Assembly: GCF_004354085.1 (NCBI RefSeq) | Contig: NZ_SMSE01000003.1 | Coordinates: forward strand, 567,231-631,230 | Length of the DNA stretch: 64,000 nucleotides | Direction of reading: 5' to 3' | Source of the DNA: Seongchinamella unica | GTDB lineage: Bacteria; Pseudomonadota; Gammaproteobacteria; Pseudomonadales; Halieaceae | Part shown: one piece after another, positions 1-64,000 of the stretch | Layout of the letters: every line of letters begins with the position of its first letter | Numbering within the stretch: the stretch's first letter is position 1 | Program-made: the position numbers and the translations under genes | The notes under the pieces: generated by a model | What the model saw: the letters and a program-made list of their open reading frames with translations, nothing else | Told to the model about the DNA's origin: nothing | Database searches by the model: none

Positions 1-777
1 GGCCCCCGAGGATTTGCCCATGGCCTTCAGTTCCGCCAGGGGAAAATGGGTAAAGGCGAGGTTGCGCGAAGCAGTCGGCGGCGCGGTCAGGGCGGTGCTC
101 GGACTGGACAGGGGCAGCGCAATGCGACGATCACCCTGCAGGAAGCGCCGTCGCACAAGCTTGCCGGTCAGTTGCCCGAGACCGAGCCCCAGGTCCCGGG
201 CCGTTGCCAGCAGGTTGACCGGCGCCTGCAGCGCGTCCAACCCGGTGCGCGCAGTGCGATTGGCACGCACCCGGGGGCGCTGCCAGATCGGGCGCATGTC
301 CTTGCCGGATGCGCTGACCGTGGTGGACTGTGACATCCACTTGGAAAAGGTCGCCCCATCGCAAATCGCATGGTGAATCTTGATGTAAAAGGCAAAGCGC
401 CGGTTCTGCAGACCCTCGATCAGGTGGAACTCCCACAGGGGCCGGTCGCGATCCATCAGGTTGGCATGCAGGCGCGCCAGCAGGCTGCGCAGTTGCTCGT
501 CGGTGCCGGGCCTGGGCAGGACCGTGTGGCGAATATGGAAATCGGGATCGAAGTCCTCGTCCACCACCAGTTCCGGGAGCCCGCCAAGGCGCGGACGTAA
601 TTTTTCGTTGAACGGTGACCCCGGGGGGCGCTGGCGCAACTCCTCCATCAGGCCGTGCAACCAGGCGCTGCCCTTGCCCTTGGGCAGTTCGTAAATCTGC
701 AGGCCGGCAACGTGGGCCGGGAGCTCGGGGGACTCCAGCCCCAGGAACATCGCATCCAGCAGCGTCAGTCGGTTCAT
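1..777 (-). CDS. WS/DGAT family O-acyltransferase (3'-truncated by window edge)
   Basis: This is the N-terminal 259 codons of a wax ester synthase/diacylglycerol acyltransferase; the frame is still open at base 1. Family members transfer an acyl group from acyl-CoA to a fatty alcohol or diacylglycerol to make storage lipid at the inner membrane. The translation starts MNRLTLLDAMFLGLESPELP, a typical family opening, and carries the active-site motif HHAICDG (family consensus HHxxxDG, second His catalytic) about 125 residues in. Its ATG overlaps the TGA of the upstream acyltransferase as ATGA (774-777), so the two are probably translationally coupled. Only the catalytic half is visible, so activity of the whole protein cannot be judged. 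Confidence 0.88.
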   Translation of the reverse strand, partial: MNRLTLLDAMFLGLESPELPAHVAGLQIYELPKGKGSAWLHGLMEELRQRPPGSPFNEKLRPRLGGLPELVVDEDFDPDFHIRHTVLPRPGTDEQLRSLLARLHANLMDRDRPLWEFHLIEGLQNRRFAFYIKIHHAICDGATFSKWMSQSTTVSASGKDMRPIWQRPRVRANRTARTGLDALQAPVNLLATARDLGLGLGQLTGKLVRRRFLQGDRRIALPLSSPSTALTAPPTASRNLAFTHFPLAELKAMGKSSGA

Positions 778-2273
778 GTCCCGGCCCTCCCCCGTTTCGC
801 CACCCGCTTGCCGGCCTTGCGCCCGCCAGCTCGGTGAGCCCCGGGGCTGCCGGCGAGCTTCGCTGCGGCTGCCTCCCTGATCTCCGCAAACGCCGCTTCC
901 AGGCACGCCCGGTAGAAGGCCGGGTCGGGCATCATCTTGCGGTCGGACAGTGGTGCGATAACCAGGTCGCCGTCGTAGCTGGTGACCGCGTGACTGATTC
1001 CCATGTCGTCCCCGATCACCGCCAGGCCGGTAAACATGACCAGCCGCGCGCCGCAGAAATACAGCGGCTGCTGTGGCCCCGGCACATTGGTGACCACCAT
1101 GTTGTGACTGGCGCGATAGGCGCGACCGGGGCCCCGCGAGGCGGCCACGGCCCTGCCTGCAAGCACCAGGGTGGGAGCGGGCACCTGCTCCTGGATTTCC
1201 ATCAGCTCGCGGGCGCTGATCGCGTTCACGCTTTTCAGCTCCTCCATACTTTTCTGGACCCGCTGGAGGCGCTTGAGGGGGTCGCGCTCCAGGGTGCTGA
1301 GGCTGGTTCGACTGAGGTGAATCTTGTTGCCCGCCCCGCCACTCTCCCCCCGGGAACGTACGCTCACCGGCACCATGGCGGTCATCGGCAGATCGGGGGT
1401 TTCGTGCTTGCTGTCGAGGTAGCGCGTCATCGCGCCACCACAGACGGCCAGCACCACATCGTTGATCGTCGCCCCCGGCACCGCCTTTCTGACAGCCCTG
1501 AATTCCTCCAGGTCAAAGCGCGCCGCCTCCCACACCCGGTGGGGCGAGATGGGCTCGTTGAATCGCGTCAGCGGTGCTTTGGTCACCTCGCCTGCCGGGT
1601 ACTGTTTGCGGGAAGAGCCGATCTCCAGCGCGGCACTGCCCAGCTTTGCGGTCAATGACCGGCCGGTACGCAGGCCCCGGCGCAGGTTGTTGACACCGGC
1701 GCGGCTCAACAGCTCGGCGGCACGGGGGGGCCGCTCCGGGCGCCAGCGCCGCTGTCGCCGCTCCCGCTCGGGGTAGGGCTCCGTGTCGTGGATCGCCATG
1801 GTCAGTTCGGCCGCGGCGACCCCGTCCAGCGCCACGTGGTGAACCTTGGTCATGATGGCGAAGGCCCCCGGGGGGAGAAAGTCGACATTGTCCAAGCCCT
1901 CAATCACATACATCTCCCACACCGGCCGCGACATATCCAGGGGCCGGGAATGGAGCCGCGACACCTGGATACACAACTGGCGCCAGTCCCCGGGCTTGGG
2001 CAGGGCGATGTGCCGCACGTGGAATTCCAGATCGAAATCCGGGTCGTTGATCCAGTAGGGATAGTCGAGGTTCAGCGGCACCTGGACCAGTTTCTGGCGG
2101 AAAATGGGCGATGCGCTGAGCCGCTTCTCGACCTGCTGGAGAATGGTCTTGAAACGCAGGGGGCCGCCCCGCACCGAGGACTGGTCGTAGATATTGAGCA
2201 TCGAGATGTGCTGGTGCCGGCTCTCGCGGTCCGTATACAGGAAAAAGGCGTCACCGCCTGTGGTCTGTCGCAT
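774..2273 (-). CDS. WS/DGAT family O-acyltransferase
   Basis: Complete wax ester synthase/diacylglycerol acyltransferase of 499 aa, close to the usual 450-500. It begins MRQTTGGDAFFLYTDRESRH and contains the catalytic HHVALDG motif; a conserved NDVVLAVCGGAMTRYL segment lies in the second half. I chose the start at 2273 rather than the longer frame to 2351 because GGGAG sits nine bases upstream and the first 26 residues of the longer frame do not look like the family. It is the first gene of a two-gene unit with the acyltransferase ending at the window edge. The C-terminus ends in a Lys/Arg-rich tail (AGGRKAGKRVAKRGRAGT). Expected role: neutral-lipid or wax storage. Confidence 0.9.
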   Translation of the reverse strand: MRQTTGGDAFFLYTDRESRHQHISMLNIYDQSSVRGGPLRFKTILQQVEKRLSASPIFRQKLVQVPLNLDYPYWINDPDFDLEFHVRHIALPKPGDWRQLCIQVSRLHSRPLDMSRPVWEMYVIEGLDNVDFLPPGAFAIMTKVHHVALDGVAAAELTMAIHDTEPYPERERRQRRWRPERPPRAAELLSRAGVNNLRRGLRTGRSLTAKLGSAALEIGSSRKQYPAGEVTKAPLTRFNEPISPHRVWEAARFDLEEFRAVRKAVPGATINDVVLAVCGGAMTRYLDSKHETPDLPMTAMVPVSVRSRGESGGAGNKIHLSRTSLSTLERDPLKRLQRVQKSMEELKSVNAISARELMEIQEQVPAPTLVLAGRAVAASRGPGRAYRASHNMVVTNVPGPQQPLYFCGARLVMFTGLAVIGDDMGISHAVTSYDGDLVIAPLSDRKMMPDPAFYRACLEAAFAEIREAAAAKLAGSPGAHRAGGRKAGKRVAKRGRAGT

Positions 2274-2496
2274 GCTGTTATTCTCCCGGCCACCGGGCCT
2301 GGTCATCGCAGGCGAGCTATAGTGCACTGACTGGCGCCGGGCATCTGTCAACTAGTTGACTATCACGGTTATTCGGTCAACTGTCGCCTCCATGACAATC
2401 TTTTGCCGCTGATCCGGTTACATTGCTCACCACAGTCCCCCTCCAGGACGGCAATTTAAGACACCGGCCGCAGCGCCCCAACAAGAGGTCAAGGCA
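2274..2496. promoter_or_regulatory. Divergent intergenic region between acyltransferase and aldehyde dehydrogenase
   Basis: This 223-bp region separates two divergently transcribed units and must hold both promoters. It contains GTCAACTAGTTGAC (2347-2360), a 14-bp perfect palindrome, followed by a related half site GGTCAACTGTC (2376-2386). Such a palindrome plus half site could be an operator; the regulator is not identifiable from sequence. Confidence 0.45.
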
Positions 2497-3939
2497 ATGA
2501 ACCAGCCGCTCACAACAGAACAACAACGCATTCCCGCTGAATTCCAGGACGTATTTGACGAACAGCAGGCCTATTACCGGGCCCATCGCAACCCCGGTTA
2601 CCAGGAGCGCGTGGCCGACCTCAAGGCCCTGCACCGGATGCTGGTGGAAAACCGGGAAGCCCTCATCGAGGCAGTCAACAGTGACTACGGCTGCCGGTCC
2701 CGCTTCGAAACCATTTTTTCCGAGCTGCTGATCAACCAGGACGGGATTCTCGACGCCATCAAACAGCTGAAAAAGTGGATGAAGCCGCAGAAGCGCCATC
2801 TCGATGCCACCCAGTATCCCCTGGCGAAGGCCAGGGTCATCGCCCAGCCGCTGGGCGTCGTGGGTATCGTGGTACCCTGGAACTTTCCCATCTCCATGGC
2901 TTTCTCCCCGCTGACCGGCATCTTTGCCGCCGGCAACACCGCCATGATCAAGATGTCCGAGAACTCCAACGCCCTGGCGAAGCTGTTCAGGGAACTGGCG
3001 CCGAAGTATTTCCCCCGCGGCAAGCTCGCCTTCTTCGAGGACGGCAACGGCCGCGGCCCGGCGTTCACCTCGCTGCCCTTCGACCACCTGTTCTTTACCG
3101 GCTCCCCGGCCACCGGCAGGTCGGTGATGGCTAATTGTGCCCGCCACCTGACCCCGGTCACCCTGGAACTGGGGGGTAAGTCACCCACGGTTATTGCCCC
3201 CGATTTCAACTTCACCAAGGCGGTGGAGCGGATCATGTGGGTCAAGATGTTCAACGCCGGCCAGATCTGCACCAACGTCGACTACCTGTTCCTGCCCGAG
3301 GGCAGGGAACAGGCCTTTGTCGACGAGGCCAGGCGTATCTGCAACGCGCGCTACCCGGACATCAACAACGGCGACTACACGGCTGTCATCGACCAGCGCT
3401 CATACGACCGCCTGCAGGCGACCCTGGAGGATGCCCGCGCCAAGGGTGCGCGCATCATCAACCTGTTCGAGGAACAGCAGCCCGACGCCGAGCGCCGCAT
3501 CTTCCCGCCGCACATCGTGCTCGACGTCAACGACGACATGGAGATCATGCAGCGTGAGGTGTTCGGCCCGCTGTTGCCGGTCATGACCTACCGCGATCGC
3601 GAGGCAGTCGTCGATTATATTGACAGCCATCCCCACCCGCTGGCGTTCTATGTTTACAGCAACGACAAGTCACTGGTTAACTGGTACATCGACAACACCA
3701 TGTCCGGCGGGGTCACTGTCAACGACGGCCTGCTGCACGCCGCCCAGCACGACCTGCCCTTCGGCGGCGTCGGCAACAGCGGCATGGGCCACTACCACGG
3801 CTATGAGGGTTTCAGCGCCTTTTCCAAGCTGCGCCCGGTATTCCAGCAGGGCCCGTTGCGCAGCGTCGATATGCTCATGCCCCCCTACGCGGGCAAGGCA
3901 AACTGGATCCTCAACTTCATGCTGAAGATGAAGAGCTAA
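2497..3939 (+). CDS. Coniferyl-aldehyde-dehydrogenase-like NAD(P)+ aldehyde dehydrogenase
   Basis: 480-aa aldehyde dehydrogenase, cytoplasmic. It shows the ALDH landmarks in order: VPWNFP (residues 127-132), the nucleotide-site [10 protein letters not shown] (199-208), the general base Glu224 in LELGGKSP, and catalytic Cys258 in [13 protein letters not shown]. The NVDYLF after the Cys and overall length resemble the coniferyl aldehyde dehydrogenase branch, which also takes other aliphatic and aromatic aldehydes. The ATG is preceded by AGAGGTCAAGGCA. Next to acyltransferases and PQQ alcohol dehydrogenases it probably oxidises an aldehyde intermediate to the acid. The true substrate cannot be read from sequence. 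Confidence 0.9.
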
Positions 3940-4000
3940 GGGATACAGGCGACCACGATATGAACGTGTCACCCGGCAGTACCAATCAGAGGTAAGCAAC

Positions 4001-5752
4001 ATGTCAGAACAAAACAACCGCAAGCGTCCACCCTATCGCTCCAACGTGATGAAGGCGGGCCCGGTAAAAGCCGCCGCCCGCGCCATGCTGCGCGGTCTGG
4101 GCCTGGACGACGAGGACATCGCCCAGCCCTTTGTCGGCGTGGTGTCCAGCCACGGCGAGATGAGTGCCTGTAACATGCGCCTCAATGAAGTGTCGGAACA
4201 GGCCCGCTGGGGCATCTACCGGGGGGGCGGCACGCCGCGGGAGTTCAATACCATCTCGGTATCAGACGCCCTGGTCAACGGCCACACCGGCATGCACTTC
4301 TCATTGATGTCACGGGAGGTGATCGCCGACAGCATCGAGCTGGTGGTACGTGCCCACCAGTACGACGGCCTGATGTGTATCGGCGCCTGTGACAAGAATT
4401 TTCCCGGGATGATGATGGCGCTCACCCGCCTCAACGTGCCCGGTGCCTTCCTCAACGGGGGCCCCGCCCTGCCCGGTCGCTTCCGCGACCAGCCGGTGGA
4501 CATCAAGACCGTGGCGGAGTACACCGGCAAGCTGATCGCCAAACAGTCCGACGAGGAGGAGCTGGAAGCGGTGTCGCGGGCGGCATGGCCCGCCTCCGGC
4601 TGCTGCGCCGGCCAGTTCACCGCCAATACCATGGGTATGGTGGCCGAGGTGCTGGGGTTCGCCCCCCTGGGTTCGAGCACCATTCCCTCGGTACATTCCC
4701 AGCGCCGCGCCATGGCGCGCAAGGCCGGCCGCCAGCTGATGGTGGCCGTGGAGGCCAACTACCCGCTGCCGCGGGACCTGGTGACCCGGGAGAGCCTGGA
4801 GAATGCCTGTGCGGCGGTATCCGCCACCGGCGGCTCCACCAACGCCGTGCTGCATATCCCGGCGATTGCCAACGAAGCCGGTATCGACTTCGACGTGGAC
4901 GATGTGGCCGCCGTCTTCGCCCGCACCCCGCTGATTACCCACCTGAGCCCGTCGGGGCCCTACCTGTATTCCGACCTCCACGAAGTCGGTGGCGTCCCGG
5001 TGGTGCTGAAACAGCTGCTCCAGGGCGGCTACCTGCACGGCGACTGCCCCACCCTGGACGGCCGCAGCCTGGCAGAGGCCCTGGCAGATGCCCCGGACGC
5101 GGACGGCAAGGTGGTGATGCCGGTCACCCGGCCGCGGACCGCAGGCGGCGGCCTGGCCGTGCTCAAGGGCAACCTGGCACCGGACGGTGCGGTGATCAAG
5201 ACCGCGGGGCTGGAGCGCACCACCTTCAGCGGCCCGGCCCGGGTGTTCGAATCCGAGGAGGTGTGCCTGCAAAGCGTACTGGCGGACGACATCAACGAGG
5301 GTGAAGCCATCATCATCCGCAACGAGGGTCCGGTCGGCGGGCCGGGCATGCGCGAAATGGTCACGGTGACCGCACTGTTGTACGGCATGGGCAAGGGCGA
5401 GAGCGTGGCGCTGATTACCGATGGCCGCTTTTCCGGCGCCTCCCGCGGTTTCAGCGTGGGTTATGTCACCCCGGAAGCCGCACTGGGCGGCCCGCTGGCG
5501 CTGGTCGAGGATGGCGACGTCATCCATATCGACCTGCAGGCCAATACCATGACGCTGGACGTTGACGATGAGACCCTGGCGGCACGCCAGGCGGTCTACG
5601 AACGCGGTGATCCCAGTGGCAAGGCCTACATGACACAGTCGGGCTACGCCCAGAAATATGTCGCCAGCGTGGGCCCCGCCACCCGGGGCGCGGTGACTCA
5701 CGCCGGCAATGTGCACTGGCCCAACGAGGCGGAGTCGGGCAAGTCTGACTAA
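4001..5752 (+). CDS. IlvD/Edd-family dehydratase (dihydroxy-acid dehydratase-like)
   Basis: 583-aa iron-sulfur dehydratase. The three family cysteines are present: Cys57 (SACNM), Cys130 ([11 protein letters not shown]) and Cys201/202 ([12 protein letters not shown]), as is the late motif [12 protein letters not shown]. This pattern fits dihydroxy-acid dehydratases of the branched-chain pathway, but sugar-acid dehydratases of the same family (xylonate, gluconate and similar) share these motifs. The isolated position, away from other ilv genes and next to PQQ dehydrogenases and an HpaI-type aldolase, makes a catabolic sugar-acid or hydroxy-acid role a serious alternative. A good AGAGGTAAG site precedes the ATG. 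The CC doublet replaces the more usual single Cys followed by Gly or Ser. Confidence 0.85.
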
Positions 5753-5803
5753 AATTTCCCGCTGAGGGACATGGACAATAATGAGAGACGGAGCAAGTAC
5801 ACC

Positions 5804-7906
5804 ATGAATAAACGACTTCAAAGCTGGGCCACCGCGGCCCTGCTGGCCGGCACCCTTGCCGCACCGCTCACCGCGGCCGAACCGGCATCACCCCCGGCTG
5901 CCCCGGACAGCGAGTGGCGCCTGCACGGCAACGATGTGGGCGAGCAGCGCCACTCCACCCTGCGCCAGATCAACAGCGACAACGTCGACAAGCTGGGCCT
6001 GGCCTGGTCCTTCGACATGTACACCCGCCGCGGGGTCGAGGCCACCCCGCTGATGGTCGACGGCACCCTGTATGTCTCCGGCAGCTGGTCCATGGTGTAT
6101 GCCCTGGACGCCAGAACCGGCGCGCTGAAATGGTTCTACAACCCGGAGGTGGACCGGGCCTTCCTCGCCAAGGGCTGTTGCGACGCGGTCAACCGCGGCG
6201 TCGCCTATGCTGACGGCAGGGTATACGTGGGCACCTATGACGGCCGCCTGGTAGCCCTCGACGCCGGCGACGGCAGCGTGCTCTGGGACGTCCAGACCAC
6301 AGATCGTGAAAAGTCCTACACCATCACCGGCGCACCGCGAATCGCCGGCGATCTGGTGGTCATCGGCAATGGCGGGGCCGAACTGGGCGTACGCGGCTAT
6401 GTCACTGCCTACGAACTGGAGACCGGCAAGCAGGCCTGGCGCTTCTACACCGTGCCCGGCAATCCCGCCGATGGCTTCGAGTCACCGGCGCTGGAGAAAG
6501 TCGCCGACACCTGGACCGGGGAGTGGTGGCAATGGGGCGGCGGCGGCACCGTATGGGATGCGATGGTGTACGATCCCGAGCTGGGGCTGCTATACATCGG
6601 GGTGGGTAACGGCTCGCCCTGGAACCACAAATTGCGCAGCCCCGGAGGCGGGGACAACCTGTTCCTGACCTCGATCGTGGCGGTCAAGGCGGCCACCGGC
6701 GACTACGTCTGGCACTACCAGACCACCCCCGGGGAGACCTGGGATTACACCGCCACCCAGCACATGATCCTCGCCGACCTGGAGCTGGACGGCAAGCCGC
6801 GCAAGGTCCTGATGCAGGCCCCGAAAAACGGTTTCTTTTACGTGCTTGACCGGGTCAGCGGTGAACTGCTGGCGGCGGATCCTTACGCGATTACCACCTG
6901 GGCGAGCCATGTCGACCTGGAGACCGGCCGCCCGGTAGAGACCCCGGACGCCCGCCTGTTCGATGGAGAAAACGTCAGCCTGCCGAGCAACGCAGGGGCG
7001 CATAACTGGCACCCGATGTCGTACCACCCGGGCACTGGCCTGGTTTACATCCCCGCCATGCAGATACCGATCAAGTACCTGGAACCCAGCAACGAGCGCG
7101 ACCGCAAGCCCGGGCAGGGCTACTGGAACGTGGGCTTTGATCGCATTGCCAATGTGCCGCCGAATCTACCCAACCTGAATGAAGTGCTGGACGAGACCTA
7201 TAAGGGCCGCCTGCTGGCCTGGGATCCCCTCAAGGGCGAGCTGCGCTGGGCCAGCGATTGGGGTCGTGTAGGTGGCGGCGGGGTGCTCAGTACAGCCGGC
7301 AACCTGGTATTCCAGGGTAGCGGCGAGGCGCAACTACTCGCTTACGACGCCACCAGCGGCGAGGTGCTCTGGTCCCACGACACCCAGACGCTGGCCATGG
7401 CGGCGCCCATCACCTACGCCATCGATGGCGAGCAGTACCTGGCCGTGGCGGTGGGATTCGGCGGGGGAGCCGCCGCCGAGGCCGGCCCTATACTGCACCA
7501 CCGACAGATTCCCAACCTGTCCCGGGTACTGGTCTATAAGCTGGGTGGCAAAGCCACCCTCCCGCCAGTCCCGGAGCGGGATCGCGAGTTGCCGAAGCCG
7601 GCGCCGGTGACCGCCTCGGTGGAGACCCTCGAGCACGGCAAGGTCATCTACCAGCGCCACTGCAGTTACTGTCACGGGGATGGCATGCGCACCGGCGGCT
7701 TGACCCCGGACCTGCGCTATTCCGGCCCCGCCGTACACGAACAGTGGCAGGAAATCGTGCGCGAGGGATTACTGGCCGCCCGGGGGATGATCAGTTTCGC
7801 CCCCTATGTGGACCAGGCCAGCGCCGAGGCAATCCGCCAGTACGTGCTGCTGGAGGCGAACCGTCTGTACCAGCGACAGCAGGAGGCCCGAGACAACACG
7901 CCCTGA
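5804..7906 (+). CDS. PQQ-dependent quinohemoprotein dehydrogenase (periplasmic) 1
   Basis: About 700-aa type II quinohemoprotein dehydrogenase: an eight-bladed PQQ propeller with a C-terminal cytochrome c domain. I set the start at 5804 (MNKRLQSW) because GGAG lies ten bases upstream and it opens a normal signal peptide ending near AAPLTAAEPA; the frame extends back to 5771. The vicinal disulfide GCCDAVNRG that covers PQQ, the DYTATQHM segment with the likely catalytic Asp, QAPKNGFFYVLDR, and a heme c site RHCSYCHGDG with a later Met ligand (RGMISFAPYVD) are all visible. It should oxidise an alcohol in the periplasm and pass electrons to a cytochrome. Forty bases separate it from a paralogue. 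Confidence 0.92.
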   Translation: MNKRLQSWATAALLAGTLAAPLTAAEPASPPAAPDSEWRLHGNDVGEQRHSTLRQINSDNVDKLGLAWSFDMYTRRGVEATPLMVDGTLYVSGSWSMVYALDARTGALKWFYNPEVDRAFLAKGCCDAVNRGVAYADGRVYVGTYDGRLVALDAGDGSVLWDVQTTDREKSYTITGAPRIAGDLVVIGNGGAELGVRGYVTAYELETGKQAWRFYTVPGNPADGFESPALEKVADTWTGEWWQWGGGGTVWDAMVYDPELGLLYIGVGNGSPWNHKLRSPGGGDNLFLTSIVAVKAATGDYVWHYQTTPGETWDYTATQHMILADLELDGKPRKVLMQAPKNGFFYVLDRVSGELLAADPYAITTWASHVDLETGRPVETPDARLFDGENVSLPSNAGAHNWHPMSYHPGTGLVYIPAMQIPIKYLEPSNERDRKPGQGYWNVGFDRIANVPPNLPNLNEVLDETYKGRLLAWDPLKGELRWASDWGRVGGGGVLSTAGNLVFQGSGEAQLLAYDATSGEVLWSHDTQTLAMAAPITYAIDGEQYLAVAVGFGGGAAAEAGPILHHRQIPNLSRVLVYKLGGKATLPPVPERDRELPKPAPVTASVETLEHGKVIYQRHCSYCHGDGMRTGGLTPDLRYSGPAVHEQWQEIVREGLLAARGMISFAPYVDQASAEAIRQYVLLEANRLYQRQQEARDNTP

Positions 7907-7946
7907 CCCGGGTGACAAGACAACCGAGATCATTGGGAAAGAGACG

Positions 7947-10061
7947 ATGAATTACAGAATTTTCCTCGGCACGGCAATCCTGACCATGCTGTCGAGCGCG
8001 TCACTGGCAGCGCCGGGCACTGGCGTGCGAATCGCGGCCGCAGACAAGGAGCCCGGGAACTGGCTGGCCCATGGACGCAACTATGGCGAGGAGCGTTATT
8101 CGCCCCTGGACCAGGTCAACGACGACAACGTCGACAAACTGGGCCTGGCCTGGAACTTCAAGTACCCCCTGGACCGGGTGGTGGAGGCCACGCCCATCGT
8201 GGTCGACGGTGTCCTGTATACCACCGGAGCCTACAGCATGGTGTTCGCCCTGGATGCGAAGACCGGCGAGCCACTCTGGGAGTACGACCCCAAGGTCTGG
8301 CGCGGTTACCAGGGCCGGGGTTGCTGTGACGCGGCCAACCGCGGCGTTGCGGTGTGGAACGGCAAGGTCTACCTGGGGGTTTATGACGGTCGCCTGGAAG
8401 CGCTGGACGCCAGCACCGGCGAGCTGCAGTGGTCGGTCAACACCCTGATAGACGCGGAGCGCAATTATACGATTTCCGGCGCGCCGCGGGTGGTGAACGG
8501 CAAGGTCATCATCGGCAACGGCGGCGCCGAATTCGGCGTACGCGGCTACATCACCGCCTACGACGCCGAGACCGGAAAGCAGGCCTGGCGCTTCTTTACC
8601 GTCCCCGGCGACCCGGCAAAGGGCGACGAGACCGAGACCATCACCATGATCCGCAAGACCTGGCACGGTGACCAGTACTGGAAACAGGGCGGCGGCGGTA
8701 CGGTGTGGGACCACATGGCCTACGACCCCGAGCTGAACCTGCTGTACATCGGGGTGGGCAACGGCTCTTTCTGGAACTACGGGCTGCGCTCCGAAGGCAA
8801 GGGGGATAACCTGTTCGTCTCCTCCATCGTTGCCATCAACCCGGACACCGGCGACTATGTCTGGCACTACCAGACCACACCGGGCGACGCCTGGGACTAT
8901 ACCGCCACCCAGCACATTATCGTGGCCACGCTGCCCATAGACGGCAAGCCGCGCCGGGTGGTGATGCAGGCCCCCAAAAACGGTTTCTTCTATGTCCTCG
9001 ATGCCGCCAGCGGCAAATTCATCTCCGCCGGCAAGTTCGGTGAGGTGACCTGGGCCAAGGGCATCGACCCCGAGACCGGCCGTCCCATCGTGGACCGGGA
9101 GGTCGCGGATTACTGGACCAACAACGAGCCCAAGACGGTCTTTCCCGGCTCCCAGGGCGCCCACAACTGGCCCCCCATGAGTTTCAACCGCGATACCGGC
9201 CTGGTGTATATCCCGCAGCAGGTGACCATGGAGTACTATGCGCCGCTGGAAAGCCCCGACGCGGTGCAGACCGGCGTACCCAACCTCGGCCTGGAAATCC
9301 CGGTGGTGCCGGAAACGCTGGACGCCATCGATGAACTGGCACAGGTCTACCGGGGCAACCTGGTGGCCTGGGATCCGGTGCGCCAGGAAGTGCGCTGGAA
9401 GCAACCCTACGAGCATATCCACAACAGCGGCACCCTGAGCACCGCCGGTAACCTGGTCTTCCAGGGCACCGCCGACGGGCGGGTGATGGCCTACGCCGCT
9501 GACGATGGCGAGAGACTGTGGCAGCAACCGGTGTCCAGCGGCGTGGTGGCCGGACCGATCACCTATGCGGTGGATGACGAGCAGTACGTGGCCTTCAACG
9601 TGGGCTGGGGCGGCGCTTTCCCCATTACCTTCGGCATGCTGGCCTACCGCGCCGGGGTCGTACCCGATTCCCGCCTGTATGTGTTCAAGCTGGGGGGCAA
9701 GGCCCCCCTGCCGCCGGTGCAACGGCGCGAGATCCAGCCCCCCTCACCCCCACCCGTGACCGCGGATGCAGAGACGCTCGCCGAAGGCGCGGACCTCTAC
9801 AACCGTCACTGCGGTGTGTGCCATGGTCTCTCGGCCCTGAGCTCCAATATCATCCCCGACCTGCGCTACCTGGCGCCGGAGAAACACGCGGAGTTCCTGC
9901 CCATTGTCTACGGCATCCGCTCCCACAAGGGCATGCCGCCCTTTGGCAATATCCTGGAGCAGGACAAGGTAGAAGTAATTCACCAGTACATTATCAAGCG
10001 CAGCCACGACTGGCGCGAGGAACTGCAAGAGCGCAGCGTAAAGGCGGAAGGGAACAATTAG
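7947..10061 (+). CDS. PQQ-dependent quinohemoprotein dehydrogenase (periplasmic) 2
   Basis: 704-aa paralogue of the preceding gene with the same plan: signal peptide (MNYRIFLGTAILTMLSSASL), PQQ propeller with GCCDAANRG, DYTATQHII, QAPKNGFFYVLDA, then a heme site RHCGVCHGLSA and a C-terminal helix. The start at 7947 follows GGGAAAGAGACG; an in-frame extension to 7806 overlaps the upstream gene and lacks a signal peptide. The two differ in the heme region (CSYC versus CGVC) and in several propeller loops, so they may differ in substrate or redox partner rather than being a recent duplicate. No PQQ biosynthesis operon lies in this window. Confidence 0.92.
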   Translation: MNYRIFLGTAILTMLSSASLAAPGTGVRIAAADKEPGNWLAHGRNYGEERYSPLDQVNDDNVDKLGLAWNFKYPLDRVVEATPIVVDGVLYTTGAYSMVFALDAKTGEPLWEYDPKVWRGYQGRGCCDAANRGVAVWNGKVYLGVYDGRLEALDASTGELQWSVNTLIDAERNYTISGAPRVVNGKVIIGNGGAEFGVRGYITAYDAETGKQAWRFFTVPGDPAKGDETETITMIRKTWHGDQYWKQGGGGTVWDHMAYDPELNLLYIGVGNGSFWNYGLRSEGKGDNLFVSSIVAINPDTGDYVWHYQTTPGDAWDYTATQHIIVATLPIDGKPRRVVMQAPKNGFFYVLDAASGKFISAGKFGEVTWAKGIDPETGRPIVDREVADYWTNNEPKTVFPGSQGAHNWPPMSFNRDTGLVYIPQQVTMEYYAPLESPDAVQTGVPNLGLEIPVVPETLDAIDELAQVYRGNLVAWDPVRQEVRWKQPYEHIHNSGTLSTAGNLVFQGTADGRVMAYAADDGERLWQQPVSSGVVAGPITYAVDDEQYVAFNVGWGGAFPITFGMLAYRAGVVPDSRLYVFKLGGKAPLPPVQRREIQPPSPPPVTADAETLAEGADLYNRHCGVCHGLSALSSNIIPDLRYLAPEKHAEFLPIVYGIRSHKGMPPFGNILEQDKVEVIHQYIIKRSHDWREELQERSVKAEGNN

Positions 10062-10068
10062 GTTCGGC

Positions 10069-10096
10069 GTGGGCGCCGCTGAGGGCGGCTGCCCAC
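10069..10096. terminator. Hairpin between convergent genes
   Basis: GTGGGC (10069-10074) pairs with GCCCAC (10091-10096), and CCGC (10076-10079) with GCGG (10085-10088), just after the second quinohemoprotein gene and before the convergent aldolase gene end. There is no clear T-run, so intrinsic termination is only a suggestion. Confidence 0.4.
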
Positions 10097-10122
10097 ACCT
10101 GGATTATTACCGCTGGCTTGGG

Positions 10123-10911
10123 TCAATACCCACCCCGGGCGGCAGCTTCGTCGGGGTTCTCGCCACGGGCGATCGCCAGCCCGCGGCTGACGCCGGAGCG
10201 GAAGAAGCTGATATCGGTACCGGCAGAGGCGAAGTGGAAGCCATTGCGCAGTGATTCGTGCGCCATTTCGGCTGAGTAGCCGAACATCCCCACGACGCGT
10301 TCATGCTTCTGGCACGCGGCAATGATGGCAGCGATCGCTTCCTTGAAGCGTGGGTTGCCAAAATCCCCCGGGGCGATACCCAGGCCATAACACAGGTCCA
10401 TGGGTCCCACGAACAAACCATCCACGCCCTCGACCGCGGCGATCTCCTCGACATTCTCCAGCCCTTCCTCGGTCTCTATCATCGGCAGGCAGGCGATCTG
10501 CGCATTGGCGTGGGCGAGGTACTCGATACCGGAAACCATCGCCGGCCGCATGGGGCCGCAGGAACGCTGCCCCTGGGGCGGGTAATAACAGGCGGCAGCG
10601 GCTTGCCGGGCTTCCTCGGCCGAATTGACCATGGGCACGATGACACCCTCGGCACCCACGTCCAGCACCTTGCCGATCTGGTCAGGCGTATTGGCGGCAA
10701 CCCGGACCAGCGGCGTGACCGGCTGGCCGCAGATTGCCGGCAGCAGGCGGGTGAGGTCGCTATAGTCCATCAGGCCGTGTTGCAGGTCGAAGCACAGCCA
10801 GTCCACCCCGGTGCGGGCCAGGGTTTCGGCCAGGTGAATATCAGGCAGGTTAATCCAGATGCCAAGCGAGGGCTTGCCTTCGCGCCAGTGCTGCAGTGCG
10901 GTATTGATCAT
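10123..10911 (-). CDS. HpaI/HpcH-family class II pyruvate aldolase
   Basis: 262-aa member of the HpcH/HpaI aldolase family, which cleave 4-hydroxy-2-oxo acids (for example 4-hydroxy-2-oxoheptanedioate) or 2-keto-3-deoxy sugar acids to pyruvate and an aldehyde, using a divalent metal. Visible motifs are FDLQHGLMD (catalytic His), PMIETEEGLENVEEI (metal-binding Glu) and FVGPMDL (metal-binding Asp). The gene sits 31 bp downstream of a hydratase of the meta-cleavage type, so the pair forms an operon that could produce pyruvate. The aldehyde product could feed the aldehyde dehydrogenase at 2.5 kb. Substrate chain length is not predictable from sequence. Confidence 0.88.
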   Translation of the reverse strand: MINTALQHWREGKPSLGIWINLPDIHLAETLARTGVDWLCFDLQHGLMDYSDLTRLLPAICGQPVTPLVRVAANTPDQIGKVLDVGAEGVIVPMVNSAEEARQAAAACYYPPQGQRSCGPMRPAMVSGIEYLAHANAQIACLPMIETEEGLENVEEIAAVEGVDGLFVGPMDLCYGLGIAPGDFGNPRFKEAIAAIIAACQKHERVVGMFGYSAEMAHESLRNGFHFASAGTDISFFRSGVSRGLAIARGENPDEAAARGGY

Positions 10912-10942
10912 AGTAATTCTCCTGGTGAGGTATCGTCCGGAA

Positions 10943-11734
10943 TCAGGTGAAAGTAAAGCTCACGTCGCCGAAACCGCTGTCGAAGCGGGCCACCAGTTCG
11001 TCACCGGCAGCCACCGGCACCGCCCGCAGGAATGAGCCTGACAGAATGACGTCGCCGGGTTCGAAGGCCACGCCGAAATCAGCCAGCTTGTTGGCCAGCC
11101 AGGCAACCGCGTTCAAGGGGTTTCCGAGCACCGCAACTGAATTACCCTGCTCCCTGACCTCGCCATTGATTTCCAGGCTGCCCTGGATATTGCGAATATC
11201 GATATCGCGCAGGTCCAGGGGATTGCCACCGAGAATCACGCCACCGACGGCGGCCAGGTCAGCGATGGTATCGCGCACGTCCATGCCCGGCCCGTAGGCC
11301 ACCCGGAAGTCGACGATCTCGATCGCCGGCAGCACAAAGTCTGTGGCCCGGATGACATCAGCCACGTTGATACCCGGTCCCGCCAGGCGTTCTTTCATGA
11401 CAAAGGCCATCTCGATCTCCACCAGCGGCTGCTGCCAGTCGCTGCGCGGGCTCTCCCCGGCCTCGGGATAAAACATGAAGTCCAGCATGGCGCTGTAGTC
11501 GGGTTCCGTGGAGTTGGCCATTTCCTGCATCGGCCTGGAGGTGAGGCCTATCTTGTAGCCGCGGACCTTGTGGCCCTTCTCGCGAAACTGCTGTACCACT
11601 TTCTCTTGAATGCGGTAGGCGTCTTCCATTTCGATCTCCGGGAAGCGGGGATTCAGCAGCGGGACCTGCGATTTTTCCCCAAAGCAGCGATAGATGTCGG
11701 CCGCGATGTCCTGGCGCACTTGTTCGGTCAGCAT
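10943..11734 (-). CDS. HpaH-like 2-oxo-hept-3-ene-1,7-dioate hydratase / FAH-fold hydratase
   Basis: 263-aa hydratase of the 2-keto-4-pentenoate hydratase family (FAH superfamily fold), adding water to a 2-oxo-enoic acid to give the substrate for an HpaI-type aldolase. VRGYKIGLTSRPMQ, the metal-ligand stretch PLVEIEMAFVMKERL, PAIEIVDFR and GDVILSGSF are characteristic. The start at 11734 follows AGAGGTAACATC; the frame continues to 11779 without a better site. Together with the following aldolase this is the lower half of a homoprotocatechuate-like meta pathway, but the ring-cleavage dioxygenase, isomerase and decarboxylase are not in the window. Confidence 0.88.
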   Translation of the reverse strand: MLTEQVRQDIAADIYRCFGEKSQVPLLNPRFPEIEMEDAYRIQEKVVQQFREKGHKVRGYKIGLTSRPMQEMANSTEPDYSAMLDFMFYPEAGESPRSDWQQPLVEIEMAFVMKERLAGPGINVADVIRATDFVLPAIEIVDFRVAYGPGMDVRDTIADLAAVGGVILGGNPLDLRDIDIRNIQGSLEINGEVREQGNSVAVLGNPLNAVAWLANKLADFGVAFEPGDVILSGSFLRAVPVAAGDELVARFDSGFGDVSFTFT

Positions 11735-11983
11735 GATGTTACCTCTCTTGTCGATTATCAGGTGTTGAATGCAGGTCATACTGACGCCAGAGCGACAGGA
11801 TGACTGTCAATATGGCGACACTTAAGGGTAAAACGAATTCTGCCTGAACTGTCCTGAAGTTGACATTCTCAGGCCCGGGGCGCTGCTAGCATTCACCCTC
11901 CAATGCTGCGAGAAGGCCGAAAATCGGCCTGGAATTATATTAATAAACTGGCCGCAAGCCGGCTGATTTGGAGGGAAAACCCG

Positions 11984-14467
11984 ATGAAAAAGCACCACAC
12001 GCTGAACACACTGACCGCCGCCATGATAGGCCTGGGCCTGGTCCAGCCAGTCATGTCACAACAGCTGGAAGAAGTCGTGGTCACCGCCACCAAGCGGGCC
12101 GAGAGCATGCAGGATGTCTCGATCTCGATGATCGCGATGAGCGGCGATTCGATAAAAGATATGGGTATCACCCGCGGCGAGGACTTTGCCGTGGATATTC
12201 CGGCCGTTGCAATTACCCAGAGCCCGATAGGCAACTTCGTCTTTATTCGCGGTGTTGGCACGCCGGGTGTTAACCAGGGTATCGAGCAGTCGGTTTCTAT
12301 CTTCCACGATGGCATCTACATGGGGCGCAGCCAGCTGGCCAGGGCACCCTTTATGGATCTTGAACGGGTGGAAGTACTGCGCGGCCCCCAGAGTGTGCTG
12401 TTCGGTAAAAACACCATCGGTGGCGCCATACACGTGATCAGTGCCAAGCCGACCCAGGAAGTCGAAGGCATGATCAGCGGCCTGTATGGCTGGGAAGACG
12501 GAGAGAAGGAGATCACGGGCGTTATTTCCGGGCCAATTACCGATACCCTTTCCGGTCGTCTCGCCTATCGCGGCTACGAACTTGATGGTTACCTGGAAAA
12601 TGTCCTTACTGGAGACGATGGCCCTGAGCGCGACGACGAAACCTTGCGCGTGCAACTGGCCTGGGACGCCACCGACACCTTACTCATCACCGGCAAGTGG
12701 GAGCAGAGCGATTTCGAAAACCGGCAGGTCTCCACCCAGTTAGCCAATTTTGATACTGCGCCTGCAGGTATCGGTTTCAACAACCTCAACCAGGCTCTGG
12801 TGTCCAGCATTACCGGTGGCGATGGTACCGAGAAATATGACGACGAACGCGCTGTCATCAATGATGGGGGCGCCGCCCTCGGCCAGCTGTTGCCCCAATA
12901 CGCCGGCCTACCCGGTTTCCCAGACCTGCCTGAGGTGAGTGAAAACTCCATGGAGCTTGGCACACTCACGCTCGACTGGCTCATCGGTGAGCACTCCCTG
13001 ACAGCCATAACCGGTTACGCGCACTACGACTATCGGGATATCTGCGATTGTGACTTCTCGGCACTGCCGTTTATCCAGGTAGACGCCCGCGAGGACTACG
13101 ACCAGTTCAGCCAGGAAATTCGCCTGACATCGCCGGGCGGGGAGAAACTGGATTACATTGTTGGCCTTTACTACCACCAGAGCGACCTTGAATACAGCGC
13201 CAGCGACAGCTTTGGTTCTTCTTTGGCGGCTCCCCTGCTGGGAGCACCGGCGGCACTCACTCCCAATCTCAGCCGGGACTACAGTCTCGATCAGGAACAG
13301 GACATGTGGGCGGTCTTCGGTTCAGCCACCTACAGTTTCACCGACACAACGCGCCTGACCGTTGGCATGCGATACTTCGAGGAAAGCAAGGAAGTTGATC
13401 ATCCCCTGAGCAAGCGGTTTACCGATGGCTGGGACTACAGCGCCGCCGTGGGTGCGCCGGCGGGCACCATAACCTACGGCGATACTGCGGCTGAGTACGA
13501 CCGATTCCTGAGCGATTTCGCTGGAACCCCCCTGGTGACCATCCCCGAGGGCATTTATGCCGCACTCCTGGGCACCTTCGAGCACGACATTCGCAAGCGC
13601 AAGCGGGATGAAGACGATATTACCGGCTCCCTCACCCTGGAGCACGATATCGGCGGCGATTCCATGGTGTTTGCTACCGTTGCCAATGGTACCAAGGGTG
13701 GTGGATTTGATGCCCGATTCCTTAAAACTACCAACGACCCGAGGTTCGAGTACGACGAAGAAAAGGCGATCAGTTACGAGCTGGGCGTGAAAAGCTCACT
13801 GCTGGATGGACTGATGACATTAAACGCCACGGTGTTCTATACGGAGATTGAGGACTTCCAGGTCAGCGTTTTTGATGGCCAAACCGGTTTCGTAGTGCAG
13901 AACGCCGCCGAGCTGGAATCCAAGGGCGTGGAGATCGATATCAAGTGGGCGGCAACCGAGAACCTGACCCTTGGCTTCGCAGGCAGTTACCTCGATGCAG
14001 TCTACGCAGACTATGCCACTGCCCCCTGCTGGACACTCACCGGCAGTCAGCCTGAGAATCGCGGCAACTGCATCGACCGCGGTATGGAGACAGAGCGTCG
14101 GGACGCCTCCGGTGACACGATCAATTACGCGCCCGAGTTCGCCTACAATCTCAACTTCGACTACCGGCTCCCGGTCGGCGACGCCCTGGAAGCGCGCGCG
14201 GTACTGAACATCAACTACTCGGACGGTTACGCTACTGCCGGCGACCTGGACGAAATCTACACCTGGCAGGACGACTACACCAAGGTTGACCTGCGCCTCA
14301 GCCTCGGGGGTGTCAACGGCATGTGGGATGTCGCGTTGATCGGTAAGAACCTGACCGACGAGTACATCAGCGGCAACAGTGATGACCAGCCGCTGGTGCC
14401 GGGCAATGGATTTGCCTCCACCGACCGCCTGCGCTCCTACGCGGTGCAGGCCACCTACCGCTTCTGA
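11984..14467 (+). CDS. TonB-dependent outer-membrane receptor
   Basis: 827-aa outer-membrane active transporter. A signal peptide (MKKHHTLNTLTAAMIGLGLV, cleaved near VMSQ) is followed at once by the TonB box LEEVVVTATKR, a plug domain with the LERVEVLRGPQSVLFGKNTIGGAI motif region, and a barrel ending in aromatic YAVQATYRF. The start at 11984 is backed by GGAGGGAAAA; the 27 residues upstream in frame are not family-like. It lies between catabolic enzymes and a sulfatase, and ends in a strong terminator. It probably imports the organic substrate of this cluster. The long plug-containing layout is that of IroN/FyuA-like Proteobacterial receptors, which also serve non-iron ligands. Confidence 0.93.
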   Translation: MKKHHTLNTLTAAMIGLGLVQPVMSQQLEEVVVTATKRAESMQDVSISMIAMSGDSIKDMGITRGEDFAVDIPAVAITQSPIGNFVFIRGVGTPGVNQGIEQSVSIFHDGIYMGRSQLARAPFMDLERVEVLRGPQSVLFGKNTIGGAIHVISAKPTQEVEGMISGLYGWEDGEKEITGVISGPITDTLSGRLAYRGYELDGYLENVLTGDDGPERDDETLRVQLAWDATDTLLITGKWEQSDFENRQVSTQLANFDTAPAGIGFNNLNQALVSSITGGDGTEKYDDERAVINDGGAALGQLLPQYAGLPGFPDLPEVSENSMELGTLTLDWLIGEHSLTAITGYAHYDYRDICDCDFSALPFIQVDAREDYDQFSQEIRLTSPGGEKLDYIVGLYYHQSDLEYSASDSFGSSLAAPLLGAPAALTPNLSRDYSLDQEQDMWAVFGSATYSFTDTTRLTVGMRYFEESKEVDHPLSKRFTDGWDYSAAVGAPAGTITYGDTAAEYDRFLSDFAGTPLVTIPEGIYAALLGTFEHDIRKRKRDEDDITGSLTLEHDIGGDSMVFATVANGTKGGGFDARFLKTTNDPRFEYDEEKAISYELGVKSSLLDGLMTLNATVFYTEIEDFQVSVFDGQTGFVVQNAAELESKGVEIDIKWAATENLTLGFAGSYLDAVYADYATAPCWTLTGSQPENRGNCIDRGMETERRDASGDTINYAPEFAYNLNFDYRLPVGDALEARAVLNINYSDGYATAGDLDEIYTWQDDYTKVDLRLSLGGVNGMWDVALIGKNLTDEYISGNSDDQPLVPGNGFASTDRLRSYAVQATYRF

Positions 14468-14493
14468 TGGCGGCCCCCTCCGGGGGTATTGGG

Positions 14494-14520
14494 GGGAGGC
14501 CACTGGGCCTCCCTTTTTTT
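14494..14520 (+). terminator. Rho-independent terminator of the TonB receptor gene
   Basis: GGGAGGCC (14494-14501) and GGCCTCCC (14506-14513) form an eight-bp perfect stem with an ACTG loop, followed by seven T (14514-14520). It begins 26 bp after the receptor stop codon and separates it from the sulfatase. Confidence 0.92.
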
Positions 14521-14598
14521 CACTGCCGGAGCAACACCACTGAACGATGGTTACTCCGGACACCACAGGCCGGGTTATCCTGGCGGGGACAGTCAACG

Positions 14599-16122
<1,524 letters not shown>

Positions 16123-16221
16123 CCGCCGGGGCCGGAAAAGAAAGTCGTCTCACAACAAATCGGTCTCGGCAGCTTCTGCTAAGCTCGACCACATCAGAAT
16201 TACCCTACAGGATTTACCACC

Positions 16222-17847
16222 ATGAACGGAGCACAAGCACTCTTCAACGCCTTGACCAACGCCGGACTCGACACCTGCTTTGCCAATCCGGGCACGTCGG
16301 AAATGCAACTGGTGTATGAGATGGGCAAATCCGATGCGGTACGTCCCGTGCTCTGCCTGCAGGAAAACGTGGTCACCGGCGCCGCCGACGGCTACGCCCG
16401 CATGGCGAACAAGCCCGCTTTTACCCTGCTGCACGTGGGATCCGGCTTCGCCAACGGCATCGCCAACCTGCACAACGCCGGTCGGGGCAATGTGCCGATC
16501 GTCAATATCGTCGGCGCCAACGCCACCTATCACCAGCCCAATTTCCCGGAACACGAGTTCATCGGCGGCAAGATTACCGAAGTGGCCGGAGCCGTGTCCC
16601 ACTGGACCCGGGAAGCGAGGTCCGCGGCGGAAATGGGCATTCTCGGGGCTGAAGCCGTCAGCCAGGCGATGATCGGCAGTGGCCGGATCAGCACCCTGAT
16701 CGCACCCACCGATTGCCACTGGGACCCGGCCCCCGACGCACCGCAGGCCGTGGCGCCCGCGCCAACCTCGCGCGTCGCCGGTTCAACCATCGCGTCGGCG
16801 GCCGCGCTGCTGAACAACGGGCGCAAAACCGGCATCCTGCTGGGCACCCACGCACTGCGGGAGGAGGGCCTGGAAATTGCCGGCCGAATCGCCGCCAGCA
16901 CCGGCGCCCAGCTGCTGGCGGAAACCTTCCCCGCGCGCCTGGCCCGTGGCGAGGGGCGTGTCGAAGTGCAACTGGTCCCCTATTTTCTGGAGATGGCCCA
17001 GTTCTTCTTCGCCGAGTATGAGCAGATCATCGTGGTGGGTGCCCTGCCGCCGGTGTCGACCTTTGCCTACGAGGGCTCCCCCAGCCACAAGGCGCCGCCA
17101 AGCTGCGAGATATCGAGCCTGGCCACGCCGGACTTCGATGTGATGGCTGCCCTGGCCGACCTGGCCGAGGCGGTTGGCGCGTCGGACGAAACCTCCCCCC
17201 GCTGCCAGCGCGTGGAGCCGGACCAGCCGCAGGGCGTACTGACCGCCGCCGCGGTGGGGCAGAGCGTCAGCCTGCTGATGCCCGAGGACGCGGTACTGGT
17301 CGATGAAAGCGCGACTGCAGGTATGGACCTGTTCCAGCAGACGGTTGGCGCGCGCCGGCACGAGTATCTCTACGCCATTCCCGGTGCCGCCATTGGCAAC
17401 GGCTTGCCGGTGGCCCTGGGGGCCGCCGTCGCCAGCCCCGAGCGCAAGGTGGTGGCGCTGCAGGCGGACGGCAGTGGCATGTATACCAACCAGGCCCTGT
17501 GGAGCATCGCCCGGGAAGAGTGCGATGTCACTATCGTCATTATCAAGAATGACGCCTACGCGGTGCTCAACGTCGAACTGGCGCGCGTGCGCGAAGGGGA
17601 GCCCACGGAAAAAATGCTGTCAATGCTCGAACTGGACCGCCCCACAATCGACTGGGTTAGCATATCCAAGGGCATGGGCATCCCGGCGGTGTCGGTGAAT
17701 ACCGCGGAGGAATTCCACCTCGAGTTTGAACAGGCAATGGCGCAGAAAGGACCCATGCTGATCGAGGCGAACATCGCCCAGGACCTGCAGCCCGTGGTTG
17801 ACCTGATACTGCAGCAGAAAGCGGCACGCGCAGAACAGGAAAGCTGA
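16222..17847 (+). CDS. Thiamine-diphosphate-dependent enzyme, acetolactate synthase large-subunit-like
   Basis: 541-aa ThDP enzyme with three domains: N-terminal pyrimidine-binding domain with the activating Glu in CLQENVVTGAADGYARM, central domain, and C-terminal pyrophosphate domain with the metal motif ADGSGMYTNQALW ... IIKNDAYAVLN. It resembles large-subunit-like proteins often named IlvB but lacks a neighbouring small regulatory subunit. Benzoylformate decarboxylase-like or 2-oxoacid decarboxylase activity is an equally good reading. In this cluster a role on a 2-oxo-acid product is plausible. A modest AGGA lies 10 bases upstream of the ATG. Confidence 0.85.
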   Translation: MNGAQALFNALTNAGLDTCFANPGTSEMQLVYEMGKSDAVRPVLCLQENVVTGAADGYARMANKPAFTLLHVGSGFANGIANLHNAGRGNVPIVNIVGANATYHQPNFPEHEFIGGKITEVAGAVSHWTREARSAAEMGILGAEAVSQAMIGSGRISTLIAPTDCHWDPAPDAPQAVAPAPTSRVAGSTIASAAALLNNGRKTGILLGTHALREEGLEIAGRIAASTGAQLLAETFPARLARGEGRVEVQLVPYFLEMAQFFFAEYEQIIVVGALPPVSTFAYEGSPSHKAPPSCEISSLATPDFDVMAALADLAEAVGASDETSPRCQRVEPDQPQGVLTAAAVGQSVSLLMPEDAVLVDESATAGMDLFQQTVGARRHEYLYAIPGAAIGNGLPVALGAAVASPERKVVALQADGSGMYTNQALWSIAREECDVTIVIIKNDAYAVLNVELARVREGEPTEKMLSMLELDRPTIDWVSISKGMGIPAVSVNTAEEFHLEFEQAMAQKGPMLIEANIAQDLQPVVDLILQQKAARAEQES

Positions 17848-17857
17848 AAAGCTTTCC
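17838..17857. terminator. Perfect 8-bp hairpin between convergent genes
   Basis: GGAAAGCT (17838-17845) and AGCTTTCC (17850-17857) pair perfectly around a GAAA loop. It overlaps the stop of the ThDP enzyme and lies 11 bp before the end of the convergent Crp-like gene. No T-run; a bidirectional stop signal is possible. Confidence 0.45.
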
Positions 17858-17867
17858 CGGAGAGCCG

Positions 17868-18587
17868 TCAGGTCGTTTGCTGGTAGCCCGGCGTGATGGG
17901 CTCGCCAGCAAGCAGGTACTCGTACTGGTCCTTGAGTCGCTCCAGGTCCTGGATGTAGATTCGCCCATAGCGCAGCTCGATGATGCCCTCGCAAACGAGG
18001 GCCTTGAGCTCCTTGTTGATGCTTTGCCGCGATGCACCCAGCATCTGGCCCAGCTCTTCCTGGGAGATGGCGATGAACAGCTCGCGCTCGGGGTTGTTGG
18101 AGTCGCGGCTGTAGGCCATGCGCAGGACACAGCGCGCCACCCGCTGATGCAGGGTGAGTTCGCTGGCTTCCTCGTTGAGCGCATACAGGTAGCGCACGCG
18201 ATGGCACATCATCAGGGCGATTTTGCGATCCACCTCGGGATAGCGGGTGGTGAGCTCATCGAATCCGGCCCGGCTCAGCACCCGAACCGCGCTGTCACAG
18301 GAGGCGATGGCATGGCTCACCCGGGGGAGGCCGTCGATCAAGCCCATTTCCCCGAAACAGTCGCCCGGCTGAAACTCGCCGCTCACCACTTCCCTGCCTT
18401 CCAGGGAGTAATTGCACAGCCTGACCCGGCCTTCCACCAACTGGTATAACTCGTTGGGTTTATCGCCCTGGCGATAGACGGCCTCGCCTTTCCCCACCCG
18501 ACGCAGGACACTGAGTTCCTCGAAAGCCTGTCGCGCCTCTGGCGAAAGCTCACTGACGAATGCGTGCATGTGGGGAATTACTCGCAT
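17868..18587 (-). CDS. Crp/Fnr-family transcription regulator
   Basis: 239-aa regulator with an N-terminal cyclic-nucleotide-binding beta-roll (GKGEAVYRQGDKPNELYQLV ... FQPGDCFGEMGLIDGLPR) and a C-terminal winged helix-turn-helix (ISQEELGQMLGASRQSINKE). The start at 18587 is preceded by GGGAG eight bases away; the frame extends to 18644. It lacks the four-Cys FeS pattern of Fnr. The LIDGLPR phosphate-cassette region is not the classic RxS of CRP, so the ligand is uncertain. As the only regulator in region 1 it may control the catabolic cluster. Confidence 0.88.
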   Translation of the reverse strand: MRVIPHMHAFVSELSPEARQAFEELSVLRRVGKGEAVYRQGDKPNELYQLVEGRVRLCNYSLEGREVVSGEFQPGDCFGEMGLIDGLPRVSHAIASCDSAVRVLSRAGFDELTTRYPEVDRKIALMMCHRVRYLYALNEEASELTLHQRVARCVLRMAYSRDSNNPERELFIAISQEELGQMLGASRQSINKELKALVCEGIIELRYGRIYIQDLERLKDQYEYLLAGEPITPGYQQTT

Positions 18588-18692
18588 AAACCCGACTCCC
18601 GCGCGACTGTCGACTGGTTGGCCACTTACCGCCCTGTGCAGCACATCATACCATTACCGGCCCCGGGCGCACCCTATCGGTGCACGCGCTGG

Positions 18693-19610
18693 TCAGGCGC
18701 TCAACTCGATCTCCGGGTAGCGTTTCTGCATCGCCGCCCGGATACCTTCTTTCCAGCCGTACTGGCAGGGACCGGCCAGCGACTTGCGCTTCTGGTTGTC
18801 GAGGATCTTCATCTGCCACATGGCGTGTTCACCCTCGGTGATGGTCAGCGAGAGGCCGGTGATTTCCTCGATATAGGCCGCCATCTGCTCCACCGATACC
18901 GGCTCGTCACCACCGAGATTGACCACCGGCGCCGGCACTGCGGCGTGCGCCAGCAGGCCCTGGACCTGGCGGATGATGTCGTCCTGGTAGATGGGTGAGC
19001 AGTAACTCTCGCTGTCGGCCTTGCGCTGGTAGGGCCAGCCGTTCCGCATGAAGTCCACCAGCACCATGGGCACGCCGCCGTGGCCGTGCTCGCCGTAAGC
19101 CACGTCCAGGCGCGCGATAATGGTCGGCAGTCCCAGGGACAACGCCTGGAAGCGCACCACCGCCTCCGTGGCCAGCTTGCTCATGGCGTAATGGTGCGAG
19201 TAATGGGAAAAGCCACCGAGCACGGCATCCTCGGCGATCACCGCCAAGGGGTCGGGGTCATCCCGGTAAATGGAGGAAGAGGACATGTGGAAGAAGGCTT
19301 TTACATCCCGGTAGCGCTGCATCAGGAAACCGGTGCCTTCGGCATTGAGCATGCCCGCCTCGGATGTCTTGGGGTCGGTATTACAGCCGCAGTGAATCAC
19401 ATAATCCACCTCCGGCAGGTGATCCAGGTCGGCGTCGCCAATTGAGAACACGGCGGACTTGATGCCCTGCGCTTCCAGCTCCGCCTTCGCCTGCGGGTCA
19501 CTGAAGCGGGCGCCAGCCCAGACCTCGTTGTTACTGACAAGCGCCTCGGCGATGGGTCTGGCGACCTGTCCGGTGGCCCCGGTGACAAGAATCTTCTGGT
19601 TCTGCAGCAT
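18693..19610 (-). CDS. NAD(P)-dependent epimerase/dehydratase (extended SDR)
   Basis: 305-aa extended short-chain dehydrogenase. The Rossmann motif is GATGQVARPIAEAL at the N-terminus and the catalytic pair is Tyr and Lys in HYAMSKLATE, with Ser upstream in MSSSSIYRD. The C-terminal half, as in sugar-nucleotide epimerases, binds the substrate. Substrates in this subfamily range from nucleotide sugars to lactones and ketones. It lies 105 bp upstream of, and in the same direction as, the Crp-like gene, so the two could be co-transcribed. Cytoplasmic; no membrane segment. Confidence 0.82.
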   Translation of the reverse strand: MLQNQKILVTGATGQVARPIAEALVSNNEVWAGARFSDPQAKAELEAQGIKSAVFSIGDADLDHLPEVDYVIHCGCNTDPKTSEAGMLNAEGTGFLMQRYRDVKAFFHMSSSSIYRDDPDPLAVIAEDAVLGGFSHYSHHYAMSKLATEAVVRFQALSLGLPTIIARLDVAYGEHGHGGVPMVLVDFMRNGWPYQRKADSESYCSPIYQDDIIRQVQGLLAHAAVPAPVVNLGGDEPVSVEQMAAYIEEITGLSLTITEGEHAMWQMKILDNQKRKSLAGPCQYGWKEGIRAAMQKRYPEIELSA

Positions 19611-19794
19611 GGATTATTCTCTGTGTTATTCACCAGCTGAAAATGTAACTGAAAGTCATGCGGCTAACTACGCCGGGGCGTGGATTACAGGATGGCATGG
19701 TAAACCCCGAGGGAACAAATGCCGGCGGCGGGCACGCTTGATTTTCGCCGCCGGTCGAAGCACTCTGTGGGTCCATGGCAAACGATTACCCGGT
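19611..19794. other. Intergenic region before the PqqD-like gene
   Basis: A 184-bp divergent intergenic stretch. An open frame of the plus strand runs through it but has no start or family resemblance. I see no strong promoter or hairpin. Confidence 0.4.
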
Positions 19795-20076
19795 ATGAAA
19801 CTCGAGCAAACCGTCACCATCTCTCCGGACGTCATCTCCCAGGAAGTCTCCGGCGAAACCGTATTGCTGGACCTGAACAGCGAAAACTATTTCGGCCTGG
19901 ACGAGATCGGTACGCGGATCTGGCAGCTGATTGAATCCTCGGGCCGGCTGCAGGATATCTACGAGACCCTGCTGGCGGAGTACGACGTGGAGCCCGACCA
20001 GCTGCTGGAGGACATGGAACAGCTGCTGACCGATATCGAAAAAGCCGGCCTGGTTTCCCTGCAGCCGGACGCCTGA
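19795..20076 (+). CDS. PqqD-like peptide-chaperone domain protein (RRE fold)
   Basis: 93-aa stand-alone PqqD-family protein. GETVLLDLNSENYFGLDEIG, TRIWQLIESSGRLQDIYETL and a C-terminal LLTDIEKAGLVSL match the family plan of three beta strands and three helices that binds RiPP precursor peptides. I start it at 19795 (MKLEQTV); the much longer frame upstream to 19459 runs across the intergenic region and reads as noise. The Shine-Dalgarno sequence is weak. No precursor, radical SAM or protease gene is adjacent, so it is an orphan. It need not serve PQQ synthesis; related proteins accompany many peptide-modifying systems. Confidence 0.8.
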   Translation: MKLEQTVTISPDVISQEVSGETVLLDLNSENYFGLDEIGTRIWQLIESSGRLQDIYETLLAEYDVEPDQLLEDMEQLLTDIEKAGLVSLQPDA

Positions 20077-20152
20077 GCGGCCGGGTTATTCCCCCCACCG
20101 TTGCGTGGTACCATCGGCCTGACAACAACATCGCAGCCGTGGGGAGAGACTT

Positions 20153-20743
20153 ATGTCCGGCATCGTTTTCTGGTTGGTCCTGTTGGCGCTGGTCATCTAC
20201 ATCGTCAGCATCTACAACCGGCTTGTTACCCTCAAAAACCGCTTCAAGAACGCCTTTGCCCAGATCGAGGTGCAGCTCAAGCGCCGCTATGACCTGATCC
20301 CCAACCTGGTGGAAACCGCCAAGGGTTACATGCAGCACGAACGGGAAACCCTGGACGCGGTGGTGACCGCCCGCAACGACGCCGCCGCCGTACTCAAGGC
20401 GCTGGAAGGGGGCAAGCTTGGCGGCGGTGACATCTCCCGGCTGGCCAGCGCGGAGAACGCGCTGCAGGGCGCCCTGGGCAAGCTGAATGTCACCATGGAA
20501 GCCTACCCGGACCTCAAGGCCAGCGAGAACATGCAACAGTTGAGCGAGGAGCTTACCACCACCGAGAATCGCGTGGCCTTTGCCCGCCAGGGTTACAACG
20601 ACGCGGTCATGCAGTACAACACCTACCGGCAGAGTTTCCCGCCGGTGTTGTTTGCCGCCAGGTTCGGCCACCCCGACGATGCCGAGCTGCTGGAGTTCGA
20701 CGATTCGGTGCAGATCCAGGCGGCGCCAAAGGTGGCGTTTTAG
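20153..20743 (+). CDS. lemA: LemA family protein
   Basis: 196 aa. One N-terminal membrane segment (IVFWLVLLALVIYIVSIYN) is followed by the LemA hallmark LKNRFKNAFAQIEVQLKRR and YDLIPNLVETAKGYM, then a helical bundle. Family function is not settled; it is commonly encoded with membrane proteases, as here, where an M48 peptidase follows. A GGGGAGAG site precedes the ATG. A REP-like palindrome separates it from the protease gene but the order and strand suggest one transcript. Confidence 0.92.
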   Translation: MSGIVFWLVLLALVIYIVSIYNRLVTLKNRFKNAFAQIEVQLKRRYDLIPNLVETAKGYMQHERETLDAVVTARNDAAAVLKALEGGKLGGGDISRLASAENALQGALGKLNVTMEAYPDLKASENMQQLSEELTTTENRVAFARQGYNDAVMQYNTYRQSFPPVLFAARFGHPDDAELLEFDDSVQIQAAPKVAF

Positions 20744-20840
20744 CCAGCGTCCTTCACCAGAGCCTCCGTGATTGGCAGCAGATAAGTGGATCTGGTGATG
20801 ATTTACAGATTACTTTTTACTTTCAGCCACTAACGGCTTT

Positions 20841-20909
20841 GTCATCCCCGGGAAAGCGGGGATCCAGTGACCCAGCCAACCGCTGGATTCCCGCCTTCGC
20901 GGGAATGAC
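20841..20909. repeat. REP-like inverted pair between lemA and the M48 peptidase
   Basis: Two REP-like palindromes in opposite orientation: GTCATCCCCGG...CGGGGATCCAG (20841-20867) and CTGGATTCCCGC...GCGGGAATGAC (20883-20909). Together they form a long imperfect hairpin. The same palindrome occurs near 33.76, 37.2-37.9 and 53.07 kb. It ends 30 bp before the protease start codon, so it lies in the transcript leader or intercistronic region. Confidence 0.85.
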
Positions 20910-20939
20910 TACCTGCCAGCCAGGACCCGCTTCAAAACA

Positions 20940-22865
20940 GTGAACTTCTTTCAACAACAAGACATCGCCCGCCGCAACACCCGCGTGCTGGTGTTGATGT
21001 TCACCCTCGCCGTATTCGGGCTGATCCTGCTGACCAATGTGGTGGTCGCCGGCTTCGTGTTTTTCAGCGAGGACTACAACGTCTATAACGGCGGCAGCGG
21101 CAACTTCGGCAGCTACTTCAACTGGGAACGGTTCGGCCTGATCGGCATTGGCATCACCGCCACGGTCGCCCTGGTGGTGCTGGTGAAATGGATACAGCTG
21201 TCCACCGGCGGCAAGGTGGTGGCCGAGAGCATGGGTGGCGAGCGCATCCTGCCACAGACCACCGACCGCGCCGAGCGCCGCTGCCTCAACGTGGTGGAGG
21301 AAATGGCCCTGGCGGCCAACATGCCGGTGCCTGCGGTCTACGTGATGAACCATGAGCGCGGCATTAATGCGTTTGCCGCCGGCATCGTGCCCGCGGATGC
21401 GGTCATCGCGGTGACCCGGGGCTGCATAGACCACCTCAGGCGTCACGAGTTACAGGGGGTGATCGCCCACGAGTTCAGCCATATCCTCAACGGCGATATG
21501 CGCCTCAATATCCGCCTGGCGGCCATGCTCAAGGGCATTACCTTTATCGGCGACGTGGGCCATATGCTGCTGCGCAGCAATAACCGGGTGCGCACCGGGC
21601 GCAGCCGCAAGGAAGGGGCGGCCCTGCCTGTACTGGGCCTGGCCCTGTGGATCCTGGGTTGGGTGGGCGGCCTGGCGGCGGGGTTCATCAAGGCCGCCAT
21701 CAGCAGGCAGAAGGAGTACCTGGCGGACGCCAACGCGGTGCAGTTCACCCGCGACGCCAGCAGCATCGCCGACGCCCTCAAGGTGATTGGCGGCTATATA
21801 CCCGGCAGTCTGGTCCACGCGGCGAGGGCGGCGGAGATGTCACACATTTTCTTCGGCCAGATCGAGCACCACCTGTGGCAGGTGTTCGCCACCCACCCGC
21901 CGTTAGCGGACCGCATCAAACGCCTGGACAAGAACTGGGACGGGACTTACATCCAGCGCAAACCCATCCATTATCCCAACCCGCCGGCGGATGCGGACGG
22001 CGTTGAGGGCATGGAGCGGGCCAAAATCGTGGCCGCCGCCATGGCCTCGGTGGCGACCGCGGCAGCGATTGAGCAACCCCTCACCGATGCCCAGTTCGCC
22101 GACGAGGCGGCCGACTTTGAGCAGGACACCGCGCAGCAGGAACAGCTGCCGCTGGCCCTGGTGCGTCACAGCCACGAACCACTGGGCGCACACGCGATCA
22201 CCTGCGCCCTGCTGATGAACCCCCAGGGCGATATCTACCAGCGCCAGATGGCGGTACTGCAGGAGAGCGAGACCCAGGGGCTGGCGGAACTGGCCCACAC
22301 CCTGTTCCCCGCCGTGGCCGAACTCGGCGCGCCCAGGCGCTTGCCCCTGCTGGAACTGTGCCTGCCGGCACTGAAATCCATCTCCTTCAAGCAGTACCGC
22401 AGGCTGAAAACCACCCTGTTGCGGCTGATCCAGGCGGACGCCCGCACCGAGTTGCACGAGTGGTGCCTGTACCAGCTGGTGCGTCATTACCTTGACCCGG
22501 AATTCATCCAGGTCAAACCGAGCCGGTCCCGCTACAAACGCCTGGGCAAGGTGGCCCCCCAGCTGCAGGTGTCCCTGTCGGTGCTGGCCCACGAGGGCGG
22601 CGGCCACAGCGACACCGTGTTCAGGCTGGGGGCCGATGAGCTCGGCCTGGGCAACCTCACATTGCTGCCGCCAGAGCAGTGCAGCGTCGCTGCGTTCAGC
22701 AGGGCAGTGCATGACCTGGCAGATTGCTACCCCCTGCTCAAGCCCCGGGTGCTCAAGGCACTGGCGATGGCGGCGGGTGAGGACGGACAGCTGACCCCGG
22801 AGGAAAAGGAAATCATCGCCGCCATGGCGGCGGTGATGGACTGCCCTTCACCGGAACTGCTGTAG
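20940..22865 (+). CDS. M48-family (HtpX-like) membrane metallopeptidase with TerB-like tail
   Basis: 641 aa, much longer than HtpX (about 290). Two N-terminal membrane segments, then the zinc motif HEFSH in GVIAHEFSHILNGDMRLN, further hydrophobic segments, and the downstream RQKEYLADANAVQFT that supplies the third ligand. After about residue 340 there is a soluble half ending in AAGEDGQLTPEEKEIIAAMA, reminiscent of the TerB/DUF533 acidic motif. The start is GTG at 20940; no ATG fits the family. Expected role: inner-membrane protein quality control together with LemA. Confidence 0.88.
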   Translation: MNFFQQQDIARRNTRVLVLMFTLAVFGLILLTNVVVAGFVFFSEDYNVYNGGSGNFGSYFNWERFGLIGIGITATVALVVLVKWIQLSTGGKVVAESMGGERILPQTTDRAERRCLNVVEEMALAANMPVPAVYVMNHERGINAFAAGIVPADAVIAVTRGCIDHLRRHELQGVIAHEFSHILNGDMRLNIRLAAMLKGITFIGDVGHMLLRSNNRVRTGRSRKEGAALPVLGLALWILGWVGGLAAGFIKAAISRQKEYLADANAVQFTRDASSIADALKVIGGYIPGSLVHAARAAEMSHIFFGQIEHHLWQVFATHPPLADRIKRLDKNWDGTYIQRKPIHYPNPPADADGVEGMERAKIVAAAMASVATAAAIEQPLTDAQFADEAADFEQDTAQQEQLPLALVRHSHEPLGAHAITCALLMNPQGDIYQRQMAVLQESETQGLAELAHTLFPAVAELGAPRRLPLLELCLPALKSISFKQYRRLKTTLLRLIQADARTELHEWCLYQLVRHYLDPEFIQVKPSRSRYKRLGKVAPQLQVSLSVLAHEGGGHSDTVFRLGADELGLGNLTLLPPEQCSVAAFSRAVHDLADCYPLLKPRVLKALAMAAGEDGQLTPEEKEIIAAMAAVMDCPSPELL

Positions 22866-22927
22866 GGAATCCACCAATTTCAACCAGCCGCTGGCCAGCG
22901 TCAGCGCCTGTGCTAACCTGAAACATA

Positions 22928-22945
22928 CGCCGCCGGATTGCGGCG
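22928..22945. terminator. Hairpin after the M48 peptidase gene
   Basis: CGCCGC (22928-22933) pairs with GCGGCG (22940-22945) around CGGATT. Only AATT follows, so it is a weak terminator candidate 62 bp past the peptidase stop. Confidence 0.35.
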
Positions 22946-22982
22946 CAATTACCCAGCTTCTGTAAACCACGACAAGGATGTT

Positions 22983-23384
22983 ATGGCTATGGAACACGCA
23001 ATGCCCCTCGGCACAGGGGAGGCCCCCTGCTGCCTGCGCCCGGAACGGCCGGACACCCCATACCGCTACCGCACCACCGACCGGGTGCTGCAAATCCTGC
23101 TCGACGGCGACCTGGCCCGACTGCGGGCAGAGTCGGTTGCCCACAGTATGGGCATCAGCCCCACCACCCTCAGGCGACGACTGCGCGCGGATCACACCCA
23201 CTACCAGTTCCTGCTGGACCGGGCTCGCCAGTACCGCTGCGAACAGCAGTTGCGCAACGTCTGGCTTCCGGGCAAGTGCCTGGCAGACCAGCTGGGCTAC
23301 CTCGAGGTCAACAGCTTCTACCGGGCCTTCCGCCGCTGGACGGGGCTGAATTACAGTGAGTACAAGGAGCGGTACTGCAGCTGA
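22983..23384 (+). CDS. AraC-type helix-turn-helix protein without sensor domain
   Basis: 133 aa containing essentially only an AraC-like DNA-binding domain: first HTH in RAESVAHSMGISPTTLRRRL and second in LADQLGYLEVNSFYRAFRRW, ending TGLNYSEYKERY. The usual N-terminal ligand-binding domain is missing. Start at 22983 follows AAGGATGTT; a frame extension to 22938 adds an implausible stretch across the hairpin. Could be a full-length small regulator or the remnant of a larger one; no flanking sequence suggests the missing domain. Confidence 0.78.
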   Translation: MAMEHAMPLGTGEAPCCLRPERPDTPYRYRTTDRVLQILLDGDLARLRAESVAHSMGISPTTLRRRLRADHTHYQFLLDRARQYRCEQQLRNVWLPGKCLADQLGYLEVNSFYRAFRRWTGLNYSEYKERYCS

Positions 23385-23442
23385 GCTCGGTCACGGTCAG
23401 GCCGCGTGCCCCAGTTAACGGACCCTCATCACTGCAACGAAC

Positions 23443-23622
23443 AAGGTGAATTGCGCCGCAGGCGCAAGAGAGGGTGCCCTGGGGTACAAGGTGAATTGCG
23501 CCGCAGGCGCAAGAGAGGGTGCCCTGGGGTACAAGGTGAATTGCGCCGCAGGCGCAAGAGAGGGTGCCCTGGGGTACGAGGTGAATTGCGCCGCAGGCGC
23601 AAGAGAGGGTGCCCTGGGGCAA
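23443..23622. repeat. Four tandem 45-bp hairpin repeats inside REP-like halves
   Basis: Four near-identical 45-bp units (23443, 23488, 23533, 23578). Each holds the hairpin TTGCGCC-GCA-GGCGCAA (seven-bp stem) followed by GAGAGGGTGCCCTGGGG. The array is followed by CAAGCCGGAATCC, one half of a REP-like palindrome. Because 45 is a multiple of three, open frames with 15-residue repeats run through both strands; they are not genes. Related arrays lie at 33610 and 37291-37840. Confidence 0.92.
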
Positions 23623-23643
23623 GCCGGAATCCGATGACCGCGC

Positions 23644-24330
23644 TCATGCATCCCGCATTCGCAGCAGACTGAGCCCGAGCCAAAGAAACCAAACAATCTG
23701 TGAGAGCCCGAAGATATCGGTAAACACTTCCACGGGGAGGATCGTTGCAAGACCAAATGCGCCGACAAGACAGCCCAGGCTGTTCAACGCCCTCGGCAAT
23801 ACCCTGTACCTTAGACCGAGCAGACTCACGCCAGCCACCCATAACCCACCAACAATCTCGTTACCGCCACCGAGACTGTCGCCGAGCATCGAGATAACTC
23901 GCCATAATTGGAAGGCTGCCTCCGAGCTGTCGGGCAGAAGGCCGACAACCTGCTTCAGGCCGGTGACATAGATCATTCCACTCGCCATGACGAGCCCAAC
24001 CCAAACCGCGCCAAACAGCGAAGTGAGTAACGCTGCTGGCCCGTAGGGGCTTAGCAGGTCATGTAATCCGGCGACCATGACTGCCAGTAAGGCCCCGAAC
24101 AAAATATAGATTGCGCCATAGGCTATAGAGATGGCCAGCTGATTCTCATCCAAAAACCGGAGTTTTTCTTCCTGAGTGCCATGTGACGGGTAATCGAAGA
24201 ACGCGCCAAAATAGACGAAGGCTGCAATGTAAATAAGGGCCATCGCGAGTCCGGAACAGCCTGCGGCGGAGCGTAGACTAATCATCGGGGTTTCAGTGCC
24301 GGCCAAGCGATGTGGATTATGGTGTGTCAA
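23644..24330 (-). CDS. DUF4386-like integral membrane protein
   Basis: Up to 228 aa with about six hydrophobic segments, for example ALIYIAAFVYFGAFF, YGAIYILFGALLAVMVAGL, LLTSLFGAVWVGLVMASGMI and IVGGLWVAGVSLLGL. The layout and length resemble DUF4386 proteins, which have no known function. The start is uncertain: TTG at 24330 has GAGG eight bases upstream, while ATG at 24285 (MISLRSAAG) has no clear site. It ends 22 bp from the 45-bp repeat array, convergent with the AraC-like gene. Confidence 0.7.
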   Translation of the reverse strand: MTHHNPHRLAGTETPMISLRSAAGCSGLAMALIYIAAFVYFGAFFDYPSHGTQEEKLRFLDENQLAISIAYGAIYILFGALLAVMVAGLHDLLSPYGPAALLTSLFGAVWVGLVMASGMIYVTGLKQVVGLLPDSSEAAFQLWRVISMLGDSLGGGNEIVGGLWVAGVSLLGLRYRVLPRALNSLGCLVGAFGLATILPVEVFTDIFGLSQIVWFLWLGLSLLRMRDA

Positions 24331-24443
24331 CGTGAACGCCTCGCGAGTTGCAATTGACGCGTTAGATTAACGCATTCCGGTTGATCCCACATACTCACCC
24401 GCGACAAACTGATTCGATTTCGCGATAGACGACTGCTGGCGAG

Positions 24444-24508
24444 GCCCAATCTGCGGTCTCAAAACTGTCCTACCCTTGCTGAGACCCACCCCCAATCGAG
24501 ACCGGTCA
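24444..24508. repeat. Dispersed ~65-bp repeat, copy 1
   Basis: GCCCAATCTGCGGTCTCAAA ... CTGAGA ... CCAATCGAG aligns with 31686-31750 at roughly four of five positions. This copy lies in the gap downstream of the 57-aa gene. No coding potential is apparent. Confidence 0.75.
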
Positions 24509-24521
24509 ACCCAGCAGCAGA

Positions 24522-24695
24522 TCACTGACACTCGTTAGCTTCTCCGATTTGTTGACGTAGTTCAATCAACTCCTCTCTTAGCGCACGAATCTCCTCTTGC
24601 AGCAGATCGCTGGGGTCCGCGTCCCATGTTAGAGCCAGTTCATAGGCGAAACTGACCCACCGTCTCAGGGAACTCGCTATGCGTTCAATGTTCAC
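24522..24695 (-). CDS. Small helical protein of unknown function (57 aa)
   Basis: A GTG start at 24695 is preceded by a perfect AGGAGG seven bases upstream, which decides the start over the longer frame to 24761. The product is predominantly helical, with DLLQEEIRALREELIELRQQ forming a likely short coiled coil and a Trp-containing first half (RRWVSFAYELALTW). It begins 38 bp after the AhpD-like gene and shares its strand, so both are probably one transcript. I do not recognise a family; a small partner or regulator of the AhpD-like protein is conceivable. Confidence 0.7.
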   Translation of the reverse strand: MNIERIASSLRRWVSFAYELALTWDADPSDLLQEEIRALREELIELRQQIGEANECQ

Positions 24696-24733
24696 GATGA
24701 AACCTCCTGGTTTGCAGGTATATGACCGCGATG

Positions 24734-25843
24734 CTAAGCAGCGACCGCCTGAGATCCGCAATTCCCAGTCTCGATCTTGGATACTATAATTTCGGCAAAC
24801 CGTCGGGCGGCCGCCGAAGACGACCAGGCCAGAATACGGATAAAGCGTTCCTCGTCCGCGCTATCGCCAAGTACGTCCCTGACCATGTCATCGGTCACTC
24901 GGTAGGATGCCTTGGCGAGAACGATTGCCAGACGTGCGATAGCCCTGTCTTCGCCCGACAGTGATTCGATGTCCTCGTCGATCCAGCGACCATCCAAAGG
25001 CATTGTTTCGCCATTCCAGCGTTTCAGAGAAGCAGTGACCGCGCTTCGCACGGGTGCCGATATCTCCTTTGCCCCCTCTGTTTCAATCGCTGCAGCGTAA
25101 CGCGCCACTGCATCGGCCACTCTGGGATTCGGACGGGCCCATTCCATGTCGCTGGGAAGCTCTGCCTCTGGCAATAATGGCAGCGCTCGACCAGGTTCGA
25201 GCTCGACCTGTCGCGTGACCTCCAGTTCAGATCCGAACAATCTCAACGCCAGTGCCTTAATGGAGCGCAGTCCAAATGGAGCCGAGACCGGTGAGCCTGT
25301 CATGACCACATGGCTGAACCTGTTGATATCGCTCATGCCCATCAGTGTGCCAATGACCTCGGGTAACTGCTCTTCGGAGAATGGAGTTTCTGGCAGGGGT
25401 TCGCCGCACGAGGTCGCCAGAGTGGCCACCCACTCAAGCCGGCGACGCAGCAGGTTGTCAGGCTGATCGAATTTCGAAGCGGCAAAAATTTCCATTGCCG
25501 CATCGTGTTCACCTCCGGCATGTACCAGACTTATCAACATATCCTCACAGTATGGGCAATCGTTGATCTGTGACAGTACAGCGGAAATGGCGTCCTTGGT
25601 TGTACGATCGACCTTGTCAGGAACCAGCATAGCTTCTCGCCCGACTGTCCAGATAGCCGCCATCATTCCCGGTACTCTGGATCTGCTGGTGAGCGAACCA
25701 TTCTTAAAGAAGTCCTCGCGAATCATCTTGTAGACTTCCCTTGTCTGCCCCTCTGCCTCCCGGGTTTTCACCGCAGTGACATAGCGCATTGTCTGCACTG
25801 ACAGAGTGTCAAACAACCAGTATCTAATTTTTGCTGGCAACAT
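24734..25843 (-). CDS. AhpD-like / carboxymuconolactone-decarboxylase-fold protein
   Basis: 369 aa. The N-terminal half contains the AhpD redox motif: DCPYCEDMLISLVHAGG, with CxxC and downstream His. AhpD-like proteins use these cysteines for peroxide reduction or thiol chemistry. The C-terminal half (PNPRVADAVARYAAAIETEG ... LAWSSSAAARRFAEIIV) looks like a second, degenerate helical copy without cysteines. The start has an excellent AGGAGGACTGATA site. It is divergent from an HxlR-type regulator 120 bp away, the classic arrangement for a redox- or electrophile-controlled gene. Confidence 0.8.
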   Translation of the reverse strand: MLPAKIRYWLFDTLSVQTMRYVTAVKTREAEGQTREVYKMIREDFFKNGSLTSRSRVPGMMAAIWTVGREAMLVPDKVDRTTKDAISAVLSQINDCPYCEDMLISLVHAGGEHDAAMEIFAASKFDQPDNLLRRRLEWVATLATSCGEPLPETPFSEEQLPEVIGTLMGMSDINRFSHVVMTGSPVSAPFGLRSIKALALRLFGSELEVTRQVELEPGRALPLLPEAELPSDMEWARPNPRVADAVARYAAAIETEGAKEISAPVRSAVTASLKRWNGETMPLDGRWIDEDIESLSGEDRAIARLAIVLAKASYRVTDDMVRDVLGDSADEERFIRILAWSSSAAARRFAEIIVSKIETGNCGSQAVAA

Positions 25844-25963
25844 TATCAGTCCTCCTGTGTGGGTTTCGTGTTACAGCAAGCCTGATCCTAAGGACCCGTG
25901 ACCCAGACAGCTAGTACAACTTTTGTACTACCATGTTCACTGCTAAGCGTATAGAGTTAAGTC
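25844..25963. promoter_or_regulatory. Divergent promoter region of the AhpD-like and HxlR genes
   Basis: 120 bp holding both promoters. AGTACAACTTTTGTACT (25913-25929) is an eight-bp perfect inverted repeat around one base: a strong candidate operator for the adjacent HxlR protein, whose family binds such palindromes. Confidence 0.65.
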
Positions 25964-26653
25964 ATGATTGAGTACGGCCAATTCTGCCCAATTGCCAAAG
26001 CTTCTGAAGTTCTGGGTGAACGGTGGACAAACCTCGTTGTTCGTGAGCTGGGCGCTGGAAGCGAGACCTTTAACGATCTTCGAAGAGGACTTCCTTTGAT
26101 GTCCCCTTCGTTGCTCTCGGCCCGCCTCAAATTCCTGGAAGCGGCTGGTGTTGTTGAACGGTCAGATTCCGGTAAAAGGATTCGTTACACACTCACGGAA
26201 GCCGGTCGCGAACTGAAACCCATACTACTGGCGCTGGGCACCTGGGGGCAGCGCTGGGCGCCCACCCGGTTTGAGCCCAAAGACCTTGATCCTTCAATGC
26301 TCATGTGGGATATCCACCGAAGCATGAAGGCGGATTATTTCGGCCAACACCACACGGTACTACTCTTTGAGTTCGAAGATTACACATCGAAACACCGGCG
26401 ATGGTGGTTGATTGTTGAGCGTGGGGAAGTCGACGTCTGTATGAGAGATCCTGGTTATGACGTGGATCTGCATATTCTGACAGATGTAAAGTCGTTAACA
26501 GCCATCTGGCTGGGTCAGATCACCTTCGCACAGGCGATCCGCAGAAAGCTGTTGAAGATGGCTGGAGATTCACAGCTGAAAAAAGATATTCACCTATGGC
26601 TTGGAACGAACTACTTCTCGAGCGTGAAATCTGTTAACCCTGTTCGCATATAG
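25964..26653 (+). CDS. HxlR-family transcription regulator with C-terminal ligand-binding-like domain
   Basis: 229 aa. The first 100 residues are an HxlR winged helix: CPIAKASEVLGERWTNLVVR, FNDLRRGLPLMSPSLLSARL and ERSDSGKRIRYTLTEAGREL. The remaining part (ADYFGQHHTVLLFEFEDYTS ... LTDVKSLTAIWLGQITFAQA) resembles the SCP2-like sterol-carrier domain found fused to some HxlR regulators, so it may sense a hydrophobic ligand. Cys8 near the N-terminus is at the position used for redox sensing in HypR-type members. It likely controls its divergent neighbour. Confidence 0.87.
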   Translation: MIEYGQFCPIAKASEVLGERWTNLVVRELGAGSETFNDLRRGLPLMSPSLLSARLKFLEAAGVVERSDSGKRIRYTLTEAGRELKPILLALGTWGQRWAPTRFEPKDLDPSMLMWDIHRSMKADYFGQHHTVLLFEFEDYTSKHRRWWLIVERGEVDVCMRDPGYDVDLHILTDVKSLTAIWLGQITFAQAIRRKLLKMAGDSQLKKDIHLWLGTNYFSSVKSVNPVRI

Positions 26654-26825
26654 TCTATTGGCTCAATCCGAGTCTCAAGGCTGGCTGCCCCCTGGCTATG
26701 ACTTGGCATTACGCATGCCACACAAATTCATGAAGACAGGGTGAATCAATGCACGCTCTGATTTTGACGGCAAAGGGCCGGACAAAATGCTATTCTGAAG
26801 CGCCACGCAATGAGACGATCGACCC

Positions 26826-27722
26826 ATGAATGTCCTTGCTCCAGTTCTTTCACCCGCGGTTCGGGCATATCGCGGATCGACCACCGATCCGTTGCGTTGG
26901 GTGACGTGGAGTCCGAGAAAGGGTGACATCCTTGTGTGCACGCCGCCCAAATGTGGAACAACCTGGACTCAGACAATGCTCGCGATGCTTGTCAACGGCA
27001 GTTCGGACCTGCCGGAAAAGGTACCGGTGCTGTCTCCTTGGGTTGACGCGGACCTTGGCGTTCCCGCCGATGAAGTTGCCGCCAGTCTGGCCGCACAAAA
27101 GGGGCGGCGGGTGGTGAAAACGCATACGCCGGCAGATGGGTTTCCGATCTGGGACGGTGTAACAGTAATCGCGGTCTATCGACACCCACTGGATGTCTTC
27201 TTTTCCCTTCGCAAACACGAGGCCAACAAAAGCGTGGCCGTACCGGATCATCCGATGAGCTTATCCGTCCCGGACTCTATCCGTCTGTTTATCAACGGAT
27301 CAGCGGACCCGGACGATTTTGATAAAGACACATTGGCCTCCTTGACCCTCCACTATTGTGAAACGGTCCTTTCCGGACGCTATCCGCACCTCCACGTCCT
27401 GCACTATTCGGACATGTTGCGCGACGGCCATCGCACCGTGCAACATCTGGCCAGGGCAGCTGGCATTGAGGTCGACGCGGAACTGATTGACCAGGTCGCA
27501 GCAGCGACGGCTTTCGGGGCCATGAAGGCCAGAGCTGTCGACTATGCTCCGGTGGGCGGTACCGGCTACTGGAAATCCGACGACGGATTTTTCGATTCTG
27601 CCGGTTCTCGCAAGTGGGAAGGCCAACTCTCGCAAGCCGAGATCGAGCTTTTCAATACCCGTCTTGCTGAACTTTTGCCGGACGACAAGGCCCGAACCTG
27701 GCTGTTGGCGGGCGGCAGTTAG
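26826..27722 (+). CDS. PAPS-dependent sulfotransferase family protein
   Basis: 298-aa cytosolic-type sulfotransferase. CTPPKCGTTWTQTML is the 5'-phosphosulfate loop, VVKTHTPAD the beta strand leading to the active site, and YRHPLDVFFSLRKHE the 3'-phosphate-binding segment; YWKSDDGFFDSAGSRKW near the end resembles the C-terminal PAPS-binding GxxGxxK region, though degenerate. It would transfer sulfate from PAPS to a hydroxyl or amine of a small molecule. No sulfate-activation genes are adjacent. It is a lone gene at the edge of the AT-richer block; acceptor unknown. Confidence 0.87.
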   Translation: MNVLAPVLSPAVRAYRGSTTDPLRWVTWSPRKGDILVCTPPKCGTTWTQTMLAMLVNGSSDLPEKVPVLSPWVDADLGVPADEVAASLAAQKGRRVVKTHTPADGFPIWDGVTVIAVYRHPLDVFFSLRKHEANKSVAVPDHPMSLSVPDSIRLFINGSADPDDFDKDTLASLTLHYCETVLSGRYPHLHVLHYSDMLRDGHRTVQHLARAAGIEVDAELIDQVAAATAFGAMKARAVDYAPVGGTGYWKSDDGFFDSAGSRKWEGQLSQAEIELFNTRLAELLPDDKARTWLLAGGS

Positions 27723-27763
27723 TGGCACTTCCGGGCCGCCTGAACAGTGTTTCCTCGGAGATT

Positions 27764-27796
27764 TCTACAACCGATTGAATCCACACCGAATAGCGG
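27764..27796. repeat. Short dispersed repeat, copy 1 (inverted relative to 31571)
   Basis: GAATCCACACCGAATAGCGG (27777-27796) matches the reverse complement of 31571-31590 at 19 of 20 bases, and similarity continues on its left side to about 27764. It lies between the sulfotransferase and the next small membrane-protein gene. Confidence 0.75.
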
Positions 27797-27851
27797 CCTC
27801 AGCCCCTGAGTCATCTATTCTATAACAACCATTAACAACTGGATTTGTGGC

Positions 27852-28322
27852 ATGAAATTTTTTACCGCTTGGATGGAGGTGCTGGCAAACATAGGCGTTT
27901 TGGCCGGAATTATATTCCTGACTATTGAGGTATCTCAAAACACACTCGCGACGAAAAGCGAAGCATCTTTGGCGATTCAGACTTCAATATCGGAGTCAAT
28001 TTCTGACTTATCAAGCAATCCTGAGGTATTCGATGTAATTGCCAAGGTCTATGCAGAAGAGGAGCTAACAGAAAAAGAGCGACTCCTGGCTTCTTTTCGC
28101 TTCCATTCCACTCTGACAATGATGGAGGGCGCGTTAATGCAGTATCAACTGGGAGTCATCGATATGTCTGTTATCAACTCTTTCGATGACGAGCTATACG
28201 AGCTGACCCACAGCTCAGAATTTGCTCGGTGGAACTGGAAGAACCAGGCAAACAGTTTTTCTCCGCAGATGCAGCGTCATGTTGCCGAAGTGATAGCAAG
28301 AGAAACAAAAAATCGGACGTGA
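27852..28322 (+). CDS. Single-pass membrane protein with helical domain, unknown function (156 aa)
   Basis: One N-terminal membrane segment (VLANIGVLAGIIFLTIEVSQ) followed by a mostly helical, acidic soluble domain. I recognise no catalytic motif. The plan (membrane segment, then EVxxN/S and 100-130 helical residues) is shared with the genes at 28656 and 29908, although their sequences are not closely similar. AT-richer than region 1. The family is unknown to me; DUF4760-like or similar uncharacterised families are possible. Confidence 0.65.
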   Translation: MKFFTAWMEVLANIGVLAGIIFLTIEVSQNTLATKSEASLAIQTSISESISDLSSNPEVFDVIAKVYAEEELTEKERLLASFRFHSTLTMMEGALMQYQLGVIDMSVINSFDDELYELTHSSEFARWNWKNQANSFSPQMQRHVAEVIARETKNRT

Positions 28323-28401
28323 TTTGGCAATTCCGCGATGGATATCGTCGTGTGCGGCAAAGACTAGCTAAAGAAAGTAGCGGAATCTTGGCCGTCCATA
28401 G

Positions 28402-28593
28402 AGAACAATCCCTGATTGGCACGCCATAGATGGCCGTCGACTCGTGGTAGGTTGGAAAGAGAGGCCTTCGGGCCGAGACGCGGTAACACCTTATCGTGGA
28501 GTTTCTAGTTTTTTGCTGGACGATCAGGGGAAAATCAAAAATTACGTGGACACATCCAATATGCAGGAGGTCATAGCAGCTTTTAGCTCGTAA
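28402..28593 (+). pseudogene. Fragment of a SnoaL/NTF2-like protein
   Basis: An open stretch with no start codon, following an in-frame TAG at 28399-28401, translates as DWHAIDGRRLVVGWKERPSG, then PYRGVSSFLLDDQGKIKNYV and a short tail to TAA. This is the C-terminal strand pair of a SnoaL/NTF2-like domain (GR.L..GW, GkI..YVD). The remainder of the domain is not found upstream in any frame, so it appears to be a decayed remnant in the 333-bp gap between two genes. Confidence 0.6.
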
Positions 28594-28601
28594 ATGTCCT
28601 C

Positions 28602-28637
28602 TTTCGCCTTTTAAACGGTATGATCCTCACTGTATCA
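28602..28637 (+). promoter_or_regulatory. Diverged copy of the TTTCGCC promoter-like box
   Basis: TTTCGCC (28602-28608) followed by TTTTAAACGGTATGATCCT resembles the boxes at 29335, 29847 and 31763 but lacks the same internal spacing. It lies 19-54 bp before the 186-aa gene. Confidence 0.35.
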
Positions 28638-28655
28638 ATAGCAGGGGGGTAGATC

Positions 28656-29216
28656 ATGTCATTCACAGAGATAACGGCTGTACTGGGTAACTTAGGTGGT
28701 TTCATTGGGGCTATCGCGGTGGTGGTGACCCTGTTTTATCTGGCAACGGAGGTCAAGCACAGTAAGGAGGCTACCGAGGCCAATACCCGATCATTGGAGG
28801 AGGGTAGGAATCTAGCGTTAGTACAGACTTATCAAGCAAACTTGTTTAGGAAAAGCGACTATTTGATGAGGTTGTCTGAGTCACCAATGTTGCCGGCTCG
28901 CCTAAAATACTTTGAGTTAGGCTATAACGCGCTTGATTCAACTGAGCGTTTTTATATGCGGACGACGATATTGAGTCAGGTGGCGGATGTGACTGCTCGC
29001 CATTATGCAATGGAAAAGGGATTAGCGCCTGAATATTTGGAAGTGTTTCCGGCACTTCTGAGGGAGCAAAGGAAAAGCTGGGAGGAATTTGGGATATTTC
29101 CGTTGGGGGATGAATTTCGTGAGTCCTTCAAGCGCGATGTGGAAAGAGTATTCTCCGAGCAAGATGAGGAGGTTGCTGCTGCAGGGGCAGCACACTCATC
29201 AGAGGATAATGTCTGA
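28656..29216 (+). CDS. Single-pass membrane protein with helical domain, unknown function (186 aa)
   Basis: N-terminal membrane segment (LGGFIGAIAVVVTLFYLATE) then a long helical domain with conserved-looking RKSDYLMRLSESP and WEEFGIFPLGDEFRESFKRD. Ends in an acidic, low-complexity tail. Same plan as the flanking genes at 27852 and 29908. No enzyme motif is seen. A GGGGGG-rich leader with AGGGGGGTAGATC precedes the ATG. Confidence 0.65.
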   Translation: MSFTEITAVLGNLGGFIGAIAVVVTLFYLATEVKHSKEATEANTRSLEEGRNLALVQTYQANLFRKSDYLMRLSESPMLPARLKYFELGYNALDSTERFYMRTTILSQVADVTARHYAMEKGLAPEYLEVFPALLREQRKSWEEFGIFPLGDEFRESFKRDVERVFSEQDEEVAAAGAAHSSEDNV

Positions 29217-29334
29217 GCAACTAAGCTCTATAGGCCTTCTTTTTACAATCGACTTCTGATGTACGGGTCGGGGTAACCACAATCGTAATAGCTTAGACTT
29301 GATCTGACAGACAGTGTCAGAATCGTACGTCCCA

Positions 29335-29370
29335 TTTCGCCTATTAAGAGACCTCGGTCTATCCTTGTTG
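29335..29370 (+). promoter_or_regulatory. Conserved 36-bp promoter-like box before the 122-aa gene
   Basis: TTTCGCCTATTA ... CTCGG ... TATCCTTGTTG. The TATCCT part could be a -10 hexamer and TTCGCC, 18 bp upstream, a -35-like element. It ends 27 bp before the ATG. Near-identical boxes precede 29908 and 31825 at the same distance. Confidence 0.6.
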
Positions 29371-29397
29371 GGGTTCTGACAACACGGAGAAAAAGAA

Positions 29398-29766
29398 ATG
29401 ACCGAGTACGAGCTATCTGATCTCATTAACAGCATCTCAAGTAATATCGTTCAGGGACAAGCTGTTTTCCTAACAACTATCACAGCATATCTTGTAGTGG
29501 CCTATTCTGTCGGTGCGAAGCTAACGCGCTTTCAGGTGTCTTTCATAAACTTTGTGTATATCCTATTTGGGCTAGTTGGCATTCAGGGTCAACTCTATAA
29601 TTTTGACCGAGCTTACTACTGGGGAGGAAAGCTCGCGGAACTGAGCGGCGAATCCCCCACGTCTGCAGAAAACGCGTCTCCATGGGTGTTTATCTCGGTT
29701 CGGCTTGTCATGGTAATCGGATCGTTGATCTTTATGTGGCAGGTCAGGCATCCCAAAACAGAGTGA
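29398..29766 (+). CDS. Three-span membrane protein, unknown function, paralogue of 31825
   Basis: 122 aa beginning MTEYELSDLI. Three hydrophobic stretches: TTITAYLVVAYSVGAKLT, FINFVYILFGLVGIQ and VFISVRLVMVIGSLIFMWQV, ending VRHPK. The paralogue at 31825 shares the MTEYE start, AYLVVAY.VG.KLTR.Q and FMW.VRHPK. I know no function. Its own promoter-like box suggests independent expression. Confidence 0.72.
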   Translation: MTEYELSDLINSISSNIVQGQAVFLTTITAYLVVAYSVGAKLTRFQVSFINFVYILFGLVGIQGQLYNFDRAYYWGGKLAELSGESPTSAENASPWVFISVRLVMVIGSLIFMWQVRHPKTE

Positions 29767-29846
29767 TGCGGCTTGGCTAGTGTCTCTGTAGAGGTGATAG
29801 CGGAAGCTTTCACTTCTCACATCCGAATTCCTAGTCAGGCTTCCCC

Positions 29847-29882
29847 TTTCGCCTATTAGTGGACATCGGGTTATCCTTGTTG
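29847..29882 (+). promoter_or_regulatory. Conserved 36-bp promoter-like box before the 162-aa gene
   Basis: TTTCGCCTATTA ... CATCGGG ... TATCCTTGTTG, matching the box at 29335 in 31 or so of 36 positions and ending 25 bp before the ATG at 29908. Confidence 0.6.
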
Positions 29883-29907
29883 TAGGAATCCAATACGGAA
29901 AACAAGG

Positions 29908-30396
29908 ATGAAACTACCTACCTATCAATTCGTTGCTCAAATGGCTGCGGCTGCCGCAGTGGTCATTTCACTGGCTCTGGTTGCATACGAGCTCAAACTG
30001 AGCCGAGATACCGCAGTTGGAGAGCTTGCGGTCTCAGTACATGAGTTGGAGGCCAGTGTTTATCTCGAGGTGCTTGATGTCGCGGAGTACAACAAAGCTA
30101 TTTATAAACTGGAGAACAACGAAGAAGAGTTAACGTGGAGCGAGCACAAAAATTTATTTCGAATAGTCATGACCAGCACCGGTATAGCGACTGCAAAATA
30201 TGAGCTTTGGAAACTTGGTCTTCTTAGCGATGCCGAGTGGGAATGGGAAGTAAGAAAAATAAAGGACAACTGGAGCAACTTAGAAATCTGGCGTGAGCTT
30301 ATGTATTCCGGTAACTATAAAAATGACGAATTCATTCAGTTATTAGACGAAATCACGACTGAGTGGGAGGCAGAACGAGCCAGCGCAATGGAATAG
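29908..30396 (+). CDS. Single-pass membrane protein with helical domain, unknown function (162 aa)
   Basis: Membrane segment AAAAAVVISLALVAYELKLS near the N-terminus, then a helical, Glu/Trp-rich domain (WSEHKNLFRIVMTSTGIATA, SDAEWEWEVRKIKDNWSNLE). The promoter-like box at 29847 and AACAAGG before the ATG define the start. Same plan as 27852 and 28656. No known domain recognised. Confidence 0.68.
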   Translation: MKLPTYQFVAQMAAAAAVVISLALVAYELKLSRDTAVGELAVSVHELEASVYLEVLDVAEYNKAIYKLENNEEELTWSEHKNLFRIVMTSTGIATAKYELWKLGLLSDAEWEWEVRKIKDNWSNLEIWRELMYSGNYKNDEFIQLLDEITTEWEAERASAME

Positions 30397-30614
30397 ATGC
30401 GAAATGTCTCTGATCAAAATAGGTCAGGTTTGAGGTGCGCTGTGCCAAACTCCGAGGCGTAGGGATGCAGCATGTCGGGCTAGGGGTATAGGGTGCCATG
30501 TCGGAATGCATTTTGCGCTTTTCGCTAGTGTCGACTATACATGCTGTTGTTAAGGCGCCAAAGCGCCATAAATTTCCTCTAACGAAGAACCAAATTTGGA
30601 GTAAGGACATAGCC

Positions 30615-31493
30615 ATGATCAAAAAACTTACATTGTCATTATCTCTAGCAATGATATCGGCAGTAAACGTGTGGGCCATTCCGTGGGGCACCCCTGATCA
30701 GAACAACGAAAGAGACAACGTCGTCACCTTCCTTTTTGCGCAACCAGTGCCAGATGAACCAGGAATTGGTTATTTTTCCTGCACTGGCACTTTAATTTCG
30801 CCGAGAGTGGTTTTGACGGCAGGCCATTGCACCGGCTTTCTTGATGAAAACGATCAACTCCAGCCTAATCTTGGAACTTGGCTGTTTACCGGCCAATCCG
30901 TCTATGAATCGTTTGACAGCTCAGGATTCGACAAGTTCGCTCAGTGGATATTCACTACGTGGGAGCACGTTACTGCAGTTCCCCATCCTGAATACAAAGA
31001 ATACGCCGAGTTCCCAAGAACATATGACGTGGGCGTGCTGTTATTGGATGTGGACGCTCCTTACCCAACAAGCAGCGGATATGGAATCCTGCCTGAAAAG
31101 GGAAAATTCGATTCACTTGATAAGAGGAAAGGTAAGCAGAATAGGTCGTTTACGGTGGTTGGCTACGGTGCACAAGAACTAGTGCCAGTTCCGTTTGTTT
31201 CTGATGACTGGGCGCGCTACATAGCCGAAGTTACCGTTACAAATACCAAAAGTTCCATTACCGGAGACTACAACTTCCAGCTCACTAATAACCCTGGTAG
31301 GGGTAACGGTGTGGGTGGAACCTGTTTTGGAGATTCAGGTGGACCGAGTTTTTGGGTTGATCCGGAAACCAGGATTGAGTACATCTCCGGCATTACGTCA
31401 TTTGGAATCACGCAATTCTGCACTGGCGTGGGTTACAACCTAAGAACAGACATTGACGATGTTCTTGATTTTGTGTTGCCCTACTTACCTTAG
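30615..31493 (+). CDS. Secreted trypsin-like (S1) serine protease
   Basis: 292 aa. Start at 30615 (MIKKLTLSLSLAMISAVNVW, signal peptide) rather than 30498, which adds 39 non-signal residues. Triad: His in VVLTAGHCTG, Asp in YDVGVLLLD, Ser in CFGDSGGPSFW. Cysteines in SCTGTL/GHC and GTCFG match conserved S1 disulfides. Soluble and likely periplasmic or extracellular. Embedded among the small membrane-protein genes but without their promoter box; a second, unrelated S1 protease is at 51811. Confidence 0.88.
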   Translation: MIKKLTLSLSLAMISAVNVWAIPWGTPDQNNERDNVVTFLFAQPVPDEPGIGYFSCTGTLISPRVVLTAGHCTGFLDENDQLQPNLGTWLFTGQSVYESFDSSGFDKFAQWIFTTWEHVTAVPHPEYKEYAEFPRTYDVGVLLLDVDAPYPTSSGYGILPEKGKFDSLDKRKGKQNRSFTVVGYGAQELVPVPFVSDDWARYIAEVTVTNTKSSITGDYNFQLTNNPGRGNGVGGTCFGDSGGPSFWVDPETRIEYISGITSFGITQFCTGVGYNLRTDIDDVLDFVLPYLP

Positions 31494-31545
31494 TGAACAA
31501 ACGGTCTGAAGTTCAGCCCGCCATCTGAACTGGCCCCCAGTCATT

Positions 31546-31586
31546 CCACACCGATAGCGAACTCGCACGTCCGCTATTAGGTGTGG
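31546..31586. terminator. Imperfect hairpin after the S1 protease gene
   Basis: CCACACC (31546-31552) pairs with GGTGTGG (31580-31586) and ATAGCG (31554-31559) with CGCTAT (31572-31577), with a small internal loop. No T-run. The right arm and its flank (31571-31603) recur inverted at 27764-27796, so this is at least partly a mobile or dispersed repeat. Confidence 0.5.
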
Positions 31587-31685
31587 ATTCAACCGGTTCT
31601 AGTCACCTATCTCTTGGTTAATGACATTGGGCTGATTGGGGTATCAAAACTCGCCAAGCCTTGATGGGTGAGACTGCCTGCAGAA

Positions 31686-31750
31686 GCCCGATCTGCGGTC
31701 TCAAAGCAGCCCCAACCTTACTGAGAATCACCGCCAATCGAGGCTGGCCA
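31686..31750. repeat. Dispersed ~65-bp repeat, copy 2
   Basis: GCCCGATCTGCGGTCTCAAA ... CTGAGAATCACCGCCAATCG, aligned with 24444-24508. It lies 13 bp upstream of the promoter-like box of the 126-aa gene. Confidence 0.75.
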
Positions 31751-31762
31751 TTTTCCAAACGC

Positions 31763-31799
31763 TTTCGCCTGCTATGCGGCATTTCGTCTATCTTTGTTG
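31763..31799 (+). promoter_or_regulatory. Conserved promoter-like box before the 126-aa gene
   Basis: TTTCGCCTGCTA ... TATCTTTGTTG, one base longer than the boxes at 29335 and 29847. It ends 25 bp before the ATG at 31825. Confidence 0.55.
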
Positions 31800-31824
31800 A
31801 AGATCTAATCATGGAGATAAACAA

Positions 31825-32205
31825 ATGACCGAATATGAAATGGGCGAACTGCTGCACAACCAGTTCGATACACTGTGGGAAAGCTCTCAAATGTATTTTA
31901 CCCTGGTCAGTGCCTACCTCGTAGTCGCTTACCTGGTGGGTGACAAACTGACTCGTAAACAGTATTCAATTGTCACTACACTGTACCTGTTTTGGGTATA
32001 TGGCGTTATTCAAACGCAGTGTGTTTCAGGAATTGGGGCAATCAGACTTGCAGAAATCATTTCTGGCAAAGAGGGGATATTGCTCCAATACTCGCACGGA
32101 TTTTTAATGGAATTTGGGATTTTCGGATTCACCGTCGTAATGGTCTGTGGTGTTTTTGCTTCGCTATACTTTATGTGGACCGTCCGGCACCCCAAACCAA
32201 TATGA
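31825..32205 (+). CDS. Three-span membrane protein, unknown function, paralogue of 29398
   Basis: 126 aa, MTEYEMGELL start, membrane segments around YFTLVSAYLVVAYLVGD, IVTTLYLFWVYGVIQ and FTVVMVCGVFASLYFMWTV, ending VRHPKPI. Similar along its length to the 122-aa protein at 29398, with the same promoter-like box. AGATAAACAA precedes the ATG. Function unknown. Confidence 0.72.
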   Translation: MTEYEMGELLHNQFDTLWESSQMYFTLVSAYLVVAYLVGDKLTRKQYSIVTTLYLFWVYGVIQTQCVSGIGAIRLAEIISGKEGILLQYSHGFLMEFGIFGFTVVMVCGVFASLYFMWTVRHPKPI

Positions 32206-32363
32206 TCGCCTTGAGGTGAACAAGGGCATTAGCACCCCGGCCTGGTGGAATCCGGGCGCGGACGTCCCTTTATCGCCCAACAGCTGACACAGGGGTTATT
32301 CCCGTAGTAAGGCAAAGGCTGTAAAGATACCGCGATAAAAAATTCAACAGAAAGCGAGTGTTT

Positions 32364-33578
32364 ATGTCAGACCAACATCCACTGTACGAACGGGAACGGC
32401 ACCGGGCGGTGAGTTCGACGCCCTGGGATGAGCAGAGCGCGCGGGAGGAGATTCGTTGCATCGTTGACGCAGTTTTTGCTGCCCGCCTGGAAACGGGTCT
32501 CTGGCCGTGTGAAATCGACTTTCCCTTGAGCCTCTATGCCGGAGTCGCCGGTATTGCCTGGGCCATCGACAGGCTGACTGATCGAGGTTATCTGGATCAA
32601 GCGCCGGTTGGCCTGTGTGCCTCTCAGCTTGCCGTTACTCCCGAGCTGATAAACTGCCCCGCATTTTTTGCGGAGTTCGATGTACCGCTATCACATTCTT
32701 TTTACCTGGGTGAAACTGGCGTCTATCTTCAGGCCTGGAAGGAAACCGGCGAACCGGGACTGTTAGATCGACTGGATCAGTTGATTGGCGCCAATATGGA
32801 GCACCCCTGGATGGAAAACCTGTGGGGAGCGCCGAGCACGATGCTGGTTGCCAGTCATCTGTACCGGGCAACCGGCGACGAGCGGTTCGCCGACCATTTG
32901 CGGCTCGGGGCCGACTATCTGTGGAACCGACTTGAGCCGCAACCCCAGACAGGCTGCCTGATGTGGGATATCGAAATTTACGGGGAACAAACCTGGTTGA
33001 CCGGCGCGGGACACGGCTATGTGGGTAACGTATTTCCGGTATTGCGTTCGCGGGAAATTTTGGGCGATGACCTATACCGGTGCTGGACCGACAGTATCGC
33101 CCAAACAGTGACTCGGACCGCCCAGCGCGAGCATGGCCTCGCCAACTGGCGTCCCAGTATCGGCAAGGCGAGGAAAGGCCGGGATAGTTTCCTTGTCCAG
33201 CAGTGCCATGGGGCACCGGGGTTTGTCATTAGCCTGGCAGCGCTTTACGGCTGCGGTTATGAAGACTTCGATCAGGTCTTGCGAGAGGCAGCCGAACTCA
33301 CCTGGCAGGCCGGACCGCTCAACAAATTTCCCGGCTTGTGCCACGGGACGCCGGGCAATGGCTATGCGCTTTTAAAGATGTATCACCTGACGGGAGATGA
33401 GCTCTGGTTGCAGCGTGCGCGTCAGTTTGCGGTTGCAGCCATTGAGCAGCGTCACGAACGTTCTGAGGCCGGGGTCAACGCCAGTTCAAATTTGTGGGAT
33501 GGGGCACTGGGTTTGGCCCTCTACCTGGCGGACTGCCTGGAGGGTAAAGCTGATTTCCCCACTCTCGATCATTTCTGA
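32364..33578 (+). CDS. Orphan LanC-like zinc protein
   Basis: 404 aa with the LanC alpha/alpha barrel repeats. The zinc ligands appear as Cys281 in QQCHGAPGF and Cys326-His327 in GLCHGTPGNGYALL; the additional active-site His is in GAGHGYVGN (about residue 217). GALGLALYLADCL is the last repeat. LanC enzymes cyclise lanthionines; LanC-like (LanCL) proteins add glutathione to dehydroamino acids. No LanB/LanM dehydratase, precursor or exporter is adjacent, so a LanCL-like role is as likely as RiPP maturation. Start at ATG 32364; GTG at 32358 is possible. A repeat array begins 32 bp after the stop. Confidence 0.85.
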   Translation: MSDQHPLYERERHRAVSSTPWDEQSAREEIRCIVDAVFAARLETGLWPCEIDFPLSLYAGVAGIAWAIDRLTDRGYLDQAPVGLCASQLAVTPELINCPAFFAEFDVPLSHSFYLGETGVYLQAWKETGEPGLLDRLDQLIGANMEHPWMENLWGAPSTMLVASHLYRATGDERFADHLRLGADYLWNRLEPQPQTGCLMWDIEIYGEQTWLTGAGHGYVGNVFPVLRSREILGDDLYRCWTDSIAQTVTRTAQREHGLANWRPSIGKARKGRDSFLVQQCHGAPGFVISLAALYGCGYEDFDQVLREAAELTWQAGPLNKFPGLCHGTPGNGYALLKMYHLTGDELWLQRARQFAVAAIEQRHERSEAGVNASSNLWDGALGLALYLADCLEGKADFPTLDHF

Positions 33579-33609
33579 CCGGGCATCCAGAAAATGCTCA
33601 AGGTCGGGT

Positions 33610-33743
33610 GGGCACCTTCTCTTGCGCTTCCAGCGCAATTCACCTTGCACCCCAGGGCACCTTCTCTTGCGCTTCCAGCGCAATTCACCTTGTACCCCAG
33701 GGCACCTTCTCTTGCACTTCCAGCGCAATTCACCTTGCACCCC
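33610..33743. repeat. Three tandem 45-bp hairpin repeats, locus 2
   Basis: Units at 33610, 33655 and 33700, inverted relative to the 23443 array. On the minus strand the hairpin reads TTGCGCT-GGA-AGCGCAA, so the outer stem is preserved while C-G has become T-A at the loop-proximal pair. The third unit has AGTGCAA, leaving a G.T wobble. The array runs directly into a REP-like half CCGGAATGACGG. Confidence 0.9.
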
Positions 33744-33763
33744 GGAATGACGGAGCCCTATAG

Positions 33764-33793
33764 CCGCTGGATTCCGGCTTTCGCCGGAATGAC
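33764..33793. repeat. REP-like palindrome
   Basis: CTGGATTCCGGC-TTTC-GCCGGAATGAC, an intact single copy of the palindrome seen at 20841, 37229 and 53065. It joins the 45-bp array on its left to the 19-bp array on its right. Confidence 0.85.
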
Positions 33794-34020
33794 GGAGAGG
33801 TACCAGGTTGACGGAGAGGTATCAGGTTGACGGAGGGGTACCAGGTTGACGGAGAGGTATCAGGTTGACGGAGGGGTACCAGGTTGACGGAGGGGTACCA
33901 GGTTGACGGAGAGGTATCAGGTTGACGGAGAGGTATCAGGATGACGGAGGGGTACCAGGGTTAGGCGAAGCGGTACCAGGTTGACGGAGGGGTACCAGGG
34001 TTAGGCGGAGCGGTATCGGG
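33791..34020. repeat. 19/20-bp minisatellite, about 12 units
   Basis: GACGGAGAGGTACCAGGTT and variants (AGGTATC, GGGGTACC) repeat every 19 bp from 33791 to about 33961. The last units become 20 bp and alternate with AGGCGAAGCGGTACCAGGTT types. Position 8 (A/G) and TACC/TATC vary in a mosaic fashion. The first unit starts with the GACGG that ends the REP-like palindrome. It stops 13 bp before the end of the convergent diguanylate-cyclase gene. Confidence 0.9.
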
Positions 34021-34032
34021 AAGGCAAGCGGC

Positions 34033-35865
34033 TCAATTCACCAGACTCAATCCCTTGTAATTCCCTATCATTACCTTGTTCCGACCGCCCTCCTTGCCGT
34101 GGTAGAGCGCGGTGTCGGCCCGGGCGATACAGGCATCGAGGGACTCACCCTTGCGGAAGGCGGCAATGCCAAAGGTCATGGTCAGGCTCAGCCGCAGGTT
34201 ATCAAATTCGAACAGGTTGGCGGCAACCGCGTCGCGCAACTTCTCGGCGAGGATCGCCGCGCCGTCGATCTCGGTTTCCGGCAACAGCATGATGAATTCC
34301 TCGCCACCCCAACGGGCGACCCGATCGACATCGCGGGTGCGTTCTTCCAGCAGGGCGGCCACCCGCTTGAGTACATGATCGCCACAGACATGGCCGTACT
34401 GGTCGTTGAACTGCTTGAAGTTGTCCACATCCGCCAGCACCAGAGAGAAGCTTTTGCCGGTGCGGAACATTCTGCGGATCTCGGTTTCGGCCTCCTCGGT
34501 AAAGCCGCGCCGATTGAGCAGCCCGGTGAGATGGTCAACCCGTGCCGCTTCCGCCAGACGACGATTGACCGCGCTGAGTTCAGCGGTACGCTCCGCCACT
34601 TCGGTTTCCAGCGTGGAGTACATGCTGGTGAAACGGTCGGCCATGGACACGGCCATCGCAATAAGAATCGCCACAAAGCCCAGGGGCGCCAACCTGCTGG
34701 TCTCGATGTGCGCCAGGTCGATCAGCAGGTCATTGACGCCGGTGGCAAGGAAGATAATCGTGCCCAGCAAAATGGTCTTCGCTTCCGGATTGCCCGCCCG
34801 GGATTCACGGAATATCACCCACGGTGCGAAGGCGATAATCGGCAGCGTCCACAGCTGCCACCAGATCAGGGTGTGGAAGTGAATGGCATGCCCCGGCACC
34901 AGCACGACCAGCACAGCCGCGGCCAGGAAGCTCCACTGGTACGCCCGCAGCCAGCGACCGATGGGCAGCTGCAACAGCGACCAGACCATCTGTATGCCCA
35001 GCGCCGGAAACAGGTAGATCGCCCCGAACTCGATTTTTTTCATGGCCAGGAAGGAGATCGGCAGCAGGTATTTCCACTGGGTCAGCATCACCCCGTAAAT
35101 GGCGATATTGGTGGCCATCAAGCCGAACCAGAGGTAGGTTTCCAGGTTCCTGTTGCGCGCGAACAGGTACAGGTGATAGAGGCCGAAGGCGAAGATCAGG
35201 GCGCAGAACAGCAGGCCGGGCACTTCACTGACCATGCCCTGCAACATCAGGCGGCGGTAGTCACCCAGCATGAAAACGCCGGACACCGGGCCGGCGCCCC
35301 AGGCGTCGACCAGGGCATCGGAGCCACCCCATACCCGCAGCGCCAACACCAGGGTACCGTCCTTGTTAATGGCCGCTGGCGGAATAACGAGAACCCGCTG
35401 TCGGTCATAGTCGAACTCCCCCAGCGGCGGCAGGCTGCCGGCGCCCCCGACCAGTTGGCCGCCGGCGTACAGTTCATAGGCGCTCAGGACTTTACCCATG
35501 CGTACCGCCAGAATGGGCGCCTGGTTAACACCGGCAATGTGCGGGTCCAGTTGCAGGGTGAGTCGATACCAGGCCAGGTGCTGGTGCTCGGGATAACCGC
35601 CCCGCGGCCAGCGCTGGGGCATATCGACACTGCGCCAGTGATTGTCATCAGCGCCGGGGGCAGCCCAGTCAAGATTATCCCCCGGCTGGAATCGCCACTG
35701 CCCGCGCAGGGAGACACCGTCGCCCAGGGCATCGACAGTCACGTAGGGCAATTCACTGGTGGTGGCCTTCGCCAGGGCGGGCGCAGGGGCAACCAACAGG
35801 CACCAGGCCGCGATGACGGTCAGCGCGGTCAGCAAGCTGTGGGCTGTTGTCTGGCAATGGCGCAT
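34033..35865 (-). CDS. 7TM-DISM membrane diguanylate cyclase (GGDEF)
   Basis: 610 aa. Signal peptide, an N-terminal extracytoplasmic beta-sandwich (LRGQWRFQPGDNLDW ... HLAWYRLTLQLD), seven hydrophobic spans (about residues 190-390), a short coiled coil (TLETEVAERTAELSAVNRRL) and a C-terminal GGDEF domain. The active site is RWGGEEFIMLLPETE, an active GGEEF form, with the inhibitory I-site RDVD five residues upstream. It should make cyclic-di-GMP in response to an extracellular ligand. Start at 35865 is preceded by AGGGGTGA; the frame extends to 35940. The nearby polysaccharide locus is a natural target for c-di-GMP control. Confidence 0.9.
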   Translation of the reverse strand: MRHCQTTAHSLLTALTVIAAWCLLVAPAPALAKATTSELPYVTVDALGDGVSLRGQWRFQPGDNLDWAAPGADDNHWRSVDMPQRWPRGGYPEHQHLAWYRLTLQLDPHIAGVNQAPILAVRMGKVLSAYELYAGGQLVGGAGSLPPLGEFDYDRQRVLVIPPAAINKDGTLVLALRVWGGSDALVDAWGAGPVSGVFMLGDYRRLMLQGMVSEVPGLLFCALIFAFGLYHLYLFARNRNLETYLWFGLMATNIAIYGVMLTQWKYLLPISFLAMKKIEFGAIYLFPALGIQMVWSLLQLPIGRWLRAYQWSFLAAAVLVVLVPGHAIHFHTLIWWQLWTLPIIAFAPWVIFRESRAGNPEAKTILLGTIIFLATGVNDLLIDLAHIETSRLAPLGFVAILIAMAVSMADRFTSMYSTLETEVAERTAELSAVNRRLAEAARVDHLTGLLNRRGFTEEAETEIRRMFRTGKSFSLVLADVDNFKQFNDQYGHVCGDHVLKRVAALLEERTRDVDRVARWGGEEFIMLLPETEIDGAAILAEKLRDAVAANLFEFDNLRLSLTMTFGIAAFRKGESLDACIARADTALYHGKEGGRNKVMIGNYKGLSLVN

Positions 35866-35978
35866 GCAGTTGTTATCACCCCTGGGGTCAGGGAAAAAGT
35901 ATAGGGCCGCGCGGGCGGAATGCGTCCCCGACGTGCCCAAAGCTTGAATCAGGTCACATAAAATCCGGAGAAAACCGC

Positions 35979-36764
35979 TTACAGCCAGCCCTGGGCCCGA
36001 TAATAGGCAAAGCCCACGTATTCCTTGATGGCGGCGGTGGTGCGTCCCAGGTCTTCCACCGTGGGCAGCCAGCGCGGCACGGCGGCTTCACCCACCAGTC
36101 GCTGGTAGTCGGTGGGGGCGGGAATCACCTCAAAGCCGGCGCGCTCGAACAGGGGCACAGCCCGGGGCATATGGTAGGCGGAGGTGACCAGCAGGATTTT
36201 TTCCACTCCCCGCCCTTCCAGCAGCGGCCGGGAGTAGGCGGCGTTCTGCCGGGTGTCGCGACTCTGGCGCTCCAGCAGCAGGGCCGTCGCCGGCAGCCCC
36301 ATCAATTCCAGGTAGTCGCCAATCTGTTCCGCCTCGGGCCGGCTGCCGGTGGTGGCACCTCCGGAAACCAGCACCAGCGGCGCCTTGCCCGCCTGGTACA
36401 ACGCCAGGCTGTGGGTAATCCGATCTGCCGCCGTGTGCAGGTCCGCCATGCTGCTCCAGTGGGCGTCACCCCGGGTGGCGCCGCCGAGCAGGACGATGGC
36501 ATCTGCGCCGGGCAGCACTGACATGGCCTTCGGCCGGTAGTCATTTTCCAGGCTGGCCATCAGCCAATCGGCGACCAGTGCGGTGGAACAGGCATACAGC
36601 CAGGTGAAAGCGATGACCAGCAAGGTCACCGCCACCCGTCGCCAGCGCATCAGCAGAATCGCCAGCAGCACCAGCAACAGCGACAGGCTCAACGGGTAGG
36701 CGAGAAGGGACAACAGCTTGGTCAGAGAGAATGAGATGGCAGGCTTCCTGTATACTCGCTGCAA
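35979..36764 (-). CDS. YdcF/ElyC-like DUF218 membrane protein
   Basis: Up to 261 aa. Two N-terminal membrane segments (SLLAYPLSLSLLLVLLAILL and AVTLLVIAFTWLYACSTALV) are followed by a DUF218 domain: ADAIVLLGGATRGD, PLVLVSGGATTG, ERQSRDTRQNAAYS and ILLVTSAYHMPRAVPLFERA. ElyC of this family is needed for envelope integrity and polymer-carrier lipid metabolism, a possible link to the neighbouring glycan genes. The start is unsure; only TTG (36764) is available at the N-terminus with a poor ribosome site. Confidence 0.82.
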   Translation of the reverse strand: MQRVYRKPAISFSLTKLLSLLAYPLSLSLLLVLLAILLMRWRRVAVTLLVIAFTWLYACSTALVADWLMASLENDYRPKAMSVLPGADAIVLLGGATRGDAHWSSMADLHTAADRITHSLALYQAGKAPLVLVSGGATTGSRPEAEQIGDYLELMGLPATALLLERQSRDTRQNAAYSRPLLEGRGVEKILLVTSAYHMPRAVPLFERAGFEVIPAPTDYQRLVGEAAVPRWLPTVEDLGRTTAAIKEYVGFAYYRAQGWL

Positions 36765-36795
36765 TCACAATACCAAGCCATAAGGGAATGAATCC

Positions 36796-37176
36796 ATGCA
36801 ATATGTCGCAATTGTCACCCTGCTGTTGTTAGTCCAGTACACGGTCTACACCCTGCTGTGCGGCATTGCCCGGGGGCAGGACACGGTGGTAGCGCCCGCC
36901 ACCAGCGGTGACGAAACCTTCGAGCGCGCCTTCCGCGTGCAGATGAACACCCTGGAGCAGATGGCGGTGACCATTCCCGCCATGTGGATTTGCGCCTACT
37001 ACTTCAGCCCGCTCTGGGCGGCGGGCCTGGGCGCAGTGTTTATGCTGGGCAGGCTGGTTTACCGGCAGGCGTACATGCGCGAGCCGTCAAGCCGCGGCAC
37101 CGGCATGATCATCGGCTTCCTGGCGAATGTGGCGCTGGTCGTGCTGGGCTTCTGGGGCGCGATCGGGCAGATTTGA
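36796..37176 (+). CDS. MAPEG family membrane protein
   Basis: 126 aa, four spans. RAFRVQMNTLEQMAVTIPAM, LGAVFMLGRLVYRQAYMREP and SRGTGMIIGFLANVALVVLG are the MAPEG signature region. Members include microsomal glutathione transferases; bacterial ones are mostly uncharacterised. AAGGGAATGAATCC precedes the ATG. It is divergent from the YdcF-like gene with 31 bp between. Confidence 0.88.
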   Translation: MQYVAIVTLLLLVQYTVYTLLCGIARGQDTVVAPATSGDETFERAFRVQMNTLEQMAVTIPAMWICAYYFSPLWAAGLGAVFMLGRLVYRQAYMREPSSRGTGMIIGFLANVALVVLGFWGAIGQI

Positions 37177-37228
37177 GCCTTACGCCCGAATGTATTAACT
37201 GGGGGTAAATCGGCCTGTACCCGGAGGC

Positions 37229-37368
37229 GCTGGATCCCCGCCTGCGCGGGGATGACGGAGTCCCGTAGGCGCTGGATTCCGGCTTGCCTCAGGGCACCCT
37301 CTCTTGCTGCGCAATTCACCTTGTACCCCAGGGCACCCTCTCTTGCTTCGCAATTCACCTTGTTCGCG
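37229..37368. repeat. REP-like palindrome plus two 39-bp hairpin units, locus 3
   Basis: An intact REP-like palindrome (37229-37255) is followed by a second one whose loop is replaced: CTGGATTCCGGCTTG (37272-37286), then two 39-bp units (37291 and 37330), then TTCGCGGGAAT. In these units the hairpin is TTGC-GCA-GCAA or TTGC-GAA-GCAA on the minus strand: each arm is three bases shorter than in the 45-bp form. Confidence 0.88.
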
Positions 37369-37383
37369 GGAATAGAGAAATGA

Positions 37384-37862
37384 GCGCAATAGCAAACCCC
37401 GTCATTCCCGCGCACGCGGGAATCCAGGGACGTTGAAGCCAAAAACAGGGAGATCACGAGACTCCCGCTTGCCCCAGGGCACCTTCTCTTGCTTAGCAAT
37501 TCACCTTGTACCCCAGGGCACCCCCTCTTGCTGCGCAATTCACCTTGTTCGCGGGGATGAAGAGAAATGAACGCAATAGCGAACCCCGTCATTCCCGCGC
37601 ACGCGGGAATCCAGGGACTTTGAAGCCAAAAACAGGGAGATCACGGGACTCCCGCTTGCCCAGGGCACCCCCTCTTGCTGCGCAATTCACCTTGTTCGCG
37701 GGGATGAGGAGAAATGAACGCAATAGCGAACCCCGTCATTCCCGCGCACGCGGGAATCCAGGGACTTTGAAGCCAAAAACAGGGAGATCACGGGACTCCC
37801 GCTTGCCCAGGGCACCCTCTCTTGCTGCGCAATTCACCTTTTCCGCCGGAATGACGAAGTCC
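37384..37862. repeat. Macro-tandem repeat of REP-like and hairpin units (187 + 147 + ~145 bp)
   Basis: Three head-to-tail copies start at GCGCAATAGC/ACGCAATAGC: 37384, 37571 and 37718. Each contains a REP-like palindrome (GTCATTCCCGCG...CGCGGGAATCCAG), AAGCCAAAAACAGGGAGATC, then CTCCCGCTTGC, hairpin unit(s) and TTCGCGGGGATGA. Copy A has two hairpin units (37476, 37515) and is 40 bp longer; B (37662) and C (37809) have one. The whole 800-bp gap between the MAPEG gene and galE is made of this material, with small AATGACGGACATTTGCTG repeats up to 37976. Confidence 0.88.
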
Positions 37863-37976
37863 TGTAGCCGCTGGATTCCGGCCTACGCCGGAATGACGGA
37901 CATTTGCTGAAACCACAGGCCTTTGCGGAACGACCGACATTTGCTGCAATGACAGGCCTTTGCCGGGATGGCGGTG

Positions 37977-38996
37977 CTATCCGCCGTACCCCTTGGGATT
38001 CTGCTCCTGCCAGCGCCAGGTATCGGCGCACATTTGCTCCAGGCTGCGGGTTGCCTTCCAGCCCAGCAGGGACTCCGCCAGCGCCGGGTCGGCCCAGCAC
38101 TCGGCGATATCGCCCGCCCTGCGCTCGACGATCCGGTAGGGAATGGTCCTGCCACTGGCCCGTTCAAAGGCGCGCACCATATCCAGTACCGAGACGCCGG
38201 TGCCGGTACCGAGGTTGACCGTCATCACCCCGGGGGTTTGCAGCACATACGCAAGCGCGGCCACGTGGCCCTCGGCCAGGTCCACCACGTGGATATAGTC
38301 GCGCACCCCGGTGCCATCCGGCGTGGGGTAATCGTTACCAAACACCGACAACTGGTCCCGGCGCCCCACGGCCACCTGGGCCACGAAGGGCATCAGGTTA
38401 TTGGGCCAGCCCTGGGGGTCCTCACCGATGCGCCCGCTGCTGTGGGCACCGACCGGGTTGAAATAACGCAGCCTGCCGATGCTCCAGTCGGGATGGGCGA
38501 GGCCCCAGTCGGCGAGGATTTCCTCCACCATCAGCTTGGAGCGCCCGTAGGGGTTGGTGGCCGAGGTGGGGAAGTCTTCGGTAATCGGCACCGAGGCCGG
38601 GTCGCCATAGACGGTGGCGGAGGAGGAAAAAATGAGCCTGCTGACCCCGGCCCGCTGCATCGCCGCCAGCAGCACCAGCGTGCCGTTGACGTTGTTGTCG
38701 TAGTATTCCAGCGGCTTTTCGACCGACTCACCCACCGCCTTGAGCCCGGCAAAGTGCATGACCGCGTCGATGGCATGCTCGCTGAACAGCGCATCCAGGG
38801 CCTCGCGGTCGCGAATATCACCCTCCACCAGCGGCACCGGCCGGCCGGTGATCTCCTCCACCCGGGACACCGCCTCCCGGCTGGCGTTGCACAGGTTGTC
38901 CAGCACGACCACGGCGTAGCCCGCCTCCAGTAACGAAACGCAGGCGTGGGTGCCGATGTAGCCGGCGCCGCCGGTGACCAGGATAGTGTTGGGCAT
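37977..38996 (-). CDS. galE: UDP-glucose 4-epimerase
   Basis: 339-aa extended SDR with the GalE pattern: TGGAGYIGTHACVSLLEAGY (NAD site), DNLCNAS, MHFAGLKAVGESVEKPLEYY, SSSATVYGD and the catalytic YGRSK (YxxxK). Length is typical of GalE. It interconverts UDP-glucose and UDP-galactose, and possibly the N-acetyl forms, feeding the polysaccharide locus that follows. The gene is on the minus strand with its 3' end next to the repeat block. Confidence 0.95.
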   Translation of the reverse strand: MPNTILVTGGAGYIGTHACVSLLEAGYAVVVLDNLCNASREAVSRVEEITGRPVPLVEGDIRDREALDALFSEHAIDAVMHFAGLKAVGESVEKPLEYYDNNVNGTLVLLAAMQRAGVSRLIFSSSATVYGDPASVPITEDFPTSATNPYGRSKLMVEEILADWGLAHPDWSIGRLRYFNPVGAHSSGRIGEDPQGWPNNLMPFVAQVAVGRRDQLSVFGNDYPTPDGTGVRDYIHVVDLAEGHVAALAYVLQTPGVMTVNLGTGTGVSVLDMVRAFERASGRTIPYRIVERRAGDIAECWADPALAESLLGWKATRSLEQMCADTWRWQEQNPKGYGG

Positions 38997-39295
38997 AGAA
39001 AATTCAGACAGCCGGGAAAAGCGCGATTGTAACCCGCCAGCGCCGGCGCTGACTAACTGCCGCGCGTAAAGGGCGTCGGCTCAAATCGTCCCCGGCGCTT
39101 ACCGCCGGGGTGGAGAGAGGGTATAATCGCGGGCAACCGGCGACCGCCACCCACTTGAGGCGCCCGCTGCCGGTAAAATTACAGTTGATTACAGATCAGG
39201 GTCACGGCTTTGCTCTTGGTATTGCTTTGCTCTAACCTTGGCCCCTGTTGTTAGCTGACCGCGAGCACCTCACAAAACCTCCTGTTGATTCACCG
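38997..39295. promoter_or_regulatory. Divergent region between galE and the wecA-like gene
   Basis: About 300 bp. A CCCCGGCG (39090-39097) / CGCCGGGG (39103-39110) hairpin with a CTTAC loop lies in the middle; there is no T-run. No JUMPstart/ops element was found. Promoters for both genes must lie here. Confidence 0.4.
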
Positions 39296-40330
39296 ATGTT
39301 GCCTCTATTTATATTTATCGCTTCCCTCATTATCAGCCGCATAGCCGTCGGCAGTGGCTTCCGGCTGGGCCTGGTTGATTATCCCGATAGCCGGAAACAG
39401 CACCGGGGCGCCGTGCCGCTCACCGGCGGCGTGGCCGTGTTCCTGACCATCCTGTTCGGCACCCTGTTCCTGGACATACCGCCCTATACGATGGAAACCC
39501 TGGCCATTGCCACGGCGGTATTCCTGGTGGGGGTGTTTGACGATATCCGCCACATTAATCCCTGGGCGCGCCTGGCCATCCAGTACGGCGCGGGCATCTG
39601 CCTGGCCACCTTCGGGGGGCTTGCCATCAGCAACGTGGGCAACCTGCTCGCCATGGGCGACATTCCGCTGCTGGCGCTCTCGGTTCCGCTCACCGCGCTG
39701 TCGGTTGCCGGGCTGTCCAACGCCTACAACATGATCGACGGTATCGACGGACTGGCGGCCTCGCTGATCGCGCTGCCGCTACTGGCGCTGTACGGCCTCG
39801 CCCTGCAGGCAGCGCATCCCATGGCAAGCACGCTGATGCTGATGTTGATCCCGCTGGCGGTTTTCCTGCTGTTCAACCTGGGGCCCAACAATCGCCTGCT
39901 GCCCAAAATGTTTCTCGGCGACGGCGGCAGCGTGACCCTGGGTTTCCTGGTGACCGCCTCCCTGGTGTATTTCTCCCAGGGAGACGATCCGCTGATACGG
40001 CCGGTGACCGCACTGTGGCTGGTCACCGTACCGCTGATGGATATGCTGGCGACCATGTTGCGGCGCCTGAAAAACGGCAAAAAGCTGATGGAAGCCGACC
40101 GCTGGCACCTGCACCACACCCTGCTGGACCTGGGCCTTGGCCCCCGTCAAACACTGGTGCTGATCGTGGCCTGGGGTGGCCTCACCGCGGCCACCGGCCT
40201 GGCCCTGGAGGCCGTGCCGGACTACCTGAGCCTGGCCTGCTACTTCCTGCTGTTTATCGCCCACTGCGTATTTGCGATCGTTGCCGACCGCAAGCTTCAC
40301 GCCGGCGACAACCTGGCCAACGCCGCCTGA
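39296..40330 (+). CDS. MraY/WecA-family polyprenyl-phosphate GlcNAc-1-phosphate transferase
   Basis: 344 aa, about ten to eleven membrane spans. The family catalytic elements are visible: LVDYPDSRKQHRGAVPLTGG, VFDDIRHI (DDxx), NAYNMIDGIDGLAAS, KMFLGDGGS and HLHHTLLDLG (the HxHH motif of the WecA branch). It starts glycan synthesis by moving a sugar-1-phosphate (usually GlcNAc) from its UDP donor to undecaprenyl phosphate at the cytoplasmic face. The ATG at 39296 was chosen because it opens the first span; a TTG at 39248 also exists. It converges on the operon end with a single base between stop codons. Confidence 0.9.
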   Translation: MLPLFIFIASLIISRIAVGSGFRLGLVDYPDSRKQHRGAVPLTGGVAVFLTILFGTLFLDIPPYTMETLAIATAVFLVGVFDDIRHINPWARLAIQYGAGICLATFGGLAISNVGNLLAMGDIPLLALSVPLTALSVAGLSNAYNMIDGIDGLAASLIALPLLALYGLALQAAHPMASTLMLMLIPLAVFLLFNLGPNNRLLPKMFLGDGGSVTLGFLVTASLVYFSQGDDPLIRPVTALWLVTVPLMDMLATMLRRLKNGKKLMEADRWHLHHTLLDLGLGPRQTLVLIVAWGGLTAATGLALEAVPDYLSLACYFLLFIAHCVFAIVADRKLHAGDNLANAA

Positions 40331-40331
40331 G

Positions 40332-41828
40332 TCAGGAATCCTCGTCCATAAAGGGGTTGGATTGCGGCTCTGGCGACACCGGCTGCAGCACCGGCCGGTT
40401 GCGCTCAACACCGGCATCGGCAGTCACCGTGCGCCGCCTTGCGGCCGTTGGCGCCGGCTCCTCGTAGGGGTAGAAGAAAATGCCGGCAAAAAAGGCAAAA
40501 AACACCAGGTTGGCCGGCACAAACAGGTGGAAGTCCACCATCTCGTGCCCCAGCGTCAGGAGCAGCGCAAGCCCCGCCCCCACCTGGATGTAACGAAAGT
40601 CGCCCCAGTCCCCCCGCTTCCACACCTGGAACCAGCGCCGCACATACAGCCCGAGAAAACCGACTATCAGCAGCCCGCCCATGACACCGGCAGTGAACAG
40701 CCATTCCAGGTAGCTGTTGTGGGCCTGGTTCATGGTCACGGAGGCCTGTTCCAGGGCCTGGAAGGCGGGGAAGACCTGCTCAAAGGTGCCACTGCCCGCG
40801 CCGAACGGGAAGAACTGGCCGATGCCGCTGATAACCCCTTCAAAGGTGGTCCAGCGGCCGTCGGACATCGGGTCGCGGGCGGCAAAGCGCTCCCACACCG
40901 GCCCCAGGCCGATGGCAATACCACAGGCGAGCACCACCGAAACCACGGTACCGGTCAGGCCGTAGATATTCGAGCCACCGATACGGCGGGAGAACAGGGT
41001 GCCCACCAACAGGATACCGACCACCGCCATGCCGATGCCGGCGCGCGAGCGGCTGAACACCACCGCCAGCAATAGCAGCACCGACAGGGCGCCGTAGATA
41101 AAGGCCTTGTGGCCCTGCAGGGTCGACAGGTAAACCAGCTTTTGGCGCAGGGTCTGGGCGCCGGCATCGCGGCGCTGTCGCCCCAGGGTGGCCATAAACA
41201 GGGCCAGGCTGACCATCAGGGTCATGTCGAGGAAATTGGCATAGCTGTTGCGGCCGCGCCAGGTGCCCTTGGCCAGGCCGCCGGATTCATCCATGCCGGC
41301 CATGAACGGTGAATCGGGCCCGGTACCATACTGCAGCAGGCCCAGCACCGCCTGGGCGGCGGCCATCACGAAGACCAGCACCAGCGCCGTGCGGATCTGG
41401 GCAACGCTCAGCTTGCGCACCAACAGGTACACCGCCACGGGCAATAACAGCACCAGCCAGCCGAGGGCGGTTTCCCGCGGCAGGATCGACAGGGTCGTCC
41501 AGCTGTCACTGCCCGCCAGTTGTAGGGCGGTGTAGTAATCCGCCTGCCCGGGCAGGGACAGGCGGCTCAACCCCGGGATCGGCAGCAGTTGCAGCAGCGG
41601 CACCGCCAGCAGCGCCAGCAGTAGCACCCGCTCGGCGAGCGCCAGCGACGACAGGCCCCGGGGCCGCCACAACAGCAGCACCAGAGCGGCGATTGCCAGC
41701 AGTTCCAGGGTCATAACCGCCAGCGGGACCTTGCCGGAACGGAACAGGGGTGCAAACAACAACATGGCCAGCAGGGTGTAGTAGCCCAGGCGGCTGCTCC
41801 AGTCGGTTAACGGTTGCCGCGTACTCAT
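40332..41828 (-). CDS. O-antigen ligase-like / polymerase-like membrane protein
   Basis: 498 aa with about twelve hydrophobic spans. The large periplasmic loop ends in ASVTMNQAHNSYLEWLFTAG, the hallmark of the O-antigen ligase (Wzy_C) family. In a locus with Wza/Wzc-like proteins it could polymerise or ligate repeat units. Its ATG overlaps the stop of the upstream TPR-like gene (ATGA, 41825-41828), indicating coupling. The C-terminal tail is soluble and Pro-rich. Confidence 0.85.
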   Translation of the reverse strand: MSTRQPLTDWSSRLGYYTLLAMLLFAPLFRSGKVPLAVMTLELLAIAALVLLLWRPRGLSSLALAERVLLLALLAVPLLQLLPIPGLSRLSLPGQADYYTALQLAGSDSWTTLSILPRETALGWLVLLLPVAVYLLVRKLSVAQIRTALVLVFVMAAAQAVLGLLQYGTGPDSPFMAGMDESGGLAKGTWRGRNSYANFLDMTLMVSLALFMATLGRQRRDAGAQTLRQKLVYLSTLQGHKAFIYGALSVLLLLAVVFSRSRAGIGMAVVGILLVGTLFSRRIGGSNIYGLTGTVVSVVLACGIAIGLGPVWERFAARDPMSDGRWTTFEGVISGIGQFFPFGAGSGTFEQVFPAFQALEQASVTMNQAHNSYLEWLFTAGVMGGLLIVGFLGLYVRRWFQVWKRGDWGDFRYIQVGAGLALLLTLGHEMVDFHLFVPANLVFFAFFAGIFFYPYEEPAPTAARRRTVTADAGVERNRPVLQPVSPEPQSNPFMDEDS

Positions 41829-43126
41829 TTATCCAACCCTATCTGCAAGTCATCAAACCAGATGGCCCCATCAAGCTCGTGGTCCACGTCGCGGTGCCCG
41901 GCAGAGTACAGCCGCAGCGTCTGGCCGCTGCACTCGGGCGGCACCACCACCTCAAACTGGAAACTGCGCCAGTCACCGGTACCCACAAACAGCTCGCTCT
42001 CCCCCAGCGTGCCGCCGGCGCCGGTGCTGCAGTAGAGGCGCCACTGCAGGCCGCGGCGCGCGCGCAGCTGGTCCGGGCGCACCCGGCCGCTGACGGTGTA
42101 GGCGCCCGGCGCCAGGAAAACCTGCTGGTACACATGGGAAAAACGCACCCGCTTGCCGCGGAAGGACAGCCGCAGGGCCTTGTCGTTGGAGGCGCCATAG
42201 GTGTCGCCGCGGCTGATGCGAATGCCGCTGTTGCCCGGCGGCCGCGCCACCCAGCCAAAGCCGGAATCGTTGGCGAAGTCATGGTCAAAGCCGCCGTCGT
42301 AGAGGTAACCGAGGCTGCGCAGCTGGGCCTTGCCCAGGCCATTGACCCAGTGCAGGTAGGCCTCGTCGACCAGGCCTTCCCGGCGCAGGCGGTTGATATA
42401 GAGGTTGCGCTCATACTCGGTGAGCGGCAGGGCGGTGGACGCCTGGCGCAAGCTCACCAGCGAACGCAGGGCGTCGAGTTCCTGCGCATTGGTGGCCACA
42501 TGGCGGAAAAAGCCCTGCCACCAGGGGAAGGGTGTCGGGTCGTCGGCAATGGCCGCCAGCACGTCCCGGGCCCGGGGGTCGGCGGCGACCTGCATCAGCA
42601 GGGGATAGTAATCGGACGCCAGCCCGGGCTTGCCGACCATCGCCCGCGCCGCGTGAACCACCGCCTGGTCCAGCTCCGTGGCCAGCAGGTAATAGCGGGC
42701 CAGGTTGCGCTGCACCTGGGGATGCACCGGCGCCAGCTCATCGGCAAGGGAGGCGAGCACCGGGGCGGAGCCGTCATGCTCCCGCTGCCGCAGCAGCGCC
42801 AGCAGGGCCAGGTTGTTGCCCCGGGAGGGCTCCGCAGTCACCGCCCGCTCGAGCAGCGCCTGGGCCTCCGGCGCCCGTTGCGGCAGGGTGTCCTCGGTGG
42901 CGTCGGCCAGCAGGATGCGCGCCTGCAGTTCCAGGGCCCGGGGCTGGCCCGGGTCCCAGCCGAGGGCGCGGGCGGCCGCAGCCGCGTCGCCGGCATCGGC
43001 ATTGCGGGCATAGTGGTTGGCCACCTGCAGGGTGATCACCTGCCAGGCGAGAAACAGCGCAACAGCCAGCAATAAGCCACGGCGAAGGGCCGGCGAAGCC
43101 GTGGTGGGCGCGTTACCCGTCATCAA
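41825..43126 (-). CDS. Membrane-anchored TPR-like protein with C-terminal carbohydrate-binding-like domain
   Basis: 433 aa. One N-terminal membrane anchor (RRGLLLAVALFLAWQVITLQ), then helix pairs rich in Ala/Leu (residues ~40-230, TPR-like), then a beta-rich region (FANDSGFGWVARPPGNSGIR ... APGAYTVSGRVRPDQ ... GDWRSFQFEVVVPPECSGQT ... GAIWFDDLQI) resembling carbohydrate-binding modules such as CBM4/9-type sandwiches. Such a protein could scaffold the polymer at the periplasmic face. It overlaps both neighbours by four bases. No enzyme motif seen. Confidence 0.7.
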   Translation of the reverse strand: MMTGNAPTTASPALRRGLLLAVALFLAWQVITLQVANHYARNADAGDAAAAARALGWDPGQPRALELQARILLADATEDTLPQRAPEAQALLERAVTAEPSRGNNLALLALLRQREHDGSAPVLASLADELAPVHPQVQRNLARYYLLATELDQAVVHAARAMVGKPGLASDYYPLLMQVAADPRARDVLAAIADDPTPFPWWQGFFRHVATNAQELDALRSLVSLRQASTALPLTEYERNLYINRLRREGLVDEAYLHWVNGLGKAQLRSLGYLYDGGFDHDFANDSGFGWVARPPGNSGIRISRGDTYGASNDKALRLSFRGKRVRFSHVYQQVFLAPGAYTVSGRVRPDQLRARRGLQWRLYCSTGAGGTLGESELFVGTGDWRSFQFEVVVPPECSGQTLRLYSAGHRDVDHELDGAIWFDDLQIGLDK

Positions 43127-44799
43127 TACGTCATCCTTGTGATTTCCACCCCGTTGCCGGCGCTGCGCCGCACCTGCAGGTTAATCGTCGTGTCGACCAC
43201 CGAGCGCTCGCCGCCCTGGCGTGGCGCGGTGGTGATCTGTGCCTGCACCCTGCCCTTGCGGCGCTGGCCGCCGCGCTTCCAGCGCACCCCCTCGAACTGG
43301 AACGCTTCGATCCGGGTGTCGTTGAAAAACCCGGCGTACAGCGCCTCGATGTCTGCCCGGCCACTGGCGTCGGTGGTGACGGCGTCGGCCGAGAACAGGC
43401 GGGCAAAGTCCGCCGCATCCCCGGCCTCGTAAGCCCGGGCGAAGGCCGCGAGCAGGGACGCCAGCTCGGCATCGCTGATCTCTGCGGGCACCGTCCGGGG
43501 GGCGGGCTCCGGCGCAGGGGCAGGCGCAGCCGCCGCCTTCGGCGCTGGCCGGGGGGCGCTAGCTGCCACAGCGGTCGGGGCTGCACGCAACGGGGCGGGC
43601 TCGGGCGCCGCTTCTGCGGGGGCCGCGGCAGCCAGGGATTCCGGCGCCGGCATTGGTTCTCGTGCCGGCATTGGTTCTCGTGCCGGCATTGGTTCTCGTG
43701 CCGGCATTGGTTCTGGCGCTGGCACTGGTTCGGGTGCTGGCACTGGTTCGGGTGCTGACACTGGTTCCGGTGCCGGCACTGGTTCGGGCGTAGTCGCTGG
43801 TTCGGGCGTAGTCGCGGGTTCGGGCGCAGTCGCGGGTGCGGATGGCGCTTGGGCAACCGGCTGTCGCTCGGTCACCGTTTCCTGCCTGGCGGGCCGGGGC
43901 CGGGCCTTGGGTTTGGGGGCGCCCAGCACGGCCCGGGTGGCGCTGGCGACCCTGGCCTGCACCAGCGCCTCTATGCGTGCCTCGGACGACGGCGGCGGCC
44001 CTGCCGCCACGCTGCCACTCTCTCGCGGGGCCGCATCGGCGGCTTGCCCCGGCTCGCTGGCGGCCACATCGCGCTGCAGCTCAAGCAGGGAATCGTAGTG
44101 CGGCAGTTGGTCCGCCCCGGTGGCGGTTTGCGCCTCCGCCACCGTCAGCTGGGGCGTCTGGCTGGAGCCGTACAACAGCACAAACAGCAGCCCCAGGGAG
44201 ACAAGGACCAGGCCGGCGTAGAGCCACGGGCTGCGCAGCAGCGAGGCGGGGCGCGGGCCGGGAACCGCCCCCGGCGGCGAGCCAGCCGTCCGCCGGGCCG
44301 GAGCCATGGCCGCCGATCGGCTCAGCGACCCGGGGTCGAAACCGTCGCCGGGGTCGGCCAGCTCGGCGTCGTAGGCTGCCCGCCGGGCCGGGTTGCGCAG
44401 CACATGGTAGGCCTCGTTGATTCGCGGGGCGTAGAGGTCGTCCCAGCCCTCGTCGCTGACCTCGCGGTCCGGGTGGAACAGGCGCATCAGGTAAAAATAA
44501 TGCGCTTTGATCTGCCCCGGGGTTGCCTCCCGGGACACGCCCAATACCCGGTAGTGATCCCCCGGCACTTCCAGCAGCACCTGGCGGATAAAGAAGGGCA
44601 CGCAGGCCCGGCAGTCCTCGGCGGAGGCATTGAGCGCCGCGGCGGTGGCGGCAATGTGGTCCTCGTTGAGGCACTGGCCGGGCGCGGCCAGCAGCTCGCC
44701 CACCCCCGGCGGCAACGGCGCCGCCCGGTCGCGCAGGCTGTCGAAGCGGCGCGGCTCGCGGTAAAAGTCCAGCGCCAGGTAGAGAAGCTCGGGAATCAC
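43123..44799 (-). CDS. J-domain membrane protein with Pro/Glu repeats and NTF2-like C-terminus
   Basis: 558 aa, GTG start eight bases after the kinase gene. Order: helical N-terminal part (1-80), J domain (DHYRVLGVSREATPGQIKAH ... RLFHPDREVS, with the essential HPD), linker, one membrane span (LYAGLVLVSLGLLFVLLYGS), low-complexity PAPEPV/PAREPM repeats, and a C-terminal NTF2/SnoaL-like domain (DAELASLLAAFARAYEAGDA ... LFSADAVTTDASG). The HPD means it could stimulate an Hsp70 in the cytoplasm. A membrane J-protein in a polysaccharide operon is unusual; the NTF2-like domain would be periplasmic. Confidence 0.82.
   Translation of the reverse strand: MIPELLYLALDFYREPRRFDSLRDRAAPLPPGVGELLAAPGQCLNEDHIAATAAALNASAEDCRACVPFFIRQVLLEVPGDHYRVLGVSREATPGQIKAHYFYLMRLFHPDREVSDEGWDDLYAPRINEAYHVLRNPARRAAYDAELADPGDGFDPGSLSRSAAMAPARRTAGSPPGAVPGPRPASLLRSPWLYAGLVLVSLGLLFVLLYGSSQTPQLTVAEAQTATGADQLPHYDSLLELQRDVAASEPGQAADAAPRESGSVAAGPPPSSEARIEALVQARVASATRAVLGAPKPKARPRPARQETVTERQPVAQAPSAPATAPEPATTPEPATTPEPVPAPEPVSAPEPVPAPEPVPAPEPMPAREPMPAREPMPAREPMPAPESLAAAAPAEAAPEPAPLRAAPTAVAASAPRPAPKAAAAPAPAPEPAPRTVPAEISDAELASLLAAFARAYEAGDAADFARLFSADAVTTDASGRADIEALYAGFFNDTRIEAFQFEGVRWKRGGQRRKGRVQAQITTAPRQGGERSVVDTTINLQVRRSAGNGVEITRMTY
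43649..43846. repeat. In-frame 18-bp coding repeats (about 11)
   Basis: GGCATTGGTTCTCGTGCC and variants repeat every 18 bp, encoding six-residue units (PAREPM, PAPEPV, TPEPAT) in the periplasmic linker of the J-domain protein. Three consecutive units are identical, suggesting recent slippage and possible length variation. Confidence 0.88.
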
Positions 44800-44807
44800 C
44801 GTTGCGT

Positions 44808-47063
44808 TCAGGCGCTTTCGCGCAGGCGCTCGTCGCTGCCGTAGCTGTAGGCGTAACCGTAGTCTGCGCCATAGCCATAGCTGGACTTATTGAGGTCGAG
44901 CTTGGTCAGCACCGTGCCCAGCACATTGGCCCGCGAGTGCTGCAGGCGCTTGAGCCCCGCCTCCACGCCGCCATTGCGGGCCTGGCCGGCGGCCACCACC
45001 AGCAGTGACGCCTGGGCCACGTCCGCCAGCAGCAGGGCGTCGGCCAGGCCCAGCAGGGGCGGACCGTCGATAATGACGTAGTCAAAGCGCTTGGCCGCCA
45101 GGCTTGCCAGGTCGAGCATGCGCGCGCCGTGTAACAGCTCCGCGGGATTCGGCGGCACCGGGCCGGAGGTCATCAAAAACAGGTTGTCCACCCCGGTGCG
45201 CTGGGTCACCCGGGCGGGCTCGGCGTCGCCGGTCAGGTAGTTGGTGAGGCCGTTGTCGTTGGGCCGGGCAAAGACCTTGTGCAGGGAGGGATTGCGCAGG
45301 TCGGCGTCGATCAGCAGCACCTTGCTGCCGGTCTGGGCGAAGGTAATGGCGGTGTTTGCGGCACTGGTGGTTTTGCCCTCGCCGGCGGTCACACTGGTGA
45401 AATGCAGGGTTTTTGGCGCGCCCTCGGCGGTGGAGAACATCAGCGCGGTACGCATGGAGCGGTGCGCCTCCGCCAGGGCCGAGGTCGGTTCCATGTAGGC
45501 GTGAATGGCCAGCTGCTCGCCCTCGGGGGCGCCCTTGCCGGCAAGCCTGGGAATCACCCCCAGCACCGGTTTCCTGACCAGTTTTTCCAGCTCGGCGGCG
45601 GACTTGACCGTGTCGTCGAGCATCTCGAACAGGAAGGCCAGGGCGGCGCCGGCAAAGCCCCCCAGCACCAGCGCCAGCATCAGGTTGAGCAGCGGCTTGG
45701 GCTTGTGCTTGCCGCGGGGAATCTCCGCCTTGTCCACCACCGAGATGTTGTTGTTGCTGACGCCGGCGGCCACGCCCACTTCCTTCATGCGCTGCAGCAG
45801 GCCGTCGTACAACTCGCGGTTGGTGTCCACCTCGCGCTTGAGGGTCTGGAAATCGGTGCTGCGGGCGTTGAGGCTGAGAATCTCCTCCCGGGTGGCGGCA
45901 ATGCTCTCGGCGAGCTTGGCTTCTTCCCGCAACTTGGCCTGGTACTTGATTTTGATGCCGTCGCGGATGTGGTTGATCTCCGTATCGAGCTCGGCATCGA
46001 TCTGGTCGATCTGTTCCTGCAGCTGGAGCATTTTCGGGTAGTCGGGCTTGAACACCTTGAGCAGCTCCCGGTACTCGGACTGCAGTTCGGTGCGCCGGTC
46101 CTTGAGCCCCTGGATCACCTGGCTGTCCAGCGCCTGGGCGAGACTGGCCGAGCTGGCGGTGAGCGCCTCCTGGTACTGGGACTCGGCTTCAATGCGCTGG
46201 GACTCCGCCACCACCTGCGCCCGGTTCATTTCCTTGAGCTTTTCCATGAGGATGTCCTGCTTGTCCTCCTGGTTGATGATGCCCCGGGCCTGGGTGTACT
46301 CCACCAGCGCGCGCTCGGAATCCTCCAGGTCGGCCCGCACCTGCTTGATGCGATCCTCGAGGAAGCTCTTGGCGTAGGTGGAGGCCTCGAACCGGCGCTC
46401 CAGGTTCATGTCCACGTAGGCCCGGGCAATGGTGTTGACGATCAGCGCGGCCTGCTCGCGGTTGGGGCTGTCGTAGTGCAGGCGCACCAGCCGGCTGTTG
46501 CTTACCGGCTGCACGGTGAGGTTTTCGAGGAACAGGGCCTCCAGGTCCGGCGGCAGCTGCTCCTGCGCTTCCTCCTCGCCGACAATGAATTCCCTGACGG
46601 CGGTGACCATCTGCCGGAGGGCTCCGGGTTCCTCCTGGCCGGCCGGCGCGTCCTGCAGGCCCAGCTGGTCGATGACCCGCCGCGCCAGGGTGCGGCTCTG
46701 CAGCAGCTCGTACTGGGTCTGGTAGAAGTCCCGGGCGGAGGCCGATTCCTCGGCGGTCACTTCCTGGAATTCCAGCACCTTGCCGGTGTCGCGCTCGATC
46801 TGCAGCACGGTGGTGGCCCGGTAAATGGGCGTCATCATGGCGGTGGCAATGGCGGTGACCAGCAGGATAAGGCCCATGGTGACCAGGATCGTCCAGCGTC
46901 GCCGCCACAGCATATGCCACAGCTCGCGCAGGTCGATAAAGTCGTCGTCGGGCTCGGGCTGGGCGGCGATGTTGGCAAAGGCCTGCTCGTAGCGGGCTAG
47001 TTGCTTCTGCATGTCGGCCAGCGCCAGCTGGTGGTCCGGGGCAACGGGTTCGTGTTTATCCAT
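44808..47063 (-). CDS. Wzc-like polysaccharide co-polymerase / BY-type tyrosine autokinase
   Basis: 751 aa. N-terminal Wzz domain with first span (RWTILVTMGLILLVTAIATA), long periplasmic coiled coils (residues ~200-430), second span (LLNLMLALVLGGFAGAALAF) and a cytoplasmic BY-kinase: Walker A SVTAGEGKTTSAANTA, A' VLLIDADLRNPS, Walker B DYVIIDGPPLLG, and a C-terminal Tyr cluster (SSYGYGADYGYAYSYG) for autophosphorylation. It sets chain length and drives export with the Wza-like protein; the PHP phosphatase upstream would dephosphorylate the Tyr tail. Fused kinase architecture is typical of Proteobacteria. Confidence 0.93.
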   Translation of the reverse strand: MDKHEPVAPDHQLALADMQKQLARYEQAFANIAAQPEPDDDFIDLRELWHMLWRRRWTILVTMGLILLVTAIATAMMTPIYRATTVLQIERDTGKVLEFQEVTAEESASARDFYQTQYELLQSRTLARRVIDQLGLQDAPAGQEEPGALRQMVTAVREFIVGEEEAQEQLPPDLEALFLENLTVQPVSNSRLVRLHYDSPNREQAALIVNTIARAYVDMNLERRFEASTYAKSFLEDRIKQVRADLEDSERALVEYTQARGIINQEDKQDILMEKLKEMNRAQVVAESQRIEAESQYQEALTASSASLAQALDSQVIQGLKDRRTELQSEYRELLKVFKPDYPKMLQLQEQIDQIDAELDTEINHIRDGIKIKYQAKLREEAKLAESIAATREEILSLNARSTDFQTLKREVDTNRELYDGLLQRMKEVGVAAGVSNNNISVVDKAEIPRGKHKPKPLLNLMLALVLGGFAGAALAFLFEMLDDTVKSAAELEKLVRKPVLGVIPRLAGKGAPEGEQLAIHAYMEPTSALAEAHRSMRTALMFSTAEGAPKTLHFTSVTAGEGKTTSAANTAITFAQTGSKVLLIDADLRNPSLHKVFARPNDNGLTNYLTGDAEPARVTQRTGVDNLFLMTSGPVPPNPAELLHGARMLDLASLAAKRFDYVIIDGPPLLGLADALLLADVAQASLLVVAAGQARNGGVEAGLKRLQHSRANVLGTVLTKLDLNKSSYGYGADYGYAYSYGSDERLRESA

Positions 47064-47106
47064 AAACTACTTGTATCGTTTCAACAGGAAAAAAAGGAGG
47101 TGCTAG

Positions 47107-47847
47107 CTAATAGGGGCGGAAGCCAATGAAGCCGCGCAGGGTATCGGTGACGCCCTTGATGACCGACTTGCTGCCGGACTCGGGTACCACGATGCGGTCG
47201 TTGCCGATGACTTCCGGGTCACGCTTTTCGCCGGTGGTGATTTGCTCGAGGTTCACCAGGTAGCCCACCACCTCGCCGCTGGCGTTGGTGCGGAACACCA
47301 CGATTTCCTCTTCATCGGCGAGGCGCTCCAGGCCACCGGCAAAGGCCAGCGCCTGCAACAGGGTGGTCTGGCCCTTGAGGGGATACACCCCCGGCACTTC
47401 CACCGCGCCGATGACCGTCACCTGGCGGCTGGCGTAATCGGTAATGTCGATATTGACCTGGGGGTCCTGCAGGTATTGCTGGCTGTAGAGTTCCGCCAGC
47501 AGGTCTTCGGCCTGCTCCCGGGTAAGACCGGCCACCTTCACCGGCCCCAGCAGGGGCATGCGGATATAGCCCCGGGAGTTGACCTTCTCCACCCCCGACA
47601 GTTCCTCCACCTGGAACACGGAGATTTCCAGTTCGTCCGCCGGGCCAATCCGGTAATCGCTCTCGGGCAGGACGATGGCGCCGCTGCCCGACTGGGGCGT
47701 GGCGGGCAGGCTGGTCATGTCCCTGACCGTGTCATCGCCAACGATCTTGACGGACCCGGACTCGGCAACGGCACTGGAAGGGGAAGTACTGCAGGCGGGG
47801 AGAAGGCAAAGGGCCAACAAAAACAGCAAAAACTTGGGGCTTTCCAT
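47107..47847 (-). CDS. Wza-like outer-membrane polysaccharide export lipoprotein
   Basis: 246 aa. A lipoprotein signal peptide ends in LLPACS (lipobox). It then has the polysaccharide export domain (DYRIGPADELEISVFQVEEL ... GYIRMPLLGPVKVAGLT) and a SLBB domain (RQVTVIGAVEVPGVYPLKGQ ... LLQALAFAGGL). Shorter than E. coli Wza (379), like EpsE-type members with one SLBB. It forms the export channel with the Wzc-like kinase, encoded 43 bp downstream. Confidence 0.92.
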   Translation of the reverse strand: MESPKFLLFLLALCLLPACSTSPSSAVAESGSVKIVGDDTVRDMTSLPATPQSGSGAIVLPESDYRIGPADELEISVFQVEELSGVEKVNSRGYIRMPLLGPVKVAGLTREQAEDLLAELYSQQYLQDPQVNIDITDYASRQVTVIGAVEVPGVYPLKGQTTLLQALAFAGGLERLADEEEIVVFRTNASGEVVGYLVNLEQITTGEKRDPEVIGNDRIVVPESGSKSVIKGVTDTLRGFIGFRPY

Positions 47848-47953
47848 CGGTTCTCAAACACACTTCAAGGCACACGTTCCTGTGGACCTTTTCTCAACCC
47901 GGGGAGGATACCGAATTCAGCGGGTTTAAGGAACTGCAACGATAGCGCGGCAC

Positions 47954-48766
47954 TCAGGAGAACAGCCGGCTGAACCAGCCGCGACGCGCGCTGGCGGACG
48001 AACCGGCCGGCTGCCAGCCGGGCTGGTGGGCCGGCACCGGCGCCACGGCCGCGGGGTTGAGGTTGGCGATAACCGCCGCCGGGCGCTCCTGCACCAGGCG
48101 CCGGGCCTCGTCCTCGCCGACAATGGCCGCGGCCGCGGCGCGCGCCTCGGCCAGTTCGGGGGTGCGATTGCTGAGGTTGTGGCCATCGGAGGCCAGCAGG
48201 TGGGTCACGCCATCGCGCAGGAATCGCTCGGCGACCTGCTGCACCCGGCGGCCGAAACGCCCCAGCAGGCTGCCCCCGGTGAGCTGGATCCAGGCGCCCT
48301 GCTCCGCCGCCGCCAGGAAGCGGGGATAATCCGACTCGATGTAACTGAGCCGCTCGGGATGGGTGATCACCGGCACATACCCCGACAGCAGGGTGTTGTG
48401 GATCAGGTCGCCCAGGCGCGGCAGGGACACGTGGTGGGGCGGCTCAAAGAGGAAATACCGGCTGCCGTGGAGGGTGGGCAACACCTTGTTTTGCAGCCCG
48501 CTGACCAGTTCCGGCACCACCTGGATATCGGCGCCGTAGGTCAGTTCCAGCGGGATATCGGCCGCCGCCAGCTCCCGCCGAAAGGCCTCCACCGCCTGGC
48601 GTATGCCGGTGTGGGTATTCTCAAACAGGCCCGGATAAATGTGCGGGGTGCAGGCGGTGAGGGTGATGCCATCGGCCACCGCCAGCTCCGCCATTTTCAG
48701 CGCGGTGGGCAGATCCCGGGCGCCGTCGTCGATTCCGGGGAGCATGTGGCAGTGGAGGTCTATCAT
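47954..48766 (-). CDS. PHP-type tyrosine-protein phosphatase (CpsB/CapC/YwqE family)
   Basis: 270 aa. The metal-binding start DLHCHMLPGIDDGARD is diagnostic; further ligands appear in ACTPHIYPGLFEN, PVITHPERLSYIE and HLLASDGHNLSNR. These enzymes remove phosphate from the Tyr tail of BY kinases and so control polymer export. It is the first gene of the minus-strand operon. The C-terminal ~40 residues (PAHQPGWQPAGSS...) are an extension beyond the family core. Confidence 0.92.
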   Translation of the reverse strand: MIDLHCHMLPGIDDGARDLPTALKMAELAVADGITLTACTPHIYPGLFENTHTGIRQAVEAFRRELAAADIPLELTYGADIQVVPELVSGLQNKVLPTLHGSRYFLFEPPHHVSLPRLGDLIHNTLLSGYVPVITHPERLSYIESDYPRFLAAAEQGAWIQLTGGSLLGRFGRRVQQVAERFLRDGVTHLLASDGHNLSNRTPELAEARAAAAAIVGEDEARRLVQERPAAVIANLNPAAVAPVPAHQPGWQPAGSSASARRGWFSRLFS

Positions 48767-48997
48767 GGGTACATCCTATGCTGGCGGGCCATCTTACCAG
48801 CTAATTCGAGGCGGGCGAGGACGCAGGAACCGCCCCCTGCCTTGAGCGCCGGGTGTGACCGGCACGGCCAATCCGGTGATTCTGCACTTTTCCCGGATTG
48901 GCACTTGATCAATAACCTAGTCCTGAGTATTGTTACAAACATTGCAAGCGCCCGGAAGAGGCGTGATCGTCATTTGCTAAACATGGACCGTCACCGT

Positions 48998-49459
48998 ATG
49001 AAACACCACAGCATTTTTCTATCTGCCGCAGCACTGCTGACGGCCAGCATGACCAGCTTCGCCGCTGATCGCGAAACCATACTCACTCACGTACAGGCCC
49101 CGGTGATGGTTAACCAGGGGGAGAACTACGTGGAAGCCACCCAGAGCATGTTGCTGTACCCCGGCGACCGGCTGATGGTGATGCAGGGCGGCAGCGCCCA
49201 GGTACAGTTCGCCAACGGCTGCGTGCAATCGATCCGCTCCAATGAGATCACCACCGTCGGTGACGCCCAGGCCTGTGTCACCCACCAGGCGGCTGGCACC
49301 TACAACCAGGTAGGCAGCACCGGCACCGCCGGCGGCGGCAGCGGCAGCTCCGACCTTGACCCTGCGGGTATTATATTTTCCGTGGCGGTTGGCGGTGGCT
49401 TCATGTACGCCATTACCGACGACGGCAATGACCGCGAGCCGCCACCCGCCTCACCCTGA
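48998..49459 (+). CDS. Secreted FecR-like small protein of the polysaccharide locus
   Basis: 153 aa. Signal peptide MKHHSIFLSAAALLTASMTS; mature part has PVMVNQGENYVEATQSMLLY, PGDRLMVMQGGSAQVQFANG, which resembles the beta-rich FecR-type core, then a Gly/Ser linker and one hydrophobic stretch (GIIFSVAVGGGFMYAI). Two Cys may form a disulfide. Start at 48998 puts the signal peptide directly at the N-terminus; ATG 48983 adds five charged residues. It is divergent from the export operon. Confidence 0.68.
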   Translation: MKHHSIFLSAAALLTASMTSFAADRETILTHVQAPVMVNQGENYVEATQSMLLYPGDRLMVMQGGSAQVQFANGCVQSIRSNEITTVGDAQACVTHQAAGTYNQVGSTGTAGGGSGSSDLDPAGIIFSVAVGGGFMYAITDDGNDREPPPASP

Positions 49460-49524
49460 GGCCGACGCGACCCGCTGAATAGCGAACCGGGCGGCACCAG
49501 CTGCCCCTCGCAAGCGACTACACC

Positions 49525-50472
49525 ATGTTCAAAGCCTTCGCCCTGTTCGGCAGCTGTCGGGAGATCATTGATACCGCCGCAGCCGCCCGCAATATCGCCC
49601 GGCAACGCGGATGCAAGCTGGTCAGCTGCCTCGCCGCCGACCAGCCCCACGCCATGCTGGCCCCCCTGACCGCCCTGGGACTGCGTGCCCACGGCCAGAT
49701 TCCGAGCCTGCCCGAAACCGGCAAACTGCCCGCCGCCGCAGTGACCGCGCTGGAAGCCCTGGTGAAAAAGCACCAGCCCGGCCTGTTAATCGCCCAGTAC
49801 GGCACACCCGCTGCGGCGCTTTGCCAGCCGCTTGCCCTGCGCCACGGCATTGAACTGCGGCTGCTGTCCCGCAGCCTCCGGCCGCTGGCCGATTGCATTC
49901 GCGCCGACCACGAGCTGGCGCTGGACCTGGAACGCCAGCTGCCCTATATCCCCCCGGACCATCGTCTGCTGCTGGTGTACGCCCGCAACCGCAAGCGGGT
50001 TCCCCACGGGGAAAGCGCCACCTGCCGTGCCGTCCAGGCCCTGGCCAGCGAGCCCCGGTGCAGTGTGGTGTTTCCGGTGAACAAGAGCCCGGACATCCAG
50101 GACATTGTGTACGAGCAGGTTGCCTGGCACGAGCACATCCACCTGCTGGAACCTTTGGAGCGGCTGGTGTTCCTGCACCTGTTGGACAAGGCGCAGGTGG
50201 TGCTGACGGACTCGGTTCACGTGGCCAATGAGGCCGCCGAATTGGGCCGTCCGGTGGTGTTTGTTTTCACCGACGGCGCCACCACGCCCATCGGCCTGCC
50301 CACCGGCACGCTGACCCGGGTGGCCAATGAGGCCGGGAGTATCGAGGCGGCGGTGCGCGCCATGCTGGCTCCTCCCGCAGGCGAGCAGGAGGCGCCCACA
50401 ATGCTACCTGCTCGGGTGATGTCCTGGCCTTACCCCCTGCGTCGGCTCGAGGGCAGGGTCAACAAGGGATAA
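49525..50472 (+). CDS. Degenerate WecB-like protein lacking epimerase catalytic residues
   Basis: 315 aa. The second half aligns by eye with UDP-GlcNAc 2-epimerase: FPVNKSPDIQDIVYEQVAWH, IHLLEPLERLVFLHLLDKAQ, VVLTDSVHVANEAAELGRPV versus [60 protein letters not shown] of the real WecB at 53541. The catalytic positions are gone: HGDTTTT has become QYGTPAA, VEAGLR is LLSRSLR, the PVHLNP His is Asn, and RDTTERPE is lost. Probably a GT-B-fold pseudoenzyme or a glycosyltransferase with other chemistry. Confidence 0.7.
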   Translation: MFKAFALFGSCREIIDTAAAARNIARQRGCKLVSCLAADQPHAMLAPLTALGLRAHGQIPSLPETGKLPAAAVTALEALVKKHQPGLLIAQYGTPAAALCQPLALRHGIELRLLSRSLRPLADCIRADHELALDLERQLPYIPPDHRLLLVYARNRKRVPHGESATCRAVQALASEPRCSVVFPVNKSPDIQDIVYEQVAWHEHIHLLEPLERLVFLHLLDKAQVVLTDSVHVANEAAELGRPVVFVFTDGATTPIGLPTGTLTRVANEAGSIEAAVRAMLAPPAGEQEAPTMLPARVMSWPYPLRRLEGRVNKG

Positions 50473-50528
50473 GCCCCTTTTCAGCCATGGGCCCGCCAGG
50501 GGGTGCATTCGGTTATTTTTGCCGTGTA

Positions 50529-51166
50529 CTAGAACCTCGCCAGGAGCATCTCCACGCTATTTTTTGCGCGACCGGAAATTTCAGCCGTATTCACAATTTC
50601 CTGTACCCGCTTCCTGTGGTCACTGTTACCCGCCAACAAGTGGGCGCGGCGAAGGTAATCTATCGACAACAGGGGGTTTTTCTCCAGTTCATCCGCCAAT
50701 TGCACGAAATACTCCTCCAACTGCAGAGTTGAATCCAGAAAAGAACCGAACCGTCTGTTGAAGTGGCCATCGGCCCGAATATATTCGGTTCGCACGAAGT
50801 CTGAGGGGATCGCGGCGCCTGGAGATTTTACGACTACGGTATGCTTACCGAGCGCATCCATCATTCCAAGCTCGTAAAAGATGTTAGCCACGGTTTTTGG
50901 TGACATGTCTTCATGGATTATGGCGACACCAATCGGCACTGAAACAATTAAACGCCAAATTTTGTCCAGAAAGTCGCCACCGGTAACCACGCTGTCTGCA
51001 TCGATCAACTCGATCTTTTTCTTTTTCAATTGGTTTTCGACACTCGATCGGATGCGGGAGATTTCAGCGGGAACAGGCGTGCCCAATTGAGTCATGAGAA
51101 AACAGGTTTTGGGGCGCGGAGTTACCGCAGTCGTCAATACTTCCCCATCCGTGGGTCTGTAAAGAA
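50529..51166 (-). CDS. TIR-like / nucleoside-deoxyribosyltransferase-like protein (GTG start at 51170)
   Basis: 213 aa from GTG at 51170 (coordinates here omit the four overlapping bases 51167-51170). First ~130 residues form an alpha/beta domain: KTCFLMTQLGTPVPAEISRI, DADSVVTGGDFLDKIWRLIV, PIGVAIIHEDM, ANIFYELGMMDALGKHTVVV. The YELG with conserved Glu before a short helix is typical of TIR-like and deoxyribosyltransferase-like nucleotide-binding domains. The C-terminal third is helical. GAGGAA lies nine bases before the GTG. The stop of the 50-aa gene overlaps this start. Function is unproven; NAD-handling effector and nucleotide-metabolism roles are both open. Confidence 0.7.
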
Positions 51167-51319
51167 TCACTTTTTTGACTTCCTCGCTACCGGCACTCCC
51201 TTGTAGGGACCTTCCGACTTTTTGTGGGAAATGATTCGACCCTCAGTGCGATCAATTTTGACATACCTCTGTGTCACCGGGTTCTTCACCTGCACAATGT
51301 CACGCTGCTTGGTCGCCAT
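51167..51319 (-). CDS. Small basic protein (50 aa), coupled to the TIR-like gene
   Basis: ATG at 51319 is preceded by AAGGAGGTGCTG, a near-perfect ribosome site. Product: MATKQRDIVQVKNPVTQRYV, KIDRTEGRIISHKKSEGPYK, GVPVARKSKK; 50 residues, strongly basic, likely beta-rich. Its TGA overlaps the GTG start of the next gene as GTGA, so the two are made together. I do not recognise the family. Small size, charge and tight coupling suggest a partner, antitoxin-like or nucleic-acid-binding role for the TIR-like protein. Confidence 0.75.
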   Translation of the reverse strand: MATKQRDIVQVKNPVTQRYVKIDRTEGRIISHKKSEGPYKGVPVARKSKK

Positions 51320-51592
51320 CAGCACCTCCTTAACAAGCTTCCCAAGGATGCCAGCTTTGCACTACTCATGCCATATCATTTCTGATCACAGCCGCCGAAC
51401 TGGGGCCGCCTACACCCAGTCGGCCAGCGCCTACAACGCGGGAATGGCCACCGCCACCAGGACAACGCCGAGAAGCACAGAGATCCGCGCCAGCTTTACC
51501 TCCAGCGCGTAGAATCAGGCGCGACGGCACGTACTGAAGAGGGCATCTCCAGTCAAACAGGTGCGTGTACAGCCCTGTTCAGGTGCTTGCTC

Positions 51593-51778
51593 TCAGTCAT
51601 GACGATGCGCTTCATAGCAGGCCCTGAGCACAGCATTGATCCGGCTCTGGTAACCCCTGCCCTGGGCCTTCATCCATGCCAGGACGTCAGCGTCGAGCCG
51701 AATGGTCACCGACTTTTTACCTGTTGGCACGCTTGGAGCCTGTACCAATTCGACACACAGGCGTGCGCAGCAAATCAA
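51593..51778 (-). pseudogene. Fragment of a BrnA-type antitoxin
   Basis: KKSVTIRLDADVLAWMKAQG followed by RGYQSRINAVLRACYEAHRH is the ribbon-helix-helix C-terminal domain of BrnA antitoxins. The N-terminal region is absent: only a TTG is available at 51778, five codons after an in-frame TGA, and no ribosome site is apparent. No BrnT toxin gene is adjacent. It is best read as a remnant of a toxin-antitoxin module, though a short expressed protein is not excluded. Confidence 0.65.
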
Positions 51779-51810
51779 AGTTTTAGCCGACTCTCACCTC
51801 ATGGGACTTT

Positions 51811-52947
51811 TTAACACCCCACACGGCTAACAGTGCTTCCAGCACCCGCTAATTTTGCCGCATCAAACAAGCATTCGGCATCGTTGCCACTGAGTCGCGG
51901 GCCTCCCATGTACGGTTTGCCACGAGAAGGGCCATAGCTATTTACGGAAATTATTGGGCCTTTCCCCAGGTTCAGCTCCGTAGACTGGCTCCAGGGGCCG
52001 CCCGAAGCACCGCCAGACAGACCGCAATTGCGGAGAAGTAATCCCTGATAACTGCTATCCGTGACCGGTTCACCACAGTACATGAAGTTGGGGTCATCAC
52101 TGTAGGAATAGCCCAGGGCGCGGGTATAAACATTGACCGTCGCATCTGCAGCATCAAAGGAGACGTCCATCGGAGTGGTCACGTTATCTAAAGAGCCACG
52201 TAAGCCAGACCCTGGATACTGTGGATCCGAGTCGTTGCCAAGGGCATAAAACCCATAATCCCAGGGGATGCTGTTGGGCCACGCGTTGGCCACCCAATCG
52301 TTACTTACCACACCAAAATCAACCACCCAACAACCTAAAGGGTCGTTATTGCAATCGAAATCGGTGCGGCTGCCATCGGTTCCCGCCTGATTGGGAATAA
52401 AAATCGCGGACTCCGCAAACCCGCCGCCAGGGCCCTCGTGAACACAGTGGGCGGCGGTCAGAATAATACTCCGATCGTTGTCCAAATTGCCGTCATTCAC
52501 CAACGTCCCGGAACACACGTAGAACCCATCGCTCATTTCAAACAGTATGCGTCCCGCAGCGGTCTGCACGTTACCGCCATTTAACCACTCGGCGTTCTTA
52601 ACGTTCTCGAACCCTGTCTCGCCAGTATCACCACCCCCTGAACCACCTCCTGGCTTACCGCCACCATTGCCACCATTACCGCCTCGCGCGCGTGGCTCAG
52701 GCTGAGCAGGCGTGGAGTGGCCGTAAGGGGTCAATTTTCCCTGCCTACCTTTCAGATACCAGAGTCCGCGCTGGTCTACGACAAGGTCCCGTGGCTGGGC
52801 CGAAGAAATCCTCTCGGCAGTCCAAAAGGCCTTGATCGCTGCCACTTCCTTCGCCCTATCGGACGCATTTGGGGACTGGGCAACTGCAGCAGGTAGGGCG
52901 GAGATAAAGACAGTGAATGTTAAACCTGTGGTGATTTGCTTGATCAT
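51811..52947 (-). CDS. Secreted trypsin-like (S1) serine protease with Gly-rich linker
   Basis: 378 aa; start at 52947 (MIKQITTGLTFTVFISALPA, signal peptide) has GGAGGAAAGTCGGC upstream, which decides against 53001. A propeptide-like stretch and a Gly-rich linker (RGGNGGNGGGKPGGGSGGGD) precede the protease domain. Triad: His in ILTAAHCVHEG, Asp in WDYGFYALG, Ser in GLSGGASGGPW. Several Cys pairs suit an extracellular enzyme. It is not closely similar to the S1 protease at 30615. Confidence 0.86.
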   Translation of the reverse strand: MIKQITTGLTFTVFISALPAAVAQSPNASDRAKEVAAIKAFWTAERISSAQPRDLVVDQRGLWYLKGRQGKLTPYGHSTPAQPEPRARGGNGGNGGGKPGGGSGGGDTGETGFENVKNAEWLNGGNVQTAAGRILFEMSDGFYVCSGTLVNDGNLDNDRSIILTAAHCVHEGPGGGFAESAIFIPNQAGTDGSRTDFDCNNDPLGCWVVDFGVVSNDWVANAWPNSIPWDYGFYALGNDSDPQYPGSGLRGSLDNVTTPMDVSFDAADATVNVYTRALGYSYSDDPNFMYCGEPVTDSSYQGLLLRNCGLSGGASGGPWSQSTELNLGKGPIISVNSYGPSRGKPYMGGPRLSGNDAECLFDAAKLAGAGSTVSRVGC

Positions 52948-53023
52948 GCCGACTTTCCTCCGTTTGCGAGCTCGCCTAACCATCACGAACCAGCTTTTCA
53001 TCCCGCTGCTCGGGAATTGGCTC

Positions 53024-53177
53024 TAGCTAGTGAGCATCCGGAAACGCAGTTTTCAGCTGACCCCGTCATCCCCGCGCAGGCGGGGATCCAGTTAACTGAT
53101 TGAATTGACTGGATTCCCGCCTGCGCGGGAATGACGGCATACGTTTAAAACCCGCGTTTCCGGATACACACTAGCTA
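53024..53177. mobile_element. 154-bp MITE-like element with nested palindromes
   Basis: Terminal inverted repeats of about 30 bp: left TAGCTAGTGAGCATCCGG then AAACGCAGTTTT (53024-53053), right AAAACCCGCGTTT then CCGGATACACACTAGCTA (53147-53177). Inside lie two opposed REP-like palindromes (GTCATCCCCGCG...GGATCCAG from 53065, CTGGATTCCCGC...GAATGAC to 53135). No coding capacity. It sits 77 bp upstream of the protease start codon, so it could also influence that promoter. Confidence 0.75.
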
Positions 53178-53308
53178 ACACTCTCAGTCTAGCTGGTTCC
53201 ACGTGATCCTTCCAAAACACAATATAGCTTTTATATACACAGCATGATCTCCAACTAACATACGTGAGAGGTCTGAATATTCCCTTTCACACCTCAAAGC
53301 CGACATTA

Positions 53309-53449
53309 AAGTGGCTACTCATTCCGAGTAGACGCAGCTCTGGATCTTCTGGAGAAGGGTGAACCCCTGGAAAAAATCATGCTCAGAGGCGGATGGAAAT
53401 CTGATTCCACCGCTATGAGATACCTGCGCGAGTGGCAAGCTGTTACATG
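53309..53449 (+). pseudogene. C-terminal fragment of a tyrosine recombinase/integrase
   Basis: Reading SGYSFRVDAALDLLEKGEPL then EKIMLRGGWKSDSTAMRYLR and EWQAVT to TGA. The H/Y-S-F-R-V motif with its Arg, GGWKS and the terminal MRYL match the catalytic C-terminus of phage-type integrases; the terminal Tyr is present. The frame is closed by TAA immediately upstream (53306-53308), and the rest of the enzyme is not found. A remnant of an integrated element between two parts of the polysaccharide locus. Confidence 0.72.
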
Positions 53450-53504
53450 AGTTCAGGTCGAATACCAATTACTCAATAAGAGGCAGAAAACGCAAAATAA
53501 GCTG

Positions 53505-53513
53505 GTATGATAC
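53505..53513 (+). promoter_or_regulatory. Candidate extended -10 promoter of wecB
   Basis: TGGTATGAT about 28 bp upstream of the wecB ATG fits an extended -10 element (TGnTATgAT). No good -35 is visible, which is common for extended -10 promoters. Confidence 0.45.
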
Positions 53514-53540
53514 GCGCTGTTTTAAGTTTATCTGTATTCC

Positions 53541-54668
53541 ATGCCCACTATACTCACCATCTTCGGTACCCGCCCCGAAGCCATTAAAATGGCGCCTGTT
53601 GTAAAAGCAATTGAGGAAGAGCCAAGCCTCACCGGCAAGGTGTGCGTTACTGCGCAGCAAAGAGAAATGCTGGACCAGGTGCTGAACCTGTTTGAAATCA
53701 AGCCAGATTATGACCTCGACCTGATGACCAAAAATCAGGGCCTGGCCGACCTCACGGCCAGGGTGGTAACAGGCTTGCAGGAGGTACTAACCGAGGTAGA
53801 GCCCGACCTGGTACTGGTACACGGCGACACTACAACCACCATGGCCGCTAGCCTGGCGGCCTTTTACCAGAAGGTACCGGTGGGCCATGTTGAGGCAGGG
53901 CTGCGCACCCACAATATCTACTCTCCCTGGCCTGAAGAAGTTAACCGGCAGATTACCAGCCGGATTGCGGCACTCAACTTTGCCCCTACACAGCTTTCCC
54001 GCCAGAACCTGCTGGATGAGGCCACGCTCGCCGAGAGCATCACAGTAACCGGCAACACGGTGATCGATGCACTGCTCTCCGTGGTGGACAAGATCCAAAA
54101 CGACGAACAGCTGAAAGCCGAGTTAGATGCCCAATTACCCAACTGCCCAGCCGATAAGAAACGCATTCTGGTAACCGGCCACCGCAGGGAAAACTTTGGC
54201 GAAGGCTTTCTCAACATCTGCCGGGCACTGGGCGAACTGGCGGAAAACCCAGAACTACAAATTATTTACCCGGTGCACCTGAACCCGAACGTACAGGGGC
54301 CGGTTTATGATGCCCTGGGTAACCATGACAATATCCAGCTGATCGAACCGCTGGATTACCTGCCCTTCGTGCACCTGATGAACAAGGCCCACATCATCCT
54401 CACCGACTCCGGCGGCATACAGGAGGAAGCCCCCAGCCTGGGCAAGCCCGTGCTGGTAATGCGCGACACCACCGAGCGACCGGAAGCCGTTGATGAAGGC
54501 ACCGTACGTCTGGTAGGTACCGACAAAGACAAAATCGTGAGCGAGGTCAATCGCCTGCTGGGGTCCGAGCAGGATTACCAGGCCATGGCCCGCGCACACA
54601 ATCCCTACGGCGATGGCAAGGCAGCCAGTCGCATTGTGAACACCATCAAGGAGCGATACGTTGACTAA
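53541..54668 (+). CDS. wecB: UDP-N-acetylglucosamine 2-epimerase (non-hydrolysing)
   Basis: 375 aa. [14 protein letters not shown] at the N-terminus, [15 protein letters not shown] (catalytic Asp), [20 protein letters not shown] (both catalytic Glu), [22 protein letters not shown] (catalytic His) and [28 protein letters not shown] are all intact. It converts UDP-GlcNAc to UDP-ManNAc for the dehydrogenase whose gene overlaps its 3' end by eight bases. Cytoplasmic. Length is normal for the family. Confidence 0.96.
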
Positions 54669-55902
54669 AATCGCTGTAATCGGCCTGGGCTACATTGGCC
54701 TGCCCACCGCGACTGTGCTGGCCCTGCGCGGCTTTGATGTATTGGGCGTGGATATTTCCCAGAAGGTTGTGGATACGCTGAAGGAAGGCAAGATCCACAT
54801 CGTGGAGCCAGATCTGGATGTATCCGTAGCCGCCGCCACCAAATCCGGCGCGCTGCAGGTAAGCACCCAAGCAGGCCCCGCCGATGTTTTCATCATCGCG
54901 GTACCAACGCCGTTCAAAAATGGCAAGACACCTAATCTGGATTATGTGGAAGCCGCCGCCCGCGACATCGCCGTTCACCTGCAACCGGGCAACCTGGTGA
55001 TACTGGAATCCACCTCTCCCGTAGGTACCACACTCAAGGTTTCTGAGTGGATAGCCGAAAAACGCAGCGATCTCGAACTTCCCCACCAGAACCCGACACA
55101 ACCGGACATCAACGTATCCCACTGCCCGGAGCGCGTACTCCCCGGCCGCATCATGACCGAACTGGTGGAAAATGACCGCATCATCGGCGGTATCTCCCCA
55201 ACCTGTACGGAAAAGACCATCGACCTCTACCAACAATTTGTGCGCGGCCAGTGCCTGCCCACGGATGCAGCCACTGCTGAAATGGCCAAGCTCACCGAGA
55301 ACGCTTTTCGCGACGTGAATATCGCCTTCGCCAACGAACTTTCCCTCCTGGCAGACAAACAGGGCGTAAACGTGTGGGAGTTGATCAAACTCGCCAACCA
55401 CCACCCACGGGTTAACATTCTCAGCCCCGGCCCCGGCGTGGGCGGCCACTGTATTGCCGTTGACCCCTGGTTCCTGGTGGACGCAGATCCGGAACAGGCG
55501 AACCTGATCAGAACGGCGCGCGAAGTTAACGACCTGAAACCGGCGTTCATTATTGAAAAGGTGAAGCAGGCCATTGCCGGCAAAGACAAACCCACCATCG
55601 CCTGCTTGGGACTGGCCTTCAAAGCCAACGTGGATGATTTGCGGGAAAGCCCTGCACTGGACATCTGCCAGGTCATCGCCCAAATCGAAGGTGTGAATAT
55701 CGCGGCGGTAGAGCCCCACATCAAGGAACTCCCAGAAAGCTTAAGCCAATATGCCAATGTACGCTTGGAGGTTCCAGAAGCTGCCATCCGCGCCGCAGAC
55801 ATCCTGGTGCTTCTGGTAGACCACCGCCAGTTCAGGGATATTCCCTCGCTGTTCGATCTTTCCAGCATCGAGATTATCGACACTCGTGGGCAGTGGGAAT
55901 AA
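54661..55902 (+). CDS. wecC: UDP-N-acetyl-D-mannosamine dehydrogenase
   Basis: 413 aa. [20 protein letters not shown] (NAD site), [29 protein letters not shown] (catalytic Lys/Asn region of the UDP-sugar dehydrogenases), [20 protein letters not shown] (catalytic Cys in GGHC) and [18 protein letters not shown]. It makes UDP-ManNAcA. The start is TTG at 54661, with AAGGAG eight bases upstream, inside the wecB end. Together with the WecG-type transferase this predicts ManNAcA in the polymer. Confidence 0.95.
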
Positions 55903-56977
55903 CAAACTTCATAAACACACTCCCGCCACATTAAAGCTGGCGGAAGTCCTTCTCGACCCTACAAAAAGTAATATAAATACACTTCGATCGAGACTAATTG
56001 ATTACGAACTGGAATGTTCCTCTACATTGGCACCCTTAGCCTATGAATTCGCGCCTTACTTCTACTACCTACTTAACCAGCTAGATTGCTTCGAAAATAT
56101 ACCAGAAAGCCTACAGCAGCTGATGCGAGACAGTTCGCTTCATGCAGCAAGTGTCGCCATTGCCCGCCGCCATGTCATAGAAAAATTAGGAAGGAGTCTA
56201 AAAGACGCTGGTATAGAGGCCATACTTTTGAAGGGTGCAGCTATGGACCGATGGACATACCCCGAACAGGCTTTTCGACTGGGCGGTGATGTAGACCTGC
56301 TAGTCAGAGAGAGTGACTATCACACAATCGATAAGATCTTAGCTCCAATAGCAAAGCGCCATGACAAATTCCCCGGACAACCCGCCTTTAGTGCACTTGC
56401 AGTGGAAAAGCCATTTGTCGTTTCAAGCCCAACAAAAGTGTGCCTGGACGTACATCGGAACCTAACTATCCCCCATGTCTATAACATTGACCTAGAAGGC
56501 TTCTTCGACAGAGCAACTCCGCACCCGGCGAAAAGCAACTTTTTGGTGATGAGCCCAGAAGACAATTTGCTGCATTTTGCAGTACACAGCTTCTACGACA
56601 TGCGTCTTTTCAACAAACAGACGATGGACGCCGCGCAGTTGATGGAAAAGACGCAGATCAATTGGGATGCTCTGCTAGACAGTGCCAACCGTTATAAAAT
56701 GCAAGGACCGCTGAAACTTTTTCTGTGGGGATTACGCTCAGCATTCACTCAACAGCAAGCAATGCCACAGCAAGACATCGACACCCCTTCCCTCTGGAAA
56801 CAATATCTTACTCGTATGCTTTTGACGGCTAGTAATGAGACCCATGGAAGAAAAGGTAAAGTGTTCAGATTTCGGCAGGTGACTAGCCAGATTTTTCTTT
56901 CGGGAGATATAGCGGGTTACACGCGTTACAACATCGCCTATGCCGCTGCAAAAATGGGGAGAATAACAGCAAAATAA
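55886..56977 (+). CDS. Nucleotidyltransferase-fold protein (NTP_transf_5-like)
   Basis: 363 aa, GTG start inside the end of wecC (17-bp overlap). IEAILLKGAAMDRWTYPEQA and FRLGGDVDLLVRESDYHTID carry the GG...DxD nucleotidyltransferase signature of the uncharacterised PF14907-type family, common in polysaccharide loci. The remaining parts are helical, with a central beta region. Base composition drops here from wecC, suggesting separate acquisition. Possible roles: transfer of a nucleotidyl or phosphoryl group in glycan synthesis; no substrate known. Confidence 0.75.
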   Translation: MGSGNNKLHKHTPATLKLAEVLLDPTKSNINTLRSRLIDYELECSSTLAPLAYEFAPYFYYLLNQLDCFENIPESLQQLMRDSSLHAASVAIARRHVIEKLGRSLKDAGIEAILLKGAAMDRWTYPEQAFRLGGDVDLLVRESDYHTIDKILAPIAKRHDKFPGQPAFSALAVEKPFVVSSPTKVCLDVHRNLTIPHVYNIDLEGFFDRATPHPAKSNFLVMSPEDNLLHFAVHSFYDMRLFNKQTMDAAQLMEKTQINWDALLDSANRYKMQGPLKLFLWGLRSAFTQQQAMPQQDIDTPSLWKQYLTRMLLTASNETHGRKGKVFRFRQVTSQIFLSGDIAGYTRYNIAYAAAKMGRITAK

Positions 56978-56978
56978 G

Positions 56979-57674
56979 TTACAGCTTTCCTAATGCTAAT
57001 TGCCAGAGATATCTAACAAGATGAATTTGCCTCGCAGCTCGCCAGGGTTCTTTGACCAACCGGTAGAGCCACTCTAGCCCATTGTTTAACCACCAATCTG
57101 GAGCTCTCTCTACACGCCCTGTATATAGATCAAAACTACCGCCGAGCCCTTGATATAGAGCAGAATGACAGTTACTCATTTCTTCCATAAGCAGTTCTTG
57201 GCGAGGAGAACCCATCGCCACAAAAACAACATCTGGTTTTTTTTGAACAATATCTGCCAGCAACAACTCTCTCTCACCTTGCTTTAGGTATCCGTTTCTG
57301 TAATTGACGATATTGATTCCAGGAAACTCAGACCGCAACTTAAGTACTGTTTCCTCTATAACTTCATCCTTTGCACCAATCAGATAAAAGCGCTTGTCTT
57401 TCATTTGGGTACGAATGATATCTAACCAGAGTTCACAACCTGGAATTTTGATTACTTGATCAAGTCCCTTCTTCTTCAAACCCATTACCGCGCCGATACC
57501 GTCTGGATAACCCAAATTACGATTGATGATATCTCGAGTCTGATCCGTTGCGTGCAGTACTTTTTCAGCGTTCACAGCTACCAGTAGACTATGATTATTC
57601 AGGGCGTAGTTAATTAACTCTTGTCTTGTAGCAGGTGCGTACACCTGTACTCCATTGAGCAGCCTACTTTCCAT
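56979..57674 (-). CDS. WecG/TagA/CpsF-family glycosyltransferase
   Basis: 231 aa GT26 protein. VAVNAEKVLHA, YPDGIGAVMGLKKKGLDQVI, RFYLIGAKDEVIEETVLKLR and VVFVAMGSPRQELLMEEM are the family landmarks. WecG transfers ManNAcA from UDP-ManNAcA to a lipid-linked GlcNAc, which suits wecB-wecC next door and the wecA-like gene at 39.3 kb; TagA-type ManNAc transfer is the alternative. Start at 57674 has GGAG five bases upstream. The gene overlaps the end of the upstream gene by 11 bp. Confidence 0.88.
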   Translation of the reverse strand: MESRLLNGVQVYAPATRQELINYALNNHSLLVAVNAEKVLHATDQTRDIINRNLGYPDGIGAVMGLKKKGLDQVIKIPGCELWLDIIRTQMKDKRFYLIGAKDEVIEETVLKLRSEFPGINIVNYRNGYLKQGERELLLADIVQKKPDVVFVAMGSPRQELLMEEMSNCHSALYQGLGGSFDLYTGRVERAPDWWLNNGLEWLYRLVKEPWRAARQIHLVRYLWQLALGKL

Positions 57675-58854
57675 GAGTCTCCAATAGATAATAGGACATT
57701 GCATTAAACATGAAAGCGTTACTCCAGCGCATATATGGGATCTTAGAGCTTAGCCCTCTCTTCAATTGATAATAAAAATATCCCGCTTGATCCTGCATAT
57801 TTCTAATAGTCCACTCCATAACACGTCCGCAAAGTGCCTCGTTATCCTCCCACTTTCCTAGCACACTTAAGGTAACCCAAAGCTGTGCAGGACAATGAAT
57901 ATCAATCGGGTAGACCTTATCGTGGTAATACTTCGGCGTTCCATTCGACTCAAAAAAGTTGTCAATGTAGTAATAAAGCCCCTTTTCCATATACACATCG
58001 AAACTAGAGTCATCGCAGAAAGTACTGTAGTGCGAAATGGCATCAAGATTGTATCCGGTATGAAAACTATCTTTCCATGATTGTATTGGCAGCAAGCCGT
58101 AGACCCATGAACCATCGGCTTCCTGTCCAGCGCATGCAGCACTCACTATTTCGCTAGCAGCGTCCTTGTACCTCACATTCTGGGTATAGCGATAGCAATA
58201 GCTGAGCAACTTAGCTCCAAGCAATGACGCGTTGTAAACCGTATCATTTCCGGGAATAGGGCTGTATGACAACATAAAACCGCCCTTACAAGCTGAGCGA
58301 TTAAGATCTTTCAATACGAAGTCACCGGATGAAATCGCAACGTCCAAATACTTTTGGTTTCCTGTCGCCTCGTAAGCAGAAAATAGAGCACTAGCGCAAA
58401 ACGCAGTTGCGACAACGGTAGGAGTATATGCAGGGAATAAGAACAATCTACGAGCCTGCCAATCAAAATTGTAACCCCAGCATGCCCCTGAATAGCCTTC
58501 TGATCGAAGCGATAGTAACAATTCAGCGAGCATGTTTATTTTACTTAGATGGTCAACAGGTTGGCCAAATCGACTATCCCCTGCAAGAGCCATCGCATAT
58601 AAATTGCAATACCCATTTAAAAAAAGCCCCACACCTTTAGCGTTATACTCTTTTGGAATTCGTAATATTGGCCTGAAATTAATAGGGCTTCGCTTGCAAC
58701 CCTGAATCAGTACAAGCCGAGCAACATCCCAATTTCGCAGTGGAGTCGCTTGGAATATTTTGGAATTGAGACCATCATATGGATCCCAGCCTTTGTATCC
58801 TTCTTTTTCACAATATTCCATTAGTGAAGTAAATGACGATTCGGAACTAGACAT
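57664..58854 (-). CDS. Alpha/alpha-barrel-like protein of the polysaccharide operon (six-hairpin type)
   Basis: 396 aa (start at MSSSESSF, 58854; a GTG at 58920 abutting the upstream stop would add 22 hydrophobic residues). Repeated helix pairs with GYCNLYAMAL, YSGACWGYNFDWQARRLFLF, PTVVATAFCASALFSAYEAT, GSWVYGLLPIQSWKDSFHTG and MRWSNAFMFNAMSYYLL. This is typical of six-hairpin glycosidase-like or glucuronyl-epimerase-like folds found in capsule loci. No signal peptide at the shorter start. Catalytic residues cannot be assigned. Confidence 0.7.
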   Translation of the reverse strand: MSSSESSFTSLMEYCEKEGYKGWDPYDGLNSKIFQATPLRNWDVARLVLIQGCKRSPINFRPILRIPKEYNAKGVGLFLNGYCNLYAMALAGDSRFGQPVDHLSKINMLAELLLSLRSEGYSGACWGYNFDWQARRLFLFPAYTPTVVATAFCASALFSAYEATGNQKYLDVAISSGDFVLKDLNRSACKGGFMLSYSPIPGNDTVYNASLLGAKLLSYCYRYTQNVRYKDAASEIVSAACAGQEADGSWVYGLLPIQSWKDSFHTGYNLDAISHYSTFCDDSSFDVYMEKGLYYYIDNFFESNGTPKYYHDKVYPIDIHCPAQLWVTLSVLGKWEDNEALCGRVMEWTIRNMQDQAGYFYYQLKRGLSSKIPYMRWSNAFMFNAMSYYLLETHGK

Positions 58855-58920
58855 AATTATTTGACTTTTACAAGATTTACTGACCCATACGATCACCCAG
58901 AAAATCCAGACATTGTTCAC

Positions 58921-60258
58921 TCAGGCCTTGATAGCTTCTTCATCTATGTATTGCTTTAGCGGCAAGAACTTCCCGTTTGATTCCTTCGGTATCGAATCGG
59001 TGTAAACGAACTTGTGGGCGCATTTCCCGCGCAAGGCCGTTGCAAAGTGTTCTGTAAATCTCTTTTCTGTTGACTTCGTGAAGCGTTCGCCCTTTATCAG
59101 ATGAACCTCCAACTTACCAACTTCCTTTTGTACGTATTGCATACCGTCGATAAATGTATAGAGATCTGAATGAAGATTAAGCGCTGTAATGGACACATAA
59201 CTTAGGTCATCTAAGTATATTTTATTGATTTCCCACCTACCCTGAATATTGTCGATCAAAGGTAAGTGTCGCTTGCAATAGCTACAGTAATCACCAACGT
59301 AATCTGCAAAGTCACCCGTCCGATAACGGATCAGAGGCATATATTTATTATGCAATGTAGTAGCAACGATTTCACCAGTCTTCCCTTTTTCGTTAACTGG
59401 AGCTCCGTCCTCATCTATCAACTCAAAGAATCCATACGTTGGCTCTATATGTATAGCGCTGTTTCCTGGACATGGTCCTCCAAGAACTAATTTCTCTGAA
59501 TGACCATAAAAATCGTAGATTTTGATACCCAAATCGCCAACAATAAGCTGCCTTTGCAAATCAGTAACTCCTTCAGAGCCACATAGAAAAGCCTTGATAA
59601 AAGAAACGTTTTTTTTGAATGCCTTGAGGTAGCGAGCAAATTGGTGCGCACTGCTTGGATATGCATGAACATATCCAATTTTGTGTCGACGGAGCACTTC
59701 ATACATCAGTTCGTAGTATTCTTGATCCGTTCTAAAACCATCAAAAACTACTTCTTTCTTTATCAAATCAACTACAAACAATTTTCCGGGTTTAATATGC
59801 TTGTTTCGAATCACACCTCTCAATTGACCTGTCCAGCCAACATTCCTCCACATGCTGAACATAGTATTGAACTCAACAATATAACGGTCTTTTCCTGCTA
59901 TTAATTTAAGCGGCTTCCCTGATGTACCCCCAGTTGTCCCCTCATCAACCTCTCTTGAATTTACGTTGGGCAACAAAAAACTCTCCCAGTTTTCCATAAC
60001 CTGGTCTTTATCAATAAAAGGCATCTGCTCTTGAAAATCACTAATGCGAGAAATGGGACAAATACCCAGATCTTTATAATGCTCTACATTACAAAGCGCG
60101 AAATTTACTAAATCAATTAGCTCTTTCTCGCCACTAAATTGAGTGGAGTTTGATTCAAAAAAAGATGTATAAGCCATATACTTGCGCCCCAAAAATTTCG
60201 GGAACACAAAGTTTAGCTTAGCAAGCAGAATCAGAACATCGGAAAATCTAAACTGCAC
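58921..60258 (-). CDS. CapK/PaaK-like adenylate-forming protein
   Basis: 445 aa. DEGTTGGTSGKPLKLIAGKD is the ATP-binding P-loop of the phenylacetate-CoA-ligase-like family, followed by IKAFLCGSEGVTDLQRQLIV, GIKIYDFYGHSEKLVLGGPC (aromatic-adenylate region) and YMPLIRYRTGDFADY. The SYC-x2-C-type pair (DYCSYCKRHLPLIDNIQGR) is usual in CapK proteins. They occur in many capsule loci; a role in acylating or amidating a sugar is assumed but unproven. The gene belongs to the AT-rich minus-strand operon. Confidence 0.85.
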   Translation of the reverse strand: MQFRFSDVLILLAKLNFVFPKFLGRKYMAYTSFFESNSTQFSGEKELIDLVNFALCNVEHYKDLGICPISRISDFQEQMPFIDKDQVMENWESFLLPNVNSREVDEGTTGGTSGKPLKLIAGKDRYIVEFNTMFSMWRNVGWTGQLRGVIRNKHIKPGKLFVVDLIKKEVVFDGFRTDQEYYELMYEVLRRHKIGYVHAYPSSAHQFARYLKAFKKNVSFIKAFLCGSEGVTDLQRQLIVGDLGIKIYDFYGHSEKLVLGGPCPGNSAIHIEPTYGFFELIDEDGAPVNEKGKTGEIVATTLHNKYMPLIRYRTGDFADYVGDYCSYCKRHLPLIDNIQGRWEINKIYLDDLSYVSITALNLHSDLYTFIDGMQYVQKEVGKLEVHLIKGERFTKSTEKRFTEHFATALRGKCAHKFVYTDSIPKESNGKFLPLKQYIDEEAIKA

Positions 60259-60582
60259 ATTACTACCTATAACTTGATCTAAAATTCAACTTCGTAGCAT
60301 TCGACCAATGACAAGCACTAGTGCAGCGCAAGAAATTAAATACTAACGCGAAATGTGATTACTCGAGAGACCTTACAAATATAAATTTAACTGTTACGTC
60401 TTTGAAAATGCTGTATAGACTTCAGTTAGATAGGGCTTTAAGTGAAGCACCAAAGTCACTACAAACAAGTGGCGCATAAAGGCCTTTGCCAGAGTATACA
60501 TTTTTCAGATTCTGACCAGAAATCGAGACACCTCTAAGCTCCGGTCTTAATTTCTCAAAGGTGCCTAATAAGCAAAGACAAT
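60259..60582. other. AT-rich intergenic region (324 bp)
   Basis: No convincing gene, hairpin terminator or repeat. It may contain a promoter for the CapK-like gene, as this is the only large gap in the minus-strand operon from 64.0 to 57.0 kb. Confidence 0.4.
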
Positions 60583-61650
60583 CTATCCTTCGCGAACCTG
60601 GTCGTAAATTTCATTAAGTCGCATCGACACTTTCTCGGGAAAGTATTCTTCAACAAATTGGGTAGACTTAGATCCAAATTCATTAATAGTGGATTTATTA
60701 CCCGATAATAGGGCTATCTTATCTGCAATATCTTCAGGACAACCCGGTGTCACCAGATATCCGTTTACATTATCGATAACCAACTGGGGTATTCCGCCCA
60801 CTCTAGTTGATATGATTGCTTTGCCGTATGACATAGCCTCCAATATTGATATTGGGAGCCCTTCGCTATACGACGGCAATATATATACATCACTCGCTTG
60901 AAGATATTTTTGCTTTATTTCACCTTCAATCCAGCCCAGAATTGTAATGTTGTCTTCCAAACCCATCTCACATATCTGTGATTCCAATCTTTCAAGTTCT
61001 CCATTTCCACCAATGAATAGGTGAGTTACGGATTTTTTAGCATCGGACAACTGAGACATGGCAACCAGTACGTCGAATATACCTTTTCTTTGGACGATAT
61101 CTCCAAGGAAAAGATAATTCGTTATCTCGCGCTGCTGTCTTCCATGTTTGAGTTTCAGAGGGCGCTCAATAACATTGTTTAATACCTCAACTTTACGTGG
61201 CTTGAAATTCCGTTCGATAAAGTCAACCCATTCTGGCGAAAGACATATAACACAATCCGCCCCATTGATGAGTTTTCTAATATACTGCTTAACAATGAAA
61301 TTAGATGCCCTGTAAAAATTTTCATACCCCCCACCGTGAATGTGATAAATGACCTTACGATCACACACTCTCTTAGCCACTAGAAATATGAGGTACTTCC
61401 TCCAAAAGCTAGAATACGAGGCACCGTGAATATGTACCAGATCAATTTCTGGATGGGATTTAATAGTGCGGAAAATCTTCCATAGCAACGCCGGAAATCT
61501 AATTAACTTTACAATCTTATTTTCATGATTAACCGAAGGCAAAAATAGAAAATTAGGGTCGAATTTCTTATAAGAAGAAAGAACTGAAGCAATTCCTCCA
61601 CGCAAGAGGCGATAGTCAGGTCCAACGGTGAGGACTCTAGGGGTCTTCAT
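60583..61650 (-). CDS. GT4-family glycosyltransferase
   Basis: 355 aa GT-B enzyme. N-terminal DYRLLRGGIASVLSSYKKF, GADCVICLSPEWVDFIERNF, and C-terminal LFIGGNGELERLESQICEMG, VYILPSYSEGLPISILEAMS (E-x7-E donor site) and AIISTRVGGIPQLV. It adds a sugar from a nucleotide donor with retention, cytoplasmic face. Sugar and linkage are not predictable. Its ATG overlaps the stop of the upstream acetyltransferase gene. Confidence 0.92.
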   Translation of the reverse strand: MKTPRVLTVGPDYRLLRGGIASVLSSYKKFDPNFLFLPSVNHENKIVKLIRFPALLWKIFRTIKSHPEIDLVHIHGASYSSFWRKYLIFLVAKRVCDRKVIYHIHGGGYENFYRASNFIVKQYIRKLINGADCVICLSPEWVDFIERNFKPRKVEVLNNVIERPLKLKHGRQQREITNYLFLGDIVQRKGIFDVLVAMSQLSDAKKSVTHLFIGGNGELERLESQICEMGLEDNITILGWIEGEIKQKYLQASDVYILPSYSEGLPISILEAMSYGKAIISTRVGGIPQLVIDNVNGYLVTPGCPEDIADKIALLSGNKSTINEFGSKSTQFVEEYFPEKVSMRLNEIYDQVREG

Positions 61651-62066
61651 ACCGAAGTTACTACTAGCCTAGCTGGGACACCGACAACAACTGCACCAGC
61701 CGGAACATCCGTCAACACAACGGCGCCGGCGCCAACAATCGCGCACTCACCTATCGTTACAGGACCCAGGATGCAGGCGTTTGCACCTATGTAGACGCCG
61801 TCTTTTATTACCGGAACTTCGCTCAACTTGGATCTGCCGCCAATAGTGACTCCTTGAGAAATCGTAACATCATTACCAATTCTAACTTTGGGGTGAATAA
61901 CTACGGCTATTCCACCATAGCCAAAAGTCACCCTTTCCCCAATTGACGTCGAACTAAATATCGCACAACGGAATATTATTCGTATCATGCCATCAAATAT
62001 GCGAGGAATGAGCCGGAATCCTCGATCATAGAACCAATGTCCTAATCTATAAAAATGTATCATCAC
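61647..62066 (-). CDS. Left-handed beta-helix (hexapeptide) acetyltransferase, serine acetyltransferase-like
   Basis: 139 aa. Hexapeptide repeats: VIHPKVRIGNDVTISQGVTI, GVYIGANACILGPVTIGECA, IVGAGAVVLTDVPAGAVVVG, ending VPARLV. Resembles the C-terminal CysE-type domain used in capsule loci to O-acetylate sugars. Short compared with CysE (270), lacking its N-terminal helical domain. It overlaps the GT4 gene by four bases. Confidence 0.9.
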   Translation of the reverse strand: MMIHFYRLGHWFYDRGFRLIPRIFDGMIRIIFRCAIFSSTSIGERVTFGYGGIAVVIHPKVRIGNDVTISQGVTIGGRSKLSEVPVIKDGVYIGANACILGPVTIGECAIVGAGAVVLTDVPAGAVVVGVPARLVVTSV

Positions 62067-62074
62067 TCAAATCC

Positions 62075-63277
62075 TTATTCCCTCAATCCAACTAAACTAT
62101 TCAGGAATTTTGCCCTGGCTAAACTGCTAATACTGACTGTTGCTGCTAAAGCCCAGACAAAATTCAATCCACTTAGCTGGCAAAGAATACAGAACAAATA
62201 GACTGATACTATTACGGCTAGACATACGAAATTTGATTGATTTAGTGACTCAAGTCTTTCACGAGCCATAAAAAAATTGGAAGCCGGTAGCGAAAATTGG
62301 GACATTAAAACTGGAAAAGCCGTTGCCATTAGCACCGCCAGAAGTACTGGCTCGCTGACACCAACTAATTCTTTAAAAGACATTATCAGACTAATACTTG
62401 CCGCACTCAGAACTATAAGCGCTGCTAAGAAAATATTTAACAGAAACCTGAACTCAAAAAACAGTTTCTTCAAAGCAACTAAATCGAATACGGATTGGCT
62501 CATGCGCCTCAAGTATACAGCTGACATAGACCTCGGAATAAGCAGCACCGCCGAGTAAATCGCAATTGAAAGTCCAGAAATTCCAGCAGCCTCGTCGCCA
62601 AGTTCCGCACGGATAATTGGTGTAATGAGAAGTATTATCGGCGCAGTAAGTAGGTTAGACAAACTGACTCTCCATGCAAAAGCAACATCTACCCTCGGTA
62701 GAAGGGAAGTACCTACAAACGAATTATGTTTTAGTAAAAATGCGATTACGGGAATTATTCCTCCCAGACTAACTAGAACCATTGGATCAACAAAATCAAA
62801 AGCCAGCAAAAGGAGTACGCTTAATGCTAGTAAAATCAGCTCAAATCCCAATAGCCCCGAGAACAAGTTTTGAGAAATATAATAACTGCGAACAATTTGA
62901 ACCAACCCAAAACTCGCAAGAAGAAAAAAACAGTCAACTAATCCCTTTAAAACCCCAAGTTTAACCAACAAAATTAACGGGAAAATCGAAAGCACGAGTA
63001 GCAGAAATAGGGTCCATATGCAGCTATAAAAAAACTTTAAGGACTGAATCTTATCCAGCTTTGGAAGCCTGGTTAGTACTAGGCCACTCAAACCAACAGC
63101 GGTCGGAATCATCAACACTTGAACAATGAAGTAGTTTGATGCAAATACACCTAGCTGCCCTACACCATGGATATTTTGGATAAGCCCAAAGGCGATGATG
63201 CGATACACCCCGGGCATACCCAACGCCACCAGAGTGACGACTTTACTAAATCTTAAACTCATGAAGTCTAGAGCCAA
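62075..63277 (-). CDS. Wzx-like polysaccharide flippase / MATE-type oligosaccharide exporter
   Basis: 400 aa, about twelve hydrophobic spans and few charged residues; the N-terminal FMSLRFSKVVTLVALGMPGV and central AWRVSLSNLLTAPIILLITP, GDEAAGISGLSIAIYSAVLL resemble Wzx flippases, which share little sequence. It would move lipid-linked repeat units across the inner membrane. Located between a Wzy-like polymerase (one base upstream) and the acetyltransferase (8 bp downstream), the usual Wzx/Wzy company. Confidence 0.82.
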   Translation of the reverse strand: MALDFMSLRFSKVVTLVALGMPGVYRIIAFGLIQNIHGVGQLGVFASNYFIVQVLMIPTAVGLSGLVLTRLPKLDKIQSLKFFYSCIWTLFLLLVLSIFPLILLVKLGVLKGLVDCFFLLASFGLVQIVRSYYISQNLFSGLLGFELILLALSVLLLLAFDFVDPMVLVSLGGIIPVIAFLLKHNSFVGTSLLPRVDVAFAWRVSLSNLLTAPIILLITPIIRAELGDEAAGISGLSIAIYSAVLLIPRSMSAVYLRRMSQSVFDLVALKKLFFEFRFLLNIFLAALIVLSAASISLIMSFKELVGVSEPVLLAVLMATAFPVLMSQFSLPASNFFMARERLESLNQSNFVCLAVIVSVYLFCILCQLSGLNFVWALAATVSISSLARAKFLNSLVGLRE

Positions 63278-64000
63278 TTATGCTCCAGCATAGCTACTAT
63301 TGGAGGAAATACTGCTAAAACGTGAATTGACTTCGCGAGTTCCTGCAAGTGCAAAAGCGATGGAAAAATAAAGTAGCTGAATAGGTCGCCCTAAAAGCCC
63401 TGTGTTTGTAAGTGATGTGAAGATCAAAAATATCAGAAGGGATTTTTGAATAGGATTTGCGTTACGAAATAAAGCGACAATAAGAGCAATATATAGCAGC
63501 AAAGAAACAAGCCCTCCATTAAAAACTAATGAAATGAAGTCGTTATGTGACGCCTTTTCCTCCCACCACCACGTTGGTGTAACTCGAATGTCATCGCCAA
63601 TTCCCTGACCGAAAAGCAGAGGGATTATGTCTCGCTCAGCTAAAATCCCAAGTCGCTCAGTCCATGCGGATATTCTTCCATTAGCTTCCTGATTTAACTC
63701 TTCAATAGACAAGTTTCCAACATAAAAAGCCAACACTGCAAGAAGGAACAGGAGCATATACAGATATAAAAATGTGACGGATAAACTGCTCTTATTCTGA
63801 AAATAAAAGATTGAACCGATGGCGACAGTTAAACCCAAAACTGCGTTTCTGGCGCCATAACCGATCAGAATATACACCACGATAGCTAATACCGATGCCC
63901 TCAATACCGGCTTCCACGTATGAAACGATGTCGTCGTTACTATTAAGAAGAGTAATATACAGACAGTATATGAAGATGTATGGGGGCCTTCCACTAAGGG
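63278..64000 (-). CDS. Wzy/O-antigen ligase-like membrane polymerase (5' end beyond window)
   Basis: At least 240 residues of a polytopic membrane protein; the frame is open through base 64000, so the N-terminal part is missing. YILIGYGARNAVLGLTVAIG, a periplasmic loop with GQGIGDDIRVTPTWWWEEKA, SHNDFISLVFNGGLVSLLLY, and terminal spans fit the Wzy_C (O-antigen polymerase/ligase) family. It likely polymerises the repeat unit delivered by the flippase encoded directly downstream. The locus thus has two Wzy_C-like proteins; the other is at 40332. Confidence 0.84.
   Translation of the reverse strand, partial: PLVEGPHTSSYTVCILLFLIVTTTSFHTWKPVLRASVLAIVVYILIGYGARNAVLGLTVAIGSIFYFQNKSSLSVTFLYLYMLLFLLAVLAFYVGNLSIEELNQEANGRISAWTERLGILAERDIIPLLFGQGIGDDIRVTPTWWWEEKASHNDFISLVFNGGLVSLLLYIALIVALFRNANPIQKSLLIFLIFTSLTNTGLLGRPIQLLYFSIAFALAGTREVNSRFSSISSNSSYAGA

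Follow-up and report, generated by a model that had tools for sequence, protein, structure and literature searches.

A short repeated unit in Seongchinamella unica is most likely a very small non-autonomous mobile element that has been joined, in single-stranded folded form, into the loops of hairpins. Sequence comparison shows insertion of the exact unit, mostly without target duplication, into varied hosts and with a patchy presence among near relatives. The same comparison shows strong covariation, an enrichment of the sites in hairpin loops and a 3|1 position in most of the four-base loops. The units were analyzed starting from a window, a 64,000-nucleotide stretch of the S. unica genome (G000), which was compared with seven genus mates (G001-G007) and with more distant genomes and viral contigs.

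Results and Discussion

Units and REPs in the window

The preliminary description had placed the same unit at six sites, next to or between the halves of a REP-like palindrome. By eye, all six sites were confirmed and hold 13 units in total, with lengths of 45 or 38-39 bp (Table 1). The reported difference between 45 and 39 bp, three bases in each arm of one hairpin, was borne out as three base pairs of stem P2 (TTGCGCC/GGCGCAA or TTGCGCT/AGCGCAA vs. TTGC/GCAA), except that the shorter unit is 38 bp at the two single-unit sites, because stem P3 is one G shorter there. Allowing at most one mismatch, AAGGTGAATTG gave 14 matches in the window, 13 within the six unit sites and one elsewhere, as compared to a mean of 0.75 and a maximum of 4 in 100 shuffles. 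With the covariance model (E≤1) 13 matches were obtained, of which 12 fall in unit sites; the other, at 23768, is weak (E 0.21). Unit four of the 23442-23621 array was missed in this search and recovered in the covariance listing of the genome set. Across the whole S. unica genome AAGGTGAATTGC-N(0-14)-GCAAGAGA had 21 exact matches, and its reversed control had none.

Table 1. Unit sites, unit-free REPs and larger segments in the 64-kb window
Feature	Position	Strand	Basis or remark
Array, four 45-bp units	23442..23621	+	Sequence; covariance-model matches; flanked by a degenerate left REP half and a good REP half
Array, three 45-bp units, the lowest-coordinate one truncated in P3	33610..33737	-	Only one REP half visible
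Two 39-bp units, REP halves either side	37285..37362	-	Sequence, covariance-model matches
Two 39-bp units, REP halves either side	37470..37547	-	Sequence, covariance-model matches
Single 38-bp unit, REP halves either side	37657..37694	-	Sequence, covariance-model matches
Single 38-bp unit, REP halves either side	37804..37841	-	Sequence, covariance-model matches
Unit-free REP	33769..33794	+	REP-pattern match G000:C4:600999-601024
Unit-free REP	37873..37898	+	REP-pattern match G000:C4:605103-605128
Unit-free REP, 29 bp identical to the joined flanks of filled site L003	37230..37258	-	
Unit-free REP	37400..37425	-	REP-pattern match G000:C4:604630-604655
Unit-free REP within a 147-bp repeated block	37587..37612	-	REP-pattern match
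Unit-free REP within a 147-bp repeated block	37734..37759	-	REP-pattern match
10.7-kb stretch missing from seven genus mates between the same two flanking blocks	23378..34031	.	
Segment of about 800 bp with REPs and units; in G006 the aligned blocks are 5 bp apart	37171..37978	.	

The blocks that flank the 10.7-kb stretch sit 11-106 bp apart in G001-G007, and unit arrays lie near both ends of the stretch, in opposite orientation to each other.

The association with REP halves held in large part, as at least one half was seen by eye at 30 of the 34 sites listed (window, G000, G006 and G007); within the window, the sites at 33610 and 23443 depart from the full arrangement (Table 1). The proposal of a single entity, a REP whose inner hairpin array can expand, was not supported, since uninterrupted REPs are common in the S. 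unica genome and the unit is also found away from REPs, in other phyla, within an IS91-type transposase gene, within viral genes and over the last codons of a gene that by eye is HlyD-like. The S. unica genome gave 50 matches to one REP pattern (≤2 mismatches), which cannot match filled REPs, so that a ratio of filled to unfilled REPs is not derivable from this number. When a tetranucleotide tag (GTAG or CGTC) and one palindromic stem are taken to define a REP/REPIN, the host palindrome fits, and the unit, with two hairpins and no tag, does not. Judged from these comparisons, the unit appears to be a separate element that entered REP loops and not a REP module.

Fold and covariation of the unit

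The unit is 38-46 bp long and its ends appear to be the ends of its own fold. The predicted order is AAGGTGAA, stem P2, GAGARG and a 4-bp stem P3 with the loop CTGG. Hairpin 1 would consist of one pair closing its edges, an internal loop (AAGGTGAA/GAGARG) and stem P2, and hairpin 2 (P3, CTGG) directly adjoins it. In an alignment of 103 sequences and 12 pairs (A1) 96.6% of the cells pair. Sliding the columns by 1-3 positions reduced this to 45.1-49.1%, and shuffles gave a mean of 76.5%, with 0 of 500 as high as the observed value. The alignment holds 103 of 165 candidates, near-duplicates and L047, L049, L067, L078 and L093 being excluded, and because a fixed core was used in the sampling, four P2 pairs were unable to vary in it. 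Three candidates (L172, L179 and L180) are by eye chance pattern hits without P3, of which L179 and L180 were kept in the alignment and count as misses.

The outer arms of P2 were fully paired in 199 of 203 distinct contexts, comprising eight Watson-Crick arm types and two with wobble. Arms that change independently are therefore rare, 4 of the 203 contexts being without at least one of the four outer pairs. Among the long units of G000, G006 and G007 the 7-bp arms were perfect in 32 of 36 contexts and showed a single departure in 4. Among 128 cases overall the edge pair (-1/+3) was C-G in 71, G-C in 45 and T-A in 6. The covariation supports the earlier suggestion of selection on a hairpin and extends it to a second hairpin, P3, and to the edge pair, neither of which had been named.

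On the unit strand, G-T cells outnumbered A-C cells by 67:18. Four isolated units folded no better than their shuffles (z −0.86, +2.27, −1.74 and +0.77). At 88 of 149 sites the exact unit ends are uncertain by one base or more, and terminal inverted repeats are absent from the unit consensus. Rfam gave no covariance-model match at gathering score in the window, no match at E≤10 in 37240-37900, and eight matches in seven other loci, none of them overlapping the units.

Filled and empty sites

An empty-site-like match was found for 51 of 148 distinct sites, five of these matches being trivial because they are array neighbours. Filled and empty sites appear to differ by exactly the folded unit. 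The viral contigs L305 and L306, for example, are a 45-nt insertion apart, with identical 40-base flanks and 99.2-99.8% identity over 2.3 kb. Target duplication was absent from the filled/empty pairs analyzed in detail (IS91-type genes and L305/L306), and a one-base gap at the joint was seen in 2 of the 51 pairs (L051 and L052 against L029); the pair L113/L127 was dropped, as only short pieces aligned. The left neighbour base of the unit was A at 80 of 125 sites.

Location of sites in hairpin loops

A location in a hairpin loop was found for 49 of 166 sites, as compared to 920 of 37,921 random positions (2.4%) drawn from most, not all, of the loci that supplied the sites. Four-base loops were interrupted 3|1 in 15 of 18 cases, the reversed REPs L141 and L144 among them. 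A fold-based loop test, which is weaker than the stem count, gave 43 of 104 sites vs. 632 of 2080 random positions outside G000/G006 (p 0.019), and 15 of 21 vs. 126 of 420 inside these genomes. Some units are located within larger repeats (L385-L397) and the sites are thus not all independent, therefore p-values are nominal. In a junction-anchored stem test, 40 of 121 sites in the named genomes exceeded the 95th percentile set by mismatched flanks; the numbers were only 3 of 21 for G000, 2 of 18 for G006 and 3 of 22 for the viral contigs, three sets that took in array flanks. A three-way junction in which the outer stem is obligatory was rejected, since the first gapped test was weak and the later test showed the stem to be frequent, not obligatory.

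We propose that the unit would move as a folded single strand, with DNA likelier than RNA, and that a putative trans-acting enzyme would open another folded hairpin at its loop and join the unit there. REPs may serve as targets because they are abundant hairpins. Arrays, which were found at 7 of 21 G000/G006 sites, could arise from repeated insertion at the unit junction or from slippage; elsewhere single units were present at 102 of 104 sites. Array length is variable, with two units at L257 and three at the syntenic L251.

Distribution and gene context

The same fold was found in Clostridia, Gammaproteobacteria, Zetaproteobacteria and viral contigs. Run on the S. unica genome and its relatives, the covariance model matched 3 of 8 genus genomes, with 35 units each in G000 and G006 and one in a third, and had no match in the other five. 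Matches were present in all of 40 genomes (1-71 copies, E≤0.001), which were chosen from genomes already hit in an earlier search and not sampled at random. At E≤1e-6, the window's class had 15 matching genomes out of 369, its own genome counted, and the class of genome G106 had 5 out of 391, with G106 and G115 counted. With a clostridial unit as query four faecal phage records were matched, and one 45-bp window unit had no match in plasmids or E. coli. An 800-bp window stretch matched three plasmid-collection records over 5-8% of its length, by query position in the REP part and not in the unit.

Among the 25 clusters listed no common neighbour gene was found; the largest comprised four loci from related viral contigs, and a serine-recombinase-like cluster comprised three. 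No autonomous copy with a gene between its halves was seen among the matches listed from 1.14 Mb of loci around the units. In the same 1.14 Mb, 15 matches to a 3' half lay outside exact units; a filter removed four, and among the 11 listed 10 were by eye complete variant units and one was likely due to chance. None of the literature titles and abstracts among the matches listed, most of the subscription papers being outside reach, described the unit.

It is unlikely that the unit is instead a host regulatory RNA, that is, a protein- or ligand-binding element of the 3'-UTR that is kept for its effect on the mRNA and spread via selection and duplication. The strand-specific wobble and the conserved, aptamer-like internal loop and CTGG loop would fit such a role, as would the co-orientation of the upstream gene, which with a crude ORF caller was seen at 18 of 22 proteobacterial and 27 of 47 clostridial intergenic sites (49 of 125 sites inside ORFs set aside) and at 19 of 26 G000/G006 sites (sites inside ORFs and three of one cluster dropped). 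However, the five genus genomes without a match, the lack of a shared neighbour gene among the 25 clusters listed and the existence of empty sites argue against it, as do the units found within coding sequence, in viral genes and in IS-type genes.

Candidate enzymes

The link to RAYT transposases drawn in the preliminary description was not upheld. The S. unica genome yielded one Y1 gene; it lies on contig C5, for which no unit is listed, and no unit is seen in its 250-300 bp flanks. Of 42 unit-bearing genomes, 32 had a match to Y1_Tnp (PF01797), in one case below the family cut-off, and the other 10, which carry up to 49 units, had none; RAYT/Y1 as mover was rejected because Y1 is absent from unit-rich genomes. 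A related reading, in which the unit itself is immobile and travels in REP-unit-REP composites carried by a RAYT-type Y1 transposase, would account for the many REP halves and Y1_Tnp matches. We consider it quite unlikely given the genomes without Y1_Tnp, the units outside REPs that have empty counterparts, and the filled REP loops, which include five different sequences (GAAA, GCAG, GGAA, CTGC and ATCC).

PF04986 was matched in 8 of the 42 genomes, and in G000, G006 and G007 a unit extends over the stop codon of an IS91-type gene. An origin as the end (oriIS) of an IS91/ISCR element with a Y2 transposase was rejected, since the relatives L264 and L266 are without the unit, which shows it to be an insertion there. 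RVT_1 was matched in 21 of the 42 genomes and in none of G000, G006, G106 and G124 (35, 35, 49 and 39 units), and a reverse transcriptase as common enzyme was rejected because it is missing from these unit-rich genomes. The same absence makes very unlikely an RNA-level route in which a transcript of the unit would be joined to other RNAs at their hairpin loops and then reverse transcribed, although loss of the gene or a gap in the assembly could explain why the enzyme is missing; the RNA-like wobble and covariation and the structure-determined loop position would fit such a route. No common enzyme was thus found among the three types tested (RAYT/IS200, IS91-type and reverse transcriptase). 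The unit strand showed no GC-skew bias (positive at 41 of 91 and 21 of 34), which counts against a lagging-strand ssDNA route, as this predicts a bias.

Known elements and significance

IS200/IS605 peel-and-paste elements are hairpin-bounded and move by a single-strand route without target duplication, features that the unit would share; the genomes without Y1 and the absent GC-skew bias set it apart. MITEs are defined by terminal inverted repeats and target site duplication; the former are absent from the unit consensus and the latter from the filled/empty pairs analyzed in detail. ISPpu9, ISPpu10 and ISPsy8 are insertion sequences that encode a transposase. They resemble the unit as mobile DNA targeting REPs (PMC1525189), whereas the unit is gene-free and only 38-46 bp. 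The host palindromes by eye fit the CGTC-tagged REPs outlined in PMC3733652, with a CGTC end, an 8-bp stem with AT first, a 4-base loop and a CCA tail; the unit sits in the REP loop and has neither the tag nor that stem. According to the same paper, CGTC REPs apparently lack a dedicated transposase.

BOX of Streptococcus pneumoniae, boxA-(boxB)n-boxC, is similar in that a small inner module, in a variable number of tandem copies, lies between two outer modules; array length is strain-dependent, and in the predicted fold boxB makes few contacts with boxA and boxC (PMC3049150). Compared with boxB by description only, the unit differs as it is also solitary and occurs in several phyla and in unrelated palindromes. 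Rickettsia palindromic elements are likewise small palindromic mobile DNA found in frame within genes (PMC10969869); set beside the unit by description only, they are about 150 bp and known from Rickettsia.

Possibly, and we suggest this tentatively, the unit represents a new class of mobile DNA, gene-free and of about 45 nt, whose entire sequence is one recognition fold. It would cross phyla and phages by joining its folded strand into hairpin loops, with loop geometry setting the position, by an enzyme outside the RAYT, IS91-type and reverse transcriptase groups. If true, the unit would rank with the smallest known mobile elements, with a fold common to Clostridia and Proteobacteria and structure-guided insertion points. 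This turns the movement of gene-free palindromic repeats, the CGTC REPs among them, into a testable question, and an enzyme that places a short strand in hairpin loops at a fixed position would, if real, be technically useful.

Unit copies and host palindromes in the window

The repeated two-hairpin unit occurs in 13 copies at six places in the window. The preliminary description had reported its repetition, and the long and short forms of P2 (the stem of hairpin 1), from reading the bases, and at that level it was correct. The long form is 45 bp with a 7-bp P2 and the short form 39 bp with a 4-bp P2; two copies are 38 bp. Judged by eye, the surrounding palindromes are of the CGTC-REP type, whose features PMC3733652 gives as CGTC, a CCA tail and an 8-bp stem that starts with AT and closes a four-base loop.

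Unit copies in the window, with window positions and strand
Feature	Position	Strand
Unit array, four copies	23442-23621	+
Unit array, three copies	33610-33737	-
Unit groups of two, two, one and one copies	between 37285 and 37841	-

In all seven genus mates the blocks flanking 23378-34031 lie only 11-106 bp apart, and in G006, one of these mates, 5 bp stand in place of 37171-37978. The unit arrays near the two ends of 23378-34031 have opposite orientation. This 10.7-kb segment, missing between the same blocks in the genus mates, carries HxlR, sulfotransferase, trypsin-like and LanC-like genes, and five of its ORFs had no Pfam match among those scanned. A 19-bp tandem repeat (about TGACGGAGRGGTAYCAGGT; 9-11 in-register copies, 33790-34010) adjoins REP and units, and a pair of 37-bp direct repeats (37889-37962) lies next to the last REP.

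The fold is supported by covariation

Hairpin 1 spans base -1 to +3 and consists of the pair -1/+3, an internal loop of AAGGTGAA opposite GAGARG, and P2; hairpin 2 (P3), with four pairs and the loop CTGG, follows directly. The edge pair -1/+3 (n=128) was C-G in 71, G-C in 45 and T-A in 6. In the unit alignment, where the four outer P2 pairs are fixed by the search pattern, 96.6% of cells were paired as compared to 45.1-49.1% in slid versions. Cells changed on both sides numbered 225 vs. 68.8 in shuffles, and the number of pairs with a double change showed no excess (8 vs. 7.2). All four outer P2 pairs were kept in 199 of 203 distinct contexts, mostly recruited by pattern or model. Their arms were TTGC/GCAA, TTGG/CCAA, TGGC/GCCA, TTGA/TCAA, TTTC/GAAA, TTCC/GGAA, TCGC/GCGA and TTGT/ACAA, with two further types containing a wobble; wobble cells were biased to the unit strand (G-T 67 vs. 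A-C 18). The predicted fold is supported by covariation and not by energy, since single units were predicted to fold no better than shuffled sequence, and the four-unit array, which folds better than shuffles (z -6.52), does so with units pairing with each other.

Clean insertion and preference for hairpin loops

When the flanks of 148 distinct sites were joined and the uninterrupted sequence was sought in the compared loci, 51 sites had an empty-site-like match, five of them trivial neighbours inside an array; by eye, two of the 51 (L051, L052) had a one-base gap at the joint. The sharpest case is a pair of viral contigs, L305 and L306, with identical 40-base flanks and 99.2-99.8% identity over 2.3 kb, about 360 bp at the distal end being unaligned. 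They differ by the 45-nt unit, which lies where a gene begins; relatives of this gene carry exonuclease or DUF2800 annotations. An IS91-type gene contains the unit in G000 (the window's own genome) and in the genus mates G006 and G007; in loci L264 and L266 the gene is free of it. Judged from these comparisons, the unit appears to insert cleanly. The exact boundary was ambiguous by at least one base in 88/149 sites. The base left of the unit was A in 80/125, also where the unit ends in G (34/59).

In four viral contigs (L160, L161, L174, L177) a DUF2800-like protein begins with residues read in frame from the unit. The remaining 79 of 80 relatives retained match from query residue 9 onward only, which fits absence of the unit; in 5 of the 30 phage records listed the match starts at residue 1-2, and these may contain the unit.

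Sites within the loop of an 8-bp stem (at most one mismatch) were found in 49/166 cases vs. 920 of 37,921 random positions drawn from most of the same loci; a test on predicted-fold loops agreed, more weakly outside the genus (43/104 sites vs. 632/2080), the p-values being nominal because not all copies are independent. Four-base loops were split after the third base in 15/18, including GAAA, GCAG, GCAC, GGAA, CTGC and ATCC across several genera, and in REPs of both orientations. The insertion position tracks the unit-strand loop and not the REP sequence, which suggests that the target is a folded single strand.

Among the 42 unit-bearing genomes, where draft assemblies may hide genes, matches were missing in 10 for Y1 (RAYT/IS200-type), in 34 for IS91-type enzymes and in 21 for reverse transcriptase; five had none of the three, including G106 with 49 units and G124 with 39. 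We favour a single-strand DNA route driven by some enzyme; movement through RNA is the bolder alternative.

Distribution, arrays and neighbouring genes

With a pattern of 20 fixed bases plus gap, exact matches numbered 21 in the window's own genome, and a single relative among the 96 searched had 22. At least 117 stretches in named genomes match the pattern (single matches may be chance), by record title in Clostridia (Oscillospiraceae, Lutispora, Agathobaculum, Flavonifractor), Gammaproteobacteria, Zetaproteobacteria (Mariprofundus) and others. A covariance model was built from 103 of 165 candidate copies. Of the eight genus genomes, three had copies by this model (35, 35 and 1) and five had none; each of the 40/40 genomes chosen by us from the pattern-scan matches had 1-71 copies. 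At E<=1e-6 the model matched 15/369 genomes of the window's class (own genome counted) and 5/391 from the class that G106 belongs to (G106 itself and G115 counted). The unit is rare, widespread and patchily distributed.

The single-contig 1.54-Mb genome G458 holds at least 15 copies (L385-L397), several with shared flanks as parts of a larger repeat and some, by eye, in frame close to the start of an IS3 orfA-like gene. G116 (L049, titled Patescibacteria) gave 16 model matches, the sole copy inspected being without a proper P3; its Y1 and reverse transcriptase matches contain in-frame TGA codons. In L127 (1432-1501) two head-to-head units make, by eye, one long palindrome.

Arrays were present at 7/21 sites in G000 and G006, and single units at 102/104 sites elsewhere. 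Near the end of a gene that appears HlyD-like by eye, a syntenic array holds two units in G000 and three in G006, with both P2 arms changed, to TGGC/GCCA. In two pooled gene-orientation surveys the upstream gene was co-oriented with the unit in 64/95 sites and downstream genes showed no orientation bias, so an effect on mRNA 3' ends is possible.

The unit is smaller than BOX, REPs, RPEs and MITEs (BOX and RPEs compared by description) and, unlike these taken together, it is without inverted ends, inserts mostly without target duplication, enters loops and has a fold common to several phyla. Among the matches listed in the literature searched, no description of it was found. The unit would be a kind of small non-autonomous repeat, and there is a fair chance that it is something beyond that.
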